A DNA stretch of 64,000 nt from Symbiodinium sp. CCMP2592 (taxonomy: Eukaryota; Sar; Dinophyceae; Suessiales; Symbiodiniaceae), in NCBI GenBank assembly GCA_905221615.1, contig CAJNDT010004624.1:248001-312000 (forward strand). The letters are read 5' to 3'. The notes beneath the pieces are model-generated. The model had not been told where the DNA came from, ran no database searches, and saw only the letters and a program-made list of their open reading frames with translations. Position 1 is the first letter of the stretch. The number at the start of each line of letters is the position of its first letter. Made by a program: the position numbers and the translations under genes. Below, piece after piece: positions 1 through 64,000 of the stretch.

Positions 1-44
1 GGCTCCCCCTTGCAGCCCAGGATCCCCGAAGCCTACTGTGGCGG

Positions 45-262
45 CCCCAATAATTAGAGTAGGGCTCCTTTAAAGGGGTCTGTAAGGGATCTATAGATGG
101 AGTTCTGTGATGTAGGGCCTCAATAAGTAGAGTAGGGCTCCTTTGAAGGGGTCTATAAGGGATCTATATTGGAGTTCTGTAATGTAGGGGCCTGAATAAT
201 TAGAGTAGGGCTCCTTTAAAGGGATCGATAAGGAATCTATAATGGAGTTCTGTACTGTAGGG
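45..262. repeat. 72-bp tandem repeat, three units
   Basis: Three head-to-tail units begin near 47, 119 and 191; each carries a TAGAGTAGGGCTCCTTT-like block followed by GGGATCTAT and GGAGTTCTGT. A fourth partial unit near 263 merges into the adjacent inverted-repeat element, whose terminal sequence resembles the unit start (GTAGGG-CCT-AATA). The array may have grown from copies of that element's end. Confidence 0.8.
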
Positions 263-354
263 GCCTTAATACTTAGAATAGGGTTTGGGGGTATAGTCTG
301 CTATAGTTACAATAAGGAACCCCCAAAACCCTATTCTAATTATCAAGGCCCTAC
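257..354. mobile_element. MITE-like element with 26-bp terminal inverted repeats
   Basis: The left end (257-283) reads GTAGGGGCCTTAATACTTAG and on to AATAGGG; the right end (329-354) is its near-perfect reverse complement. The centre (TATAGTCTGCTATAG, ACAATAAGGAACCCCC) resembles 24725-24835, so a small family is likely. No protein is encoded. Target-site duplication was not resolved. Confidence 0.6.
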
Positions 355-2340
355 ATTAGGGGGCCTAGGCCGCCTGAGACTTCCGGGGTTCAGGACGCTT
401 TATTAGGGTTGAGGTTTTTTTTTTTTGAACCCTCTTTTCTCCCTGCCTGAGTTAGGTCTTTAGGGTTTAAGGTTTAGGGTTTACGGTTTAGCCCCTTGCC
501 CTTCCTTGCTGTTGCCAGATTCTTTCTCACGGTTCGCATCATGTCAGAGACGCAAACTCAACGCAAACTTCTGACTCATAAAACCCAAAGACACAAGTTG
601 AAGCCACAATTATAGCGTTGATCCTCAGAACTTTGAAGGTGAGACTACATTCAGTGCGCTTAGTTTGGCAAGAGTTTACTCTTTTGCACGCTGCTGGAAC
701 GAACGAGTTCTACTTAGTATCCTAGACAACCTCTTGCATACTATACCTTCGGCCATGCAGTCGCAAGAAGAGCCCAGGCACTGTCAGGAGGAACAGCAAT
801 CCCTGGCAAGGTACCAAGGATTCCTGCGACGACGTTCGTTTTGCTTAGGGTTTTTTGCGGGGGCACCCTTTTCCATCTGCATGAAGGTCTCACGTATCTG
901 GAACGCCTTACAGGCCGAGGCATTGGTACGGGGCCGGTTTGTTTGGGGATTCACCACCTGTACCAGCCTTTTTCTTCCCCATAGTACTGCACTTCATCGG
1001 CCCCTCACCGGGTTAGAAGTTGGCCAGCTCAGCCCTTGTGTTTGCAGATGTTTAGGGTTCAGGGCTTTCTTTTCAGGCTGAGGGTTTACGGCTTAGAGCT
1101 TAGGCTATCAGGGTTGCTGGCAGTTACTGTGGGTGCTGCTACAAGGAGGACCCTATGGGGCCGTGAGGTTTAGGATTGCAGGTTGTATGGTTTAGAGAAC
1201 TTGGCGGTTGCAGAGTTGAGAGGGTCGTATTGTTTGCCGGCCTGTTCATTCTTGGACCAATAATAGGGTGCCCCAACCCTATCCCTCAGGTCGAACCCTG
1301 ATCCTGAGATCCCAAGCCCGACAACCTTTCATAAGCCTTCTGCATCGCGACCCTATGCCTTTCTGCCCTCAGCTCCTAAGCAAACTATGCCCGAAGCTGC
1401 GCTCCCAGATGTATTATACTATACTATCCATATTACAGTATACTAGATCATAATACTATATCTCAATACTATATCTTCATACTATTCTATACCATGCCGT
1501 ACTCAACTCTACTATGCCATACTAGCCGGCCTTCAGCTCCAGCATATGCCAGGGAATCATCTCAGAGCCGAGAATCATGTGGAAAGGCAGGTACGCCTCC
1601 AGGGATGTAAGCTTGTATAGCGTCTGCCATCTGCACATCGTTCCCAGGGGGGGAAAGGGGCCTAGCCTGAACCCTAAGCCCTAAACCTAGTGTTTCTGAT
1701 CTGACAGGAAGTAGGGTTGAGGGCTTGGGAGCCAGAGCAGTTCTTCTCCGAAACTTGCAAACTCGTGTGTTTTTTGATCAAGCTGATGTCACACAAGCCA
1801 TAAGGTAAGAGAAGCCTTGCTCAAAGGTGCTCGGATCTACTGAATCTAGTGCTCAGTGAGGGTAACACGCGGCAAAAGCCGCCCGCACAGCGTAGCCCGG
1901 GCCAGAAGAAATTCTGAAACCCTCGAAGCCTGAAACCAAGAAAAATGCAAACCCGCGAGGCTGACCCGAAGTGATGCCAAGAGAAGTTTCCGCGAGCTCG
2001 CTGGAAGTCTTTTCCTCGGAAGTTGTGATCTTGCTGGGAACTTGGGCCCCCAGGATGGGCTCAGTCCGACATCGTCTTAAATTAGAATTTGGGCTGTGTT
2101 GGCCGTTCTGATCCACCAACAAGAACGAGTCGCTCAACACTCCGTTGTCGCAGGACTTTGCAGAACATCTGACTGGCCCTTCGATTTCCAAGGCAGAGTC
2201 TCTTATCCACTCTACACGCGCTGTCCAAGTGAACATCCCACGCCAATGCACATACGGTAGTGATCCAATGCCCAAAACCCTAACCTCAACTCTGATTCCT
2301 GCATCAAGCACTTGGGGAGTGGCCGGTGCAGTAGTAACAG
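355..2340. other. non-coding stretch, no supported gene
   Basis: Contains short TTTAGGG-like degenerate telomere-type tracts (for example near 470-490) and an AT-rich TATACTA-type patch at 1405-1530. The open frames here are short, compositionally odd and lack recognisable domains, so none is annotated. Confidence 0.6.
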
Positions 2341-2419
2341 TAGGGTTGAAAAGTAGTAGTAGTAGTAGCAGTAGCAGTAGCAGTAGCAGTAGCAGTAGCA
2401 GTAGCAGTAGCAGCAGTAG

Positions 2420-2452
<33 letters not shown>

Positions 2453-2462
2453 GTAGTAGTAG

Positions 2463-2499
<37 letters not shown>

Positions 2500-2512
2500 T
2501 GTAGTAGCAGTC

Positions 2513-2555
<43 letters not shown>

Positions 2556-2960
2556 CAGTAGCAGTAGCAGTAGCAGCAGCAGTAGCAGTAGCAGTAGCAG
2601 TAGCAGTAGCAGCAGTAGCAGTAGCAGTAGCAGTAGCAGTAGTAGTTGTAGCAGTAGCCTAGGCCTGGAGTAGGAGTAGGAGTAGGAGTAGGTAGTAGTT
2701 AGTAGTAGTAGTAGTAGTAGTAGTAGCAGAAATAGTAGTGGCAGTGGTAGTAGTCGCTGTAGCGGCAGCGGTAGGGGTAGTGATAGTGGTAGTGGTAGTG
2801 GCAGTGGCAGTGGTAGTAGTAGCAGCAGTAGCAGTAGCAGTAGCAGCGGAGCAGCAGCAGCAGTTGCAGTATGGCAGTGGCAGTGGCAGTGGCAGTGGCA
2901 GTGGCAGTGGCAGTGGCAGTGGCAGTGGCAGTGGCAGTGTAGTGGCAGTGGCAGTGTAGT
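2341..2960. repeat. compound microsatellite block (TAG/CAG/GTGGCA types)
   Basis: Runs of AGT, AGC-AGT and GGCAGT units fill 620 bases immediately upstream of the retroelement unit. A non-simple 147-base segment (2724-2870) recurs without any visible difference at 19311-19457, on the other side of the element. Poly-Ser, poly-Leu and poly-Val frames here are repeat translations, not genes. Confidence 0.9.
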
Positions 2961-3257
2961 GGCAGCCGCCACAAGTGCTCAAGCGGCCGCGCTGAATGAG
3001 AGGTTTCGAACAGGCTTGGGGCGCAACTGCTGTGCTAGAGGTTCCAACCGGGCCCTTTTCTGAACAGTAAAGGTTTGTGCCTCCTTCTACGCCATGGTCC
3101 TCTCCCTTTTCTCACAGGAGCTGCTTTGAGCCGCCAGGTCCCAATTCCTGGGCCCAGACTCTGTTTAAAACATTGCAACACTGGGTAGGCGGTAGGGTTT
3201 CCACCTCCGCGCGGTGGAGGGAGTCATTAGGCTTCTGTCTCTTGACGAAAGTAGCGG

Positions 3258-4088
3258 ATGGCGCAATTGCCAGTGCACTCACAAAACTTTGCATCTCTTC
3301 GTAAGAATTCGTTCAAGACAGCATGTAGAAGGACAGTCCGTAGTGACGGGCCCGTACCATACCGAGGGCAGGTTCTGACACCTACCCTGGTTGATCGTCT
3401 GGGGGTGCGCCCCCCACCCACTCGAAGAGAGCTTCAGTCACAGACTGCTGACTCCCCTGCATATGGCACAGCCTCCCGCAGGGCAGGAAGGTTGGAAAGA
3501 TCCATTCGAGTTCTTTCGTGGAACGCGGGCCACCTAGGCCAACAGCAATGGGGCGAACTCAAAACGTGGCTAGCAGCTGAAGCCTCTCATCACTGCGACA
3601 TCCTCATATTGCAGGAAACGCACTGGACTGAGACCAGTGAATTCAGCGTTTCTGGGTGGTACTGTATCTCCTCAGCCTCGGAGTCTACCAAACCCAACAC
3701 CCGGCCTAAACAAGCAGCGAAGCGAAACACTCGGCAAGAACCGCGAGCTCCATCCACGACTCGCGCTGATGGAGTCATGATCCTATTCTCTCCCAAGTTC
3801 GTCCCCAAGAGCTTACGCTGGAAGGAGTGGAGCCCGGGTAGAGTCTTAGAAGCTCGTGCGGACATTGCAGGTACTCGGCTGGTTGTTGTCGCGGTGTACC
3901 AACACGCTTGGTCTTCTGCCAAGACCATCCAGTCCAATAAGGACGACCGTGCTAAGGTACTATCTGTCATGTCCAAGGTGATCAAGCAGGTGCCTAAGAG
4001 GGACTCCCTTATTGTAGCAGGCGATTTTAACACCTCCCTGCGTCCGAGCTCCTCCATTGGTGGGAACGCACGTGAAGCCACCCACTGA
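3258..4088 (+). CDS. EEP/AP-type endonuclease, N-terminal part of the retroelement ORF (frameshifted)
   Basis: The 276-residue frame shows the first half of an exonuclease-endonuclease-phosphatase domain: a metal and substrate box (WNAGH, about residue 89), LQETHW with the catalytic Glu (about 120), and GDFN (about 256). Such domains nick target DNA to prime reverse transcription in LINE elements. The frame ends shortly after GDFN, and the missing second half (SQIDFIL, GHYPL) lies in the next ORF, which overlaps it by 32 bases in the +1 frame. This is either a decayed or misread base or a genuine frameshift site; copy 2 lacks this region, so it cannot be compared. A CACAG double hairpin (3435-3473) lies in frame in the N-terminal region, before the EEP domain. 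Confidence 0.8.
   Translation: MAQLPVHSQNFASLRKNSFKTACRRTVRSDGPVPYRGQVLTPTLVDRLGVRPPPTRRELQSQTADSPAYGTASRRAGRLERSIRVLSWNAGHLGQQQWGELKTWLAAEASHHCDILILQETHWTETSEFSVSGWYCISSASESTKPNTRPKQAAKRNTRQEPRAPSTTRADGVMILFSPKFVPKSLRWKEWSPGRVLEARADIAGTRLVVVAVYQHAWSSAKTIQSNKDDRAKVLSVMSKVIKQVPKRDSLIVAGDFNTSLRPSSSIGGNAREATH
3435..3473 (+). repeat. CACAG double hairpin D1
   Basis: CAGTC-ACA-GACTG (3435-3447) and GGC-ACA-GCC (3465-3473), 17 bases apart. It lies in frame upstream of the EEP domain. It is the only doublet in which the TGGCACAGCCTCC-type hairpin comes second. Confidence 0.85.
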
Positions 4089-7000
4089 GGACCGCCCTGA
4101 CGAATCCAACTTGTTCAATCTGCTGCTCAGGCTGCGTTTGGTTGCCCTTAACACCTGGCAATGTGACCATATAGCTACCTTCTCACAAGGAGGCGTGGAG
4201 TCGCAAATTGACTTCATTCTAACCAAAGAATCTACGGCGGGAGGCAAAGCCAAAAGGTCAGCCCCTTGGGTGGACTGTCCGTTGGGCAGCTGGAAGAAAG
4301 GAGGGCATTACCCACTCAAGGCTGACGTACCCCTCCAACACCACTGGCTGCTCCCGTCCCACAAACCCAGCACGCGCCGGTATGATTCACTAGCTCTACA
4401 AGCCTCAGTCAGGGAGGAGGACGATACGGCTAAGGCCCTGCACAACTGGATCGCTTCCAGAATCGACACCTGCCAGGACCCCAAGGCATGGAATGCGTTG
4501 CTTTTGGAAGGTGCAGAACGCTTTTTCCCAAAAATTCCCAAAAGAAGACCAATCCCGCTGGAATCGGAAACCCGTCGCATGTGGCGGGCCCGCACCCATG
4601 ACAGGGTTGCGAATACCACTCCCTCAGCACAGCTGATCGAGTCACCAAAAGCAATGGCACAGCCTCCTAATCAGAACTCGCCGCGTCCGCCGGAAACAGA
4701 AGCTGAGCTGGCACAAGTGGCACATCGCCAGGCTGTGAAACAAGCAAAGAAAAATCGAATTGCGAGTTTCATATCGGAGGTGGACGCGTGTCTAGCTGAA
4801 GGTGATCAACATATCTCTTTCCAGACCCTCAAAAAGCTGCAGCCTTGGCAGCCCGCGCGCAGAGCTCAGCTAAAGGACAACACAGGACACCTCCTAGGTC
4901 CAGCGCAGGAACTAGCAGCCCTCAGGGACTATGCCAATCAGGTATTTGCGGCCCACCCTCCGTTACGGACAATGCATGGAGCTTTCCCTGCTTTGGAGCC
5001 ACCCAAACTAGCAGCTCACATACATTCTATCAAGCCGAACAAAGCTGTTCCTGACGGAGCGGCACCAGCGGCTGTATGGAGGCTGTGTAGCGATCTCGTT
5101 GCACCGGTCCTCTCCGAACACGTAGCATCCAAGCAGGCCGAGGACAGTCTAGAATCCGACCTCGTAGACGCAGATCTCTGTTTAATACCCAAGCCGGGCA
5201 AGCCCTCTGACAAACCCGCAAACCTGAGACCCCTGGGCATCCTTAGACCTGACGCAAAGGGACTGGCGGGAGCGGCCAGAGAAGCGCTTCAACCACTGAC
5301 ACTCTCGTTCCTCAAGCACATGCCACAGTTCGCTTATCTACCAGGTCGGGGGCTGTCAGACGCGCTAGAACGCGTGGTGCATCACTTGCGAGAGGCTCGA
5401 TCCCTGTTAGAACAGGCTCACCCCACGAGACATGCCTTGCAACAAGGCACACAGGCCCCAGCCTTAGTCGGCGGCCTCACCTTTGCTCTTGACCTCAGCC
5501 AAGCGTTTGACACTGTCTCTCGCCAAGAGATCATCGACCTTCTTCAGAGAGAAGGGGCCGATCAGGACACAGTCCACCTTGTTCAGGCTCTACATGACGG
5601 GTCTCGTTATGTTCTTCACGCGCAGGGAGATTCCACCTCTGTTGAAACCACAGCAGGCATTAAACAAGGATGTAAGCTCGCCCCCACACTCTTCTCGTTC
5701 CTTACAGGTGACCTTTTCCGCTCTCTGGTTGACCTATTCGGTGCTGAGCAGGTCTTGAAATTCCTGACAGGCTATGCCGATGATCTCACGCTCCATCGGA
5801 CTATCCGCTCTGACAAGGACCTCAGGGCCATTCATGCTCTCATCGCAGCGCTACTTGAAGAGGTCCGCAAACACCGCCTTCGCGTCAACATTAGCAAGTG
5901 CGTCATCTTAGTGAAGTTAGCGGGAAGAGAATCCCAAAACGTGATGAACAAACATGGCTGCTGGATCACCAACTCCAAGGGCGAGCAGGTTCGCGGATGG
6001 CGCATAGGGCCCAACAAATCGTTCCCCGCCTTCCAGTGGGTCTCCTGTAGCAAGTACCTGGGGGTTATGATCTCCTACAACCACTTCGAGCTGCAGTCCT
6101 TACATTACCGCATTGGGGAAGCCAAGCAAAAGCTGCATCAAGTCCGCCAGTTTGTCTACAATCGCCGGCACGCGAGCACCATGTCGAGACTTAAGGTTTG
6201 GCAAAGCACAGTCCTGAGCACACTGACTACAGGCCTCTCAGATGTCGGACTTAGCGAGGAGTCGGCCAAGCAGCTACGCAGTTGGCATGCTTACAAGGTG
6301 CGATCAGTGCTGAACTTGCCAGCACACACCAGCCGCATCACCACTAAGGACCTCTTTCAGCTTTATAGCATTCAGGACCCAGTTCAAGCGATGCAGGTCA
6401 AGCTCAGGAAGCGACTCCGCAAACTTGAGCGGCGAGCAGCCAGAAGCCCAGATATCACAACCGATCCTTCTGTCCTGCAAGTCATCCGGGACAAGCTGCA
6501 TTTTATGTCACAGCTTCCTGAAACAGTTGAGCACCCTGTAGCCCTACATGCATGCACACTCTGCGATGCCTCCTTCGAGACAGTAAACGGGTTACACTTA
6601 CACAAGTCGAGAGTGCATCCAGCCAGCATTGACCGATTTGTGCCATCAAGCTTCGATCGGCAACTCCACGCGGTGGATGGGATGCCGCAATGTGCCGCTT
6701 GCATGCGCAAATTTCATCAATGGAAAGGTCTTCGTGACCACTTGTTGTCAGGAGCATGTCCGGAACCCCAGAAGCTTCGAACTCTGAACGTGGCTGACAA
6801 ACACTCAAGTCACCCTGAGGTAAGGACCCTGTCCCAGCTGCGACAGGACATTGCCCAACTCCCACAACATCGAATAGCGGTGATCTCAAAGACACCGGAG
6901 GCCCGGGTCCTGATCCATAGGTGCCTCACGTGTGACTTCTGGACTTTCGATCACACTAAAGTCAAGTCACACTTCCGTCAGGCGCATCCTAAGGACTGGT

Positions 7001-8109
7001 CAAGGCTGCACAAGCGCGCAGTCTCTATATGTCAGGGTTTCTCGCCTCACCTTGCCAAGGGACACCCGTGTTCATTCTGCGGCTATAAGGTCTATGATCG
7101 TCGACTGCACCCGGAACAATGTCCCGTACTTTATCAGGTGAGTACACAGTGGCTGCGAGGGCAACCGGAGGCAGAGGAAGCCGTTACTGCTCCCCCCTCC
7201 AAGCCCCAAGAACGGTCACTGACCCACTTCTTTAAGCCACGGTCGAATGGCACAGCCTCCAATCAGTCGAGCACAGCTCGTCACACCCCGGCAGACAAGC
7301 AGGCGTCTGATCCGCAGTCCTCAGGACAAGCGGAAATTAGACCCGAAGGAGTGCACAAACGCGCTCTGACTAACACGTCCAACTCGTGTTACGCCAATGC
7401 CCTATTCCAGGCTCTGCACCAGATCTCGAGCTTTGGGTATGACCTAGGTGCTTTCCAGTCCGTCCTATCCCATCTAGGCGACGAGCGAGCCCCCAGATTA
7501 CTGAACCTGTTCGGCTTGTTTGAATTTCGCCATGCCATCTCAGGCTGGCGACTTGACGGCAGACAGCATGGTGTCTCAGAGCTGCTTCTGCATATGCAGT
7601 CCAAGCCTTTCGGCTCCCTTCAACCAACCCAGTGGCAGGGTCGAACAGATGGCGAGGTTGAGGATTCAGATGTGGGAGTCAGCCCACTCCTTCTTCCTCT
7701 CCCGCCTGGCCCTCTGTCACTCTCGACTTGCTTACGGCTGTGGGAGTCCCAGATCTTCTCCCGAGCGCTAGTTTGGTCACCTGAACTCCTAGCAATTGTG
7801 ATTTGCCGCTGGCAGGATGGAGTCAAGAACACTCAGCCGTGTCTTTGGTCAGGCCGCACCACGGTGCCTGTATGGACCTCAAGTGATGCTCGCACTCAGC
7901 GTCACTATCAGGTCATAGCAGGAGTTGCCCATTTTGGGGACTCCCTTTCTTCTGGGCACTACCGCGCTTTTTGGCCAGAGGACCCAGCGGATACCGCCTC
8001 TCAGGTTTGGATCTCCGACGACTACAGGTTTCCGGAAAAGGCCTCAGCGGCCTTGAACCTGTCCATCTCCAGGAATGTCTACATGCTTTTCTTGCAACGA
8101 ATTCGCTAG
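4057..8109 (+). CDS. LINE-type polyprotein: EEP C-terminus, reverse transcriptase, C2H2 fingers, USP deubiquitinase
   Basis: The protein is 1350 residues. The N-terminus completes the EEP domain (SQIDFIL near residue 49, GHYPL near 83). The reverse transcriptase core follows: LIPKPGKPSDKPANLRPLGI near 380, DLSQAFD at 479, GIKQGCKLAP near 535 and YADD near 572. Four C2H2-like fingers lie at about 832-855, 880-903, 955-978 and 1003-1022. The last 250 residues look like a ubiquitin-specific protease (peptidase C19): a Cys box NTSNSCYANALFQAL (Cys 1111), a GHYRAF His box (His 1301) and WISDD with the acidic third residue near 1321. In this copy the residue after QH in the QDxxEL-type box is Gly, where copy 2 has Asp. 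In-frame double hairpins occupy the linkers before the reverse transcriptase and before the USP. The first Met may not be the real start, since the domain begins in the previous frame. Expected role: target-primed retrotransposition; removal of ubiquitin from host or element proteins is inferred from the fold only. Confidence 0.85.
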   Translation: MVGTHVKPPTEDRPDESNLFNLLLRLRLVALNTWQCDHIATFSQGGVESQIDFILTKESTAGGKAKRSAPWVDCPLGSWKKGGHYPLKADVPLQHHWLLPSHKPSTRRYDSLALQASVREEDDTAKALHNWIASRIDTCQDPKAWNALLLEGAERFFPKIPKRRPIPLESETRRMWRARTHDRVANTTPSAQLIESPKAMAQPPNQNSPRPPETEAELAQVAHRQAVKQAKKNRIASFISEVDACLAEGDQHISFQTLKKLQPWQPARRAQLKDNTGHLLGPAQELAALRDYANQVFAAHPPLRTMHGAFPALEPPKLAAHIHSIKPNKAVPDGAAPAAVWRLCSDLVAPVLSEHVASKQAEDSLESDLVDADLCLIPKPGKPSDKPANLRPLGILRPDAKGLAGAAREALQPLTLSFLKHMPQFAYLPGRGLSDALERVVHHLREARSLLEQAHPTRHALQQGTQAPALVGGLTFALDLSQAFDTVSRQEIIDLLQREGADQDTVHLVQALHDGSRYVLHAQGDSTSVETTAGIKQGCKLAPTLFSFLTGDLFRSLVDLFGAEQVLKFLTGYADDLTLHRTIRSDKDLRAIHALIAALLEEVRKHRLRVNISKCVILVKLAGRESQNVMNKHGCWITNSKGEQVRGWRIGPNKSFPAFQWVSCSKYLGVMISYNHFELQSLHYRIGEAKQKLHQVRQFVYNRRHASTMSRLKVWQSTVLSTLTTGLSDVGLSEESAKQLRSWHAYKVRSVLNLPAHTSRITTKDLFQLYSIQDPVQAMQVKLRKRLRKLERRAARSPDITTDPSVLQVIRDKLHFMSQLPETVEHPVALHACTLCDASFETVNGLHLHKSRVHPASIDRFVPSSFDRQLHAVDGMPQCAACMRKFHQWKGLRDHLLSGACPEPQKLRTLNVADKHSSHPEVRTLSQLRQDIAQLPQHRIAVISKTPEARVLIHRCLTCDFWTFDHTKVKSHFRQAHPKDWSRLHKRAVSICQGFSPHLAKGHPCSFCGYKVYDRRLHPEQCPVLYQVSTQWLRGQPEAEEAVTAPPSKPQERSLTHFFKPRSNGTASNQSSTARHTPADKQASDPQSSGQAEIRPEGVHKRALTNTSNSCYANALFQALHQISSFGYDLGAFQSVLSHLGDERAPRLLNLFGLFEFRHAISGWRLDGRQHGVSELLLHMQSKPFGSLQPTQWQGRTDGEVEDSDVGVSPLLLPLPPGPLSLSTCLRLWESQIFSRALVWSPELLAIVICRWQDGVKNTQPCLWSGRTTVPVWTSSDARTQRHYQVIAGVAHFGDSLSSGHYRAFWPEDPADTASQVWISDDYRFPEKASAALNLSISRNVYMLFLQRIR
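4624..4664 (+). repeat. CACAG double hairpin D2
   Basis: TCAGC-ACA-GCTGA (4624-4636) and GGC-ACA-GCC (4656-4664), 19 bases apart. Lies in frame in the linker between endonuclease and reverse transcriptase, encoding part of a Pro/Gln/Asn-rich segment. Confidence 0.85.
7249..7280 (+). repeat. CACAG double hairpin D3
   Basis: GGC-ACA-GCC (7249-7257) and CGAGC-ACA-GCTCG (7268-7280), 10 bases apart. Lies in frame in the Ser/Thr/Gln-rich linker between the zinc fingers and the USP domain. Confidence 0.85.
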
Positions 8110-8333
8110 CATCATCGCTAGGTGATGCATTCCGGCCCAGCTTCGTCCTCAAGGGCACTGCAGGGCGCCCGTGCGTGAGAAGCCTATAGTCAATTGAAAG
8201 TTGGCATAGGCCACCTCACGTCAAGGCCAAGTGCGTCATGCGCGCACGCGGATATGCACATACCGCAATACTTTTTCCTCTCAATCAGCTCGCCCTCTTT
8301 TTGTAAAGCTTCCGCTCCGACTACACGGCCGGC
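8110..8333 (+). other. inter-ORF spacer without a double hairpin
   Basis: The only gap between ORFs of this unit without a CACAG doublet. A different hairpin (GCATCA, 8-base loop, TGATGC; 8109-8128) overlaps the USP stop codon. Two pyrimidine-rich runs ending in AG (about 8271-8288 and 8290-8310) precede the next ATG and could be trans-splice acceptors; this is inference. Confidence 0.45.
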
Positions 8334-9128
8334 ATGACCGCTTCCCCTGTCGCCGTCAAGAGTCCGGAGCACAAACGCTCCAGAAACGGCACAGACAATG
8401 AGGACGCATCGGGAATGGATTTTTCAGAAGAGCCTCCACTCGAGTCACTCTCGCCTGCGGCCAAGGCCGCTGCCCTGCCGAGGCAGCAAGACCAGCCTCG
8501 CCGCAAATCAGTCCCGAGGCAGAAAGGACCTGGTGCGACCCAAGGGTTTGGGCAAGGCACCCAGCCTCGGGCGCAATCTGGTGCCATCCAGGCGCTGAGC
8601 CCGGAAGAGCTCACCAAAGCCTTCCTTGTGCACGACGACCAAATGAGCCTGCTGCAACACCAGCTATCACTGGTTTACAAACTACCTCAAGACCATCAGC
8701 TTTCGAAGGCATTAGTTGCGTCTGTGAAATCCTGGCAAGGAGGTTTGAAGAAGCTGCGCCAAGGAGAACCTCACCCCGAGGGATCATGCTCGAATGCGGT
8801 CTCCCTAGTTCTCCTCCACGAACTGACCAAGGGCAACCCTCCAGAACACGTGGACAAGACGGAGTACGGCAAGCTCCTGAAGGTGGTGGACTCCATGATC
8901 AACATCACTACCGACAAGACCAAGCTGGCACAGGAAATAGTGCACTGCTCTGCCAAGCCGAACAAGCTCAAGACGCACGTTATCCTCGACTTCAGGGTAG
9001 CCATCTACTCTGACCTCATGCCCTACCTCTCCCTCCTCGCCTCCCTCTTTGACTCCCATGATGGCTTTGAACGCCTGGGTCGCAAGGCGCCGGGAGGACT
9101 GGCCCGCAAGGCTCGAGGCCGTCCGTGA
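8334..9128 (+). CDS. unknown 264-aa protein with basic tail, ORF of the giant element
   Basis: No known family recognised. The first 95 residues are low-complexity (Ser, Pro, Arg, Gln, Lys rich) and probably disordered. Residues 96-240 look folded and mostly helical (for example FLVHDDQMSLLQHQLSLVYK). The tail is Gly/Arg/Lys-rich. A short acidic N-terminus, disordered basic part and helical body would fit a nucleic-acid-binding accessory protein like a LINE ORF1 product, but no RRM or zinc knuckle is visible, so this is speculation. The ATG is well placed after pyrimidine-rich sequence. Copy 2 (30692-31486) is the same length with few substitutions and no break, which supports a real coding frame. 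Double hairpin D4 follows the stop codon by 16 bases. Confidence 0.7.
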   Translation: MTASPVAVKSPEHKRSRNGTDNEDASGMDFSEEPPLESLSPAAKAAALPRQQDQPRRKSVPRQKGPGATQGFGQGTQPRAQSGAIQALSPEELTKAFLVHDDQMSLLQHQLSLVYKLPQDHQLSKALVASVKSWQGGLKKLRQGEPHPEGSCSNAVSLVLLHELTKGNPPEHVDKTEYGKLLKVVDSMINITTDKTKLAQEIVHCSAKPNKLKTHVILDFRVAIYSDLMPYLSLLASLFDSHDGFERLGRKAPGGLARKARGRP

Positions 9129-9144
9129 GCTTGGCCTAGTGGAA

Positions 9145-9178
9145 GCACACAGTGCACTAACTTCCTCAGCACAGCTGA
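9145..9178 (+). repeat. CACAG double hairpin D4
   Basis: GCAC-ACA-GTGC (9145-9155) and TCAGC-ACA-GCTGA (9166-9178), 10 bases apart, just after the stop codon of the 264-aa ORF. Confidence 0.85.
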
Positions 9179-9350
9179 TGTTCTGATCCGTCTTGCACTC
9201 TTCACTCACGTACAGCGTGACTAGCAAGGCTGCTGATTCTTTCAACAAAGTTCCAGCTGCGCATCAAAACGCAGGGAGCCTGTCGTGAGCAGATCACTTC
9301 GTTCCACTTGATCTCCTGAGCGCGCCAGCCTGGCTCGAGCCCTTAGCACT

Positions 9351-9602
9351 ATGGATCTCACACGGTTTGCGGACCTACCGGGCCCTGACCAAGTCCCGCA
9401 TTTCCTGAATCTGGTACATCAGCTGGACGAGATTCTCAAGCGCAAGGCCTCGCAACTCTATACAGACCCTTGCTCGGCGTCTTCTACCAGCTCTCAGACT
9501 GCCGAACGATGCACTTTGCCCTCTGGCAAGGCCCGTCCTCCAACACCGCCAGCTCCTAAACATCGACGAACTGACGCGGCTCCAGAACAGGACGCTACGT
9601 AA
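9351..9602 (+). CDS. small unknown ORF (83 aa) of the giant element
   Basis: An ATG-initiated frame lying between doublets D4 and D5. Residues 1-45 could form a helical pair; the rest is Ser/Thr/Pro-rich. It is unchanged in copy 2 (31709-31960), but sequence divergence there is too low to prove selection. It may be a separate small protein or the remnant of a larger one, because the frame after the stop still looks protein-like. No family recognised. Confidence 0.4.
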   Translation: MDLTRFADLPGPDQVPHFLNLVHQLDEILKRKASQLYTDPCSASSTSSQTAERCTLPSGKARPPTPPAPKHRRTDAAPEQDAT

Positions 9603-9741
9603 GCTCTTCCGAGAACTAGGCACAGTCGGCGGAGCCGGCTACCAGCGAGCAAAACTCATTGCCATGCGTTTTTTAGTTCCTGCTCTTGCACTCAACTGCT
9701 TTGCAACTAGGTCACAGGGCTCAAGCTACCAGTGGCAGGTA

Positions 9742-9774
9742 GCACACAGTGCAGCACGGATTCGTCACAGACGA
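9742..9774 (+). repeat. CACAG double hairpin D5
   Basis: GCAC-ACA-GTGC (9742-9752) and TCGTC-ACA-GACGA (9762-9774), 9 bases apart. The ATG of the kinase-like ORF lies 20 bases downstream. Confidence 0.85.
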
Positions 9775-9794
9775 TATCTCCCACTCACGCTGTG

Positions 9795-11016
9795 ATGGAT
9801 CGAGCTCCATATTCTGATGGAGTGCATGAGGCTCTTGGTCGGAGCCATATGCCTGGACTTCGACGACCGGTTGACCCCCAAGTGACTTCCGCCATCTCAC
9901 CAGAGCTCTTAGGCGTGAAGATCGCAAAGGGATACGCCAGCGCGGTCTTCAATTCCAGTGCTGCAAACTTTGTGCTCAAGAAAGTTACGAGGCCTCAGGA
10001 AGAGTACATGGCCAGAAGAGAGTTTAGCAGATTATCGAGATTCCCGCCCATCAACACCATCATCGAGGCTTTCTGGCAGCAGGGCCCAACGCTATTACTG
10101 CCACGTCTGTACCCTGCTCATATCCCCTCCATGACGACGGACCATGTCGTCAATCTCGTCGCTGACATCCGGTCTGCCCTCAACGCAGTGCATTCCAGCC
10201 AACTGGTTCACGCGGACATCCACATGGGCAACATCATGGTGCGTTACGACCCTCCCACCTATGTCCTGATCGATTTCGGCGGCACCGCGGGGGAAAGTGT
10301 TTATCCCTCTCAGCTTGGGCTATGGAGCCCTTGGCCAGGGAGGAATGCTTCATCGTCCTCCTCACGAACTCATGGAGCGACCCACCAGGACCGTCAGAGG
10401 CGACTACTACAGGCTCAGCAAGACGATCTCCGTCGAAGTCGTGGGCAACAAGTGCTGGCGCGACACTGCGTCGGGTTTCCCGATGCCCCCGAAACTCCCC
10501 AAGCACCTTCGCGTCGAGCTGGCAGAATGGGAGAATCTCGCTGGCCTCACTCCACCCAAATGGCCAGAATCTGCCTTTCCCGGAGGAAGCTGGTACGAGA
10601 CTGCCATCGATCCCTCGATCACCGTGCAAGCCGGCTTGTATGATGAAGCCGGCAACGTCCGACTGGCCACCGCCGTTTTCTCCTACTCCAGGCAGCAAAA
10701 ATCCAATGCATCCGGGCTCTTCGGGCCAGAAGATCCCAAACGGGCTTCTCTGGACTCTGGCAGCTGGGAGGAATCTGCTGCTTACGCTAGGTTCTTCCTA
10801 TCTTGCAGGCTCAGGACCATGGGCAGCCACATCCGGACCATGTACACGGAGGTCCTACCGTACCAAAAGTACAGCAACCAGGATGGCTACCTCATGCTGG
10901 AAAATGCTCTCGAGCACCCTCCACCTCCACCACCTCCTCCGGCTGCCAGCTCGAACGAGCCAGCGCCCTCGACACCGGCTACTGAGCTGCAGGGCATTTG
11001 GGCGGAAATGGACTAG
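9795..11016 (+). pseudogene. protein-kinase-like ORF, copy 1, broken by a 1-nt insertion
   Basis: Up to about 10303 the frame matches the intact kinase-like ORF of copy 2 (32152-33372): VLKK lysine box, HADIHMGN catalytic loop and IDFGG. A run of three C in GTTTATCCCTCTC (copy 2 has two) near 10307 shifts the frame; the rest of the protein continues in another frame to the stop at 11014-11016. The change could be a consensus error in a C run or a true allelic frameshift. All kinase core motifs lie before the break, so a truncated product would lose the region after the activation segment. Confidence 0.75.
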
Positions 11017-11028
11017 GCTTCAATCGCA

Positions 11029-11062
11029 GGACACAGTCCACTCAGCGGCATATGGCACAGCC
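11029..11062 (+). repeat. CACAG double hairpin D6
   Basis: GGAC-ACA-GTCC (11029-11039) and GGC-ACA-GCC (11054-11062), 14 bases apart, 13 bases after the kinase-like stop. A different perfect inverted repeat, GGTTA-CTG-TAACC, follows at 11073-11085. Confidence 0.85.
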
Positions 11063-11102
11063 TCCGCCACGCGGTTACTGTAACCAATTTGTCGCGGGAA
11101 AA

Positions 11103-11136
11103 GGACACAGTCCACATCAGCCTGAGTCACAGACTC
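11103..11136 (+). repeat. CACAG double hairpin D7
   Basis: GGAC-ACA-GTCC (11103-11113) and GAGTC-ACA-GACTC (11124-11136), 10 bases apart. Second doublet in the same inter-ORF gap as D6; its first hairpin is the same as that of D6, suggesting local duplication. Confidence 0.85.
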
Positions 11137-11285
11137 TGTTCCAACGCCTACTGCCTACAGCACTGGCCTCAGCCCGAGAAAACACCTGTGCATCTGTTTG
11201 AGCGCAGTTGTCTGCACTTTTCAGCTTCCGCTTGCTTGAGCTCAGCTTAATCTCAGCTACTGGCTCCCCACTTGCGCGGGCGCAC

Positions 11286-12245
11286 ATGGCTGGCGAAGAT
11301 GACTGCCCCATCCGGGCCATTTCCTTTCCCGCCGGGGTCTTCGCAGACTACATGGATGACTACCTCACCCTTTCGGCGCTGAAGTTGTACTGTGCGGAGG
11401 CCCACGTGTCCCTGCCGCCGGCAGCGGGAACATGGCCATCAAATGACATCACGGCATGGGCATACAAAGCTCTCCCACCCCTACAGTGGCAGCAATTCGA
11501 GAAGTATCTCGAGTCCATGACTACCATGCCCTGCTCCGGGATGGAGGAAGGCTGCTTAGTCAATCCCATCCCACACGGAGGACTACTACACATGGTGCCA
11601 AAGGCAGAGCAGATAGCTAACAACTGTCTCACTTCTTGCTGTCTCTCCATCTTGTCCTCGGTCCGCCAGGTTCTGCAGCACTTACCTTTCGAGGCCCACG
11701 ACAGATGGGAGCACTCTCCCAGTGCGGCTGGCTCTTCACGTGGCCAGCGCTTTCGGGTTGGTGCCTACTGCCGAGTTCTCCCTGGCCTGCTCAAGGAGAC
11801 GGTCTCCCATCCCAACGTCACTCGTCTCTTCAACGCATTCGTGTGCTCATGTCATCCAAGTCACCAGTGGACTTCGCTTGAAATCTTAGTGGATGTGCAG
11901 TCCCCACCGCACAAAGATGCTCGCAACGCTGCCTTGGGCACTCTGCTCATCCCGATTTCGATTTGCGACCAGGGCGGCCTATGGATCGAAGACCCCGACG
12001 GCTGCGACTACCAGGAGATCCCGCACCAGCAGGGGATGACCCGGGGAAGTTGCTTTGACCTACGGGGTCTCAGCCTTCTCTTTCGGGCGGATGAGCTGTG
12101 GCATGCAACTCTACCATGGGAAACCTATACTCGTGTCGTTTTGGCGGCCTACACGGTAAGAGGCGTCTCTCGTTTCTCACCAACGCTGCAACAGCGCCTG
12201 ACAGAGCTGGGTTTTCGTCTGCCGCTAGGCACAGCAGATGATTAG
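11286..12245 (+). CDS. 2-oxoglutarate/Fe(II)-dependent oxygenase-like protein
   Basis: A 319-residue protein starting MAGEDD; this ATG is preferred over an upstream non-ATG extension. The facial triad expected of 2OG-Fe(II) oxygenases is visible: HKD (His 209, Asp 211) in SPPHKDARN, a distal His 273 in LWHATLP, and Arg 283 in TRVVLAAYT, 10 residues on, as needed to hold 2-oxoglutarate. GGLWIEDPDG between them fits the double-stranded beta-helix. Family members hydroxylate proteins, nucleic acids or small molecules; the substrate here is unknown. Prolyl-hydroxylase-type proteins are common in algae and their large DNA viruses. The pyrimidine run CTGCACTTTTCAG upstream is a possible trans-splice acceptor. 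Copy 2 (33643-34602) is intact with a few substitutions. Confidence 0.75.
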   Translation: MAGEDDCPIRAISFPAGVFADYMDDYLTLSALKLYCAEAHVSLPPAAGTWPSNDITAWAYKALPPLQWQQFEKYLESMTTMPCSGMEEGCLVNPIPHGGLLHMVPKAEQIANNCLTSCCLSILSSVRQVLQHLPFEAHDRWEHSPSAAGSSRGQRFRVGAYCRVLPGLLKETVSHPNVTRLFNAFVCSCHPSHQWTSLEILVDVQSPPHKDARNAALGTLLIPISICDQGGLWIEDPDGCDYQEIPHQQGMTRGSCFDLRGLSLLFRADELWHATLPWETYTRVVLAAYTVRGVSRFSPTLQQRLTELGFRLPLGTADD

Positions 12246-12252
12246 TTCGAAT

Positions 12253-12283
12253 GGCACAGCCTCCTGAGCTGAGACACAGTCTC
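12253..12283 (+). repeat. CACAG double hairpin D8
   Basis: GGC-ACA-GCC (12253-12261) and GAGAC-ACA-GTCTC (12271-12283), 9 bases apart, directly after the oxygenase stop codon. Confidence 0.85.
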
Positions 12284-12429
12284 CGACCACCATCTCTGCT
12301 TGTCGGTTAAAGTTATAGCAGGAATTAAAGCACACGTGCTTCTATGCATCGCAGTAACAAATCACTGCCATTCTTCAGTCCTTTTAGGCTCCCAAGTTTG
12401 GCTCTGCCTCCATTCGCTAGCCTGCCACG

Positions 12430-13089
12430 ATGGAGGACGCATTTGTTCAGCGAATCTTCCACTTCCTGACGCCGATGCTTCTAAGCCTCGACTTCTACCT
12501 GCGGCTGATAGACCTGGATCACACAGCCATCGACGGCTCGAGCAGCCAGTCCAGCCTCACGGGACCAGGCCTCACCCCAACCGAGGACGCGTTTCGTATG
12601 GACAGATCGACAGCAGCCAGAACAGGTCTCCTGAAACTTCTCCAAGAGTGCTTCAACCACTGGCCGACCCTCTCCATCAATTACGTCCCCCCCTCTGCGC
12701 CGGACACACCGGACCTGACTGACATGCACCTTATCTACGAGGTCACGCAGCCGCGTCTAAAACAGGTTCGACGACTTGCCACTGTCAACCGAGTATGGCA
12801 TGACCTCATATCAGCCATGATCTCTGGTCAAGCCCGCATCAATACAGTGGAACTTTTGGTGGCGATGTCACGCCTGCGCAAGACAGGCTCAGTGTCGATT
12901 CGGGAAGGCCGGGATATCTTCTGCCTCCCGGTCTCGATGGCGTTTCGACTGCCGGTTGAGACCCTCACTTCACCTCTGGCACGCACAGCTCCCGCCGCTG
13001 CCTACCGAGCCTCGGGCTTCAATGCCTGGCATGCGCTCCTCTTTGACAGCTACGATGACCTGCAGAATGCGCACGCGCCCCAGGACTGA
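12430..13089 (+). CDS. F-box-like tandem paralogue 1 (219 aa)
   Basis: First of three consecutive ORFs that share a layout: an N-terminal (F/Y)LxPxxLxLDxY-type segment, a spacer, then a motif with hydrophobic spacing and V-x-R-x-W (RLATVNRVWHDLISAMISG, near residue 115), followed by a helical RxxxxLRKxG stretch. The middle motif resembles the second half of an F-box (LxxLxxVxRxW), a Skp1-binding helix pair in SCF ubiquitin ligases, but an F-box is usually N-terminal and the likeness is weak. The start is the ATG after GCCTGCCACG. Copy 2 (34784-35443) is intact. Beyond the likeness to its two neighbours I cannot assign a function. Confidence 0.6.
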   Translation: MEDAFVQRIFHFLTPMLLSLDFYLRLIDLDHTAIDGSSSQSSLTGPGLTPTEDAFRMDRSTAARTGLLKLLQECFNHWPTLSINYVPPSAPDTPDLTDMHLIYEVTQPRLKQVRRLATVNRVWHDLISAMISGQARINTVELLVAMSRLRKTGSVSIREGRDIFCLPVSMAFRLPVETLTSPLARTAPAAAYRASGFNAWHALLFDSYDDLQNAHAPQD

Positions 13090-13123
13090 TCAGCAGGTGA
13101 CGACTACAGCGTAGCTCTCAGAA

Positions 13124-13161
13124 GCGCACAGCGCACCTCTGCTGGCATTAGGGCACAGCCC
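13124..13161 (+). repeat. CACAG double hairpin D9
   Basis: GCGC-ACA-GCGC (13124-13134) and GGGC-ACA-GCCC (13151-13161), 16 bases apart, in the gap after the 219-aa ORF. About 230 bases without a gene follow before the next ATG. Confidence 0.85.
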
Positions 13162-13393
13162 ACGGCCGATCACCGAAACATTGGCTGGTGCGACGGCCGA
13201 GCAACAGGCCTAACTGAGCCATTAAGGTTTCTAACTTTTTGAAGCTAGCACCTCTGCTCTCGGCTTGAAAACTGGGAATCCTCCGCGCCAGCCAGAGTTA
13301 GTAGTGCGCTCACTTTGACTTGAGCTACCTCTCGGCACGTCCCCTGCTGCCTGCCAGTCTCTGTCAGCTAGCTCCCAGCGTCCCATAACTGCC

Positions 13394-13906
13394 ATGGACG
13401 AGCTCTCTCTGCGCCAAGCTATGAAATACCTGCTCCCAGGGGTACTAACACTCGACTCCTACGACGCCTCGCCCTATCCCGTCTCCTACTGGAACGATCT
13501 GGACCTTCTTCATGATGAAGCTCGTGCCACTCGGGATCGCCTACGTGACCTACTTCTACGTTGGGCTCGTACGGGTCCCTTCTCGCAGTACTCCATTATT
13601 GGCGACACACTCAGGATTGACCACAATGGAGTGCATGCTCAGCTCGGCATCGTCAATCTCAATCTGCTACAAGCAATACCGCTTGCGGCGGTTTGCCGTG
13701 CGTGGTACTCCGTAACTGCCCGCCTCATCGACGGCAAACCCTGGATAGGAGTGTGGCGAGCCTACATCCAACTGCGGAAGCAAGGAGCAGGAGTTTTCAT
13801 TGAAGTACTGCCAGATCAAGCCGGCACCCTTTCGAGAGAGGCCATCAGCGTCCACTATGAGCAGGTGCACTTCATTCCGACCTCAGTCTTGCGACGTCCT
13901 CTATAG
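13394..13906 (+). CDS. F-box-like tandem paralogue 2 (170 aa)
   Basis: Begins MDELSLRQAMKYLLPGVLTL, matching the N-terminal pattern of the neighbouring ORFs (hydrophobic stretch, Pro, LxLDxY). The central motif is LLQAIPLAAVCRAWYSVTAR near residue 97, aligned by eye with RLATVNRVW of paralogue 1 and LASVSKSW of paralogue 3. It is followed by IDGKPWIGVWRAYIQLRKQG and a beta-rich tail. It is the shortest of the three. Copy 2 (35748-36260) is intact with a handful of amino-acid changes. The function is unknown; an SCF-adaptor-like role is conceivable only if the F-box likeness holds under profile search. Confidence 0.6.
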   Translation: MDELSLRQAMKYLLPGVLTLDSYDASPYPVSYWNDLDLLHDEARATRDRLRDLLLRWARTGPFSQYSIIGDTLRIDHNGVHAQLGIVNLNLLQAIPLAAVCRAWYSVTARLIDGKPWIGVWRAYIQLRKQGAGVFIEVLPDQAGTLSREAISVHYEQVHFIPTSVLRRPL

Positions 13907-13913
13907 GGCAAAG

Positions 13914-13945
13914 GGCACAGCCTCCAGACAATTGGTCACAGACCA
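13914..13945 (+). repeat. CACAG double hairpin D10
   Basis: GGC-ACA-GCC (13914-13922; a further G-U pair is possible in RNA) and TGGTC-ACA-GACCA (13933-13945), 10 bases apart, just after the stop of paralogue 2. Confidence 0.85.
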
Positions 13946-14090
13946 TGCGACGAGCCGGGCTTCTCCACTTTGGAAAAGGCAAACCCGATCAGCGTTGCCC
14001 CTTAGCGTTGCGGCTCACTGTTGCGCTTTTAAGTAAGTTTCTCCGCAGTTTTTTCTAGGTTGCTCTCAGCTGCCCTGCCAACCATAGAGG

Positions 14091-14723
14091 ATGTCATCCC
14101 CTCTCTGCACCGAATCATGTCGCTGCGCTCTCTCCTTCATCATTCCTGCAGTGGTGGTTGTGGATTTCTACTCGGACTACGGTTTGGACAGGGACATGCT
14201 GGCAACTGAAATCGCTGCATTCAGACCTCCCTGGACTATAGTTCCCATACTGCTGCTCCGGAACGAGATCCAGGACCAAGCACGCCTCTGGGCCTTTCGC
14301 CGTTTACATAAAGGCCTAGCTGTCTTTGCGCAACGGTACGAAGACACTGACTATGACCAGCAGGGCGTCCATGTCAGACTAGCGATACCGCAGCCAGACT
14401 TGCTGACAGCCCTCTCACTGGCGTCGGTTAGCAAATCCTGGTGCGCAGCAGTGCTCTCCCAGGTGGAGCATAAGCTCTTTGTAAGTCCACACCGCACTGC
14501 CAGGGCAGCTATGTCTCTCGGCCTACGTGTCATGGTCCAGTCCTTTGACACGCCCCAGTGGCACCTCGCGTCCGAGGAGCTCACCATCCACATTCAGCAC
14601 AGCCAACAGGTAGTGGTGCAGAAGTTCCGGAACCCCCGTAACCCGGACGGGCCAACGGCAACCATCAGCCGAGAAGCAGAGGAATCCAGTGCTCTCTACG
14701 ACCACTACTACAGACTTTTCTGA
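14091..14723 (+). CDS. F-box-like tandem paralogue 3 (210 aa)
   Basis: N-terminus FIIPAVVVVDFYSDYGLD fits the shared pattern. The central PDLLTALSLASVSKSW (near residue 103) is the best F-box-like match of the three, with Leu-rich spacing and a V-S-K-S-W ending. It is followed by a helical segment and a beta-rich tail (LTIHIQHSQQVVVQKF). The arrangement of three diverged relatives in a row suggests old tandem duplication inside the element, each copy now separated by its own double hairpin. Upstream, TTTCTCCGCAG and TTTTTTCTAG are pyrimidine-AG runs that could be trans-splice acceptors. Copy 2 (36445-37077) is intact. Confidence 0.6.
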   Translation: MSSPLCTESCRCALSFIIPAVVVVDFYSDYGLDRDMLATEIAAFRPPWTIVPILLLRNEIQDQARLWAFRRLHKGLAVFAQRYEDTDYDQQGVHVRLAIPQPDLLTALSLASVSKSWCAAVLSQVEHKLFVSPHRTARAAMSLGLRVMVQSFDTPQWHLASEELTIHIQHSQQVVVQKFRNPRNPDGPTATISREAEESSALYDHYYRLF

Positions 14724-14767
14724 GCAATTCGGGCCATAGGCAGTTCACTGACTCACGCAAGGAAAGT

Positions 14768-14800
14768 GGCACAGCCTCCGATCAGGTGTGGCACAGCCAC
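14768..14800 (+). repeat. CACAG double hairpin D11
   Basis: GGC-ACA-GCC (14768-14776) and GTGGC-ACA-GCCAC (14788-14800), 11 bases apart, after the stop of paralogue 3. Confidence 0.85.
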
Positions 14801-15155
14801 CCAACTTGTCACAGTCAGCGACGAGTGGCCCCCCTGCCCAGAGAAATCGACGTTGCAGCATGCTAACACTCAGCTACTTGCATCTTTGTTTGCTCTTACC
14901 TGCGATCTGAGGTCTCAGCTACCACACGGCACCAGCTCTCCAGCCCGAGTGCCCTCTGCTGGTGTTCTTTGCCTATAGTCGTCCTGCGTTGCTTGAGCTT
15001 CGTGCTTGGTCTTGAGACTCTGCAAAGCATTACATGTATACCGCAGCTGTCAGTTCGAACTGTTGCTACCGGACAGAGCGGCAGGAGTATCGCAACATGC
15101 ATTACAGACACGCCTTGCAGAAGCTACCTCTCGTAACAAACTGCGTTTTTGCGAA

Positions 15156-15190
15156 GAGCACAGCTCACCACCTGGCCGCGTGTCACAGAC
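15156..15190 (+). repeat. CACAG double hairpin D12
   Basis: GAGC-ACA-GCTC (15156-15166) and GTC-ACA-GAC (15182-15190), 15 bases apart, ending 27 bases before the ATG of the glycosyltransferase-like ORF. The copies differ by one base in the spacer, none in the hairpins. Confidence 0.85.
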
Positions 15191-16245
15191 TCTGGCCCAT
15201 CAGCTACAGCTGAGACCATGGACAAACCTCCCAGTCTGGGCCCTTTTCTGGTGCTCAGCGATAGCACCTTGCAGCACATGCTGCGGGGACACACTTATGG
15301 AGTGTTCCCGCTGCTGACGGGACAGGTCTTAAGCTGTCCAGGCGCCGCCCTCAACATCTCTGCCGGCAGCGTCCCCTCCATCTTGGAGCTCCTCCACTGG
15401 CAATTTGGGCTCTTTGGGCCGCACAAATTCACAGCGGCAGTGCAGAGTCCGCCGGTGGCCTCCATCTTGGAGAACCACCTCGACGGACAAATCAACGTTC
15501 GCTTCATTCCGCTGTCCCGAAGCCTGCGCCCGGAGAAGCAAATCAATTATGACTACCTGATCGATGGCAGGGTCCAATATGGTTTTGCGGACAAGAACCT
15601 GCACAACCAGGAAATCATGGACCTGGCCCAGATGCCTGGTGTAGGAGGGGTAGAATGGCTCTACAACTCCAAGAACCTCCACTTCCGCCCCGACGTCGCG
15701 GACATTGTCATCCCGGCGCTTGTAACCAGAGCCATCGAGGAAATGCGCAACACCCCAGGACTGCCTGTCCTCGTGGTCGCTGGTTGGAACGCTCGCGAGC
15801 AGGACATGCATGTCGAAATGCTAGCTGCCCAGGCTCTGTCACAATGCCGAACGGTCCGTGATCTTTCAGAGGTAGCCATGCAATACGGACATGGCCCCTG
15901 GGGAATGCGCTTCACACACCTCCCAGAATGGGAAGCCGCCCCTGTCCCAGCCCTTCTCTTCCAGACCTACGTTCACGACGAAAAGCCGGAACCGGCCCAA
16001 GTTGCGGCCAAAATGTTTGCTGGCTTCACCCGCAGATTCTGTGATGATGATGTTCTTCGGGCTACCCTGCGGCAGCTCGCAGGAAAGTACGGCTCCAATC
16101 TGCTGGATCGCCTCAGCCAACCTGCTCATCGAGCAGACGTGTTCCGCTACGTCTACCACTACCAGCACGGCGGCCTCTACGTCGACATCAAATGTGGCTT
16201 CGTGGTACCTTGGGAACAGGTACTCGTGTATCTCGCAGCAGATTG

Positions 16246-16291
16246 GAGCACAGCTCACTCAAAGAAGGCAGGTGAAGTGGGTCACAGACCC
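16246..16291 (+). repeat. CACAG double hairpin D13
   Basis: GAGC-ACA-GCTC (16246-16256) and GGGTC-ACA-GACCC (16279-16291), 22 bases apart, the widest spacing seen. It is in frame inside the glycosyltransferase-like domain, between GGLYVD and HPLMREAIQHAF, encoding an extra Ser/Lys/Gly/Pro-rich loop. Confidence 0.85.
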
Positions 16292-16780
16292 TCCCCACCT
16301 GGCCAACTCCCACAGGAGTTCATGGTCATGGCCATAGGAGTCAAAGGAGATCATATTTTTCAAGGCATCATCTATGGCAAGCCCAGACACCCCTTGATGA
16401 GGGAAGCCATACAGCACGCCTTCAGCCGTCAGGTCATGACAGCGAAGGCAAACTTGGAATACATGACCTTCTGCAAATATCTTTGGCAGATCTTGGGTCG
16501 CGACCTTGGTCACTCCCCTCAGCCGGGATGGAATGTTTCCACCAAATTTGGCCCCATCTACCTGTTCTCGGAGCGCTGGGACAAGCGAGTGAAGAACAAG
16601 AAGTACGACAATGATGGCCACTACTTCGTGACTACCAACAACACGACCGTTGCATATACCCGGTGCTGGAAGTGGCTGAAGGGATTTCAGGGAGACCCAA
16701 CCACCAAAGAACGCACAGACCGCATGCTGCAGAGCCAACTCCCTGACATCTCCCTTGAAATCCAGTCTGACAGACCTGAA

Positions 16781-16816
16781 GAGCACAGCTCACCACAGCC
16801 ACCTAGGTCACAGACC
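16781..16816 (+). repeat. CACAG double hairpin D14
   Basis: GAGC-ACA-GCTC (16781-16791) and GGTC-ACA-GACC (16806-16816), 14 bases apart, in frame between the glycosyltransferase-like and zinc-finger modules. An ATG in good context (ACCATGG) begins at 16817, the base after the second stem. The copies differ at one spacer base. Confidence 0.85.
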
Positions 16817-18399
16817 ATGGCAACCGCCTCATCGGCTCCCCCCCCTCCCACTCAGGAGGATATTGAAGCCTATGTGGCCGACAGTATCCAGTACAACTCC
16901 TTTGCAGAGATCATGGCTACGGTCCGTGAAACCCACCACTACAATCAAGACCTTACAGAGCAGGATGTGCTGGAGCTTATCCCTCGAGGATTAGGGCAAG
17001 TGAAAGTCTCGGGGGACATGTGGCTATGCTGCTTGCACTGCCGCAAGCACAACAGGCAGGTGCAATTCAGCACTAGCCACGGCCTTAAGAACCACTTTGT
17101 CACTCAGAAGCACAACCCAGCACTCAGTGCCACGCCAGCCCCCCACACTCCCCCCCCTCCTCCTCCCCCCAAGCTCCCACAGGAAATTCCTCTTCCCCCC
17201 AGCAGTACCAGGACCAAAGGTGTAGACAAAGCAGCCGGCTTTGAGCCGCCACCCTCCCCCCCGTGCCCTTTCACTTCCTCCGCAGCTGAAAAGGCGGCCT
17301 TCAAAGCAGGCCAAGCAGAGACACCGAAGGCGGCCCCGGCGCCTCCGGTTAAGGCCCCACCGCCCATGGTGGCCACCCAATGCCCCCCGCCCTCTTCTTC
17401 ATCGGCGGCACCAGCCCCCCCTCCGGCAATTCCGGTTCCCCCGATCCTTCCGCACCCCCCCAAGTCCGTCTCTCCTCCAACCAGGCCGCCCTGCGCTCCC
17501 ACACGCCCCCTCCTCCCTCTTCCCGCCCCCCGTCAGCATATGAGCCTCCGGAATCCAATGCGGAACTCGTCGGCTATGTCCCACAGCCGGCTCCACGGCT
17601 GACAGTACGTTACACGCGGCAGGAGCTGGCTCAGCTGCTGAGCTCCCAATCCCATCAGGACTGGATTCGGGCCTTAGCTTCCATCAACATCCTGGTGGCT
17701 CCGGTCATTCTTGGCGGCCTCACCAACCAGGAACAACAGACCCTTTGGTCTACCAGGATGGAAGCACTCCGAGAAGTTCCGCCGCTGTTCTCTGCCATCA
17801 AGTCCGTAAGGACGCAAACTGGCCTCACATGGGACACCGCCATGTCGGTGAGGCGGGTCCTCACAAGCGATGGGAAGGTCACCATCGCCACAGGCGCGGG
17901 TGACGCCTACCGTGAGCTGGACGCACCAACAAAAGTGCATGGCCTTATCCATGCCTGCTTTAACAAGATGTGGGACGAAAAGGCTTTTCGGCAGCACTTC
18001 CCCTCGTGGGTCGAGTTCAATATGATCGCCACCACCATAGTGGCAGTCTACAATGAGACGGCCAAATCAGCTGGACTCCCAGCTCGTGTCTTCCGGGTCA
18101 AACCCGACAAAAATGCCTACTCCATCATGAAGATGCGGATACAGCATGACAAGGGGAACGAAGAGGACAAGCGCATGGCCAAACTGGCTGCTGCTGCCCC
18201 TAACAAGCGCCCACAGATGCAGGAGGCTGACACAGAGGGCAAGCGGCAGCGCGATGGCCCCTCCTCATCCTCCTCGTCCCAGTGGGCCAGACAGGCACGC
18301 TCATCTCAGGACGACGACTGGGACTGGTGGCAGCAGTGGTCCTGGCATGGATACTCTCAGCAGTGGCCAAAAGGTCATGATCAGTGAGGGCGGTAATAT

Positions 18400-18432
18400 G
18401 TCACAGACTCTATGATCCCTTATGTCACAGAC
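18400..18432 (+). repeat. CACAG double hairpin D15
   Basis: GTC-ACA-GAC at 18400-18408 and again at 18424-18432, 15 bases apart, 12 bases after the last stop codon. Both partners belong to the TGTCACAGACTC subtype. Confidence 0.8.
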
Positions 18433-18910
18433 TCAGGGAATTCGGCACTCTTCCGACGCCTAGCACATCTCTTCGGAAGAATGTGAATCGCGTGCTAGCC
18501 TCGCTTAAAACAGCACTTCGCTTCAGCGAATTGCCCGCATCATAGCTGCCCAAAGACTCACGGCACCGAAGTTGCTCCAGGTACCAGCGGTCATCAGCAC
18601 ATGACCCTTACGGCCTTCTGTCTTCAACATGAGTAATCCGTGTGGGACGCCACGAGACGGATACTCCAGGTGGCGGCTTCGTCTGAGGTACGGCCTAATT
18701 GTTGAGACAGGTGCACAGATGGACGCGTCTGTTCACACCAAGGTGTCGGAGAAGGAAGCTTTTTGTAGCAGTAGCAGTTGCAGTAGTATGTCAATTTCGA
18801 GCTGATTAGAGAGACCTGAGCGATGCATGCTAGAAGCAGTTTCACGAGTGCATGAGACCAAAGGCGCCCGCAAAGCGCAGAGCACGCTCGCGCAGCGTTC
18901 AATTGAAAAA
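18433..18910 (+). other. 3' untranslated end of the giant element
   Basis: No ORF is present. Copy 2 matches to 41276 and then both copies enter a TAG microsatellite at the same base, marking the element's 3' end. A short inverted repeat (ACAGA...TCTGT, 18716-18733) is present. A role in recognition by the reverse transcriptase would be expected for a LINE, but is not shown. Confidence 0.55.
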
Positions 18911-18922
18911 TAGTAGTAGTAG

Positions 18923-18968
<46 letters not shown>

Positions 18969-19673
18969 TGTTGTTGTTGTTGTTTTAGTTGTAGTAGCAG
19001 TCGTCGTCGAAGTAGTAGTAGTAGTAGTTGAGTAGTAGTGAGTAGTAGTAGTAGTAGCAGATAACAGTAGCAGTATCACAGCACAGTAAAGCAGTAGCAG
19101 TAAGCAAGCAGTAGCAGCCGCAGCAGCCGTGCAGTAGCAGTCGCAGTAGCAAGTAGCAGTAGCCTTAGCAGTAGCAGTAGCGTAGCAGTAGCAGTAGAGT
19201 CGGAAGTCAAGGCGTAGGCGTAGGCGTAGGCGTAGGAGTAGGAGTAGGAGTAGGAGTAGGAGTAGGAGTAGGAGTAGGAGTAGGAGTAGTTGTAGTAGTA
19301 GTAGTAGTAGTAGCAGAAATAGTAGTGGCAGTGGTAGTAGTCGCTGTAGCGGCAGCGGTAGGGGTAGTGATAGTGGTAGTGGTAGTGGCAGTGGCAGTGG
19401 TAGTAGTAGCAGCAGTAGCAGTAGCAGTAGCAGCGGAGCAGCAGCAGCAGTTGCAGTAGCAGTGGCAGTGGCAGTGGCAGTGGCAGTGGCAGTGGCAGTG
19501 GCAGTGGCAGTGGCAGTGGCAGTGGCAGTGGCAGTGGCAGTGGCAGTGGCAGTGGCAGTTGGCAGTGGCAGTGGCCAGTTGCAGTGGCAGTGCAGTGGCA
19601 GCAGCAAGTGTTAGGAGTATGAGTAGTGGTAGACGTAGTAGTAGTAGTGTCTAGTAGCAGCAGTAGTAGTAGG

Positions 19674-19720
<47 letters not shown>

Positions 19721-19745
19721 GAGTAGGAGTAGGAGTAGGAGTCAG
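18911..19745. repeat. compound TAG/GGCAGT microsatellite after the element (copy 1)
   Basis: Begins as a TAG tract directly at the element end, then mixes TTG, GTAGC, GGCGTA and GGCAGT arrays. It includes 19311-19457, identical to 2724-2870. The matching interval in copy 2 (41277-42177) has a pure TAG tract plus an unrelated 700-base insert, so the two copies differ structurally here. Confidence 0.85.
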
Positions 19746-22700
19746 AATAAGTAAGAGACACTAGTAGCAGCAGTAGTAGGTGGTGGTGGTAGTGGTAGTA
19801 GCGAGGAGGAGGAGGAGGAGGAGAAGGAGCGGTAGCAGTAGCAGTGGAGGTAGTAGTCGTCGCCGTCGTAGTCACAGTCTCAGTTGTAGTCGTCGTCGTA
19901 GCAGTACTAGCAGGGGCAATGCTGGTGATACGATTACGGCTATCAGTAGCTAAACAACAACACCAAAGCAGGCAGGTGGCACGGAAGGCACTGCTTCCGG
20001 CGCGTGGGTGAGGATGGCCTGAGCGCCGACTGATGCACCCGCATGCTTGCCAAGATTTCTCGTACTGATTACGATGAGTGCGATGATGATGACGATGATA
20101 GTGACGACGTGACGATGACGACGACGACGAAGAGGACGAGGACGAGGACGAGGATGAGGATCAGGATGAGGACGAGGATGAGGATGACGGTTACAGCGAC
20201 TGCTGTACTGTTTGTAGCATGACAGCAACTATTGCGCATAGTAAGAGTACTAAACTAAAAACCCTTTGTTTTTGTCCTAATAATGATTTCAATTCCCTAC
20301 CCGACACCCTGAACTCAGAATTTCAGGCGCCGTGCAGGAAGGTACAAAAACAGTTGAATAAAGGCGAATCAATGACCAACGAGGTGAAAGTGTCTCCGTT
20401 TCCGTTGCGTCAACAAATCGACTGCCTTCAACAACAAATACACAGGCTTCGCCTATTCTAGTCTTAGAACTACAGAGCAAAAACTGAGGGCAAGCAAAGC
20501 ACGAGAAAGGAACTGTGTAAGCAGAAACGACGAACGTGCCACAGGAATACTCCTTTGTTGCGCTTAAACCAGATCTATTTCCCTGGAACCTGTAACACAG
20601 TGAGTCCGAACACGAGTGAAGGAAGTTACCGGCCAGTAATCCTCTTTCTTCTCTGCTCAGGTTTTGCAACTGCCAGATAGCTATTCAAGCAAGAACAATC
20701 CCACACTTAGCTTTCGCTCGGGCTTCGGCAACGGCCGCCGCCGACGGATCCTTTGCCGCACAGGTAGCCGGGAGGGTTTACGAAGTTTACGACTTGGGCT
20801 CGAGTGTTCTTGCCCAGTGTTGCACAAGCAGATGGTTTCGGGGTTCTAGAATGAGGATGTTCAGCTTCCGCTTGGACATGCCAGATGCGGCTTCGGCAGA
20901 ATCCATGGCCTTTTTGCCGCAGTGCGCTCGCTGTTGGCTTGGGTTTGGAGGCTTGGATGGTATGCTCTCAGTGCTGCTGCACGTAGACATGCGCGACAAC
21001 GGCAGCGGCACCTATTGACATCGCTTGCTACGTGATCACCATGACGATGATAGTGATGGTGATGATTGCAGTCGGACGGGAAATTACCGTGGCTAGCACA
21101 CACAGCAATTCTCATGACCGGGACTATTATGAATGACTATCTGCATGCGTACTGCAAGACTTGCTTTTCATGGTTCTCACGAATCAAAGGTGACCACTAT
21201 TCGGCCCACGTTTCTTGTTTGTGACGCGCTTGTGAGATTGCTTGGCTAGGTCACCCTGATGCTGGCTGCTGCGAAGACCAAGCTGTGGCTGCTTCGCTAG
21301 CGGACACACTGATAGACTGTGACCCTCATTGCGATCACCATGTTCATACGATGGGCATGACTGTTGAGTTGCCGCGCGCACGAAATCCAAAACCGGTAAC
21401 CCTGAACTAGATCCTGAGCCCTACTCCAAAGCAAAACCCAAGCGCCTGAACTGCGCCCTAAGACCTCAGCCCAAAAAGCCAAAAAACCCTTAGCCTTTAG
21501 ATCGTCTGATATCTCCCCGCGCCTCCGGTGAAAGGCCGTAGTACCGGCAGAAGGCCTCGTGTCCACCTAAGAGCCGAAGGACCTCGGTTCAGGCTTTGGC
21601 TTTGGCGTTTAGGGTTTAGGGTTTAGGGGGTTTAGCCTTGGGGCTCAAGGAGGCTGAGTGGTTTGGGACGGCTGAAAGCTTCAAGTTCTTAGATATTCGG
21701 GCATCGGGCTCTGTGAAGCAGGTCGGGAATTCAGGGTGTTGGCTCGGAGATGGTGCTCAACACCCACTGGTCGCAAGTTTTGTCCAGGCCTGGAACAATG
21801 AACTGCTGCGTTTGGTGGCGGTAACGGTTGGCGTTGCTTTGCTATTTCTTCTCGGCGGAAATGGTGAAGCAGCTGATGGTGTGTCCTCTCGCTCCTTCTC
21901 CTGCTGTTGCTGCTGCCGATGCCGCGGTCGTGGTGCGGACAGCTGCTGATGCTGGTGCTTATGTTGATGATACGGATAGTGTTTTGGAGCCAGTGTCGTG
22001 CCTTCTTCTCTGCTGCTATAGCTGTCGGTTGTTGTTGTTGTTGCCATTGCTGCGCTAGCAGATGCAGCCAAAACAAACCAGTCACTGCTAGCTCTGTTTG
22101 GGGCTTCGTGTTTAGGGCTCCGGAAACTATCAAGCCCTGCGGCCACGAAGAGGAGGATCCCCTCGATGCCCTCGATTTTGGCCGACGGGTCCTCTGCAGC
22201 TGTTAGAGTTTCAGGTGCAGAGTTCATGGCTCGGGGTTTAGTGGCCTCTGCCTAAATCCCAAATCGCAAACCCCAAATTCAGATCACAACAACCTATTGT
22301 TACTGCCGCGAGCCTCCTGAGACAGGGCCAGTGGCTCCAGGAGCCTGGGTACTCAGCGTCTCGATTCCCTACCGGTTTGGGGTCCAGGGCTTTTACAAGA
22401 GCAACAACACTACTACATTAGTATCAGTTTCAGCAAAGGGAGTCCGAACTAGGAGCATCGTACGAGTGACAGTCGCCGTACTGCTCTTGATGCAGCTAAC
22501 TTGAAGTCAAGAGCCTCTTGGCCTGCCTCTGGGGATTCTCCATCGTCCACCGAGCAACGAGGTCTTGGTGCCCATGAGTAAGCCCTTGCACCAGAAGGTC
22601 AGAGCATTGCTGTCATCCTGGCACCGCGACTCTCATCTCAGAATCGGGTCTGCCGGAGGTTTAGGCTCTCTGGGCCAAAAACGTCTAATTGAAAATGCAG

Positions 22701-22962
22701 ATCCTCATGCAGACTTGCGGAATCAAGCTTCTAAGGGCGTACATTCGTGGCCAGACATCCTCAAATGAAGCCTTTCATCAACGCTTGTGTGTGCTCCGGG
22801 GCTTCCGGCTCGATGACTCAAGTTCTGCATCACAGGCCTCAACCCTCCACCTTGACAAGGAACTACTAGTATCCGCATTCCTTGAAGCAGGGCCCTTGCA
22901 CGAGCAAGGTGGCTGCGTCTGGCATTCGAGCTTTCTGGTAATCTGCACAACCGGCCTCAATC

Positions 22963-23400
22963 TATGTGTGTATGTGCGTGTGTGTATTATATATGTATAT
23001 ACACACACACTTTTTGTACACGCATGCTGTATGCATGTATACAGGATATAAAACATATGCATATACATACAGATACACATGTATATACATATGCCTACAC
23101 ATATACGTGTACATGTACCTGAACATGTACTTGCACCTGTACCTGTACCTGTACATGTGCATATACACATACGCATACAGAAATACATAAACCTGCATGC
23201 ACATACACATACACATCTACATCTACATGTACATCTACATCACATCTACATCACATCTACATACACATATACAGATACATATACACACACGTACACATAC
23301 ATATACATATACATGTACATATATATATATACATATATGTTTACACACATATACGTATGCATGTGTGTATGTATGCGCATGCAAACACATGTACTTCTTA
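22963..23400. repeat. TACA/CATATA-rich microsatellite (copy 1)
   Basis: About 440 bases of interspersed TACACATA, TGTACATG and ATCTACATC units. It yields Tyr/His/Thr/Ile-rich frames on both strands that are repeat translations. The copy at 45414-45851 is the same. Confidence 0.85.
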
Positions 23401-23699
23401 TGTATGCCTGTCATGTGCTGCTCAGGTTTTGTAGTGCTTAGTTGCATGGCCTGAACTTACGAATTTCTACAATCTACACTACACCTGTGTCCCTTTCTTG
23501 GTGCATCCCCGGAAGAGGCATGAAGAACCCGAAGTTTCCGCGGACTGGGCCACGGCCTCCAGGCTTTTCTCTAGGGCGGTAGGGCAGCCGCTGCAACAAA
23601 GGCAGAGTCCGCGGACCACCTGTGCCGCTGTGGCCTGGCAAGTCAGGCTGTTTTCCGTCTACATATCTTTAGCTGTCTTAACTATCCATCTGTCACTTC

Positions 23700-23947
23700 T
23701 ATTGCCGCTTCTACCACTACCCCTACCGCTACCCCTACCACTACTGCTACTGCTACCGCTACTACTGTTGATGATAAATGTCCTGCATTACCCACAGTAA
23801 GGAATATACCATCATTCCCATAGTTTAGGGTCATTAAGGTAAAGCAGGATTTATATCATCAACCGTACTACTCCTACTACTCCTACTCCTACTCCTACTA
23901 CTACTACTACTACGACGACGACGACCTACTACTAATATTACAACAAC

Positions 23948-23990
<43 letters not shown>

Positions 23991-24222
23991 ACCGCTACTC
24001 CTGGTCGTAGTCCGACTTCTACTCCTACTCCTACCTCTACCTCTGCCACTACCACTACCACCACTGCTGCTGCTGCTGCTGGTACTGATACTCCTGCTCC
24101 TGATCCTACCGCTACCACCACCACCCCCACCACCAGCGACCACGACGACTACGACTACTACTACTGCCACTGCCACTACTACTGCCACTACTACCTACTA
24201 CTGCCACTGCCACTGCCACTGA
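23700..24222. repeat. TAC/CTG trinucleotide block split by a MITE (copy 1)
   Basis: Runs of CTACTC, CTG (about 23948-23991) and CCACTA units. A 97-bp inverted-repeat element sits within the block at 23767-23863, so the element inserted into, or seeded, a microsatellite. The second copy lies at 46151-46673. Confidence 0.85.
23767..23863. mobile_element. 97-bp MITE, family A, member 1
   Basis: The ends are GTTGATGATAAATGTCCTGC and the reverse complement of GCAGGATTTATATCATCAAC, giving inverted repeats of about 26 bases with few mismatches. The middle contains GGAATATA and CCCATAGTTTAG. A second member of the same length lies at 26864-26960; duplicated members are at 46218-46314 and 49315-49411. 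Non-autonomous; no target duplication is obvious. Confidence 0.75.
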
Positions 24223-24566
24223 ACTCCGGAACCTGGCAGACCAGAGTCTAGGACGGCGCTACCTCGGCCGGGGAGTCCCGCAAGTAGTTCAGCTCAGGGT
24301 AAGCGACGAGAGCCCTGAATTTCCGCTTGAGTTGTGAGGGCAAGGGTGCTGTTGCTGAGGGTTTCTTGTTGTAGGATTCTACTAGGCTTTACAGAGTTCG
24401 AAGTCTCGAACTACAATTGAAGCCCTAACGGTTTCAGATTTGGGGGGGTGAAATTCGCGAGTTGAGGATTTCGGGCCCTGCCGTTTACGGCTCCGACTTG
24501 GGAGTTTTGGCTGGTTTCGGGAGTTCCGCTTTTGCCGGAGCCTTCGGGATGCCTGTGCTTAAAGGG

Positions 24567-24669
24567 TCATGGGACTTAGGAACTAGGGTTATAATTAGGG
24601 TAACTATACTTATAATTACTTATAGCCCCAATTAGGGTACTTATAACCCTACTTACTAAGTCCCATGAT
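24567..24669. mobile_element. 103-bp MITE-like element with 13-bp perfect terminal repeats
   Basis: TCATGGGACTTAG at 24567-24579 is the exact reverse complement of CTAAGTCCCATGA at 24657-24669. The interior is nearly palindromic and AT-rich (TTATAATTAGGG, CCCCAATTAGGG, CTTATAACCC). A related sequence with TTACTAAGTCC and CCTCCAAGT lies at 57269-57390. The second copy is at 47018-47120. Confidence 0.65.
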
Positions 24670-26863
24670 CCTCCAAGTGGGAAGAGACGTGGTGGGCCTG
24701 GAGTTGGCGTTGGGCGGGGTCTTACATACTGTAATATCGGGGTCTGAGTAATCAGAATGGGGTTTTGGGTACATGGTAGTATAGCTACAATAAGAAACCC
24801 TAGGAATAATATTGGTAGTCTAGGGCTGTCTTTGGGTTCAGGTTTTGAGCTGGTCGATTTCAGGGCCAGCGGGATCGCTGCTTTTGGATTTGAAGTTTAG
24901 GGTTGAGGACTTGAGTAGGAGGAAAGGTTTGGGTGGAGGGTCTACATCCTGAACACTTCACGAACGTCTACCTGGAAGAAAGCACCGAAACGAAGCACTG
25001 AAACTTAAAGACGATCCGGTGCGCGACATGGCATCTGATACCACACGAAAAGTAACTCGAAACCCTGAAGCCCCACACCTATCTGAATCCTAAACTAAAC
25101 CCTCAACCCGACACCTTGAACCCTAAACCCTAAACCCCTATGACCGACGTCTCTGCTGCGGGCCCCGCCTATCGAAGAGCTCCTTCCCGGTCGGGAGCTC
25201 CTGACCCGGTAGATTAGGGCTGAGCCTGGTTGCAACAATCATAATAATATTATATAATATGAACATGGATATGAAAATTCATATTTGGATATGTACATGA
25301 ATATCAATATGTACATGAATAGTAATATCAATATTAAGACCATTATTACTATTGAACTATCAATATTACCAATGAGGAAGAATATCAATATTAATACTGG
25401 GGCTGAGCCTCATAGCAACCCTTCAAGGATCCCCTGTAGCAACCCTCCAGCGGTCCCTCGCAAGAACCCTTAAAGGATCCCTCGTAGCAACCCGTCTGGC
25501 ATCCTTCTTGTACGCTCACAACAACCCAAGAACATCAAGGCGAAGCACGGAAAAGCACTGGTCCCAGACACCACACCAGGAAACCGAAGACTTCACAAAC
25601 CTCAAGAATCGAGACCGCGGAGCCCAAACCCAGAAAACCCTCCAAAACGCCCAAAGCCCCGTACTGTAACTGCCTAAACCCCGTAACCCCGTAAACCCCC
25701 AAACAGCGTTTACCCCTAAGCCCCTAAGCCTCTGAGCCCCTAATATCAACCCGTAAACCCCTAAACCCTGCAGCTTAACGCCAAGATCTGCTCCCGGGCT
25801 CCGGATGCCTCGACAGAGAGGACGTCCATCCAGAGCTCGTGGGCCAGCTTCTGCTGTTTCAGGATGGTGTCATCGTTGTAGCCTCTGAGCTTTCAGGGCG
25901 TAGGGTGTTTACGGGTGCTTGGGGTGCTTAGGGTTTAGGGTTTTGGGGGTGTTAAGGGTTTAGGGTCTAGGCTTTAGGAGTTTAGGGTTTAAGGTTTAGG
26001 GTTTGAGGGCCTAGGCCTAGGGCTTGAGGGGTCTAAGTCTAGGCATCGAAAACGGCAGGGATGCAGCAATGCACGGAGCCCTAGACCCCAAACTCCATAA
26101 ACCCCCATCCCTCCAAGCACCCCGAATCCCCGAATCCCAAACCCTGAAAGTCCTGGGGCCCCGGGCGCATGGGAACCCAGACCATGGGATCCTCGTTGGC
26201 AGGACACCGGTCTTCCAGCACGTAGGTGCGAGACTGCCGCTTGCCTGATGTAGGGATTAAGGCATAAGGGGTGTGTGATCCGATACGGTTTCACGGTGCT
26301 TAGAATCAGTGCTTTCGACAACCGTAGCGAAGAGTCTTCCACCTTGGACCCGACAAGCCCTTTCAGGGCATCAGGGGTCCAGGGTTTAGGGCTAGTTGCG
26401 AGGTAAGGCCACAGTTACCAGCAAGGGGCATTCCAAGAAGTGGGCTTCGAATTCACTCGGATCCAGCGTGCTCTTCTTCTGGAACTCTGCTATGACGAAG
26501 CCGAAGAGGTCCTCCATCGTCATGCTTTCTATGAACAAGCATGAGCTGAATACCAGTCACAAGAACGGACGATAAGACAGCAGAAAATACTAACGAAGAA
26601 GTCAACAACTTGTCAAGGAACTTGAGCATTCGTACTAATGATGCTCAGCAGGCCCGCTTCTGCGTTTTGATACCAGCGATGAGCATTGCGATGACTACTG
26701 CAGTGTCTATCACCAGTTTAAGGCTGTTGAGGTGAGGGATCCAACAAAGGCCGGACGCAAAAGCGCCCACCCGAACCAGCAGTTGGAAACTGCCAGCCCG
26801 GAGTGCCGTGCCCAATCCCAAGGTCCTTCGGCCGCTGCTGCGCCTGGGTATCGAGGTCCGACG

Positions 26864-26960
26864 GTTGATGATATACATCCTGCATTACTCATAATAGGGA
26901 ATATATTATAGTTCCCATAGTTTAGTGTCCTCTAGATAATGCAGGATTTATACCATCAAC
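26864..26960. mobile_element. 97-bp MITE, family A, member 2
   Basis: Starts GTTGATGATATACATCCTGC and ends GCAGGATTTATACCATCAAC; inverted repeats of about 25 bases. It shares GGAATATATTATAGTTCCCATAGTTTAG with member 1 in part (GGAATATA, CCCATAGTTTAG). The flanks differ from member 1, which confirms independent insertion. Confidence 0.75.
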
Positions 26961-28190
26961 AGGAGGTGTGGGCTTTTGGGGCAGGGGTCCGAAACCATGT
27001 GAAGCTTTCCGGCTCTGAGACTTCTTACAAAGGGGACACGGAGGGACCCTTAATGGGGACCCCTACCCTATAATGGGCTATCTAAGGGGTATATACAATA
27101 GCTATATTGAGGGTATATACCAAGTGGTCCTTGTTAAGGGGGCTTCAAGCCGGCAATGAAACAACGAGCGCGAGGCTCAAGCCGACACTGCAGACACGAC
27201 GATCAAGCGAGGGAGCATGATTTGGTGAATACGAATGCACCGAGGCCTAAACACATCGACATAAGTAGTATAGTATGGGGGGGTTCCGGGGCACGAGCAA
27301 CTGGACTGCTCCTGTCTTCCACGGATTCTTCGCTTCGGCCAGCTGCTTGCTTGGCACCAATACCCTGTAGCAACGAGAACAGGTTCAGTCGCATCCCGTG
27401 TCCGCCTAGGTTTCTGCAAGTCAGCCCACGTACCTGCCCCATACGGATAGGTGTTGGAGATGGCAGTTCTGATTACGACTACGATTGGGATTGTGATCAT
27501 GCAATATCATGCACATGGTTTTTACCAAGACCTCGGTTCTCTGCAATGGCAATGGTCATGTTTAAGCGCGGTTGCCCTGGAGGCCATCGTCGTTGCAAAA
27601 AAACGTCGGCAAAACAAGCAGCTGCAGTAATTGATGGCAACAGTAGCAGCACGAAGAGTAGCAGGAGTCGCAGTACTGGAGGATTAGCGCGTAAGGAGCC
27701 GGATTGGTGGTGGTGTTGGTGGTCACTCGAGACATGATTGGGACGTTCAGTTGTGACAGTAATTCCTGGCTCTCTGAAGGAGCAATATTCCAAATCGTCT
27801 TGCAGACCATCTTCACAAGCATCTTCACCTGCATCTCCTCACTCATCATCATAAGAAAGATCATCAGCGGCCTCGAAGATGGCATCGGTATCCTCCTCCG
27901 GTCTTCAGTCTCAGAACCATCAACCTTGAAACTTGCTCCCCCCCCCCTAATTTTCGGAAACTCTAACCCTTGTAGAGCCCTTTAAGTGGTACCCTTATAG
28001 AAACCCTTTAAAGGAACCCTAAGGTACCCCTAATTTTTAAGGGCCTCTTTGAACTCAGATTTGTCTCTCAGCTTTCGCTCTGTGCCAAGCCGCAACATCC
28101 TTCAGGACGTCTGCAACCGCCTGGGAGCACTCGGGGGTCAGCGGCGGCCAATTCATCGCCTCCAGGGCGGCTGTATGTTTGCATTTGGGT

Positions 28191-28290
28191 NNNNNNNNNN
28201 NNNNNNNNNNNNNNNNNNNNNNNNNNNNNNNNNNNNNNNNNNNNNNNNNNNNNNNNNNNNNNNNNNNNNNNNNNNNNNNNNNNNNNNNNN
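28191..28290. other. assembly gap of 100 N
   Basis: Exactly 100 undetermined bases, the usual placeholder for a gap of unknown size between contigs. The left contig ends with sequence found again at 50641, and the right contig begins with sequence found earlier at 5933. This is the pattern of two overlapping contigs placed end to end. Confidence 0.95.
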
Positions 28291-28292
28291 CC

Positions 28293-30467
28293 CAAAACGT
28301 GATGAACAAACACGGCTGCTGGATCACCAACTCCAAGGGCGAGCAGGTTCGCGGATGGCGCATAGGGCCCAATAAATCGTTCCCCGCCTTCCAGTGGGTC
28401 TCCTGTAGCAAGTACCTGGGGGTTATGAGCTCCTACAACCACTTCGAGCTGCAGTCCTTACATTACCGCATTGGGGAAGCCAAGCAAAAGCTGCATCAAG
28501 TCCGCCAGTTTGTCTACAATCGCCGGCACGCGAGCACCATGTCGAGACTTAAGGTTTGGCAAAGCACAGTCCTGAGCACACTGACTACAGGCCTCTCAGA
28601 CGTCGGACTCAGCGAGGAGTCGGCCAAGCAGCTACGCAGTTGGCATGCTTACAAGGTGCGATCAGTGCTGAACTTGCCAGCACACACCAGCCGCATCACC
28701 ACTAAGGACCTCTTCCAGCTTTATAGCATACAGGACCCAGTTCAAGCGATGCAGGTCAAGCTCAGGAAGCGACTCCGCAAACTTGAGCGGCGTGCAGCCA
28801 GAAGCCCAGATATCACAACCGATCCTTCTGTCCTGCAAGTCATCCGGGACAAGCTGCATTTCATGTCACAGCTCCCTGAAACAGTTGAGCACCCTGTAGC
28901 CCTACATGCATGCACACTCTGCGATGCCTCTTTCGAGACAGCAAACGGGTTACACTTACACAAGTCGAGAGTGCATCCAGCCAGCATTGACCGATTTGTG
29001 CCATCAAGCTTCGATCGACAACTCCACGCGGTGGATGGGATGCCGCAATGTGCCGCTTGCATGCGCAAATTCCATCAATGGAAAGGTCTTCGTGACCACT
29101 TGTTGTCAGGAGCATGTCCGGAACCCCAGAAGCTTCGAACTCTGAACGTGACTGACAAACACTCAAGTCACCCTGAGGTAAGGACCCTGTCCCAGCTGCG
29201 ACAGGACATTGCCCAACTCCCACAACATCGAATAGCGGTGATCTCAAAGACGCCGGAGGCCCGGGTTCTGATCCATAGGTGCCTCACGTGTGACTTCTGG
29301 ACTTTCGATCACACTAAAGTCAAGTCACACTTCCGTCAGGCGCATCCTAAGGACTGGTCAAGGCTGCACAAGCGCGCAGTCTCTATATGTCAGGGTTTCT
29401 CGCCTCACCTTGCCAAGGGACACCCGTGTTCATTCTGCGGCTACAAGGTCTATGATCGTCGACTGCACCCGGAACAATGCCCCGTACTTTATCAGGTGAG
29501 TACACAGTGGCTGCGAGGGCAACCGGAGGCAGAGGAAGCCGTCACTGCTCCCCCCTCCAAGCCCCAAGAACGGTCACTGACCCACTTCTTTAAGCCACGG
29601 TCGAATGGCACAGCCTCCAATCAGTCGAGCACAGCTCGTCACGCCCCGGCAGACAAGCAGGCGTCTGATCCGCAGTCCTCAGGACAAGCGGAAATTAGAC
29701 CCGAAGGAGTGCACAAACGCGCTCTGACTAACACGTCCAACTCGTGTTACGCCAATGCCCTATTCCAGGCTCTGCACCAGATCTCGAGCTTTGGGTATGA
29801 CCTAGGTGCTTTCCAGTCCGTCCTATCCCATCTAGGCGACGAGCGAGCCCCCAGATTACTGAACCTGTTCGGCTTGTTTGAATTTCGCCATGCCATCTCA
29901 GGCTGGCGACTGGACGGCAGACAGCATGATGTCTCAGAGCTGCTTCTGCATATGCAGTCCAAGCCTTTCGGCTCCCTTCAACAAACCCAGTGGCAGGGTC
30001 GTACAGATGGCGAGGTTGAGGATTCAGATGTGGGAGTCAGCCCACTCCTTCTTCCCCTCCCGCCTGGCCCTCTGTCACTCTCGACTTGCTTACGGCTGTG
30101 GGAGTCCCAGATCTTCTCCCGCGCGCTAGTTTGGTCACCTGAACTCCTAGCCATTGTGATTTGCCGCTGGCAGGATGGAGTCAAGAACACTCAGCCGTGT
30201 CTTTGGTCAGGCCGCACCACGGTGCCTGTATGGACCTCAAGTGATGCTCGCACTCAGCGTCACTATCAGGTCATAGCAGGAGTTGCCCATTTTGGGGACT
30301 CCCTTTCTTCTGGGCACTACCGCGCTTTTTGGCCAGAGGACCCAGCGGATACCGCCTCTCAGGTTTGGATCTCCGACGACTACAGGTTTCCGGAAAAGGC
30401 CTCAGCGGCCTTGAACCTGTCCATCTCCAGGAATGTCTACATGCTTTTCTTGCAACGAATTCGCTAG
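28293..30467 (+). CDS. LINE-type polyprotein, copy 2, 5' part missing at the gap
   Basis: Begins in codon register at QNVMNKHG, after the reverse transcriptase YADD motif, and runs through the four C2H2-like fingers and the USP domain (Cys box NTSNSCYANALFQAL, His box GHYRAF, WISDD) to the same stop as copy 1. In the QDxxEL-type box this copy has Asp (HDVSEL), the usual USP residue, where copy 1 has Gly. The endonuclease and the catalytic part of the reverse transcriptase are absent only because the contig begins here. In-frame doublet D3 is present at 29607-29638. Confidence 0.85.
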   Translation, partial: QNVMNKHGCWITNSKGEQVRGWRIGPNKSFPAFQWVSCSKYLGVMSSYNHFELQSLHYRIGEAKQKLHQVRQFVYNRRHASTMSRLKVWQSTVLSTLTTGLSDVGLSEESAKQLRSWHAYKVRSVLNLPAHTSRITTKDLFQLYSIQDPVQAMQVKLRKRLRKLERRAARSPDITTDPSVLQVIRDKLHFMSQLPETVEHPVALHACTLCDASFETANGLHLHKSRVHPASIDRFVPSSFDRQLHAVDGMPQCAACMRKFHQWKGLRDHLLSGACPEPQKLRTLNVTDKHSSHPEVRTLSQLRQDIAQLPQHRIAVISKTPEARVLIHRCLTCDFWTFDHTKVKSHFRQAHPKDWSRLHKRAVSICQGFSPHLAKGHPCSFCGYKVYDRRLHPEQCPVLYQVSTQWLRGQPEAEEAVTAPPSKPQERSLTHFFKPRSNGTASNQSSTARHAPADKQASDPQSSGQAEIRPEGVHKRALTNTSNSCYANALFQALHQISSFGYDLGAFQSVLSHLGDERAPRLLNLFGLFEFRHAISGWRLDGRQHDVSELLLHMQSKPFGSLQQTQWQGRTDGEVEDSDVGVSPLLLPLPPGPLSLSTCLRLWESQIFSRALVWSPELLAIVICRWQDGVKNTQPCLWSGRTTVPVWTSSDARTQRHYQVIAGVAHFGDSLSSGHYRAFWPEDPADTASQVWISDDYRFPEKASAALNLSISRNVYMLFLQRIR

Positions 30468-30691
30468 CATCATCGCTAGGTGATGCATTCCGGCCCAGCT
30501 TCGTCCTCTAGGGCACTGCGGGGCGCCCGTGCGTGAGAAGCCTATAGTCAATTGAAAGTTGGCATAGGCCACCTCACGTCAAGGCCAAGTGCGTCACGCG
30601 CGCACGCGGATATGCACATACCGCAATACTTTTTCCTCTCAATCAGCTCGCCCTCTTTTTGTATAGCTTCCGCTCCGACTACACGGCCGGC

Positions 30692-31486
30692 ATGACCGCT
30701 TCCCCTGTCGCCGTCAAGAGTCCGGAGCACAAACGCTCCAGAAACGGCACAGACAATGAGGACGCATCGGGAATGGATTTTTCTGAAGAGCCTCCACTCG
30801 AGTCACTCTCGCCTGCGGCCAAGGCCGCTGCCCTGCCGAGGCAGCAAGACCAGCCTCGCCGCAAATCAGTCCCGAGGCAGAAAGGACCTGGTGCGATCCA
30901 AGGGTTTGGGCAAGGCACCCAGCCTCGGGCGCAATCTGGTGCCATCCAGGCGCTGAGCCTGGAAGAGCTCACCAAAGCCTTCCTTGTGCACGACGACCAA
31001 ATGAGCCTGCTGCAACACCAGCTATCACTGGTTTACAAACTACCTCAAGACCATCAGCTTTCGAAGGCATTAGTTGCGTCTGTGAAATCCTGGCAGGGAG
31101 GTTTGAAGAAGCTGCGCCAAGGCGAACCTCACCCCGAGGGATCATGCTCGAATGCGGTCTCCCTAGTTCTCCTCCACGAACTGACCAAGGGCAACCCTCC
31201 AGAACACGTGGACAAGACGGAGTACGGCAAGCTCCTGAAGGTGGTGGACTCCATGATCAACATCACTACCGACAAGACCAAGCTGGCACAGGAAATAGTG
31301 CACTGCTCTGCCAAGCCGAACAAGCTCAAGACGCACGTTATCCTCGACTTCAGGGTAGCCATCTACTCTGACCTCATGCCCTACCTCTCCCTCCTCGCCT
31401 CCCTCTTTGACTCCCATGATGGCTTTGAACGCCTGGGTCGCAAGGCGCCGGGAGGACTGGCTCGCAAGGCTCGTGGCCGTCCGTGA
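30692..31486 (+). CDS. unknown 264-aa protein with basic tail, copy 2
   Basis: Same length as 8334-9128 with two visible amino-acid changes (Thr to Ile in the Gln/Gly-rich linker, Pro to Leu before EELTKAF). A base change 30 bases upstream opens the frame slightly beyond the ATG, but the ATG at 30692 matches the first copy and is kept. Its folded middle part is unaltered. No family recognised. Confidence 0.7.
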   Translation: MTASPVAVKSPEHKRSRNGTDNEDASGMDFSEEPPLESLSPAAKAAALPRQQDQPRRKSVPRQKGPGAIQGFGQGTQPRAQSGAIQALSLEELTKAFLVHDDQMSLLQHQLSLVYKLPQDHQLSKALVASVKSWQGGLKKLRQGEPHPEGSCSNAVSLVLLHELTKGNPPEHVDKTEYGKLLKVVDSMINITTDKTKLAQEIVHCSAKPNKLKTHVILDFRVAIYSDLMPYLSLLASLFDSHDGFERLGRKAPGGLARKARGRP

Positions 31487-31708
31487 GCTTGGCCTAGTTG
31501 AAGCACACAGTGCACTAACTTCCTCAGCACAGCTGATGTTCTGATCCGTCTTGCACTCTTCACTCTCGTACAGCGTGACTAGCAAGGCTGCTGATTCTTT
31601 CAACAAAGTTCCAGCTGCGCATCAAAACGCAGGGAGCCTTTCGTGAGCAGATCACTTCGTTCCACTTGATTTCCTGAGCGTGCCAGCCTGGCTCGAGCCC
31701 TTAGCACT

Positions 31709-31960
31709 ATGGATCTCACACGGTTTGCGGACCTACCGGGCCCTGACCAAGTCCCGCATTTCCTGAATCTGGTACATCAGCTGGACGAGATTCTCAAGCG
31801 CAAGGCCTCGCAACTCTATACAGACCCTTGCTCGGCGTCTTCTACCAGCTCTCAGACTGCCGAACGATGCACTTTGCCCTCTGGCAAGGCCCGTCCTCCA
31901 ACACCGCCAGCTCCTAAACATCGACGAACTGACGCGGCTCCAGAACAGGACGCTACGTAA
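31709..31960 (+). CDS. small unknown ORF (83 aa), copy 2
   Basis: Unchanged at the amino-acid level from 9351-9602. It sits between doublets D4 and D5 as in the first copy. Evidence that it is translated is limited to its ATG and position. Confidence 0.4.
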   Translation: MDLTRFADLPGPDQVPHFLNLVHQLDEILKRKASQLYTDPCSASSTSSQTAERCTLPSGKARPPTPPAPKHRRTDAAPEQDAT

Positions 31961-32151
31961 GCTCTTCCGAGAACTAGGCACAGTCGGCGGAGCCGGCTAC
32001 CAGCGAGCAAAACTCATTGCCATGCGTTTTTGTTTCCTGCTCTTGCACTCAACTGCTTTGCAACTAGGTCACAGGGCTCAAGCTACCAGTGGCAGGTAGC
32101 ACACAGTGCAGCACGGATTCGTCACAGACGATATCTCCCACTCACGCTGTG

Positions 32152-33372
32152 ATGGATCGAGCTCCATATTCTGATGGAGTGCATGAGGCTCTTGGTCGGA
32201 GCCATATGCCTGGACTTCGACGACCGGTTGACCCCCAAGTGACTTCCGCCATCTCACCAGAGCTCTTAGGCGTGAAGATCGCAAAGGGATACGCCAGCGC
32301 GGTCTTCAATTCCAGTGCTGCAAACTTTGTGCTCAAGAAAGTCACGAGGCCTCAGGAAGAGTACATGGCCAGAAGAGAGTTTAGCAGATTATCGAGATTC
32401 CCGCCCATCAACACCATCATCGAGGCTTTCTGGCAGCAGGGCCCAATGCTATTACTGCCACGTCTGTACCCTGCTCATATCCCCTCCATGACGACGGACC
32501 ATGTCGTCAATCTCGTCGCTGACATCCGGTCTGCCCTCAACGCAGTGCATTCCAGCCAACTGGTTCACGCGGACATCCACATGGGCAACATCATGGTGCG
32601 CTACGACCCTCCCACCTATGTCCTGATCGATTTCGGCGGCACCGCGGGGGAAAGTGTTTATCCTCTCAGCTTGGGCTACGGAGCCCTTGGCCAGGGAGGA
32701 ATGCTTCATCGTCCTCCTCACGAACTCATGGAGCGACCCACCAGGACCGTCAGAGGCGACTACTACAGGCTCAGCAAGACGATCTCCGTCGAAGTCGTGG
32801 GCAACAAGTGCTGGCGCGACACTGCGTCGGGTTTCCCGATGCCCCCGAAACTCCCCAAGCACCTTCGCGTCGAGCTGGCAGAATGGGAGAATCTCGCTGG
32901 CCTCACTCCACCCAAATGGCCAGAATCTGCCTTTCCCGGAGGAAGCTGGTACGAGACTGCCATCGATCCCTCGATCACCGTGCAAGCCGGCTTGTATGAT
33001 GAAGCCGGCAACGTCCGACTGGCCACCGCCGTTTTTTCCTACTCCAAGCAGCAAAAATCCAATGCCTCCGGGCTCTTCGGGCCAGAAGATCCCAAACGGG
33101 CTTCTCTGGACTCCGGAAGCTGGGAGGAATCTGCTGCTTACGCTAGGTTCTTCCTATCTTGCAGGCTCAGGACCATGGGCAGCCACATCCGGACCATGTA
33201 CACGGAGGTCCTGCCGTACCAAAAGTACAGCAACCAGGATGGCTACCTCATGCTGGAGAATGCTCTCGAGCACCCTCCACCTCCACCACCTCCTCCGGCT
33301 GCCAGCTCGAACGAGCCAGCGCCCTCGACACCGGCTACTGAGCTGCAGGGCATTTGGGCGGAAATGGACTAG
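32152..33372 (+). CDS. protein-kinase-like protein (406 aa), intact copy
   Basis: The start is the ATG 20 bases after doublet D5; upstream in-frame sequence is hairpin DNA. Kinase-fold features: Lys 62/63 in NFVLKK (ATP-binding lysine), Glu in the following helix (RREFSRL), catalytic loop HADIHMGN (His 139, Asp 141, Asn 146) and DFG at 160-162 with the right spacing. A PPHE segment (about residue 185-190) resembles the APE end of the activation segment. HxD with Ala in place of Arg, and the short lobe, recall small eukaryotic-like or atypical kinases rather than a typical Ser/Thr kinase. A C-terminal Pro-rich tail follows. Substrate unknown. The copy at 9795-11016 carries a frameshift. Confidence 0.7.
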   Translation: MDRAPYSDGVHEALGRSHMPGLRRPVDPQVTSAISPELLGVKIAKGYASAVFNSSAANFVLKKVTRPQEEYMARREFSRLSRFPPINTIIEAFWQQGPMLLLPRLYPAHIPSMTTDHVVNLVADIRSALNAVHSSQLVHADIHMGNIMVRYDPPTYVLIDFGGTAGESVYPLSLGYGALGQGGMLHRPPHELMERPTRTVRGDYYRLSKTISVEVVGNKCWRDTASGFPMPPKLPKHLRVELAEWENLAGLTPPKWPESAFPGGSWYETAIDPSITVQAGLYDEAGNVRLATAVFSYSKQQKSNASGLFGPEDPKRASLDSGSWEESAAYARFFLSCRLRTMGSHIRTMYTEVLPYQKYSNQDGYLMLENALEHPPPPPPPPAASSNEPAPSTPATELQGIWAEMD

Positions 33373-33642
33373 GCTTCAATCGCAGGACACAGTCCACTCA
33401 GCGGCATATGGCACAGCCTCCGCCACGCGGTTACTGTAACCAATTTGTCGCGGGAATAGGACACAGTCCACATCAGCCTGAGTCACAGACTCTGTTCCAA
33501 CGCCTACTGCCTACAGCACTGGCCTCAGCCCGAGAAAACACCTGTGCATCTGTCTTGAGCGCAGTTGTCTGCACTTTTCAGCTCCCGCTTGCTTGAGCTC
33601 AGCTTAATCTCAGCTACTGGCTCCCCACTTGCGCGGGCGCAC

Positions 33643-34602
33643 ATGGCTGGCGAAGATGACTGCCCCATCCGGGCCATTTCCTTTCCCGCCGGGGTCTTCG
33701 CAGACTACATGGATGACTACCTCACCCTTTCGGCGCTGAAGTTGTACTGTGCGGAGGCCCACGTGTCCCTGCCGCCGGCAGCGGGAACATGGCCATCAAA
33801 TGACATCACGGCATGGGCATACGAAGCTCTCCCACCCCTAAAGTGGCAGCAATTCGAGAAGTATCTCGAGTCCATGACTACCATGCCCTGCTCCGGGATG
33901 GAGGAAGGCTGCTTAGTCAATCCCATCCCACACGGAGGACTACTTCACATGGTGCCAAAGGCAGAGCAGATAGCTAACAACTGTCTCACTTCTCGCTGTC
34001 TCTCCATCTGGTCCTCGGTCCGCCAGGTTCTGCAGCACCTACCTTTCGAGGCCCACGACAGATGGGAGCACTCTCCCAGTGCGGCTGGCTCTTCATGTGG
34101 CCAGCGCTTTCGGGTTGGTGCCTACTGCCGAGTTCTCCCTGGCCTGCTCAAGGAGACGGTCTCCCATCCCAACGTCACTCGTCTCTTCAACGCATTCGTG
34201 TGCTCATGTCATCCAAGTCACCAGTGGACTTCGCTTGAAATCTTAGTGGATGTGCAGTCCCCACCGCACAAAGATGCTCGCAATGCTGCCTTGGGCACTC
34301 TGCTCATCCCGATTTCGATTTGCGACCAGGGCGGCCTATGGATCGAAGACCCCGACGGCTGCGACTACCAGGAGATCCCGCACCAGCAGGGGATGACCCG
34401 GGGAAGTTGCTTTGACCTACGGGGTCTCAGCCTTCTCTTTCGGGCGGATGAGCTGTGGCATGCAACTCTACCATGGGAAACCTATACTCGTGTCGTTTTG
34501 GCGGCCTACACGGTAAGAGGCGTCTCTCGTTTCTCACCAACGCTGCAACAGCGCCTGACAGAGCTGGGTTTTCGTCTGCCGCTAGGCACAGCAGATGATT
34601 AG
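33643..34602 (+). CDS. 2-oxoglutarate/Fe(II)-dependent oxygenase-like protein, copy 2
   Basis: A 319-residue protein, same frame and stop as 11286-12245. The HKD, distal WHATLP His and Arg ten residues later are all kept, so the predicted iron and co-substrate sites are intact in both copies. A few substitutions lie outside the motifs (for example Lys to Glu in AWAYEALPPL, Cys to Arg and Leu to Trp in the middle). Confidence 0.75.
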   Translation: MAGEDDCPIRAISFPAGVFADYMDDYLTLSALKLYCAEAHVSLPPAAGTWPSNDITAWAYEALPPLKWQQFEKYLESMTTMPCSGMEEGCLVNPIPHGGLLHMVPKAEQIANNCLTSRCLSIWSSVRQVLQHLPFEAHDRWEHSPSAAGSSCGQRFRVGAYCRVLPGLLKETVSHPNVTRLFNAFVCSCHPSHQWTSLEILVDVQSPPHKDARNAALGTLLIPISICDQGGLWIEDPDGCDYQEIPHQQGMTRGSCFDLRGLSLLFRADELWHATLPWETYTRVVLAAYTVRGVSRFSPTLQQRLTELGFRLPLGTADD

Positions 34603-34783
34603 TTCGAATGGCACAGCCTCCTGAGCTGAGACACAGTCTCCGACCATCTCTGCTTGTCGGTTAAAGTTATAGCAGGAATTACAGCACACGTGCTTCTATG
34701 CATCGCAGTAACAAATCACTGCCATTCTTCAGTCCTTTTAGGCTCCCAAGTTTGGCTCTGCCTCCATTCGCTAGCCTGCAACG

Positions 34784-35443
34784 ATGGAGGACGCATTTGT
34801 TCAGCGGATCTTCCACTTCCTGACGCCGATGCTTCTAAGCCTCGACTTCTACCTGCGGCTGACAGACCTGGATCACACAGCCATCGACGGCTCGAGCAGC
34901 CAGTCCAGCCTCACGGAACCAGGCCTCACCCCAACCGAGGACGCGTTTCGTACGGACAGATCGACAGCAGCCAGAACAGGTCTCCTGAAACTTCTCCAAG
35001 AGTGCTTTAACCACTGGCCGGCCCTCTCCATCAATTACGTCCCCCCCTCTGCGCCGGACACACTGGACCTGACTGACATGCACCTTACCTACGAGGTCAC
35101 GCAGCCGCGTCTAAAACAGGTTCGACGACTTGCCACTGTCAACCGAGTATGGCATGACCTCATATCAGCCATGATCTCTGGTCAAGCCCGCATCAATACA
35201 GTGGAACTTTTGGTGGCGATGTCACGCCTGCGCAAGACAGGCTCAGTGTCGATTCGGGAAGGCCGGGATATCTTCTGCCTCCCGGTCTCGATGGCGTTTC
35301 GACTGCCGGTTGAGACCCTCACTTCACCTCTGGCACGCACAGCTCCCGCCGCTGCCTACCGAGCCTCGGGCTTCAATGCCTGGCATGCGCTCCTCTTTGA
35401 CAGCTACGATGACCTGCAGAATGCGCACGCGCCCCAGGACTGA
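34784..35443 (+). CDS. F-box-like tandem paralogue 1, copy 2 (219 aa)
   Basis: Intact, with several substitutions relative to 12430-13089 in the acidic/Thr-rich N-terminal half; the RLATVNRVW motif and everything after it are unchanged. Flanked by D8 and D9. Confidence 0.6.
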   Translation: MEDAFVQRIFHFLTPMLLSLDFYLRLTDLDHTAIDGSSSQSSLTEPGLTPTEDAFRTDRSTAARTGLLKLLQECFNHWPALSINYVPPSAPDTLDLTDMHLTYEVTQPRLKQVRRLATVNRVWHDLISAMISGQARINTVELLVAMSRLRKTGSVSIREGRDIFCLPVSMAFRLPVETLTSPLARTAPAAAYRASGFNAWHALLFDSYDDLQNAHAPQD

Positions 35444-35747
35444 TCAGCAGGTGAAGACTACAGCGTAACTCTCAGAAGCGCACAGCGCACCTCTGCTGGC
35501 ATTAGGGCACAGCCCACGGCCGATAACCGAAACATTGGCTGGTGAGACGGCCGAGCAACAGGCCTAACTGAGCCATTAAGGTTTCTAACTTTTTGAAGCT
35601 AGCACCTCTGCTCTCGGCTTGAAAACTGGGCATCCTCCGCACCAGCCAGAGTTAGTAGTGCGCGCACTTTGACTTGAGCCACCTCTCGGCACGTCCCCTG
35701 CTGCCTGCCAGTCTCTGTCAGCTAGCTCCCAGCGTCCCCTAACTGCC

Positions 35748-36260
35748 ATGGACGAGCTCTCTCTGCGCCAAGCTATGAAATACCTGCTCCCAGGGGTACT
35801 AACACTCGACTCCTACGACGCCTCGCCCTATCCCGTCTCCTACTGGAACGATCTGGACCTTCTTCATGATGAAGCTCGTGCCACTCGGGATCGCCTACAT
35901 GACCTACTTCTACGTTGGGCTCGTACGGGTCCCTTCTCGCAGTACTCCATTATCGGCGACACACTCAGGATTGACCACCATGGAGTGCATGCTCAGCTCG
36001 GCATCGTCAATCTCAATCTGCTACAAGCAATACCGCTTGCGGCGGTTTGCCGTGCGTGGTACTCCGAAACTGCCCGCCTCATCGACGGCAAACCCTGGAT
36101 AGGAGTGTGGAGAGCCTACATCCAACTGCGGAAGCAAGGAGCAGGAGTTTTCATTGAAGTACTGCCAGATCAAGCCGGCCCCCTTTCGAGAGAGGCCATC
36201 AGCGTCCACTATGAGCAGGTGCACTTCATTCCGACCTCAGTCTTGCGACGTCCTCTATAG
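35748..36260 (+). CDS. F-box-like tandem paralogue 2, copy 2 (170 aa)
   Basis: Intact; differs from 13394-13906 at a few residues (Arg to His before DLLLRW, Asn to His in the IDHHG segment, Val to Glu after AWYS, Thr to Pro in the tail). The shared motif order is maintained. Confidence 0.6.
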   Translation: MDELSLRQAMKYLLPGVLTLDSYDASPYPVSYWNDLDLLHDEARATRDRLHDLLLRWARTGPFSQYSIIGDTLRIDHHGVHAQLGIVNLNLLQAIPLAAVCRAWYSETARLIDGKPWIGVWRAYIQLRKQGAGVFIEVLPDQAGPLSREAISVHYEQVHFIPTSVLRRPL

Positions 36261-36444
36261 GGCAAAGGGCACAGCCTCCAGACAATTGGTCACAGACCAT
36301 GCGACGAGCCGAGCTTCTCCACTTTGGAAAAGGCAAACCCGATCAGCGTTGCCCCTTAGCGTTGCGGCTCACTGTTGCGCTTTTAAGTAAGTTTCTCCGC
36401 AGTTTTTTCTAGGTTGCTCTCAGCTGCCCTGCCAACCATAGAGG

Positions 36445-37077
36445 ATGTCATCCCCTCTCTGCACCGAATCATGTCGCCGCGCTCTCTCCTTCATCATTCC
36501 TGCAGTGGTGGTTGTGGATTTCTACTCGGACTACGGTTTGGACAGGGACATGCTGGAAACTGAAATCGCTGCATACAGACCCCCCAGCACTCTAGTTCCC
36601 ATACTGCTGCTCCGGAACGAGATCCAGGGCCAAGCACGCCTCTGGGCCTTTCGCCGTTTACACAAAGGCCTAGCTGTCTTTGCGCAACGGTACGAAGACA
36701 CTGACTATGACCAGCAGGGCGTCCACGTCAGACTAGCGATACCGCAGCCAGACTTGCTGACAGCCCTCTCACTGGCGTCGGTTAGCAAATCCTGGTGCGC
36801 AGCAGTGCTCTCCCAGGTAGAGCATAAGCTCTTTGTAAGTCCACACCGCACTGCCAGGGCAGCTATGTCTCTCGGCCTACGTGTCATGGTCCAGTCCTTT
36901 GACACGCCCCAGTGGCACCTCGCGTCCGAAGAGCTCACCATCCACATTCAGCACAGCCAACAGGTCGTGGTGCAGAAGTTCCGGAACCCCCGTAACCCGG
37001 ACGGGCCAACGGCAACCATCAGCCGAGAAGCAGAGGAATCCAGTGCTCTCTACGACCACTACTACAGACTTTTCTGA
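36445..37077 (+). CDS. F-box-like tandem paralogue 3, copy 2 (210 aa)
   Basis: Intact; differences from 14091-14723 cluster in residues 12-65, and the LLTALSLASVSKSW motif and tail are unchanged. Confidence 0.6.
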   Translation: MSSPLCTESCRRALSFIIPAVVVVDFYSDYGLDRDMLETEIAAYRPPSTLVPILLLRNEIQGQARLWAFRRLHKGLAVFAQRYEDTDYDQQGVHVRLAIPQPDLLTALSLASVSKSWCAAVLSQVEHKLFVSPHRTARAAMSLGLRVMVQSFDTPQWHLASEELTIHIQHSQQVVVQKFRNPRNPDGPTATISREAEESSALYDHYYRLF

Positions 37078-37571
37078 GCACTTCGGGCCATAGGCAGTTC
37101 ACTGACTCACGCAAGGAAAGTGGCACAGCCTCCGATCAGGTGTGGCACAGCCACCCAACTTGTCACAGTCAGCGACGAGTGGCCCCCCTGCCCAGAGAAA
37201 TCGACGTTGCAGCATGCTAACACTCAGCTACTTGCATCATTGTTTGCTCTTACCTGCGATCTGAGGTCTCAGCTACCACACGGCACCAGCTCTCCAGCCC
37301 GAGTGCCCTCTGCTGGTGTTCTTTGCCTATAGTCGTCCTGCGTTGCTTGAGCTTCGTGCTTGGTCTTGAGACTCTGCAAAGCATTACATGTATACCGCAG
37401 CTGTCAGTTCGAACTGTTGCTACCGGACAGAGCGGCAGGAGTATCGCAACATGCATTACAGACACGCCTTGCAGAAGCTACCTCTCGTAACAAACTGCGT
37501 TTTTGCGAAGAGCACAGCTCACCACTTGGCCGCGTGTCACAGACTCTGGCCCATCAGCTACAGCTGAGACC

Positions 37572-40500
37572 ATGGACAAACCTCCCAGTCTGGGCCCTTT
37601 TCTGGTGCTCAGCGATAGCACCTTGCAGCACATGCTGCGGGGACACACTTACGGAGTGTTCCCGCTGCTGACGGGACAGGTCTTAAGCTGTCCAGGCGCC
37701 GCCCTCAACATCTCTGCCGGCAGCGTCCCCTCCATCTTGGAGCTCCTCCACTGGCAATTTGGGCTCTTTGGGCCGCACAAATTCACAGCGGCAGTGCAGA
37801 GTCCGCCGGTGGCCTCCATCTTGGAGAACCACCTCGACGGACAAATCAACGTTCGCTTCATTCCGCTGTCCCGAAGCCTGTGCCCGGAGAAGCAAATCAA
37901 TTATGACTACCTGATCGATGGCAGGGTCCAATATGGTTTTGCGGACAAGAACCTGCGCAACCAGGAAATCATGGACCTGGCCCAGATGCCTGGTGTAGGA
38001 GGGGTAGAATGGCTCTACAACTCCAAGAACCTCCACTTCCGCCCCGACGTCGCGGACATTGTCATCCCGGCGCTTGTAACCAGAGCCATCGAGGAAATGC
38101 GCAACACCCCAGGACTGCCTGTCCTCGTGGTCGCTGGTTGGAACGCTCGCGAGCAGGACATGCATGTCGAAATGCTAGCTGCCCAGGCTCTGTCACAATG
38201 CCGAACGGTCCGTGATCTTTCAGAGGTAGCCATGCAATACGGACATGGCCCCTGGGGAATGCGCTTCACACACCTCCCAGAATGGGAAGCCGCCCCTGTC
38301 CCAGCCCTCCTCTTCCAGACCTACGTTCACGACGAAAAGCCGGAACCGGCCCAAGTCGCGGCCAAAATGTTCGCTGGCTTCACCCGCAGATTCTGTGATG
38401 ATGATGTTCTTCGGGCTACCCTGCGGCAACTCGCAGGAAAGTACGGCTCCAATCTGCTAGATCGCCTCAGCCAACCTGCTCATCGAGCAGACGTGTTCCG
38501 CTACGTCTACCACTACCAGCACGGCGGCCTCTACGTCGACATCAAATGTGGCTTCGTGGTACCTTGGGAACAGGTACTCGTGTATCTCGCAGCAGATTGG
38601 AGCACAGCTCACTCAAAGAAGGCAGGTGAAGTGGGTCACAGACCCTCCCCACCTGGCCAACTCCCACAGGAGTTCATGGTCATGGCCATAGGAGTCAAAG
38701 GAGATCATATTTTTCAAGGCATCATCTATGGCAAGCCCATACACCCCTTGATGAGGGAAGCCATACAGCACGCCTTCAGCCGTCAGGTCATGACAGCGAA
38801 GGCAAACTTGGAATACATGACCTTCTGCAAATATCTTTGGCAGATCTTGGGTCGTGACCTTGGTCACTCCCCTCAGCCGGGATGGAATGTTTCCACCAAA
38901 TTTGGCCCCATCTACCTGTTCTCGGAGCGCTGGGACAAGCGAGTGAAGAACAAGAAGTACGACAATGATGGCCACTACTTTGTGACTACCAACAACACGA
39001 CCGTTGCATATACCCGGTGCTGGAAGTGGCTGAAGGGATTTCAGGGAGACCCAACCACCAAAGAACGCACAGACCGCATGCTGCAGAGCCAACTCCCTGA
39101 CATCTCCCTTGAAATCCAGTCTGACAGACCTGAAGAGCACAGCTCACCACACCCACCTAGGTCACAGACCATGGCAACCGCCTCATCGGCTCCCCCTCCT
39201 CCCACTCAGGAGGATATTGAAGCCTATGTGGCCGACAGCATCCAGTACAACTCCTTTGCAGAGATCATGGCTACGGTCCGTGAAACCCACCACTACAATC
39301 AAGACCGTACAGAGCAGGATGTGCTGGAGCTTATCCCTCGAGGATTAGGGCAAGTGAAAGTCTCGGGGGACATGTGGCTATGCTGCTTGCACTGCCGCAA
39401 GCACAACAGGCAGGTGCAATTCAGCACTAGCCACGGCCTTAAGAACCACTTTGTCACTCAGAAGCACAACCCAGCACTCAGTGCCACGCCAGACCCCCAC
39501 ACTCCCCCCCCTCCTCCTCCCCCCAAGCTCCCACAGGAAATTCCTCTTCCCCCCAGCAGTACCAGGACCAAAGGTGTAGACAAAGCAGCCGGCTTTGGGC
39601 CGCCACCCTCCCCCCCGTGCCCTTTCACTTCCTCAGCAGCTGAAAAGGCGGCCTTCAAAGCAGGCCAAGCAGAGACACCGAAGGCGGCCCCGGCGCTTCC
39701 GGTTAAGGCCCCACCGCCCATGGTGGCCACCCAATGCCCCCCGCCCTCTTCTTCATCGGCGGCACCAGCCCCCCCTCCTGCGATTCCGGTCCCCCCGATC
39801 CTTCCGCACCCCCCCAAGTCCGTCTCTCCTCCAACCCCCGCCACCCAGGCCGCTCCGCGCTCCCACACGCCCCCTCCTCCCTCTTCTCGCCCCCCGTCAG
39901 CATATGAGCCTCCGGAATCCAATGCGGAACTCGTCGGCTATGTCCCACAGCCGGCTCCACGGCTGACAGTACGTTACACGCGGCAGGAGCTGGCTCAGCT
40001 GCTGAGCTCCCAATCCCATCAGGACTGGATTCGGGCCTTAGCTTCCATCAACATCCTGGTGGCTCCGGTCATTCTTGGCGGCCTCACCAACCAGGAACAA
40101 CAGACCCTTTGGTCTACCAGGATGGAAGCACTCCGAGAAGTTCCGCCGCTGTGCTCTGCCATCAAGTCCGTAAGGACGCAAACCGGCCTCACATGGGACA
40201 CCGCCATGTCGGTGAGGCGGGTCCTCACAAGCGATGGGAAGGTCACCATCGCCACAGGCGCGGGTGACGCCTACCGTGAGCTGGACGCACCAACAAAAGT
40301 GCATGGCCTTATCCATGCCTGCTTTAACAAGATGTGGGACGAAAAGGCTTTTCGGCAGCACTTCCCCTCGTGGGTCGAGTTCAATATGATCGCCACCACC
40401 ATAGTGGCAGTCTACAATGAGACGGCCAAATCAGCTGGACTCCCAGCTCGTGTCTTCCGGGTCAAACCCGACAAAAATGCCTACTCCATCATGAAGATGC

Positions 40501-40751
40501 GGATACAACATGACAAGGGGAACGAAGAGGACAAGCGCATGGCCAAACTGGCTGCTGCTGCCCCTAACAAGCGCCCACAGATGCAGGAGGCTGACACAGA
40601 GGGCAAGCGGCAGCGCGATGGCCCCTCCTCATCCTCCTCGTCCCAGTGGGCCAGACAGGCACGCTCATCTCAGGACGACGACTGGGACTGGTGGCAGCAG
40701 TGGTCCTGGCATGGATACTCTCAGCAGTGGCCAAAAGGTCATGATCAGTGA
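37572..40751 (+). CDS. glycosyltransferase-like/zinc-finger/Pro-rich protein (1059 aa), intact copy
   Basis: The N-terminal 500 residues contain a sugar-transferase-like core (RADVFRYVYHYQHGGLYVD; Asp 323) related in pattern to Gly_transf_sug/GT32-type enzymes, which use nucleotide sugars. The second acidic residue of DxD is Lys here, so activity is uncertain. The domain is interrupted in frame by doublet D13, and the end of the module is marked by D14. Next comes a helical stretch, a C2H2-like finger (Cys605, Cys608, His626, His632), a tract of about 140 residues very rich in Pro/Ala/Ser, a folded domain of about 200 residues (QELAQLLSSQ... to MKMRIQHDKGNEEDKR) and a Trp/Asp-rich tail. The ATG directly after D14 (39171) could start a separate zinc-finger protein. 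No signal peptide or membrane segment is evident. Confidence 0.75.
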   Translation: MDKPPSLGPFLVLSDSTLQHMLRGHTYGVFPLLTGQVLSCPGAALNISAGSVPSILELLHWQFGLFGPHKFTAAVQSPPVASILENHLDGQINVRFIPLSRSLCPEKQINYDYLIDGRVQYGFADKNLRNQEIMDLAQMPGVGGVEWLYNSKNLHFRPDVADIVIPALVTRAIEEMRNTPGLPVLVVAGWNAREQDMHVEMLAAQALSQCRTVRDLSEVAMQYGHGPWGMRFTHLPEWEAAPVPALLFQTYVHDEKPEPAQVAAKMFAGFTRRFCDDDVLRATLRQLAGKYGSNLLDRLSQPAHRADVFRYVYHYQHGGLYVDIKCGFVVPWEQVLVYLAADWSTAHSKKAGEVGHRPSPPGQLPQEFMVMAIGVKGDHIFQGIIYGKPIHPLMREAIQHAFSRQVMTAKANLEYMTFCKYLWQILGRDLGHSPQPGWNVSTKFGPIYLFSERWDKRVKNKKYDNDGHYFVTTNNTTVAYTRCWKWLKGFQGDPTTKERTDRMLQSQLPDISLEIQSDRPEEHSSPHPPRSQTMATASSAPPPPTQEDIEAYVADSIQYNSFAEIMATVRETHHYNQDRTEQDVLELIPRGLGQVKVSGDMWLCCLHCRKHNRQVQFSTSHGLKNHFVTQKHNPALSATPDPHTPPPPPPPKLPQEIPLPPSSTRTKGVDKAAGFGPPPSPPCPFTSSAAEKAAFKAGQAETPKAAPALPVKAPPPMVATQCPPPSSSSAAPAPPPAIPVPPILPHPPKSVSPPTPATQAAPRSHTPPPPSSRPPSAYEPPESNAELVGYVPQPAPRLTVRYTRQELAQLLSSQSHQDWIRALASINILVAPVILGGLTNQEQQTLWSTRMEALREVPPLCSAIKSVRTQTGLTWDTAMSVRRVLTSDGKVTIATGAGDAYRELDAPTKVHGLIHACFNKMWDEKAFRQHFPSWVEFNMIATTIVAVYNETAKSAGLPARVFRVKPDKNAYSIMKMRIQHDKGNEEDKRMAKLAAAAPNKRPQMQEADTEGKRQRDGPSSSSSSQWARQARSSQDDDWDWWQQWSWHGYSQQWPKGHDQ

Positions 40752-41276
40752 GGGCGGTAATATGTCACAGACTCTATGATCCCTTATGTCACAGACTCAG
40801 GGAATTCGGCACTCTTCCGACGCCTAGCACATCTCTTCGGAAGAATGTGAATCGCGTGCTAGCCTCGCTTAAAACAGCACTTTGCGCTTCAGCGAATTGC
40901 CCGCATCATAGCTGCCCAAAGACTCACGCCACCGAAGTTGCTTCAGGTACCAGCGGTCATCCGCACATGACCCTTACGGCCTTCTGTCTTCAACATGAGT
41001 AATCCGTGTGGGACGCCACGAGACGGATACTCCAGGTGGCGGCTTCGTCTGAGGTACGGCCTAATTGTTGAGACAGGTGCACAGATGGACGCGTCTGTTC
41101 ACACCAAGGTGTCGGAGAAGGAAGCTTTTTGTAGCAGTAGCAGTTGCAGTAGTATGTCAAGTTCGAGCTGATTGGAGAGTCCTGAGCGATGTATGCTAGA
41201 AGCAGTTTCACGAGTGCACGAGACCAAAGGCGCCCGCAAAGCGCAGAGCACGCTCGCGCAGCGTTCAATTGAAAAA

Positions 41277-41371
<95 letters not shown>

Positions 41372-42090
41372 CATTGTAAACGTATACTAGATCGTAGGTC
41401 AGAACTCTAAAGTAGAATGGGATATTGGATGGTTTCAGTCCGGAAGCAGGAGCCAAGGCCGAGATTTGATTACTGGGCACCTTAGTGAGGGTTACATGGG
41501 GTATTTGGTGGTGCTTTGGCAAAATAGGTGGCTGGCGGATGGAAATATCAGCCACAGGGGGTCTTGGGGAACCGGCAACAGGCTCGGTCCAGTTTCGCGG
41601 CTGTCTAGATCCACACGATAGGCCATCGAAAGCACGAGGTGCGAAAACATATTGCGACACGAGAAAAAAATTGCAAACAGAAAATTTAAAAAAATAATGG
41701 AAAACGGACCCAGCAACAGCCGCGATTTGGCGCGAAACAGCCGCGATTTGGCGCGAAAAGCCATGAATCGTAGGAGCCCTCAGAAAATGAGCCCCCCAAC
41801 GTTCGATTCATGACCCGGTTTTCTCAAAAAAACTTGCAGGTAGAGCCGGCAGCAGTCACAACCACCACCACGAAACTACAGCCGCGAATTGTTGCAAAGC
41901 CGCGAACTGCAGCCGAACAGCCGCGAACCGACGCCAACAGCCGCGGACCTCGACTGGAACAGCCGCGAACCGACGCCAACAGCCGCGAACCGATGCCAAA
42001 AGCCGCGAACCGATGCCAACAGCCGCGAACCGAAGCCGACAGCCGCGAATTGTAGTACTAGTAGCAGCATCAGTTGTAGTAAAAGTAGTA

Positions 42091-42168
<78 letters not shown>

Positions 42169-42177
42169 GAGTAGGAG
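41277..42177. repeat. TAG microsatellites flanking a 0.7-kb insert (copy 2 only)
   Basis: A pure TAG tract (41277-41370) begins at the element's 3' end. 41371-42090 has no counterpart in copy 1 and includes about 20-bp repeats of the type CAGCCGCGAACCGATGCCAA (roughly 41880-42050) and two CAGCCGCGATTTGGCGCGAA units (41717-41758). A second TAG tract runs 42091-42168. No gene is seen. Confidence 0.8.
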
Positions 42178-45100
42178 TAGGAGTAGGAGTCAGAATAAGT
42201 AAGAGACACTAGTAGCAGCAGTAGTAGGTGGTGGTGGTAGTGGTAGTAGCGAGGAGGAGGAGGAGGAGGAGGAGAAGGAGCGGTAGCAGTAGCAGTGGAG
42301 GTAGTAGTCGTCGCCGTCGTAGTCACAGTCTCAGTTGTAGTCGTCGTCGTAGCAGTACTAGCAGGGGCAATGCTGGTGATACGATTACGGCTATCAGTAG
42401 CTAAACAACAACACCAAAGCAGGCAGGTGGCACGGAAGGCACTGCTTCCGGCGCGTGGGTGAGGATGGCCTGAGCGCCGACTGATGCACCCGCATGCTTG
42501 CCAAGATTTCTCGTACTGATTACGATGAGTGCGATGATGATGACGATGATAGTGACGACGTGACGATGACGACGACGACGAAGAGGACGAGGACGAGGAC
42601 GAGGATGAGGATCAGGATGAGGACGAGGATGAGGATGACGGTTACAGCGACTGCTGTACTGTTTGTAGCATGACAGCAACTATTGCGCATAGTAAGAGTA
42701 CTAAACTAAAAACCCTTTGTTTTTGTCCTAATAATGATTTCAATTCCCTACCCGACACCCTGAACTCAGAATTTCAGGCGCCGTGCAGGAAGGTACAAAA
42801 ACAGTTGAATAAAGGCGAATCAATGACCAACGAGGTGAAAGTGTCTCCGTTTCCGTTGCGTCAACAAATCGACTGCCTTCAACAACAAATACACAGGCTT
42901 CGCCTATTCTAGTCTTAGAACTACAGAGCAAAAACTGAGGGCAAGCAAAGCACGAGAAAGGAACTGTGTAAGCAGAAACGACGAACGTGCCACAGGAATA
43001 CTCCTTTGTTGCGCTTAAACCAGATCTATTTCCCTGGAACCTGTAACACAGTGAGTCCGAACACGAGTGAAGGAAGTTACCGGCCAGTAATCCTCTTTCT
43101 TCTCTGCTCAGGTTTTGCAACTGCCAGATAGCTATTCAAGCAAGAACAATCCCACACTTAGCTTTCGCTCGGGCTTCGGCAACGGCCGCCGCCGACGGAT
43201 CCTTTGCCGCACAGGTAGCCGGGAGGGTTTACGAAGTTTACGACTTGGGCTCGAGTGTTCTTGCCCAGTGTTGCACAAGCAGATGGTTTCGGGGTTCTAG
43301 AATGAGGATGTTCAGCTTCCGCTTGGACATGCCAGATGCGGCTTCGGCAGAATCCATGGCCTTTTTGCCGCAGTGCGCTCGCTGTTGGCTTGGGTTTGGA
43401 GGCTTGGATGGTATGCTCTCAGTGCTGCTGCACGTAGACATGCGCGACAACGGCAGCGGCACCTATTGACATCGCTTGCTACGTGATCACCATGACGATG
43501 ATAGTGATGGTGATGATTGCAGTCGGACGGGAAATTACCGTGGCTAGCACACACAGCAATTCTCATGACCGGGACTATTATGAATGACTATCTGCATGCG
43601 TACTGCAAGACTTGCTTTTCATGGTTCTCACGAATCAAAGGTGACCACTATTCGGCCCACGTTTCTTGTTTGTGACGCGCTTGTGAGATTGCTTGGCTAG
43701 GTCACCCTGATGCTGGCTGCTGCGAAGACCAAGCTGTGGCTGCTTCGCTAGCGGACACACTGATAGACTGTGACCCTCATTGCGATCACCATGTTCATAC
43801 GATGGGCATGACTGTTGAGTTGCCGCGCGCACGAAATCCAAAACCGGTAACCCTGAACTAGATCCTGAGCCCTACTCCAAAGCAAAACCCAAGCGCCTGA
43901 ACTGCGCCCTAAGACCTCAGCCCAAAAAGCCAAAAAACCCTTAGCCTTTAGATCGTCTGATATCTCCCCGCGCCTCCGGTGAAAGGCCGTAGTACCGGCA
44001 GAAGGCCTCGTGTCCACCTAAGAGCCGAAGGACCTCGGTTCAGGCTTTGGCTTTGGCGTTTAGGGTTTAGGGTTTAGGGGGTTTAGCCTTGGGGCTCAAG
44101 GAGGCTGAGTGGTTTGGGACGGCTGAAAGCTTCAAGTTCTTAGATATTCGGGCATCGGGCTCTGTGAAGCAGGTCGGGAATTCAGGGTGTTGGCTCGGAG
44201 ATGGTGCTCAACACCCACTGGTCGCAAGTTTTGTCCAGGCCTGGAACAATGAACTGCTGCGTTTGGTGGCGGTAACGGTTGGCGTTGCTTTGCTATTTCT
44301 TCTCGGCGGAAATGGTGAAGCAGCTGATGGTGTGTCCTCTCGCTCCTTCTCCTGCTGTTGCTGCTGCCGATGCCGCGGTCGTGGTGCGGACAGCTGCTGA
44401 TGCTGGTGCTTATGTTGATGATACGGATAGTGTTTTGGAGCCAGTGTCGTGCCTTCTTCTCTGCTGCTATAGCTGTCGGTTGTTGTTGTTGTTGCCATTG
44501 CTGCGCTAGCAGATGCAGCCAAAACAAACCAGTCACTGCTAGCTCTGTTTGGGGCTTCGTGTTTAGGGCTCCGGAAACTATCAAGCCCTGCGGCCACGAA
44601 GAGGAGGATCCCCTCGATGCCCTCGATTTTGGCCGACGGGTCCTCTGCAGCTGTTAGAGTTTCAGGTGCAGAGTTCATGGCTCGGGGTTTAGTGGCCTCT
44701 GCCTAAATCCCAAATCGCAAACCCCAAATTCAGATCACAACAACCTATTGTTACTGCCGCGAGCCTCCTGAGACAGGGCCAGTGGCTCCAGGAGCCTGGG
44801 TACTCAGCGTCTCGATTCCCTACCGGTTTGGGGTCCAGGGCTTTTACAAGAGCAACAACACTACTACATTAGTATCAGTTTCAGCAAAGGGAGTCCGAAC
44901 TAGGAGCATCGTACGAGTGACAGTCGCCGTACTGCTCTTGATGCAGCTAACTTGAAGTCAAGAGCCTCTTGGCCTGCCTCTGGGGATTCTCCATCGTCCA
45001 CCGAGCAACGAGGTCTTGGTGCCCATGAGTAAGCCCTTGCACCAGAAGGTCAGAGCATTGCTGTCATCCTGGCACCGCGACTCTCATCTCAGAATCGGGT

Positions 45101-46398
45101 CTGCCGGAGGTTTAGGCTCTCTGGGCCAAAAACGTCTAATTGAAAATGCAGATCCTCATGCAGACTTGCGGAATCAAGCTTCTAAGGGCGTACATTCGTG
45201 GCCAGACATCCTCAAATGAAGCCTTTCATCAACGCTTGTGTGTGCTCCGGGGCTTCCGGCTCGATGACTCAAGTTCTGCATCACAGGCCTCAACCCTCCA
45301 CCTTGACAAGGAACTACTAGTATCCGCATTCCTTGAAGCAGGGCCCTTGCACGAGCAAGGTGGCTGCGTCTGGCATTCGAGCTTTCTGGTAATCTGCACA
45401 ACCGGCCTCAATCTATGTGTGTATGTGCGTGTGTGTATTATATATGTATATACACACACACTTTTTGTACACGCATGCTGTATGCATGTATACAGGATAT
45501 AAAACATATGCATATACATACAGATACACATGTATATACATATGCCTACACATATACGTGTACATGTACCTGAACATGTACTTGCACCTGTACCTGTACC
45601 TGTACATGTGCATATACACATACGCATACAGAAATACATAAACCTGCATGCACATACACATACACATCTACATCTACATGTACATCTACATCACATCTAC
45701 ATCACATCTACATACACATATACAGATACATATACACACACGTACACATACATATACATATACATGTACATATATATATATACATATATGTTTACACACA
45801 TATACGTATGCATGTGTGTATGTATGCGCATGCAAACACATGTACTTCTTATGTATGCCTGTCATGTGCTGCTCAGGTTTTGTAGTGCTTAGTTGCATGG
45901 CCTGAACTTACGAATTTCTACAATCTACACTACACCTGTGTCCCTTTCTTGGTGCATCCCCGGAAGAGGCATGAAGAACCCGAAGTTTCCGCGGACTGGG
46001 CCACGGCCTCCAGGCTTTTCTCTAGGGCGGTAGGGCAGCCGCTGCAACAAAGGCAGAGTCCGCGGACCACCTGTGCCGCTGTGGCCTGGCAAGTCAGGCT
46101 GTTTTCCGTCTACATATCTTTAGCTGTCTTAACTATCCATCTGTCACTTCTATTGCCGCTTCTACCACTACCCCTACCGCTACCCCTACCACTACTGCTA
46201 CTGCTACCGCTACTACTGTTGATGATAAATGTCCTGCATTACCCACAGTAAGGAATATACCATCATTCCCATAGTTTAGGGTCATTAAGGTAAAGCAGGA
46301 TTTATATCATCAACCGTACTACTCCTACTACTCCTACTCCTACTCCTACTACTACTACTACTACGACGACGACGACCTACTACTAATATTACAACAAC

Positions 46399-46441
<43 letters not shown>

Positions 46442-49400
46442 ACCGCTACTCCTGGTCGTAGTCCGACTTCTACTCCTACTCCTACCTCTACCTCTGCCAC
46501 TACCACTACCACCACTGCTGCTGCTGCTGCTGGTACTGATACTCCTGCTCCTGATCCTACCGCTACCACCACCACCCCCACCACCAGCGACCACGACGAC
46601 TACGACTACTACTACTGCCACTGCCACTACTACTGCCACTACTACCTACTACTGCCACTGCCACTGCCACTGAACTCCGGAACCTGGCAGACCAGAGTCT
46701 AGGACGGCGCTACCTCGGCCGGGGAGTCCCGCAAGTAGTTCAGCTCAGGGTAAGCGACGAGAGCCCTGAATTTCCGCTTGAGTTGTGAGGGCAAGGGTGC
46801 TGTTGCTGAGGGTTTCTTGTTGTAGGATTCTACTAGGCTTTACAGAGTTCGAAGTCTCGAACTACAATTGAAGCCCTAACGGTTTCAGATTTGGGGGGGT
46901 GAAATTCGCGAGTTGAGGATTTCGGGCCCTGCCGTTTACGGCTCCGACTTGGGAGTTTTGGCTGGTTTCGGGAGTTCCGCTTTTGCCGGAGCCTTCGGGA
47001 TGCCTGTGCTTAAAGGGTCATGGGACTTAGGAACTAGGGTTATAATTAGGGTAACTATACTTATAATTACTTATAGCCCCAATTAGGGTACTTATAACCC
47101 TACTTACTAAGTCCCATGATCCTCCAAGTGGGAAGAGACGTGGTGGGCCTGGAGTTGGCGTTGGGCGGGGTCTTACATACTGTAATATCGGGGTCTGAGT
47201 AATCAGAATGGGGTTTTGGGTACATGGTAGTATAGCTACAATAAGAAACCCTAGGAATAATATTGGTAGTCTAGGGCTGTCTTTGGGTTCAGGTTTTGAG
47301 CTGGTCGATTTCAGGGCCAGCGGGATCGCTGCTTTTGGATTTGAAGTTTAGGGTTGAGGACTTGAGTAGGAGGAAAGGTTTGGGTGGAGGGTCTACATCC
47401 TGAACACTTCACGAACGTCTACCTGGAAGAAAGCACCGAAACGAAGCACTGAAACTTAAAGACGATCCGGTGCGCGACATGGCATCTGATACCACACGAA
47501 AAGTAACTCGAAACCCTGAAGCCCCACACCTATCTGAATCCTAAACTAAACCCTCAACCCGACACCTTGAACCCTAAACCCTAAACCCCTATGACCGACG
47601 TCTCTGCTGCGGGCCCCGCCTATCGAAGAGCTCCTTCCCGGTCGGGAGCTCCTGACCCGGTAGATTAGGGCTGAGCCTGGTTGCAACAATCATAATAATA
47701 TTATATAATATGAACATGGATATGAAAATTCATATTTGGATATGTACATGAATATCAATATGTACATGAATAGTAATATCAATATTAAGACCATTATTAC
47801 TATTGAACTATCAATATTACCAATGAGGAAGAATATCAATATTAATACTGGGGCTGAGCCTCATAGCAACCCTTCAAGGATCCCCTGTAGCAACCCTCCA
47901 GCGGTCCCTCGCAAGAACCCTTAAAGGATCCCTCGTAGCAACCCGTCTGGCATCCTTCTTGTACGCTCACAACAACCCAAGAACATCAAGGCGAAGCACG
48001 GAAAAGCACTGGTCCCAGACACCACACCAGGAAACCGAAGACTTCACAAACCTCAAGAATCGAGACCGCGGAGCCCAAACCCAGAAAACCCTCCAAAACG
48101 CCCAAAGCCCCGTACTGTAACTGCCTAAACCCCGTAACCCCGTAAACCCCCAAACAGCGTTTACCCCTAAGCCCCTAAGCCTCTGAGCCCCTAATATCAA
48201 CCCGTAAACCCCTAAACCCTGCAGCTTAACGCCAAGATCTGCTCCCGGGCTCCGGATGCCTCGACAGAGAGGACGTCCATCCAGAGCTCGTGGGCCAGCT
48301 TCTGCTGTTTCAGGATGGTGTCATCGTTGTAGCCTCTGAGCTTTCAGGGCGTAGGGTGTTTACGGGTGCTTGGGGTGCTTAGGGTTTAGGGTTTTGGGGG
48401 TGTTAAGGGTTTAGGGTCTAGGCTTTAGGAGTTTAGGGTTTAAGGTTTAGGGTTTGAGGGCCTAGGCCTAGGGCTTGAGGGGTCTAAGTCTAGGCATCGA
48501 AAACGGCAGGGATGCAGCAATGCACGGAGCCCTAGACCCCAAACTCCATAAACCCCCATCCCTCCAAGCACCCCGAATCCCCGAATCCCAAACCCTGAAA
48601 GTCCTGGGGCCCCGGGCGCATGGGAACCCAGACCATGGGATCCTCGTTGGCAGGACACCGGTCTTCCAGCACGTAGGTGCGAGACTGCCGCTTGCCTGAT
48701 GTAGGGATTAAGGCATAAGGGGTGTGTGATCCGATACGGTTTCACGGTGCTTAGAATCAGTGCTTTCGACAACCGTAGCGAAGAGTCTTCCACCTTGGAC
48801 CCGACAAGCCCTTTCAGGGCATCAGGGGTCCAGGGTTTAGGGCTAGTTGCGAGGTAAGGCCACAGTTACCAGCAAGGGGCATTCCAAGAAGTGGGCTTCG
48901 AATTCACTCGGATCCAGCGTGCTCTTCTTCTGGAACTCTGCTATGACGAAGCCGAAGAGGTCCTCCATCGTCATGCTTTCTATGAACAAGCATGAGCTGA
49001 ATACCAGTCACAAGAACGGACGATAAGACAGCAGAAAATACTAACGAAGAAGTCAACAACTTGTCAAGGAACTTGAGCATTCGTACTAATGATGCTCAGC
49101 AGGCCCGCTTCTGCGTTTTGATACCAGCGATGAGCATTGCGATGACTACTGCAGTGTCTATCACCAGTTTAAGGCTGTTGAGGTGAGGGATCCAACAAAG
49201 GCCGGACGCAAAAGCGCCCACCCGAACCAGCAGTTGGAAACTGCCAGCCCGGAGTGCCGTGCCCAATCCCAAGGTCCTTCGGCCGCTGCTGCGCCTGGGT
49301 ATCGAGGTCCGACGGTTGATGATATACATCCTGCATTACTCATAATAGGGAATATATTATAGTTCCCATAGTTTAGTGTCCTCTAGATAATGCAGGATTT

Positions 49401-50641
49401 ATACCATCAACAGGAGGTGTGGGCTTTTGGGGCAGGGGTCCGAAACCATGTGAAGCTTTCCGGCTCTGAGACTTCTTACAAAGGGGACACGGAGGGACCC
49501 TTAATGGGGACCCCTACCCTATAATGGGCTATCTAAGGGGTATATACAATAGCTATATTGAGGGTATATACCAAGTGGTCCTTGTTAAGGGGGCTTCAAG
49601 CCGGCAATGAAACAACGAGCGCGAGGCTCAAGCCGACACTGCAGACACGACGATCAAGCGAGGGAGCATGATTTGGTGAATACGAATGCACCGAGGCCTA
49701 AACACATCGACATAAGTAGTATAGTATGGGGGGGTTCCGGGGCACGAGCAACTGGACTGCTCCTGTCTTCCACGGATTCTTCGCTTCGGCCAGCTGCTTG
49801 CTTGGCACCAATACCCTGTAGCAACGAGAACAGGTTCAGTCGCATCCCGTGTCCGCCTAGGTTTCTGCAAGTCAGCCCACGTACCTGCCCCATACGGATA
49901 GGTGTTGGAGATGGCAGTTCTGATTACGACTACGATTGGGATTGTGATCATGCAATATCATGCACATGGTTTTTACCAAGACCTCGGTTCTCTGCAATGG
50001 CAATGGTCATGTTTAAGCGCGGTTGCCCTGGAGGCCATCGTCGTTGCAAAAAAACGTCGGCAAAACAAGCAGCTGCAGTAATTGATGGCAACAGTAGCAG
50101 CACGAAGAGTAGCAGGAGTCGCAGTACTGGAGGATTAGCGCGTAAGGAGCCGGATTGGTGGTGGTGTTGGTGGTCACTCGAGACATGATTGGGACGTTCA
50201 GTTGTGACAGTAATTCCTGGCTCTCTGAAGGAGCAATATTCCAAATCGTCTTGCAGACCATCTTCACAAGCATCTTCACCTGCATCTCCTCACTCATCAT
50301 CATAAGAAAGATCATCAGCGGCCTCGAAGATGGCATCGGTATCCTCCTCCGGTCTTCAGTCTCAGAACCATCAACCTTGAAACTTGCTCCCCCCCCCCTA
50401 ATTTTCGGAAACTCTAACCCTTGTAGAGCCCTTTAAGTGGTACCCTTATAGAAACCCTTTAAAGGAACCCTAAGGTACCCCTAATTTTTAAGGGCCTCTT
50501 TGAACTCAGATTTGTCTCTCAGCTTTCGCTCTGTGCCAAGCCGCAACATCCTTCAGGACGTCTGCAACCGCCTGGGAGCACTCGGGGGTCAGCGGCGGCC
50601 AATTCATCGCCTCCAGGGCGGCTGTATGTTTGCATTTGGGT
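42178..50641. other. non-coding, repeat-rich stretch (copy 2)
   Basis: Same content as 19730-28190, differing only by one GGA unit near 42265. Duplicated elements: microsatellites 45414-45851 and 46151-46673, MITEs 46218-46314, 47018-47120 and 49315-49411. No supported gene. Confidence 0.6.
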
Positions 50642-52366
50642 TAAAGTATAGTATACATCGGGCAGCGCTCGGTCCCTGAGCACACTAATTCTGCAGGCTT
50701 TCAAATTGAACAGCTCTTGGAATCTTGGATCCATGCCATACTGGAAAAGCCATCAGTACAGCTCTGAAGCTTCAAACTTCAATCAATCGGACGCCGAAGC
50801 CCAAACCCCAAGGCTCAGGCGCCGATCAAACCCCTCAGAGTGTCGAAGGCCTCCTCAGCCCAAAGGCCCGGGTCCCCAAACCTAAGATGCCAAAATTATG
50901 AAAACCCTCGATCCGCTCTTCAGTGCGCATCAATCGAAGGCCCGCCTCAACCTGCAAGTAGGCCCAAGGGAGGTACTACCACGCGGAGCCGACAGCACAG
51001 GAATTCAGGCAGCGGGCTTGCTGGTTGTGGGGAAAGGCATGTAATCTTGGGTTGTTGTTCAAACTGCCACTGGCCACTAGTCGAGTTGTACCTGCTGCTG
51101 TTGTGGCCACTGTGGGTGTGTGGGTGTGCGGGTGCACGAAAGCACATGGCCCTGTAATTGACGCACAACGTTTATCTTGCCAAGACTGCCAAGGTTATAC
51201 AGTATCATCCTTCCAAATGCGCCTGCGATCTCCACGGGGCGCTTGCCGGTCCTGTGCACGAGACTCGCTGATGAAACAGAGTCCGTCTGGGGCCTACGTG
51301 TGTGAAAGCATCATTAGAGTCATAAGAGCCAGGAGTACACAGACCTGCTGGAGAATCTGTGTGAAACCCTTCTCTCCTCACCTGGCGTGGCGACTTCCGC
51401 CGGCCAGGTGGTGTTGGTGGTGTGACGTGCCTGCTATCGCGCGCCATAAAGCCACGAAAAGCACCTCCTCTTCCCAGTTCAGCTTGCCTCTGCTCCGTGT
51501 TCTGAGAGTTCTGCATCTGCCTGCGTCTCGCCGGGCGCCACAGGTTCTTAAGTTCTCAACGGACACGGCGCAGACATCGCTCAGATCGGCACGCTGCCGG
51601 CACCTGCATGGACATCCTCGGAGAGCACTGAAAATGCCCATGCTTAGATTTGACATTCAGTGGCATTGAGGCAGCTGCTGGCCGTCCGGAGGGGCGTCAT
51701 TGGGGCCGTGGGCGATCTCTGCCAGCAAAGACCCAAGCTGAGCTGCGGCTCTTTGATGTCGGCGGTAATTGATACGAGCTTTTCGGACATGTCGCGGCTG
51801 TTCACGACGTCCTCCGAGAGACAAGCGAACCGCCTTCTGCCATCTCTGCCTAGCTGTCTGCATTGAGCGGAGGATTCGCGTCCTGTGTCCAGGCTCGGCC
51901 ACGTAGGATCTTCAAGCGCAGCACGCCCAGAGAGAGGATGTCAAAGGAACTGTCCGGCCTCGGTCCAGAAACCCAAAAACCTATCAACAAGTCCTCAAAC
52001 CCTCCTAAACCTACTGCTCCCTTTCATTGGGGAAGAGCTGGGAGCCCGGCCGGCCGGAATTCCGGACCTCCTTGGTCCACACTTCCAGTGGTACCCAATC
52101 GAAGCGGGCGCCATGGCCCTTGCAGCGCTGGAGGGTTTCGACTCGCACACTCGTGCGAGGCAGGCACGGCTTCACGACGTGCGAGCTTGCTACCCCAACA
52201 TCCCTTGGCTAAAGAATGGGGTAAGGCGTTAACACAGCAACAAATCAGAGTGCAGCAGCCCACAAGGATTCACAAGCAGGCCGCCTTTTCTTGCAAATGC
52301 AGACATATGCAGACGGCATTCTGCCATTGTGTCTTGCTGGACCACGCTGCTGGTCGCCACGCCATC
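50642..52366. other. single-copy stretch with no recognisable gene
   Basis: The duplication ends at 50641 and this DNA is unique in the window. Frames up to 289 codons exist (51863-52732 plus), but that one is mostly antisense to the membrane-protein gene, and the others have no domain likeness. It could include untranslated or intronic sequence of the downstream minus-strand gene. Confidence 0.5.
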
Positions 52367-54673
52367 TCATCGAACGGCATCGGCCCCCAGCATCGTCTTT
52401 TGAGCTGTGCGCTCCGCGTTGAAGGCGATTCCAAAGCGTGCCAGCCAAACAGAGCAAACACCGGCAGCCAGACCGGAAATCACAAAGAGCAGCATGTTCG
52501 AGACTTCTGTAGACTTCGCCCAGTGGAGGTCGCCGGCCAGGAGGAACGTTGTCAATCCCATGATCACCACGGCTACCACCAGCAAGCCCATCTCTGTAGT
52601 GTTGTCCCCATCTTCCTGGTAGGGCCGGTACCAGGCATAGAGCACCAAGGAACCGATCAAGATCAAGGTTACCAGCTCCATTTGGGCGGCAGGGGAGTAG
52701 GTGACTGGACACATGGTCACAATCAGAGCTAGAAGCATCTTACGCACAAGGCGTTCCACCTCCCACACCGAGCACTCTGTCTTGTAGGCCTGCATGAGGT
52801 ATGCCACATGGCTCTCCAATGGCTCCGTGCGGGACTGCACCAAGTGCACCCAGCTCCCCACCCCCAGCAAAAAGCATCCCGCGATGCTCGCCAGGACCAG
52901 GGCAATAGCCACCCCCTTGGGAGGCCCCGGAGGAAGAAAAGCCCACTGGAGCTCTGCAAGCTTGTCATGTGGATCTTCAGGTCGAAGGCGGAACGCAACC
53001 AAGTACTTCCCGAAATGGGCGGTGAAGCCGGGAAGGAAGACGTTCGTGCCTACGACCATGGCCAGCTTTGAGCCCTTCATCACAGCAAGCCCAGCCACAA
53101 GCAAGGCCGGCCATGCATACATTACGAGATGCGTGTGGTGAACAGTCTTGAAGCTGCCATCACCCGTCAGCAAAGGCAACAAGCATTCGCCAGACATCTT
53201 TGGGCCTGAAGTTTGCCCTTGTGCAAGAGCCACCGGCAGAGACAGATAGCCGATCACGTCCTGCGCAATGCCGCCGCCCCAGGTCTGCAAGTTGTCAAAG
53301 GCATTGGTCTGCATTGCAGCGGACATGGCAGTGCCTGCAACTGCTGCAAAAGCCATCAACTGATTCAGCACCGTAGAGCTGGCTGCACGCGTGCTTTTCG
53401 CTGATGTCACGCTTGCCACTGCTATTGAGAAGAAAAAGAAGTTCTTGCCAAGGTAGCGCAACAGGTACTGCACCACCTCCCGGGGTGCCGCTGACCATGT
53501 GGCGCATTCCACGCACTGGAGGACATTGGCGTCCCCGCGGGCATGGTTTTCAGCGCACTCTGTGCACCCCAGGCTCTTATAGCCTTTTGCGCACATTGGG
53601 ACCACCACCTTCGCAGGTTCTCCGGGTCCATCACTCGCATTCAGCTCCCCACCAGGACAGGCCATCCTGGTCGGGCACCGCGCCCACTGGGAGAGGTTGG
53701 TGTCCGCTGATAAGTTGATGTCAACCATGACCCCATCTGGCACCGCAAGCTTCGTCGCTTCGCAGGTGATGGTGGTGCTCGGGATGCGTGGGCAAGGAGC
53801 ACACGTAGCAGAGGATGCTTTGGAAATGGTCAACCTGGCATGGCCCTCTGGGCACCTTCCGCATGAAATTCCCACATCCTCATCCCTGCGGCCTTCGCCG
53901 CGTGAACAACGCAGGAGCTCGACCGAAAAGCTGGGGCTGTCAAAGCGACAGCTTGGCGAGAGTGAGCAGTCAATGCTCCTTGCTTCAAGGCCTGTGGCTG
54001 CCAGGCCTTGAATGTCATCGAGGCCTCCGTAGATGGACATATTCCCAGCCTTCACTGCTGTCTTGCTGGTGAAAGATGCGGCGGCAGCTGCACGACAGTT
54101 GCTGAACCTAGCTTCCTGCAAGTGCAGGCCGTCGGCAGCTACTCCGCCTGCTGTACCTACAGCCGTGCACCGATGCAGCTCTGCGTAACCCAAAGAAACC
54201 ACCATGCCCTCAGTGTATAGACAGCCACCCTCGTAGGCAGCACCGTTTGTCATGAGTAGATGGCCCTGGAAGGTGCCATGTCCAGCGACATATGCCAACC
54301 CACCCCTGTCTCTTGACGAGCAGCCGCTCAAATTGAAACTCAAGCCCTCCGTGAAAAGACTGCCGTTGGCGAGGAACAGCCCGCCTCCTTTTAAGTCTGC
54401 AAAGGCATTGCGGATTTGCAAAACTCCATCAGAAGGAAGGTCTAAATCGCCATTTATGATGGCCACTCCTCCACCTTGAGCGGAACTCGCCCCAGAAATG
54501 TCCAGCTTTGCTTTGGAGATGTTTAAACCCTGCTCGACTAGCAAGGCTCCTCCGTCACTTCCTGCGGAAGTGTTTTGGATCTGTATGCTGGAGCCGGGGC
54601 CTATCCCCGCTTGCCTTGTGTAGATTGCGCCTCCGTGTCGGGCTGCCTTCGCGGTCGAGGTTTTTGTGTGCAT
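52367..54673 (-). CDS. Pmp/beta-helix-type multi-pass membrane protein, probably 5'-truncated
   Basis: A 768-residue frame. Residues 1-245 contain about seven GG-(A/G/L/V)-hydrophobic rungs (GGAIYT, GGALLV, GGGVAI, GGGLFL, GGLAYV, GGCLYT, GGVAAD), the pattern of chlamydial-type polymorphic outer membrane protein repeats and right-handed beta-helices. A Cys-rich region follows (CGRCPEGHARL, CPTRMACPGG, CTECAENHARG; about 270-400). Then come roughly seven membrane spans from NFFFFSIAVASV to LLFVISGLAAGV, with YAWYRPYQ before the last ones. This three-part layout is frequent in dinoflagellate surface proteins. There is no signal peptide and the frame starts inside the beta-helix, so upstream exons or the 5' end are missing; upstream DNA is AT-rich and then repetitive. 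Intron-free over 2.3 kb. Likely at the plasma membrane; ligand unknown. Confidence 0.7.
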   Translation of the reverse strand: MHTKTSTAKAARHGGAIYTRQAGIGPGSSIQIQNTSAGSDGGALLVEQGLNISKAKLDISGASSAQGGGVAIINGDLDLPSDGVLQIRNAFADLKGGGLFLANGSLFTEGLSFNLSGCSSRDRGGLAYVAGHGTFQGHLLMTNGAAYEGGCLYTEGMVVSLGYAELHRCTAVGTAGGVAADGLHLQEARFSNCRAAAAASFTSKTAVKAGNMSIYGGLDDIQGLAATGLEARSIDCSLSPSCRFDSPSFSVELLRCSRGEGRRDEDVGISCGRCPEGHARLTISKASSATCAPCPRIPSTTITCEATKLAVPDGVMVDINLSADTNLSQWARCPTRMACPGGELNASDGPGEPAKVVVPMCAKGYKSLGCTECAENHARGDANVLQCVECATWSAAPREVVQYLLRYLGKNFFFFSIAVASVTSAKSTRAASSTVLNQLMAFAAVAGTAMSAAMQTNAFDNLQTWGGGIAQDVIGYLSLPVALAQGQTSGPKMSGECLLPLLTGDGSFKTVHHTHLVMYAWPALLVAGLAVMKGSKLAMVVGTNVFLPGFTAHFGKYLVAFRLRPEDPHDKLAELQWAFLPPGPPKGVAIALVLASIAGCFLLGVGSWVHLVQSRTEPLESHVAYLMQAYKTECSVWEVERLVRKMLLALIVTMCPVTYSPAAQMELVTLILIGSLVLYAWYRPYQEDGDNTTEMGLLVVAVVIMGLTTFLLAGDLHWAKSTEVSNMLLFVISGLAAGVCSVWLARFGIAFNAERTAQKTMLGADAVR

Positions 54674-54853
54674 GTTTTATGGCTTTTTTTGTGTATGTTT
54701 TATGGTTTTCTGGGCTTGGATTGTAGAGAACCTGTAAGAGTCATAAGGAGGGCCCTAATTTTGGCCTTTTGTGGGTATCTTTATGGCTTTCCTGGCCTGG
54801 TCTCATGGGAGATATTCGCTTGACTTGCTACGACCAATCGCAAATGGCCACAT

Positions 54854-56069
54854 AGCATTCTTGATGGTACGACGTTCGATAAAGCACCTTCCCAACAGGG
54901 CTTAAGAAAGCGGGGGGAGTGGGCGGGGCGCAAACGCGCCCCATTTGCAAACGCAATTGCCAGAGGACCGGCGGTTCATCACATCTTAAGCAGGCGCTCT
55001 CATTTGACGACTCCGTTTCACCATAGATACTACCATAGATTATGCCACATATCTTAGACACGGCCCCGTATTTGGTAATTCCGTCATCATATATCTTTGA
55101 CAAGCTCCCTCATCGGGCGATAACGGCTCACCACATATTTTAAACACGCCGCCTCATTCGGCGATTCCGATTCACCAGATATCTTTAACACGGGCTTGCA
55201 CCCCCTCATTCGGCGATTACGGCTCATCTTATATTTTTAACACGCCCCCTCTTTCGGCGATTCCGGTTCATCATATATCTTAAACACGCCCATTCTCGTG
55301 ACGATTCCGGTTCATCATATCTCTTACACGCCCCTTCTTTTGGCGTTTCCGTTTCATCAAATATCTCAAACACGCCCCCTCCTTTGGCAAATCCGGTATC
55401 CCATATATCTAAGCAGTTGGTGGTTCCGGGTCATCTTATATCTTGAGCACGCTCCCCTCAATTGGCGATAACGGCTCATCGTATATCTTAAACACGCCAC
55501 CCTCGTTTGGTTATTCCGGTTCATCATCTTGAACACCCCGCCCTCAGTTGGCGATACCAGTTCAACATACATGTTAAACAGGCCCCATCATCTGGCGATA
55601 ACGGATCATGATAGGTGTTAAACAACCCCTGTCATTTGGCGACTCCGGTTCACCATATATCTGAAGCAAGCACCCTTGTTTGGTAATTTCGGTTCACCAG
55701 TCTCTAACACGCCCCCTCATTCGGCGAAAACCGTTCGCCATATGCCTTAGCTTGCGCGGCCCAAAAAATACAGACACATGAATCGGGGGGGCCGCGGAGG
55801 GGCTTCGAAAAGTCTAACAAGAGTTATGCGCGTGAATAGCGTTCTTGATGGTACGACGTTCGCTAAAGCACCTTCCCAACAGGGCTTAAGAAGTGGGGGG
55901 GGGTGGGCGGGGCGCAGACCCGCCCAATTTGCAAACACAATTGCCACAGGACCGGCGATTCATCACATCTTAAGCAGACGCCCCTTATTTGGCGACTCTG
56001 TTTCACCATAGACACTACCATAGATTTATGCCACACATCTTAAACACGCCCCCGTATTTGGTAATTCCA
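54854..56069. repeat. about 44-bp tandem array with a 230-bp direct duplication
   Basis: Degenerate units of the form TTCGGCGATTCCGGTTCATC plus ATATATCTTAAACACGCCCC recur from about 54960 to 55740. A 230-base segment (54854-55083; begins TAGCATTCTTGATGGTACGA) recurs at 55838-56069, so the array is bracketed by direct repeats. The same unit occurs in opposite orientation at 62120-62610. Confidence 0.8.
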
Positions 56070-56178
56070 GTGACAGTGCAAGCCCACTTCTGTAGGTGGA
56101 CCTCCGCGGACCCTTTGCTGGTCAGGTGCCAAAAGAGTGGCGGCAGTGGGGACACTAGGTTGTGTCCTGCAGGCTACC
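56069..56178 (+). repeat. 110-bp block, left inverted copy
   Basis: AGTGACAGTGCAAGCCCACT to GTCCTGCAGGCTACC; its reverse complement, with several mismatches, is at 62619-62730. It is followed by ACAATTGGTAGCGGGGCGCC, which looks like the junction of an LTR end and a tRNA-type primer-binding site just upstream of gag. If so, this block is the end of a 5' LTR. Confidence 0.7.
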
Positions 56179-56259
56179 ACAATTGGTAGCGGGGCGCCTT
56201 GGCACTCTGTGTTTTCTCCTTATAGGCTAGGAGATAGGTTCAGTGCAAGCCCTGCCTCG

Positions 56260-57268
56260 ATGGACGATCGCGGTTTGAAGAAGTTCGATGGCGAAGGAGA
56301 TGATCCAGGTAAAGCACTGCGCAAGTAGAAAGCGCGGGCGTTAGCAAAGATGACTACCTTAGGACTACCTTGAAGGACTTCCAGAAATCGCAGCGAGGAC
56401 CATGGATCTTCACGCTGTTGGATGGGAAGGCCTTGGAAGCGTGTGAGCACTTGTCCTTAGACGACCTCATCAAGGAGAACGGCGACGAGACAGTATGGAA
56501 GAGGCGGTCCGCCAGGTTCCCGGAGAAGGAGGCCCATGACCAGATGGGTGAAGCGCTAGGCGAGGTTTTTGGGTTGGCTGCCCGAGATGGAGAGTCAATG
56601 AAGGAGTGGACAGCACGGGTCTTGGAGACCTTCGAGAGATGCCGCAGGAAGGCCGCAGTGGACTTCCCCAAGGAAGCTACAGGCTGGATCGCCTTGCTTT
56701 GTGCCGGCCTGACAGAAGAACAGAAGGCGATCGTGAAGGCGAAGACGCAAGGGAGCTTGGATATGGAGACGATTAGCGCGGGAATCCGTTCGTGCTTTCC
56801 CAGCCTGCGTGCTTCGAGCTCGAAGGCGAGGAAGCCTATACCTCCGTCTTGATCGGCGAGGACGACCACGGTGTGATCGTCGAGCAGGAGGACCAGCACT
56901 TCAAGGACGATGCCGCGTTTGACGATGTCGAGGCTTTCCTGGCCGACTATGGGACCACCATCGTTGAGGACCCATTGTCAGAAGCAGAAGCGGCAGAGGC
57001 CTTGGCAGTGTCTTGGAAAGAGAGGCGCCAGGAAATCAACAAGATGCAGAAGTCACGACAGTTCGGGCAATAGATGCTTCTCGGAAAGCCTTTCGAATCG
57101 AAGTAGAAGAGCTCAAGCGACGCACTCGCTGCAGGAAGTGCGGTCGAGTAGGCCACTGGGCCAGAGAGCGCAGAAGCAAACCATCGTCGACAGCCTCATC
57201 GTCAAAGCACGGCGTGTCAGAGGCCGCTTCTGGCAACAGAGGCGCCACCGAGACCATGATCGCCACCT
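56260..57268 (+). pseudogene. copia-like gag, frameshifted
   Basis: A first frame (MDDRGLKKFDGEGDDPG) stops at 56328; the capsid-like part continues in another frame at 56370-56852 (WIFTLLDGKALEACEHLSLD; FPEKEAHDQMGEALGEVFGL), then shifts at about 56820 to a frame ending at 57073, and the nucleocapsid part lies at 57013-57297. The zinc knuckle reads CRKCGRVGHWARER: the spacing CX2CX4HX4 is kept but the last Cys is Arg. A TIR element starts at 57269 where the protein should continue, and no protease, integrase or RT of copia type follows. Capsid-type gags of this sort are frequent in dinoflagellate genomes (family knowledge). Clearly dead. Confidence 0.75.
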
Positions 57269-57390
57269 ACTTGGAGGGTGAAGTAGCTAATACGTAGAGT
57301 TATAAGTACCCCAGAAAAGGTCCTAACTGGGGTTATGGTACTTATAAGTCTCCAAAATAACTAGTTACTAAGTCCTCCGACCCTCCAAGT
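57269..57390. mobile_element. 122-bp MITE-like insertion in the dead gag
   Basis: ACTTGGAGGGT at 57269-57279 is the reverse complement of ACCCTCCAAGT at 57380-57390. The interior is AT-rich with TTATAAGTACCCC and GGTACTTATAAG facing each other. TTACTAAGTCC followed by CCTCCAAGT also occurs at 24653-24676, so this is a relative of that 103-bp element. Confidence 0.6.
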
Positions 57391-57399
57391 ACTGGATCG

Positions 57400-60300
57400 C
57401 GTCCTGGCCTTGGGACTAAAGGCCTCCGCGGTGGTGGACCAGAGAGGGTTCGAAGGATCCAGGCGGTGCCCGCCAACCAGCGTTCTGATTGCGTGCTGGC
57501 GCGTGCCAGCTGCAGGGCTGGAGACGCCGTCTCGCCGGTAGGTAGGGCAGTCCTGCTGTTGCAGTTCCGCCTGCCTCTGCACTCTTCCAACAATTATCGG
57601 CTTCGCAGGTTTTAGGGTGGGTGGAGCCAGCCACCTTGGCCCGGGTGCATCCAAGGCCCGGCGAAAGCAAATGCAACAGCATAAGCTTCAGCAATCGGTG
57701 CAAAGACAGGTCCTGGCGCTCTTGGAGGTGCTCGCGGGCCTCCTTTCTGGTAAGTCAGGGCTTGCTGGACTTCCTGCGAAACTTTAGGAACTCGTGCTGG
57801 GTCTGACCGGTGCTGGCCCAGAGCAGGTGGTCCTAGCCCCAAGGCCAAGGCAAAGACCAAAGCAAAGGCAAAAGCCCGCCCAAAGCCAAGGTTGCGCCTG
57901 CTCCGGCGCTTGCTGCCACGACGGCGGCCCCGCCTGCCGCTCCTGTCCTGCACCCTCTTCGGGGATTGTTCAGGGTTCCTTTGCACTTCAACCTTCGGAT
58001 TGGCATGGTGTTGTGGTGCCCTACCGCTCAGCCTGCTTCCATTGTCGTCCTTTGCGAGGACTCGGAGCAGGTTGATGCTGCTGCTCAGCTTTTCCGGGCC
58101 GCTGCAAAGCAGAAACCGCTCTGTTGTTGACTCGAGACTGCAAGGCCTCCATGACGGTTGCTATGCTCTCGGGAGGCAAGGTGTTGATTCAGAAGGTTGC
58201 CAGCCTCTATGTGGAGACGACTGGCGTTGCCAAGCCTGCCTTGAAGTCGGCCCCGGCCCCGAAGCCGGTTACCGCTTCGCCGACTGTTGTGGTGAGGCTC
58301 ATTGCTTATAAGCCTGCCATGCCGGAGGGCCTTTGGAACATGGCCTCACGCAATCCTAAGGCTTTTGCACAGGAGTGGGCTGTCCACTTTGCCGCAGGAG
58401 TCCGGCAATGCGATCAAGGATGCCTGGCCCTTCTCCACTGGCGCCGAGGCTGTGGTAGGTATTGTCAGGGTTGCTGAGGCCGCCTTTCTTCCCTGCCTGC
58501 GATGCTCGGGCGACCAAGGTGTCTTTGTTGAGCCCACTGGTCGCACTATGACGCAGCCGACGGTCATTATACTTAATGGCACAAGCCGGCTGCAGGTGAG
58601 ACAGGGAGCAGGCGAGCGCGCGAATGCTCGGCCTTCGTCCTGCTTATGGGCTGGTCTTGGGCCAGTGGCAGCTTGGATTGCGTGACAAGCCGACGGCTGG
58701 CCAGCCTACCGCCGTCAATGGTGCATCGCTGGTACCCCTGCCGCTTGGTCTGACGATGATGTGCAGCTCTTGGTGCGAGAGCAGACGACTTTCACTGACG
58801 TCGAGGTGTTGCGGCGGCAGGTTCGCCGCTCTCAGTGCTCATGGTGGATTCGTGCTAGCACTCTTGACCCCTCCGATGCCCACCAGCTTGTCGCTAAACA
58901 TGACGGTGCGACGGCGCACCTTTGGATGCTTCCTGCGCCCCGCAGCATCTCCCGACGCCGGTCTGGGGAATCCATTCCTTCCCGAGCCCCCTTCTCCTTT
59001 AGCCAGGACGCCTTCGAGTATGCCGACCGGCCGGTGCCCCCGAGCACTGCTGCTCGCGAGGATGTTGCTGCTGAGCCTGGTGCCAGGCCCGAGCCCTCGA
59101 CCAAGAAGGCTCCTGAGGTTGCCCGTGTTCGCCGTGTGCCGCAGGGCACAAAGCTGCATAGGGTGCCGGGCGACGGCAATTGTTTTTACAGCTGTGTTGC
59201 TCACGCCACGGGCCCACTGTTGCCGTCATCAGGGCTCAGACTTGTGCTCACATGACCCAGCACCCTTCGCGTTATGGGGAGGGCTGGGATCGGGTCGACG
59301 ACCGTGGGCAGCGCTGTCACTGTTGTCACACTTAGCACCGGGGGCATGCAGTCGTTTCAGGATTACATCCTTCGAATGCAGGCCGACGGCTCCTGCACGG
59401 TGGACTTGAAGTCCTTGCTGCTGCTCGCGCGCACAAGCTGTGCCCGAGCCCCCTGACCTTCCCCCTTGCTGCTTTAACCCCAAGCCGGGGCTTCCTCGCG
59501 TGTTACGACCGTTCCTGCCACTGACCTGCCGCGACTTGACTGAGCAGACTTCTGTTCGGGGTGCGCCCCGTGCTGGGGCTGCTCTCCAGTGCTGTCTCGG
59601 ACGCATCGGTGCCTCTGAGAAGCGTAGCCGTTCCGCTATGTGTGCGGGGGCTGCTGCTGCCCTTTGGTTGCATCCAGTGCGCCTACATCGGTCAGCATGC
59701 GGCCCCTCCTGCGAGTTGGCCGTTCTGCACTCAGAAGCCACAATGCTGCCGGCCGAATTGGCTGTTCTGCACTCAGTCTGATCAGAAGCCACATTTCCGC
59801 CGAGCTCATTGCCGATCCGTGCACTGCTCCTGCTGCGCCTTTCGCCCTTCCTGCGCCTTCCGAGGTTTCGGCGCCGCTGCTTCCGCTGCTGCTTCGGCTG
59901 GCACTCGGGCTTACTTTGGCACATCGATAATTACCACAAAAGGACCAAGCTGCTGCTCTTGCCCTTCGCCGGCTGCCTCCCCTTGTTCGCCCGGGCCCTA
60001 CTGATGTTGTGCGCTGGCGCTGCCCCTGCTGTGAGCTGAGCTCGCCCTATGATCAGGCTTATGCTGTTCGGTTGCGTCATTGGGAGCAGGTTGTTTGTTG
60101 TGGAGCCACGGGATCGCTTCCTGGTACAGGTCCCTGCCTCGACTTCGCGTGCCAATGTCACCCATCCTACCCTTGCGGTTCGGGCTGCTGCCCAATCCCG
60201 ACGCACGCTTAACTTGAAAGCTGCTGCCGGTCCGCACACCGTGCAACACGTCACACTGCCGTGGCTCGGCAAACTTGGCAAAAAGTTTCGTCGAACGTGC

Positions 60301-61690
60301 AACCGGGCCATCTGTACCACCTGCGGGCAGTTCGAGGACTCTTTAAAGAAACTCAACATGCGCTCCTGCGAGGTCATGACTGCCACACGTGGTCCACGCT
60401 GCCGGGCCCTGCGTGCCGGCGTCACTGCCTTGCGTGCTTCTCCCGACCTTGTGCTGAGGAGCTCTCCCTGCTGTGTGGTGGCACGTCCGCATTGCCCTTG
60501 TGCCCAAGCCTGACGGTTCTCGCCGCCCCATCGCCGTCGCGGTTTTGGCTTATGGCTTATGACCGCCTGCATGCGAGCTCTCCGGCCCTGGATTTTGTCC
60601 TGGACTCCTGCGGCTCTCTTTGGCGGCGTTCCTTCTCGCAGCCCTGCCCGAAGTTTTGGGGGCCATCGATACGGCCCACTCTGCGTACCGTGGCCTCTTC
60701 TGTGGTACCAAGGCTGATGTTCATCGGTGTCTTGACAGCATGGAATTTGAAGTCACTTTTCGGGTCTTCGCCCGCCTATAGGGGCCCCTCCAGGTCTCAC
60801 GGCGGTGTTGCGGCACTTCTACTCTGTCCAGCTTCGGTCTTTTTTTGCAGTGGCGGCGTGGTCCATGCACCCTTCTCCTGTGCGACCATAGTGGCTTGCT
60901 TCACGGGTGCCCGGCTTCTCCTTGCCTGCTTAACGCCACCATGGCGCTTTGGGTTCTTCACGTTGCCTTGCGGGCCCCGTCGGTTCACACTGGTGTTTAC
61001 CTCGACGACCGGTTGTTGTGGACCGTCGGCGACATCGATGCCTCTGTTGCGCACCGCTGCCGCAAAATCGCCAAAGCTGGGCGCTCCCTCAGGCTGCGCC
61101 GCTTCTTGGTGACACTGCTGGTTGTCTCGCTCTTTCGGTGGACTGGCCCCTGGCATCGCTACACTGCCAGCGTTACCTCCCGTTGAACTTCGCACATTGA
61201 GCAAGCTCTCTGTGGTGGCCAGCCTTTGCGCAGCCGTTCCACTTTGCTTCTGTGGGGCGTGCTTGGCTGTCCTGAGGCCCACCCGGTGTTTTCTCTGCAC
61301 TTTGACGCTCTGCGCCACGCCTGGCGTGCTGCCGCCACACCCGTTGTCCACACTCCTTGCCCGCGTCTCCATGAGGGCTTGCGCTTCTTTTCCTGACTCC
61401 TTTCGGGCCTCTGCGTCTTGGCTGGGACTCCGAGGCCTCCTTGCGCCTTTTGGCAACGCGCTCCTGGCACCGCCAGCTTTGGGCGGCCGACAGAAAGACT
61501 GTGTTTTACCGCTCGCCACGGGCGCTTTTCCTTCCTTTGCTCGGTGCTGCTGTCGATGCCCGCACTCTGTCTCGCGCTGACCAGAGCGCAGACACTGCCT
61601 GTGACTGCGGCTACCCTGCGGCCACGCGCGCTCACCTGACCTTTCACTGTGCAAGGCGGCCCTGGCCTCACGGTCTGCGCTCTGAGGCTG
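57400..61690 (+). pseudogene. decayed LINE with OTU-protease and reverse-transcriptase remnants
   Basis: Protein-like plus-strand segments jump between frames many times. Recognisable pieces: an ORF1-like stretch near 58200-58380 (VVVRLIAYKPAMPEGLWNMA); an OTU cysteine-protease box VPGDGNCFYS with Cys at 59181-59183; a reverse-transcriptase entry motif LVPKPDGSRRPIAV near 60495-60540; a motif B-like GCPASPCLLN near 60907-60940; YLDD at 60998-61009; and a terminal CDCGYPAATRAHLTFHC finger near 61600-61655. GC-rich with C/T-biased third positions. OTU-bearing non-LTR elements are known (for example Dualen/RandI types); the order here is consistent with that. At least six frame breaks make it inactive. 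Confidence 0.65.
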
Positions 61691-61692
61691 AG

Positions 61693-62040
61693 GACAGACA
61701 GGCAGACTGATTTGACGGCTCGGTTGGCAGACGGACTGACTGGCTGACCGACTCGCCGCTGCCGCTGGACGACCGACCGACTGAGTGACTGACTGACTCA
61801 CTGACTGAGCACTGAGCGCTCGGTTGGCTGACCGACTGACTGACGACTGACTGACTGACTGACTGACTGTCTGACTGACTGACTCGCGTACCCACCGAAC
61901 AGACAACCATAACAACTACACAAAAGACCATAAAAAATACCCAAAAAGATCCCCCAACCTAGCGGAAGCGGTGAGTCAGTCAGCCAGTCAGTCCGCCTGC
62001 CAACCGAGCCGTCAATCAGTCAGTCAGTCTGTCTGTCTGT
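61693..62040. repeat. imperfect long inverted repeat with GACT/AGTC microsatellite
   Basis: The left arm (61693-61760; GACAGACAGGCAGACTGA, GACGGCTCGGTTGGCAG) and right arm (61967-62040; CTGCCAACCGAGCCGTCAAT, GTCTGTCTGTC) are reverse complements with a few mismatches. The 206-base loop contains (GACT)n. It could form a large hairpin or cruciform. Confidence 0.7.
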
Positions 62041-62119
62041 CTATCAATCACTCTGTCAGTCCGTGAATCCTCTAGTCAGTCGGACAGTTGATCTGGCGTC
62101 ACAGCTGCAAACCAGTGAG

Positions 62120-62616
62120 TATGGGGTACCGGAATCGCCAAATGAGGGGGCGTGTTTGAGATATATGATGAATCGGAAACGGCGACAAAGAAGGCGCGCT
62201 TAAGCTATGTGGTGAACCGGAATCGCCAAAAGAAGGGTGTGCTTAAGATATATGATGAACCGGAATCCCCGAATGAGGGAGCGTGTTTACGATATATGAT
62301 GCGCCGTTATCACACAAAGCGGGGGGTGATTAAGAAATGGTAAACGGTTATCGCCGAAAGCGGGCGCGTGTTTAAAATATAAGATGAGCCGTTATCGCCG
62401 AATGAGGGGGTGTGGTTAAGATATATGGTGAACGGTTGTCGCCGAATGCGAGCCCGTGTTAAAGATATATGGTGAATCGGAGTCGCCGAATGAGGCGGCG
62501 TGTTTAAAATATATGATGAGCCGCTATCACACAAGAGGGGGGTGCTTAAGATATGGTGAACGGTGAACGGTTATCGCCCGATGAGGGAGCGTGTCAAAGA
62601 TATATGATGACCGGTT
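62120..62616. repeat. about 44-bp tandem array, opposite orientation to 54960-55740
   Basis: Units such as GATATATGATGAACCGGAAT followed by CGCCGAATGAGGGGGCGTGT are reverse complements of the left array. About eleven degenerate units. Minor frames through it are repeat translations. Confidence 0.8.
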
Positions 62617-62618
62617 AT

Positions 62619-62730
62619 GGTAGCCTGCAGGACACAACCTAGTGTCCCCGCTGCCGCCACTCTTTTTCGGCACCTGAGCAGCAAAGGGTCCTCGGAGGTC
62701 AACCTGCAGAAGCGGGCTTGCACTGTCACT
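62619..62730 (-). repeat. 110-bp block, right inverted copy
   Basis: Starts GGTAGCCTGCAGGACACAAC and ends GCTTGCACTGTCACT; reverse complement of 56069-56178 with roughly nine mismatches or small indels. On this side the array precedes the block on the plus strand, so the two ends are not simple mirror images. Confidence 0.7.
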
Positions 62731-64000
62731 CCCTAAACTCTAAAACCTGGGATGACTTGGATCTCAGTGAGCTTCACTCACTGCTTGAAACGACGAACCT
62801 CCTTAGTGCCCGGATAGGCGGTACTATCGGCACCTGGAGTCCAGCCAGAGGCTTTGAGGAGATTAGCCAAATCATCTACCTTCGGACTACGATTTATACC
62901 GGCATTGTCATGCACCCAGGACCCAGACACGGTAAGACTTCACATGCTCAGCATCACTCTCAAGAATCTCTTGGTAGCAAAGGTTGTCGTTCTTGATCTT
63001 GGCTAATGTGCAGAGTGTCCGACCCCAGTCGCGAAGACTGCGGATGCCATCGGGGAGCTTTTTACAGGTCCAGGAGGGGCCTTCACAACCTGCTTTCTGT
63101 TCCCAGGGGCTGCCGCGGAAACCTCTGTGAAGTCAGTGGAGTGCAGGTCGACGTGGGTGTGTCCGAAGATCTCCAAGAGCTCGAAGGGATCCAAATCGCT
63201 ATCGGGCTTTGAACGCTTAGATGCATCCGACATGTTGCTCACCATCGTGCCCTCGAGAAGCTCGGGGTGGTGCACGGTGATGAGGTTGGCATCGGCAAGA
63301 CGCTTCAGCCAGGCACGAAATTCGGCATACTTCGCTACATCTGCGCTTAAACGTGCCGCCATGACCGTCAAAGGAGGCGACAGGCAAGAACACTAGAGGG
63401 CGTTGCATGCTGGCTCGATACTGCACCCACTTCGGCGATCATGGTCTCGTTGTTGTTGTTGTTAAACACGTCAACCCGAACCAAAATGGCGGTTTAGACG
63501 CGCACCGGCAGTTGCAAGAGCTAAAAGCTCACGGCCCGCAGTGTGTTGCACAGATTGGGTCTTCGCAAGCCGCACAAAACGAATTCAGTTGCGCCAGGAA
63601 TCAAAAGATAGCCAGCGAGCCTTGCAGGCCTCCCAGAAGGGAAGCGTAGCTGCGCGCCGCCCAGGGTGGCAGTGCTTCGCCCAGGAAGTAGAAAGAATGA
63701 AGTCGTCCACAGCCTCCTGAACGGAGGCACGAAGTGTGGCAAGCAGTTGAATAACAGTAGCGTCAGCAAAGGCATTGGCGCGACGACATGTCGCTGCATC
63801 CGGATAGTCTGGCGGGGCTCGCCACGCAGGCTGCTTTCCATGAGAAGGAATCCAGGCGACACGGGAGGATGGGCGCCATCGAAGTGCCGCGCAGGAGTCG
63901 GCGAACGGCGGCCTGGTTATCGACGAGGAGGGCCGTCGATGTCAGCCTGGTGGGCGGCCGTAACGGCGGGCCACAGCGCGGAGCGCTCAGCGTAAGAAGA
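62731..64000. other. window end, no confident gene
   Basis: Only one open frame looks protein-like (63003-63371 minus, annotated separately). From 63400 to 64000 several frames of 80-113 codons overlap on both strands without domain likeness. Confidence 0.4.
63003..63371 (-). CDS. hypothetical 122-aa protein, doubtful
   Basis: The frame has a normal amino-acid mix with an N-terminal helical part (DVAKYAEFRAWLKRLADANL) and an acidic middle (DSDLDPFELLEIFG). No family recognised. It could be a small gene, an exon or a fragment of another element. The overlapping plus frames are less protein-like. Low confidence. Confidence 0.3.
   Translation of the reverse strand: MTVMAARLSADVAKYAEFRAWLKRLADANLITVHHPELLEGTMVSNMSDASKRSKPDSDLDPFELLEIFGHTHVDLHSTDFTEVSAAAPGNRKQVVKAPPGPVKSSPMASAVFATGVGHSAH

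Follow-up and report, generated by a model that had tools for sequence, protein, structure and literature searches.

Paired triloop hairpins along a giant LINE-like element of a dinoflagellate as candidate sites of self-recognition

A giant LINE-like element in a dinoflagellate genome carries 15 pairs of small CACAG hairpins, each a C-G pair closing the triloop ACA, distributed along 15 kb of one strand. The hairpins are conserved among copies, and a sister family has other loops, in part at corresponding places. We give a probability of about 0.45 to the reading that the element uses these doublets, scattered over its RNA, as recognition sites through which ribonucleoproteins assemble and its own transcript is preferred. 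All of the data come from one genome.

A giant LINE-like element with paired hairpins

The element (family A) occupies positions 2880..18919 on the plus strand of the window, the 64,000-nucleotide stretch of DNA analysed here. At about 16 kb it is very large for a LINE. The 5′ boundary is approximate, as alignments of copies L053, L061 and L067 begin at window positions 2815-2882, and the 3′ motif CAGCGTTCAATTGAAAAATAGTAGTAG lies at C4623:266893-266919, equivalent to window 18893-18919. Its endonuclease (EN) and reverse transcriptase (RT) match PF03372 (apurinic-type endonuclease) and PF00078 above cut-off, with LINE-1 ORF2p and R2 as PDB matches. Repeated copies end at the same two termini, and self-comparison revealed no long direct repeat linking the element ends. 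The tail TTCAATTGA is present in 9 of 11 family-A loci, the exceptions being L057+058 and L061+062 (the latter missing the 3′ part of the element), and also in B1, B2, C335 and C3068. With EN and RT in a discrete unit that has a conserved 3′ tail and no LTRs, the element has the marks of an APE-type non-LTR retrotransposon. Insertion is seen next to TAG microsatellites, which would mask target-site duplications.

Among the other copies, L065+066 begins at an assembly gap, while L049+050 and L059+060 begin mid-element next to unrelated sequence; these two may be interrupted copies, because the sequence 21 kb upstream of L049+050 contains a matching 5′ doublet. A second copy in the window (28291..41370, plus strand, 98.67% identical) adjoins a 100-N gap and is possibly an assembly or haplotype duplicate. 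The copies are spread over many contigs, the longest of them 4 Mb, and on this basis we take them as nuclear; a pattern for one doublet (12253..12283) has 157 matches genome-wide. The dinoflagellate spliced-leader sequence gave 429 matches, compared with 0 for a control. Together with the EN/RT domains and the common ends of the copies, this supports the proposal of the first-pass annotation that the hairpins belong to a nuclear retroelement, here of a dinoflagellate.

That annotation had described 30 hairpins arranged as 15 doublets within 15 kb, and our recount at 3435-18432 agrees, with all of them on one strand. The stems divide into ten of 3 bp, ten of 4 bp and ten of 5 bp, and the spacers measure 9-22 nt, as had been reported. 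Of the 32 hairpins with a stem of at least 3 bp, 30 are partnered, whereas the annotation had described every one as partnered; two 4-bp hairpins stand alone, one within RT (5565..5575, identical in 7 of the 10 other copies fetched) and one at 17886..17896 (identical in L049, L053 and L065). Shuffled sequence, named beforehand as the refuting comparison, gave a mean of 0.012 doublets (maximum 1 in 500 shuffles) and 0.59 hairpins of at least 4 bp (maximum 4), against 15 and 22 observed. CACAG is the sole strongly enriched triloop in this interval (22; the runner-up loop has 3). The minus strand of the window contains zero CACAG hairpins of at least 4 bp. A further 13 doublets all fall inside the duplicate, and the 34,090 bases outside both elements contain neither a doublet nor a 4-bp hairpin on either strand, in line with the absence that the annotation noted in other single-copy regions. 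The 39,647 bases beside other copies hold two hairpins of at least 4 bp and one doublet (both strands). Predicted stability is unexceptional (z-scores of -2.3 to +0.4), and both hairpins form in the minimum free energy fold of 13 of the 15 doublets, as read by eye. The stem-adjacent bases vary with stem class: T..TC for 3-bp stems (3′ TC in 10/10, 5′ T in 9/10), A..A for 4-bp stems and pyrimidines for 5-bp stems.

Constraint among copies and a sister family with other loops

In comparisons with up to 11 other copies, 0.75% of stem sites and 0.4% of loop sites are changed, compared with 12.7% in spacers and 16.5% in flanks. Nine pair-cells are altered, six of them by changes of both bases that keep Watson-Crick pairing; the altered pairs also include one G-U and two A-C, both A-C in the decayed copy L057, a mixture that would be compatible with strand-specific action as DNA as well. 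Doublet 5 (9742..9774), for example, has a stem pair changed from T-A to G-C in L061 and L067, and both hairpins of doublet 13 (16246..16291) are compensated in L055+056, the second keeping Gly-His-Arg-Pro. Compensatory changes, whose absence had been named as the other refuting result, are present, though few; together with the density they support the annotation's view that it is structure and not sequence that is conserved. In the divergent L055+056 just two doublets are strict and the loop at some other sites is ACC or GCC; doublet 9 (13124..13161) is absent from L051+052, L059+060 and L063+064. Doublet 15 is kept in the short derivative C3068. Between the window copy and C3068, synonymous sites are unchanged at 10/10 positions in hairpins and 444/860 outside. 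The same test was marginal for the kinase-like ORF (97/2000 random placements) and not significant for the glycosyltransferase-like ORF (4/7 vs 94/192; 648/2000).

The EN-RT of a sister family, B, is about 50% identical to that of family A. Family B has no CACAG doublets, although B1 contains two single CACAG hairpins of 4 bp. It carries instead hairpins of the types C(AAT)G and C(ACT)G, some of which form pairs at linkers and stop codons corresponding to those of family A. Their counts far exceed chance (18 vs 0.25, 10 vs 0.16 and 10 vs 0.11), and the minus strand has no C(AAT)G hairpin of at least 3 bp in B1 and C335 or of at least 4 bp in B2. At three aligned sites AAT and ACT are exchanged with the stem retained. 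A 5′ G accompanies the AAT hairpins in 12/13, 17/18 and 10/10 cases and the ACT hairpins less often (6/8, 3/5 and 3/3). Between B3 and B2, hairpin codons of ORF1 are synonymously unchanged at 33/35 sites, compared with 819/1339 outside, a sparing matched by 0/2000 random placements; the reverse comparison gives 35/37 and 817/1336.

These observations bear on the idea that selfish hairpin micro-elements, like the double-hairpin elements of organelles, invaded the LINE. The hairpins are indeed short, paired and palindromic, and two linkers of family A contain additional residues at places where family B is without CACAG doublets. However, they lie on a single strand at mostly fixed positions across copies, are under purifying selection at synonymous sites, have a loop tied to the family and are nearly absent beside the elements read. 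Selfish invasion is already contradicted by this pattern, and we regard it as very improbable.

Placement of the doublets along the reading frames

The element has the layout EN-RT-finger-USP followed by about eight cargo ORFs, all on the plus strand. The ORF1 region (3255..8109) encodes EN, RT, C2H2-like fingers recognized by eye and a ubiquitin-hydrolase (USP) domain, its frame in the window copy being broken within EN. Downstream are an ORF without assigned function that is common to family B at about 40% identity (8334..9128); a kinase-like ORF (9711..11016) with Pkinase/ABC1/APH-type matches, ABC1 alone above cut-off, which is a 434-aa single frame in L053 and two overlapping frames in the window copy; an ORF without a Pfam match (11202..12245); three distant paralogues (12421..14723; individually 12421-13089, 13319-13906 and 14088-14723); and a glycosyltransferase-like ORF with a C-terminal extension (15137..18387), which has a DXD motif and a PF04488 match just below cut-off and reads through as a single frame of about 1086 aa in many copies but is broken in the window copy. 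Neither an RNA-binding domain nor a coat-like protein was recognized among the ORFs scanned.

Three doublets belong to ORF1: doublet 1 (3435..3473; stems of 5+3 bp, the second hairpin having an outer helix of 6 bp) lies just upstream of EN, doublet 2 (4624..4664; 5+3) in the coding sequence of the EN-RT linker, and doublet 3 (7249..7280; 3+5) in the coding sequence that joins the fingers to the USP domain. Seven follow stops: doublet 4 (9145..9178; 4+5) by 16 nt, after ORF 8334-9128, doublet 6 (11029..11062; 4+3) by 12 nt, doublet 8 (12253..12283; 3+5) by 7 nt, doublet 9 (4+4) by 34 nt, doublet 10 (13914..13945; 3+5) by 7 nt, doublet 11 (14768..14800; 3+5) by 44 nt and doublet 15 (18400..18432; 3+3) by 12 nt after the last stop. 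Doublet 5 (4+5) precedes the first ATG of the kinase-like ORF by a short distance, and doublet 7 (4+5) is at 11103..11136. Of the remainder, doublet 12 (15156..15190; 4+3) is at the start of the glycosyltransferase open frame, before the first ATG-to-domain part, doublet 13 (4+5) within the glycosyltransferase coding sequence and doublet 14 (16781..16816; 4+4) in the open frame downstream of that domain.

Because doublets sit 7-44 nt past seven stops, we considered translation control on a polycistronic RNA, where they would hold or release terminating ribosomes or aid reinitiation, those within ORFs being remnants of cistrons that have fused or places where ribosomes pause at domain joints. 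In L053 the distances past the seven stops are 16, 12, 7, 34, 7, 44 and 12 nt; random placement gives a mean of 0.30 such stops and never reached seven in 20000 trials. Hairpins of B3 likewise begin 8 nt past both main downstream stops fetched, and doublets 2 and 3 are at domain joints. Dispersal by itself leaves the post-stop doublets of L053 unexplained, which counts against recognition sites. On the other hand, the ORF1 stop, the first point of reinitiation, has no hairpin nearby (1035 nt in the window copy, 514 nt in B3), and about 140 nt separate the small ORF 9312-9599 from the next doublet. Furthermore, three B3 hairpins (3261, 3298 and 3597) are inside the RT domain, hairpins occupy different codon frames, and it is hard to see what a family-specific loop would do in translation. 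We consider translation control the main rival to recognition sites, though an unlikely one.

The positions between ORFs, directly past stops, would also suit cleavage or end formation that yields separate mRNAs for spliced-leader trans-splicing, and the host has the dinoflagellate spliced leader. However, doublets of family A and hairpins of family B also occur inside ORF1, including RT, where cutting would destroy the message; copies that run end to end show that uncut RNA served as template, and the window contains no spliced-leader relic. Such processing appears improbable. Pairing at 9-22 nt might alternatively suggest that the stretch between hairpins is excised as a micro-intron, as at XBP1/HAC1. 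Yet the frames are open straight through the coding doublets, the spacer length is fixed in these (4624, 7249, 16246 and 16781) among the copies read but variable in several non-coding ones, and the distance from loop to loop is not always divisible by three; we give excision almost no weight. Paired splice hairpins of the IRE1 type have seven-base CNGCNGN loops and lose the spacer, and this candidate was rejected given the triloop ACA and the frames that stay open without excision.

The tandem ORF-plus-hairpin units, the doublet behind each of the three paralogous ORFs and the different cargo of families A and B could point to DNA-level sites, at which extruded or single-stranded hairpins serve to link or swap ORF cassettes, in loose analogy to integron attC. 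Against this, the family-A copies read all have their cargo in one order, hairpins occur within single domains and, among the ORFs scanned, none was recognized as a recombinase, making cassette exchange quite improbable.

Known RNA hairpins and a candidate self-recognition code

One well-worked case of cis-recognition comes from L2-clade LINEs and involves a single 3′ stem-loop: the proteins of zebrafish ZfL2-1 and ZfL2-2 bind the stem-loop in the 3′ tail of their own RNA, with specificity residing in the loop, which differs between these related elements, and with the stem recognized generally so that stem swaps are tolerated, as described in PMC4176376. Like these stringent-type LINEs, families A and B have different loops (ACA vs AAT/ACT) and free stems. 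Unlike them, the element has 15 pairs spread over 15 kb rather than a single stem-loop in the 3′ tail, and its 3′ tail motif is common to both families. Dispersed packaging stem-loops of STNV and enteroviruses similarly share a short loop motif, with an irrelevant stem sequence reported for STNV (PMC3593212, PMC7793301); the LINE differs in its triloops, pairs and post-stop sites and in having no recognized coat protein. Roquin constitutive decay elements are triloop hairpins of free stem sequence, sometimes in tandem, described from mRNA 3′UTRs with YRN loops and stems of at least about 6 bp (PMC6294493), whereas the loops here are ACA or AAT/ACT, the stems mostly 3-5 bp and the sites also coding. 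The suggested likeness to organellar double-hairpin elements extends to two short hairpins side by side and is otherwise superficial: those are described as potentially mobile repeats with no known function (PMC2800124; Adenoides plastid minicircles figure in a title cited in PMC1679814), while the present ones are selected, strand-specific and in a LINE that we take as nuclear. Our literature search found no described counterpart of these doublets.

Returning to recognition sites, we infer action on RNA rather than DNA, along with a binding protein, its identity and the purpose of the hairpins. That stem sequence is free, the loop specific to the family and the flanks constrained suggests a protein that reads the loop. 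The doublets would be cis-acting hairpins along the full-length sense RNA, and the putative reader, most likely from ORF1, would recognize the triloop, the C-G closing pair and the unpaired stem-adjacent bases while being indifferent to stem sequence. A cargo protein is an unlikely reader because B2 and C3068 keep hairpins without any cargo ORF matches. With many sites per RNA, often in side-by-side pairs, the protein might coat its own transcript and so prefer it over others, and each family would tag its own RNA by its loop, ACA in A and AAT or ACT in B. More tentatively, with odds somewhat worse than for recognition sites in general, we hypothesize that each LINE family has a private triloop password, repeated along coding and non-coding RNA and read by a co-evolving element protein.

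How LINE proteins find their own RNA is a long-standing question, and two sister families in one genome with natural loop swaps at many sites allow recognition to be tested directly. Among the genes that the elements carry are kinase-like, glycosyltransferase-like and ubiquitin-hydrolase ones, and the dense, constrained hairpin pattern offers a handle for finding related elements with diverged proteins. If the password proposal is true, tiny hairpins would provide an intragenomic self/non-self code that separates competing families and host RNAs.

Hairpin doublets and their carrier element

A scan for CACAG with a paired stem finds 32 hairpins with stems of at least 3 bp on the plus strand at 3435–18432, and 30 of these are arranged as 15 doublets, each consisting of two hairpins side by side. 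This bears out the first-pass annotation, which had counted 15 doublets from 30 hairpins; its statement that every hairpin has a partner holds for 30 of the 32 and fails for those at 5565 and 17886, which are single and have stems of 4 bp each. The density is above chance, as had been proposed, with 22 hairpins of at least 4 bp observed versus a mean of 0.59 in shuffled sequence, and 15 doublets versus a mean of 0.012. On the minus strand, the window contains no CACAG hairpin with a stem of at least 4 bp. A second copy of the element, at 28291–41370 next to a 100-N gap, has 98.67% identity and contains thirteen of the doublets again. The 34,090 bases of the window outside both element copies contain no CACAG doublets, nor hairpins of at least 4 bp, on either strand, and the claim that other single-copy regions lack them stands. 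An Rfam search returned no family reaching the gathering score, and a tRNA search found none.

The window also holds a 22-kb tandem duplication (5933–28190 versus 28291–50641), joined at the 100-N gap, whose identity is 98.67% over the LINE and 99.79% beyond it and which could be a duplicate stemming from haplotypes or from the assembly. Microsatellites of the (TAG)n type (2352–2955, 18911–19779, and 41277–41370) border both ends of the element, in the window as well as in several further copies; the LINE may have TAG repeats as its target or may produce them. Toward the right-hand end of the window (54852–56182 and 62120–62730), tandem repeats of a 44-bp type form inverted arrays, and a 768-aa ORF on the minus strand at 52367–54673 has no Pfam matches.

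The ORFs across the region all run in the same direction. ORF1 combines an endonuclease (EN, PF03372), a reverse transcriptase (RT, PF00078), zinc-finger-like motifs recognized by eye, and a ubiquitin-hydrolase domain (USP). After it come an ORF resembling kinases, three ORFs that are distant paralogues of one another, an ORF resembling glycosyltransferases, and others of unknown kind. The three paralogues, consecutive at 12421–14723 and about 200 aa long, are 16–19% identical to the first of them and lack Pfam matches, and a doublet stands after each. Across the genome (1.098 Gb, 5383 contigs), a one-doublet pattern has 157 matches (control 0) and a wider pattern 687 (control 5); among the 88 matches of the wider pattern listed with their letters, 2 seem unrelated by eye, and the remainder look like instances of four known doublets or divergent versions. 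Gene order is the same in the ten further copies compared. Where copy ends are reached, there is a common 5′ start beside TAG repeats, and the 3′ tail continues into (TAG)n. The 3′ tail motif is found at 9 of the 11 loci of family A and in 4 of 5 other elements, the sequence of the fifth stopping short of its end. Of the candidates for 5′ truncation, one has its start at an assembly gap, and interruption of the copy may explain the other two. In one copy (G000 C1:2294933 to C1:2316027), two doublets are 21 kb apart, compared with 5 kb in other copies, which suggests that it was split by another insertion, and the copy L065+066 carries an inverted-repeat insertion within its TAG tail, past joined position 16600. 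The spliced leader of dinoflagellates has 429 genome matches (control 0), which places the host in this group. No relatives of the element RT were found in IMG/VR, and the 40 matches of a short DNA pattern on viral contigs are likely due to chance, as the pattern has 17 fixed bases.

Conservation in family A and the loops of family B

Changes were counted against the window copy over as many as 11 other copies of family A, some of which lack one or more doublets, and all data are from one genome; the alignments of L063+064 at 13124, L057+058 at 16246, and L055+056 at 16781 were left out as non-homologous. Stem sites are changed in 15 of 1995 cells and loop sites in 3 of 750, compared with 1221 of 7418 cells in flanks of up to 30 nt; spacers are changed in 209 of 1643. 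Nine pair-cells are altered (cells rather than events, as two changes are each common to two copies): six are double Watson–Crick replacements, one is G–U, and two are A–C, both in the decayed copy L057. Compensatory changes among copies are thus present, if few, and the earlier proposal that structure is conserved rather than sequence is supported by these counts. One G–U versus two A–C is too thin a tally to discriminate RNA from DNA. The doublet at 13124 is absent from three copies, and L055+056 has just two strict doublets left; in its glycosyltransferase ORF, one hairpin has both sides of a pair and the loop (ACA to ACC) altered, with Gly-His-Arg-Pro kept.

The element downstream of the copy L067+068, a member of the sister LINE family B, has EN and RT about 50% identical to those of family A (45–68% by segment). 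It contains no CACAG doublets and two single 4-bp CACAG hairpins. Its plus strand carries 18 C(AAT)G hairpins of at least 4 bp (shuffle mean 0.25), and its minus strand none of at least 3 bp. Ten such hairpins occur in B2, a shorter relative, and ten in the partly decayed C335, while B3, with open ORFs and a sequence lacking the 3′ end, has 13 AAT and 8 ACT hairpins. At three aligned family-B sites AAT is replaced by ACT with the stems unchanged. A G lies 5′ of the stem in 12/13, 17/18, and 10/10 AAT hairpins, and less frequently in ACT hairpins (6/8, 3/5, and 3/3). Several family-B hairpin pairs, 19–50 nt apart, fall at family-A doublet locations when positions are matched by eye. These are the linkers that join EN to RT and the fingers to USP, and the stretches following the homologue of the ORF at 8334–9128 and the kinase ORF. 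An explanation by host splice-site or AG signals was rejected because family B has a different core, and a role of the doublets as the 3′-end signal for the RT was rejected because both families share a 3′ tail with its own sequence.

The cargo ORF at 8334–9128 and its family-B counterpart (L076:6286–6966), of unknown function, are about 40% identical overall but almost the same over a C-terminal part that contains many basic residues. Short EN-RT-USP-only derivatives exist in both families (L074/L075, C3068; L070/L071, C63), and the B2 short form seems to have been recently amplified, with many copies of one common score and a 1647-aa frame.

Constraint on synonymous sites and flanking bases

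Codons with identical amino acids were compared inside and outside hairpins, using 2000 random placements. For ORF1 of B3 versus B2, 33 of 35 such codons are unchanged inside hairpins and 819 of 1339 outside, which none of the 2000 placements reaches; the reverse comparison gives 35/37 versus 817/1336. For the window versus C3068, a short family-A derivative, the values are 10/10 and 444/860 (9/2000 placements). The kinase ORF is marginal (11/11 versus 268/433; 97/2000), and in the glycosyltransferase ORF the difference lacks significance (4/7 versus 94/192; 648/2000), in part owing to the compensatory nature of the changes there. Protein function can hardly account for such synonymous constraint, which speaks for selection acting on the nucleic acid. 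Conservation at the protein level was rejected, since synonymous change is avoided in the hairpins and these lie in differing codon frames.

Flanking bases in family A follow stem length: 3-bp stems have a 5′ T (9/10) and a 3′ T-C (10/10), 4-bp stems an A on one side (9/10) and on the other (10/10), and 5-bp stems pyrimidines on either side (10/10), counts that are not independent, as some of the ten hairpins per class may have common ancestry. The second hairpins of family-A doublets are often extended by an outer helix beyond an internal loop (score sum 119 versus 51, SD 15; count reached by 1 of 1000 controls). Such helices are unsupported for family-A first hairpins and for B3, and form no part of our main claim.

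Position of the doublets and a possible role

In the copy L053, eight main ORFs end downstream of ORF1, and for seven of them a doublet lies 7–44 nt past the stop. The seven come from a count that excludes overlapping alternative frames, the broken N-terminal glycosyltransferase piece of L053, and ORFs below 170 aa, among them 9312–9599. Random placement gives a mean of 0.30 such stops, and seven were never reached in 20000 trials. The eighth, small ORF (9312–9599) is about 140 nt from a doublet in the window, and no doublet follows the ORF1 stop. Five doublets lie in coding sequence, at domain joints, with one within the glycosyltransferase domain. Because of the stop-codon positions, we retain translation control by the doublets as a less probable reading.

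We infer that the hairpins act as RNA. Their free stems, fixed loop, constrained flanks, confinement to one strand, and family-dependent loop point to a putative protein that would read the loop. Hairpins persist in short elements in which cargo ORFs are not detected, and so a cargo product is a less likely reader than ORF1 or a host protein. No title or abstract opening among the open-licence PubMed Central papers that we found describes hairpins of this kind in a LINE. The region between EN and RT of two zebrafish LINEs is reported to bind its cognate stem-loop in a loop-specific manner (PMC4176376); this loop reading is like that proposed here, but takes place at the 3′ tail. In small RNA viruses, assembly is known to be promoted by dispersed loops (PMC3593212, PMC7793301). 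We favor, with a probability of roughly 45% judged from sequence, the proposal that the doublets would be dispersed self-recognition sites on the element's own RNA, their loops being read by the putative protein.
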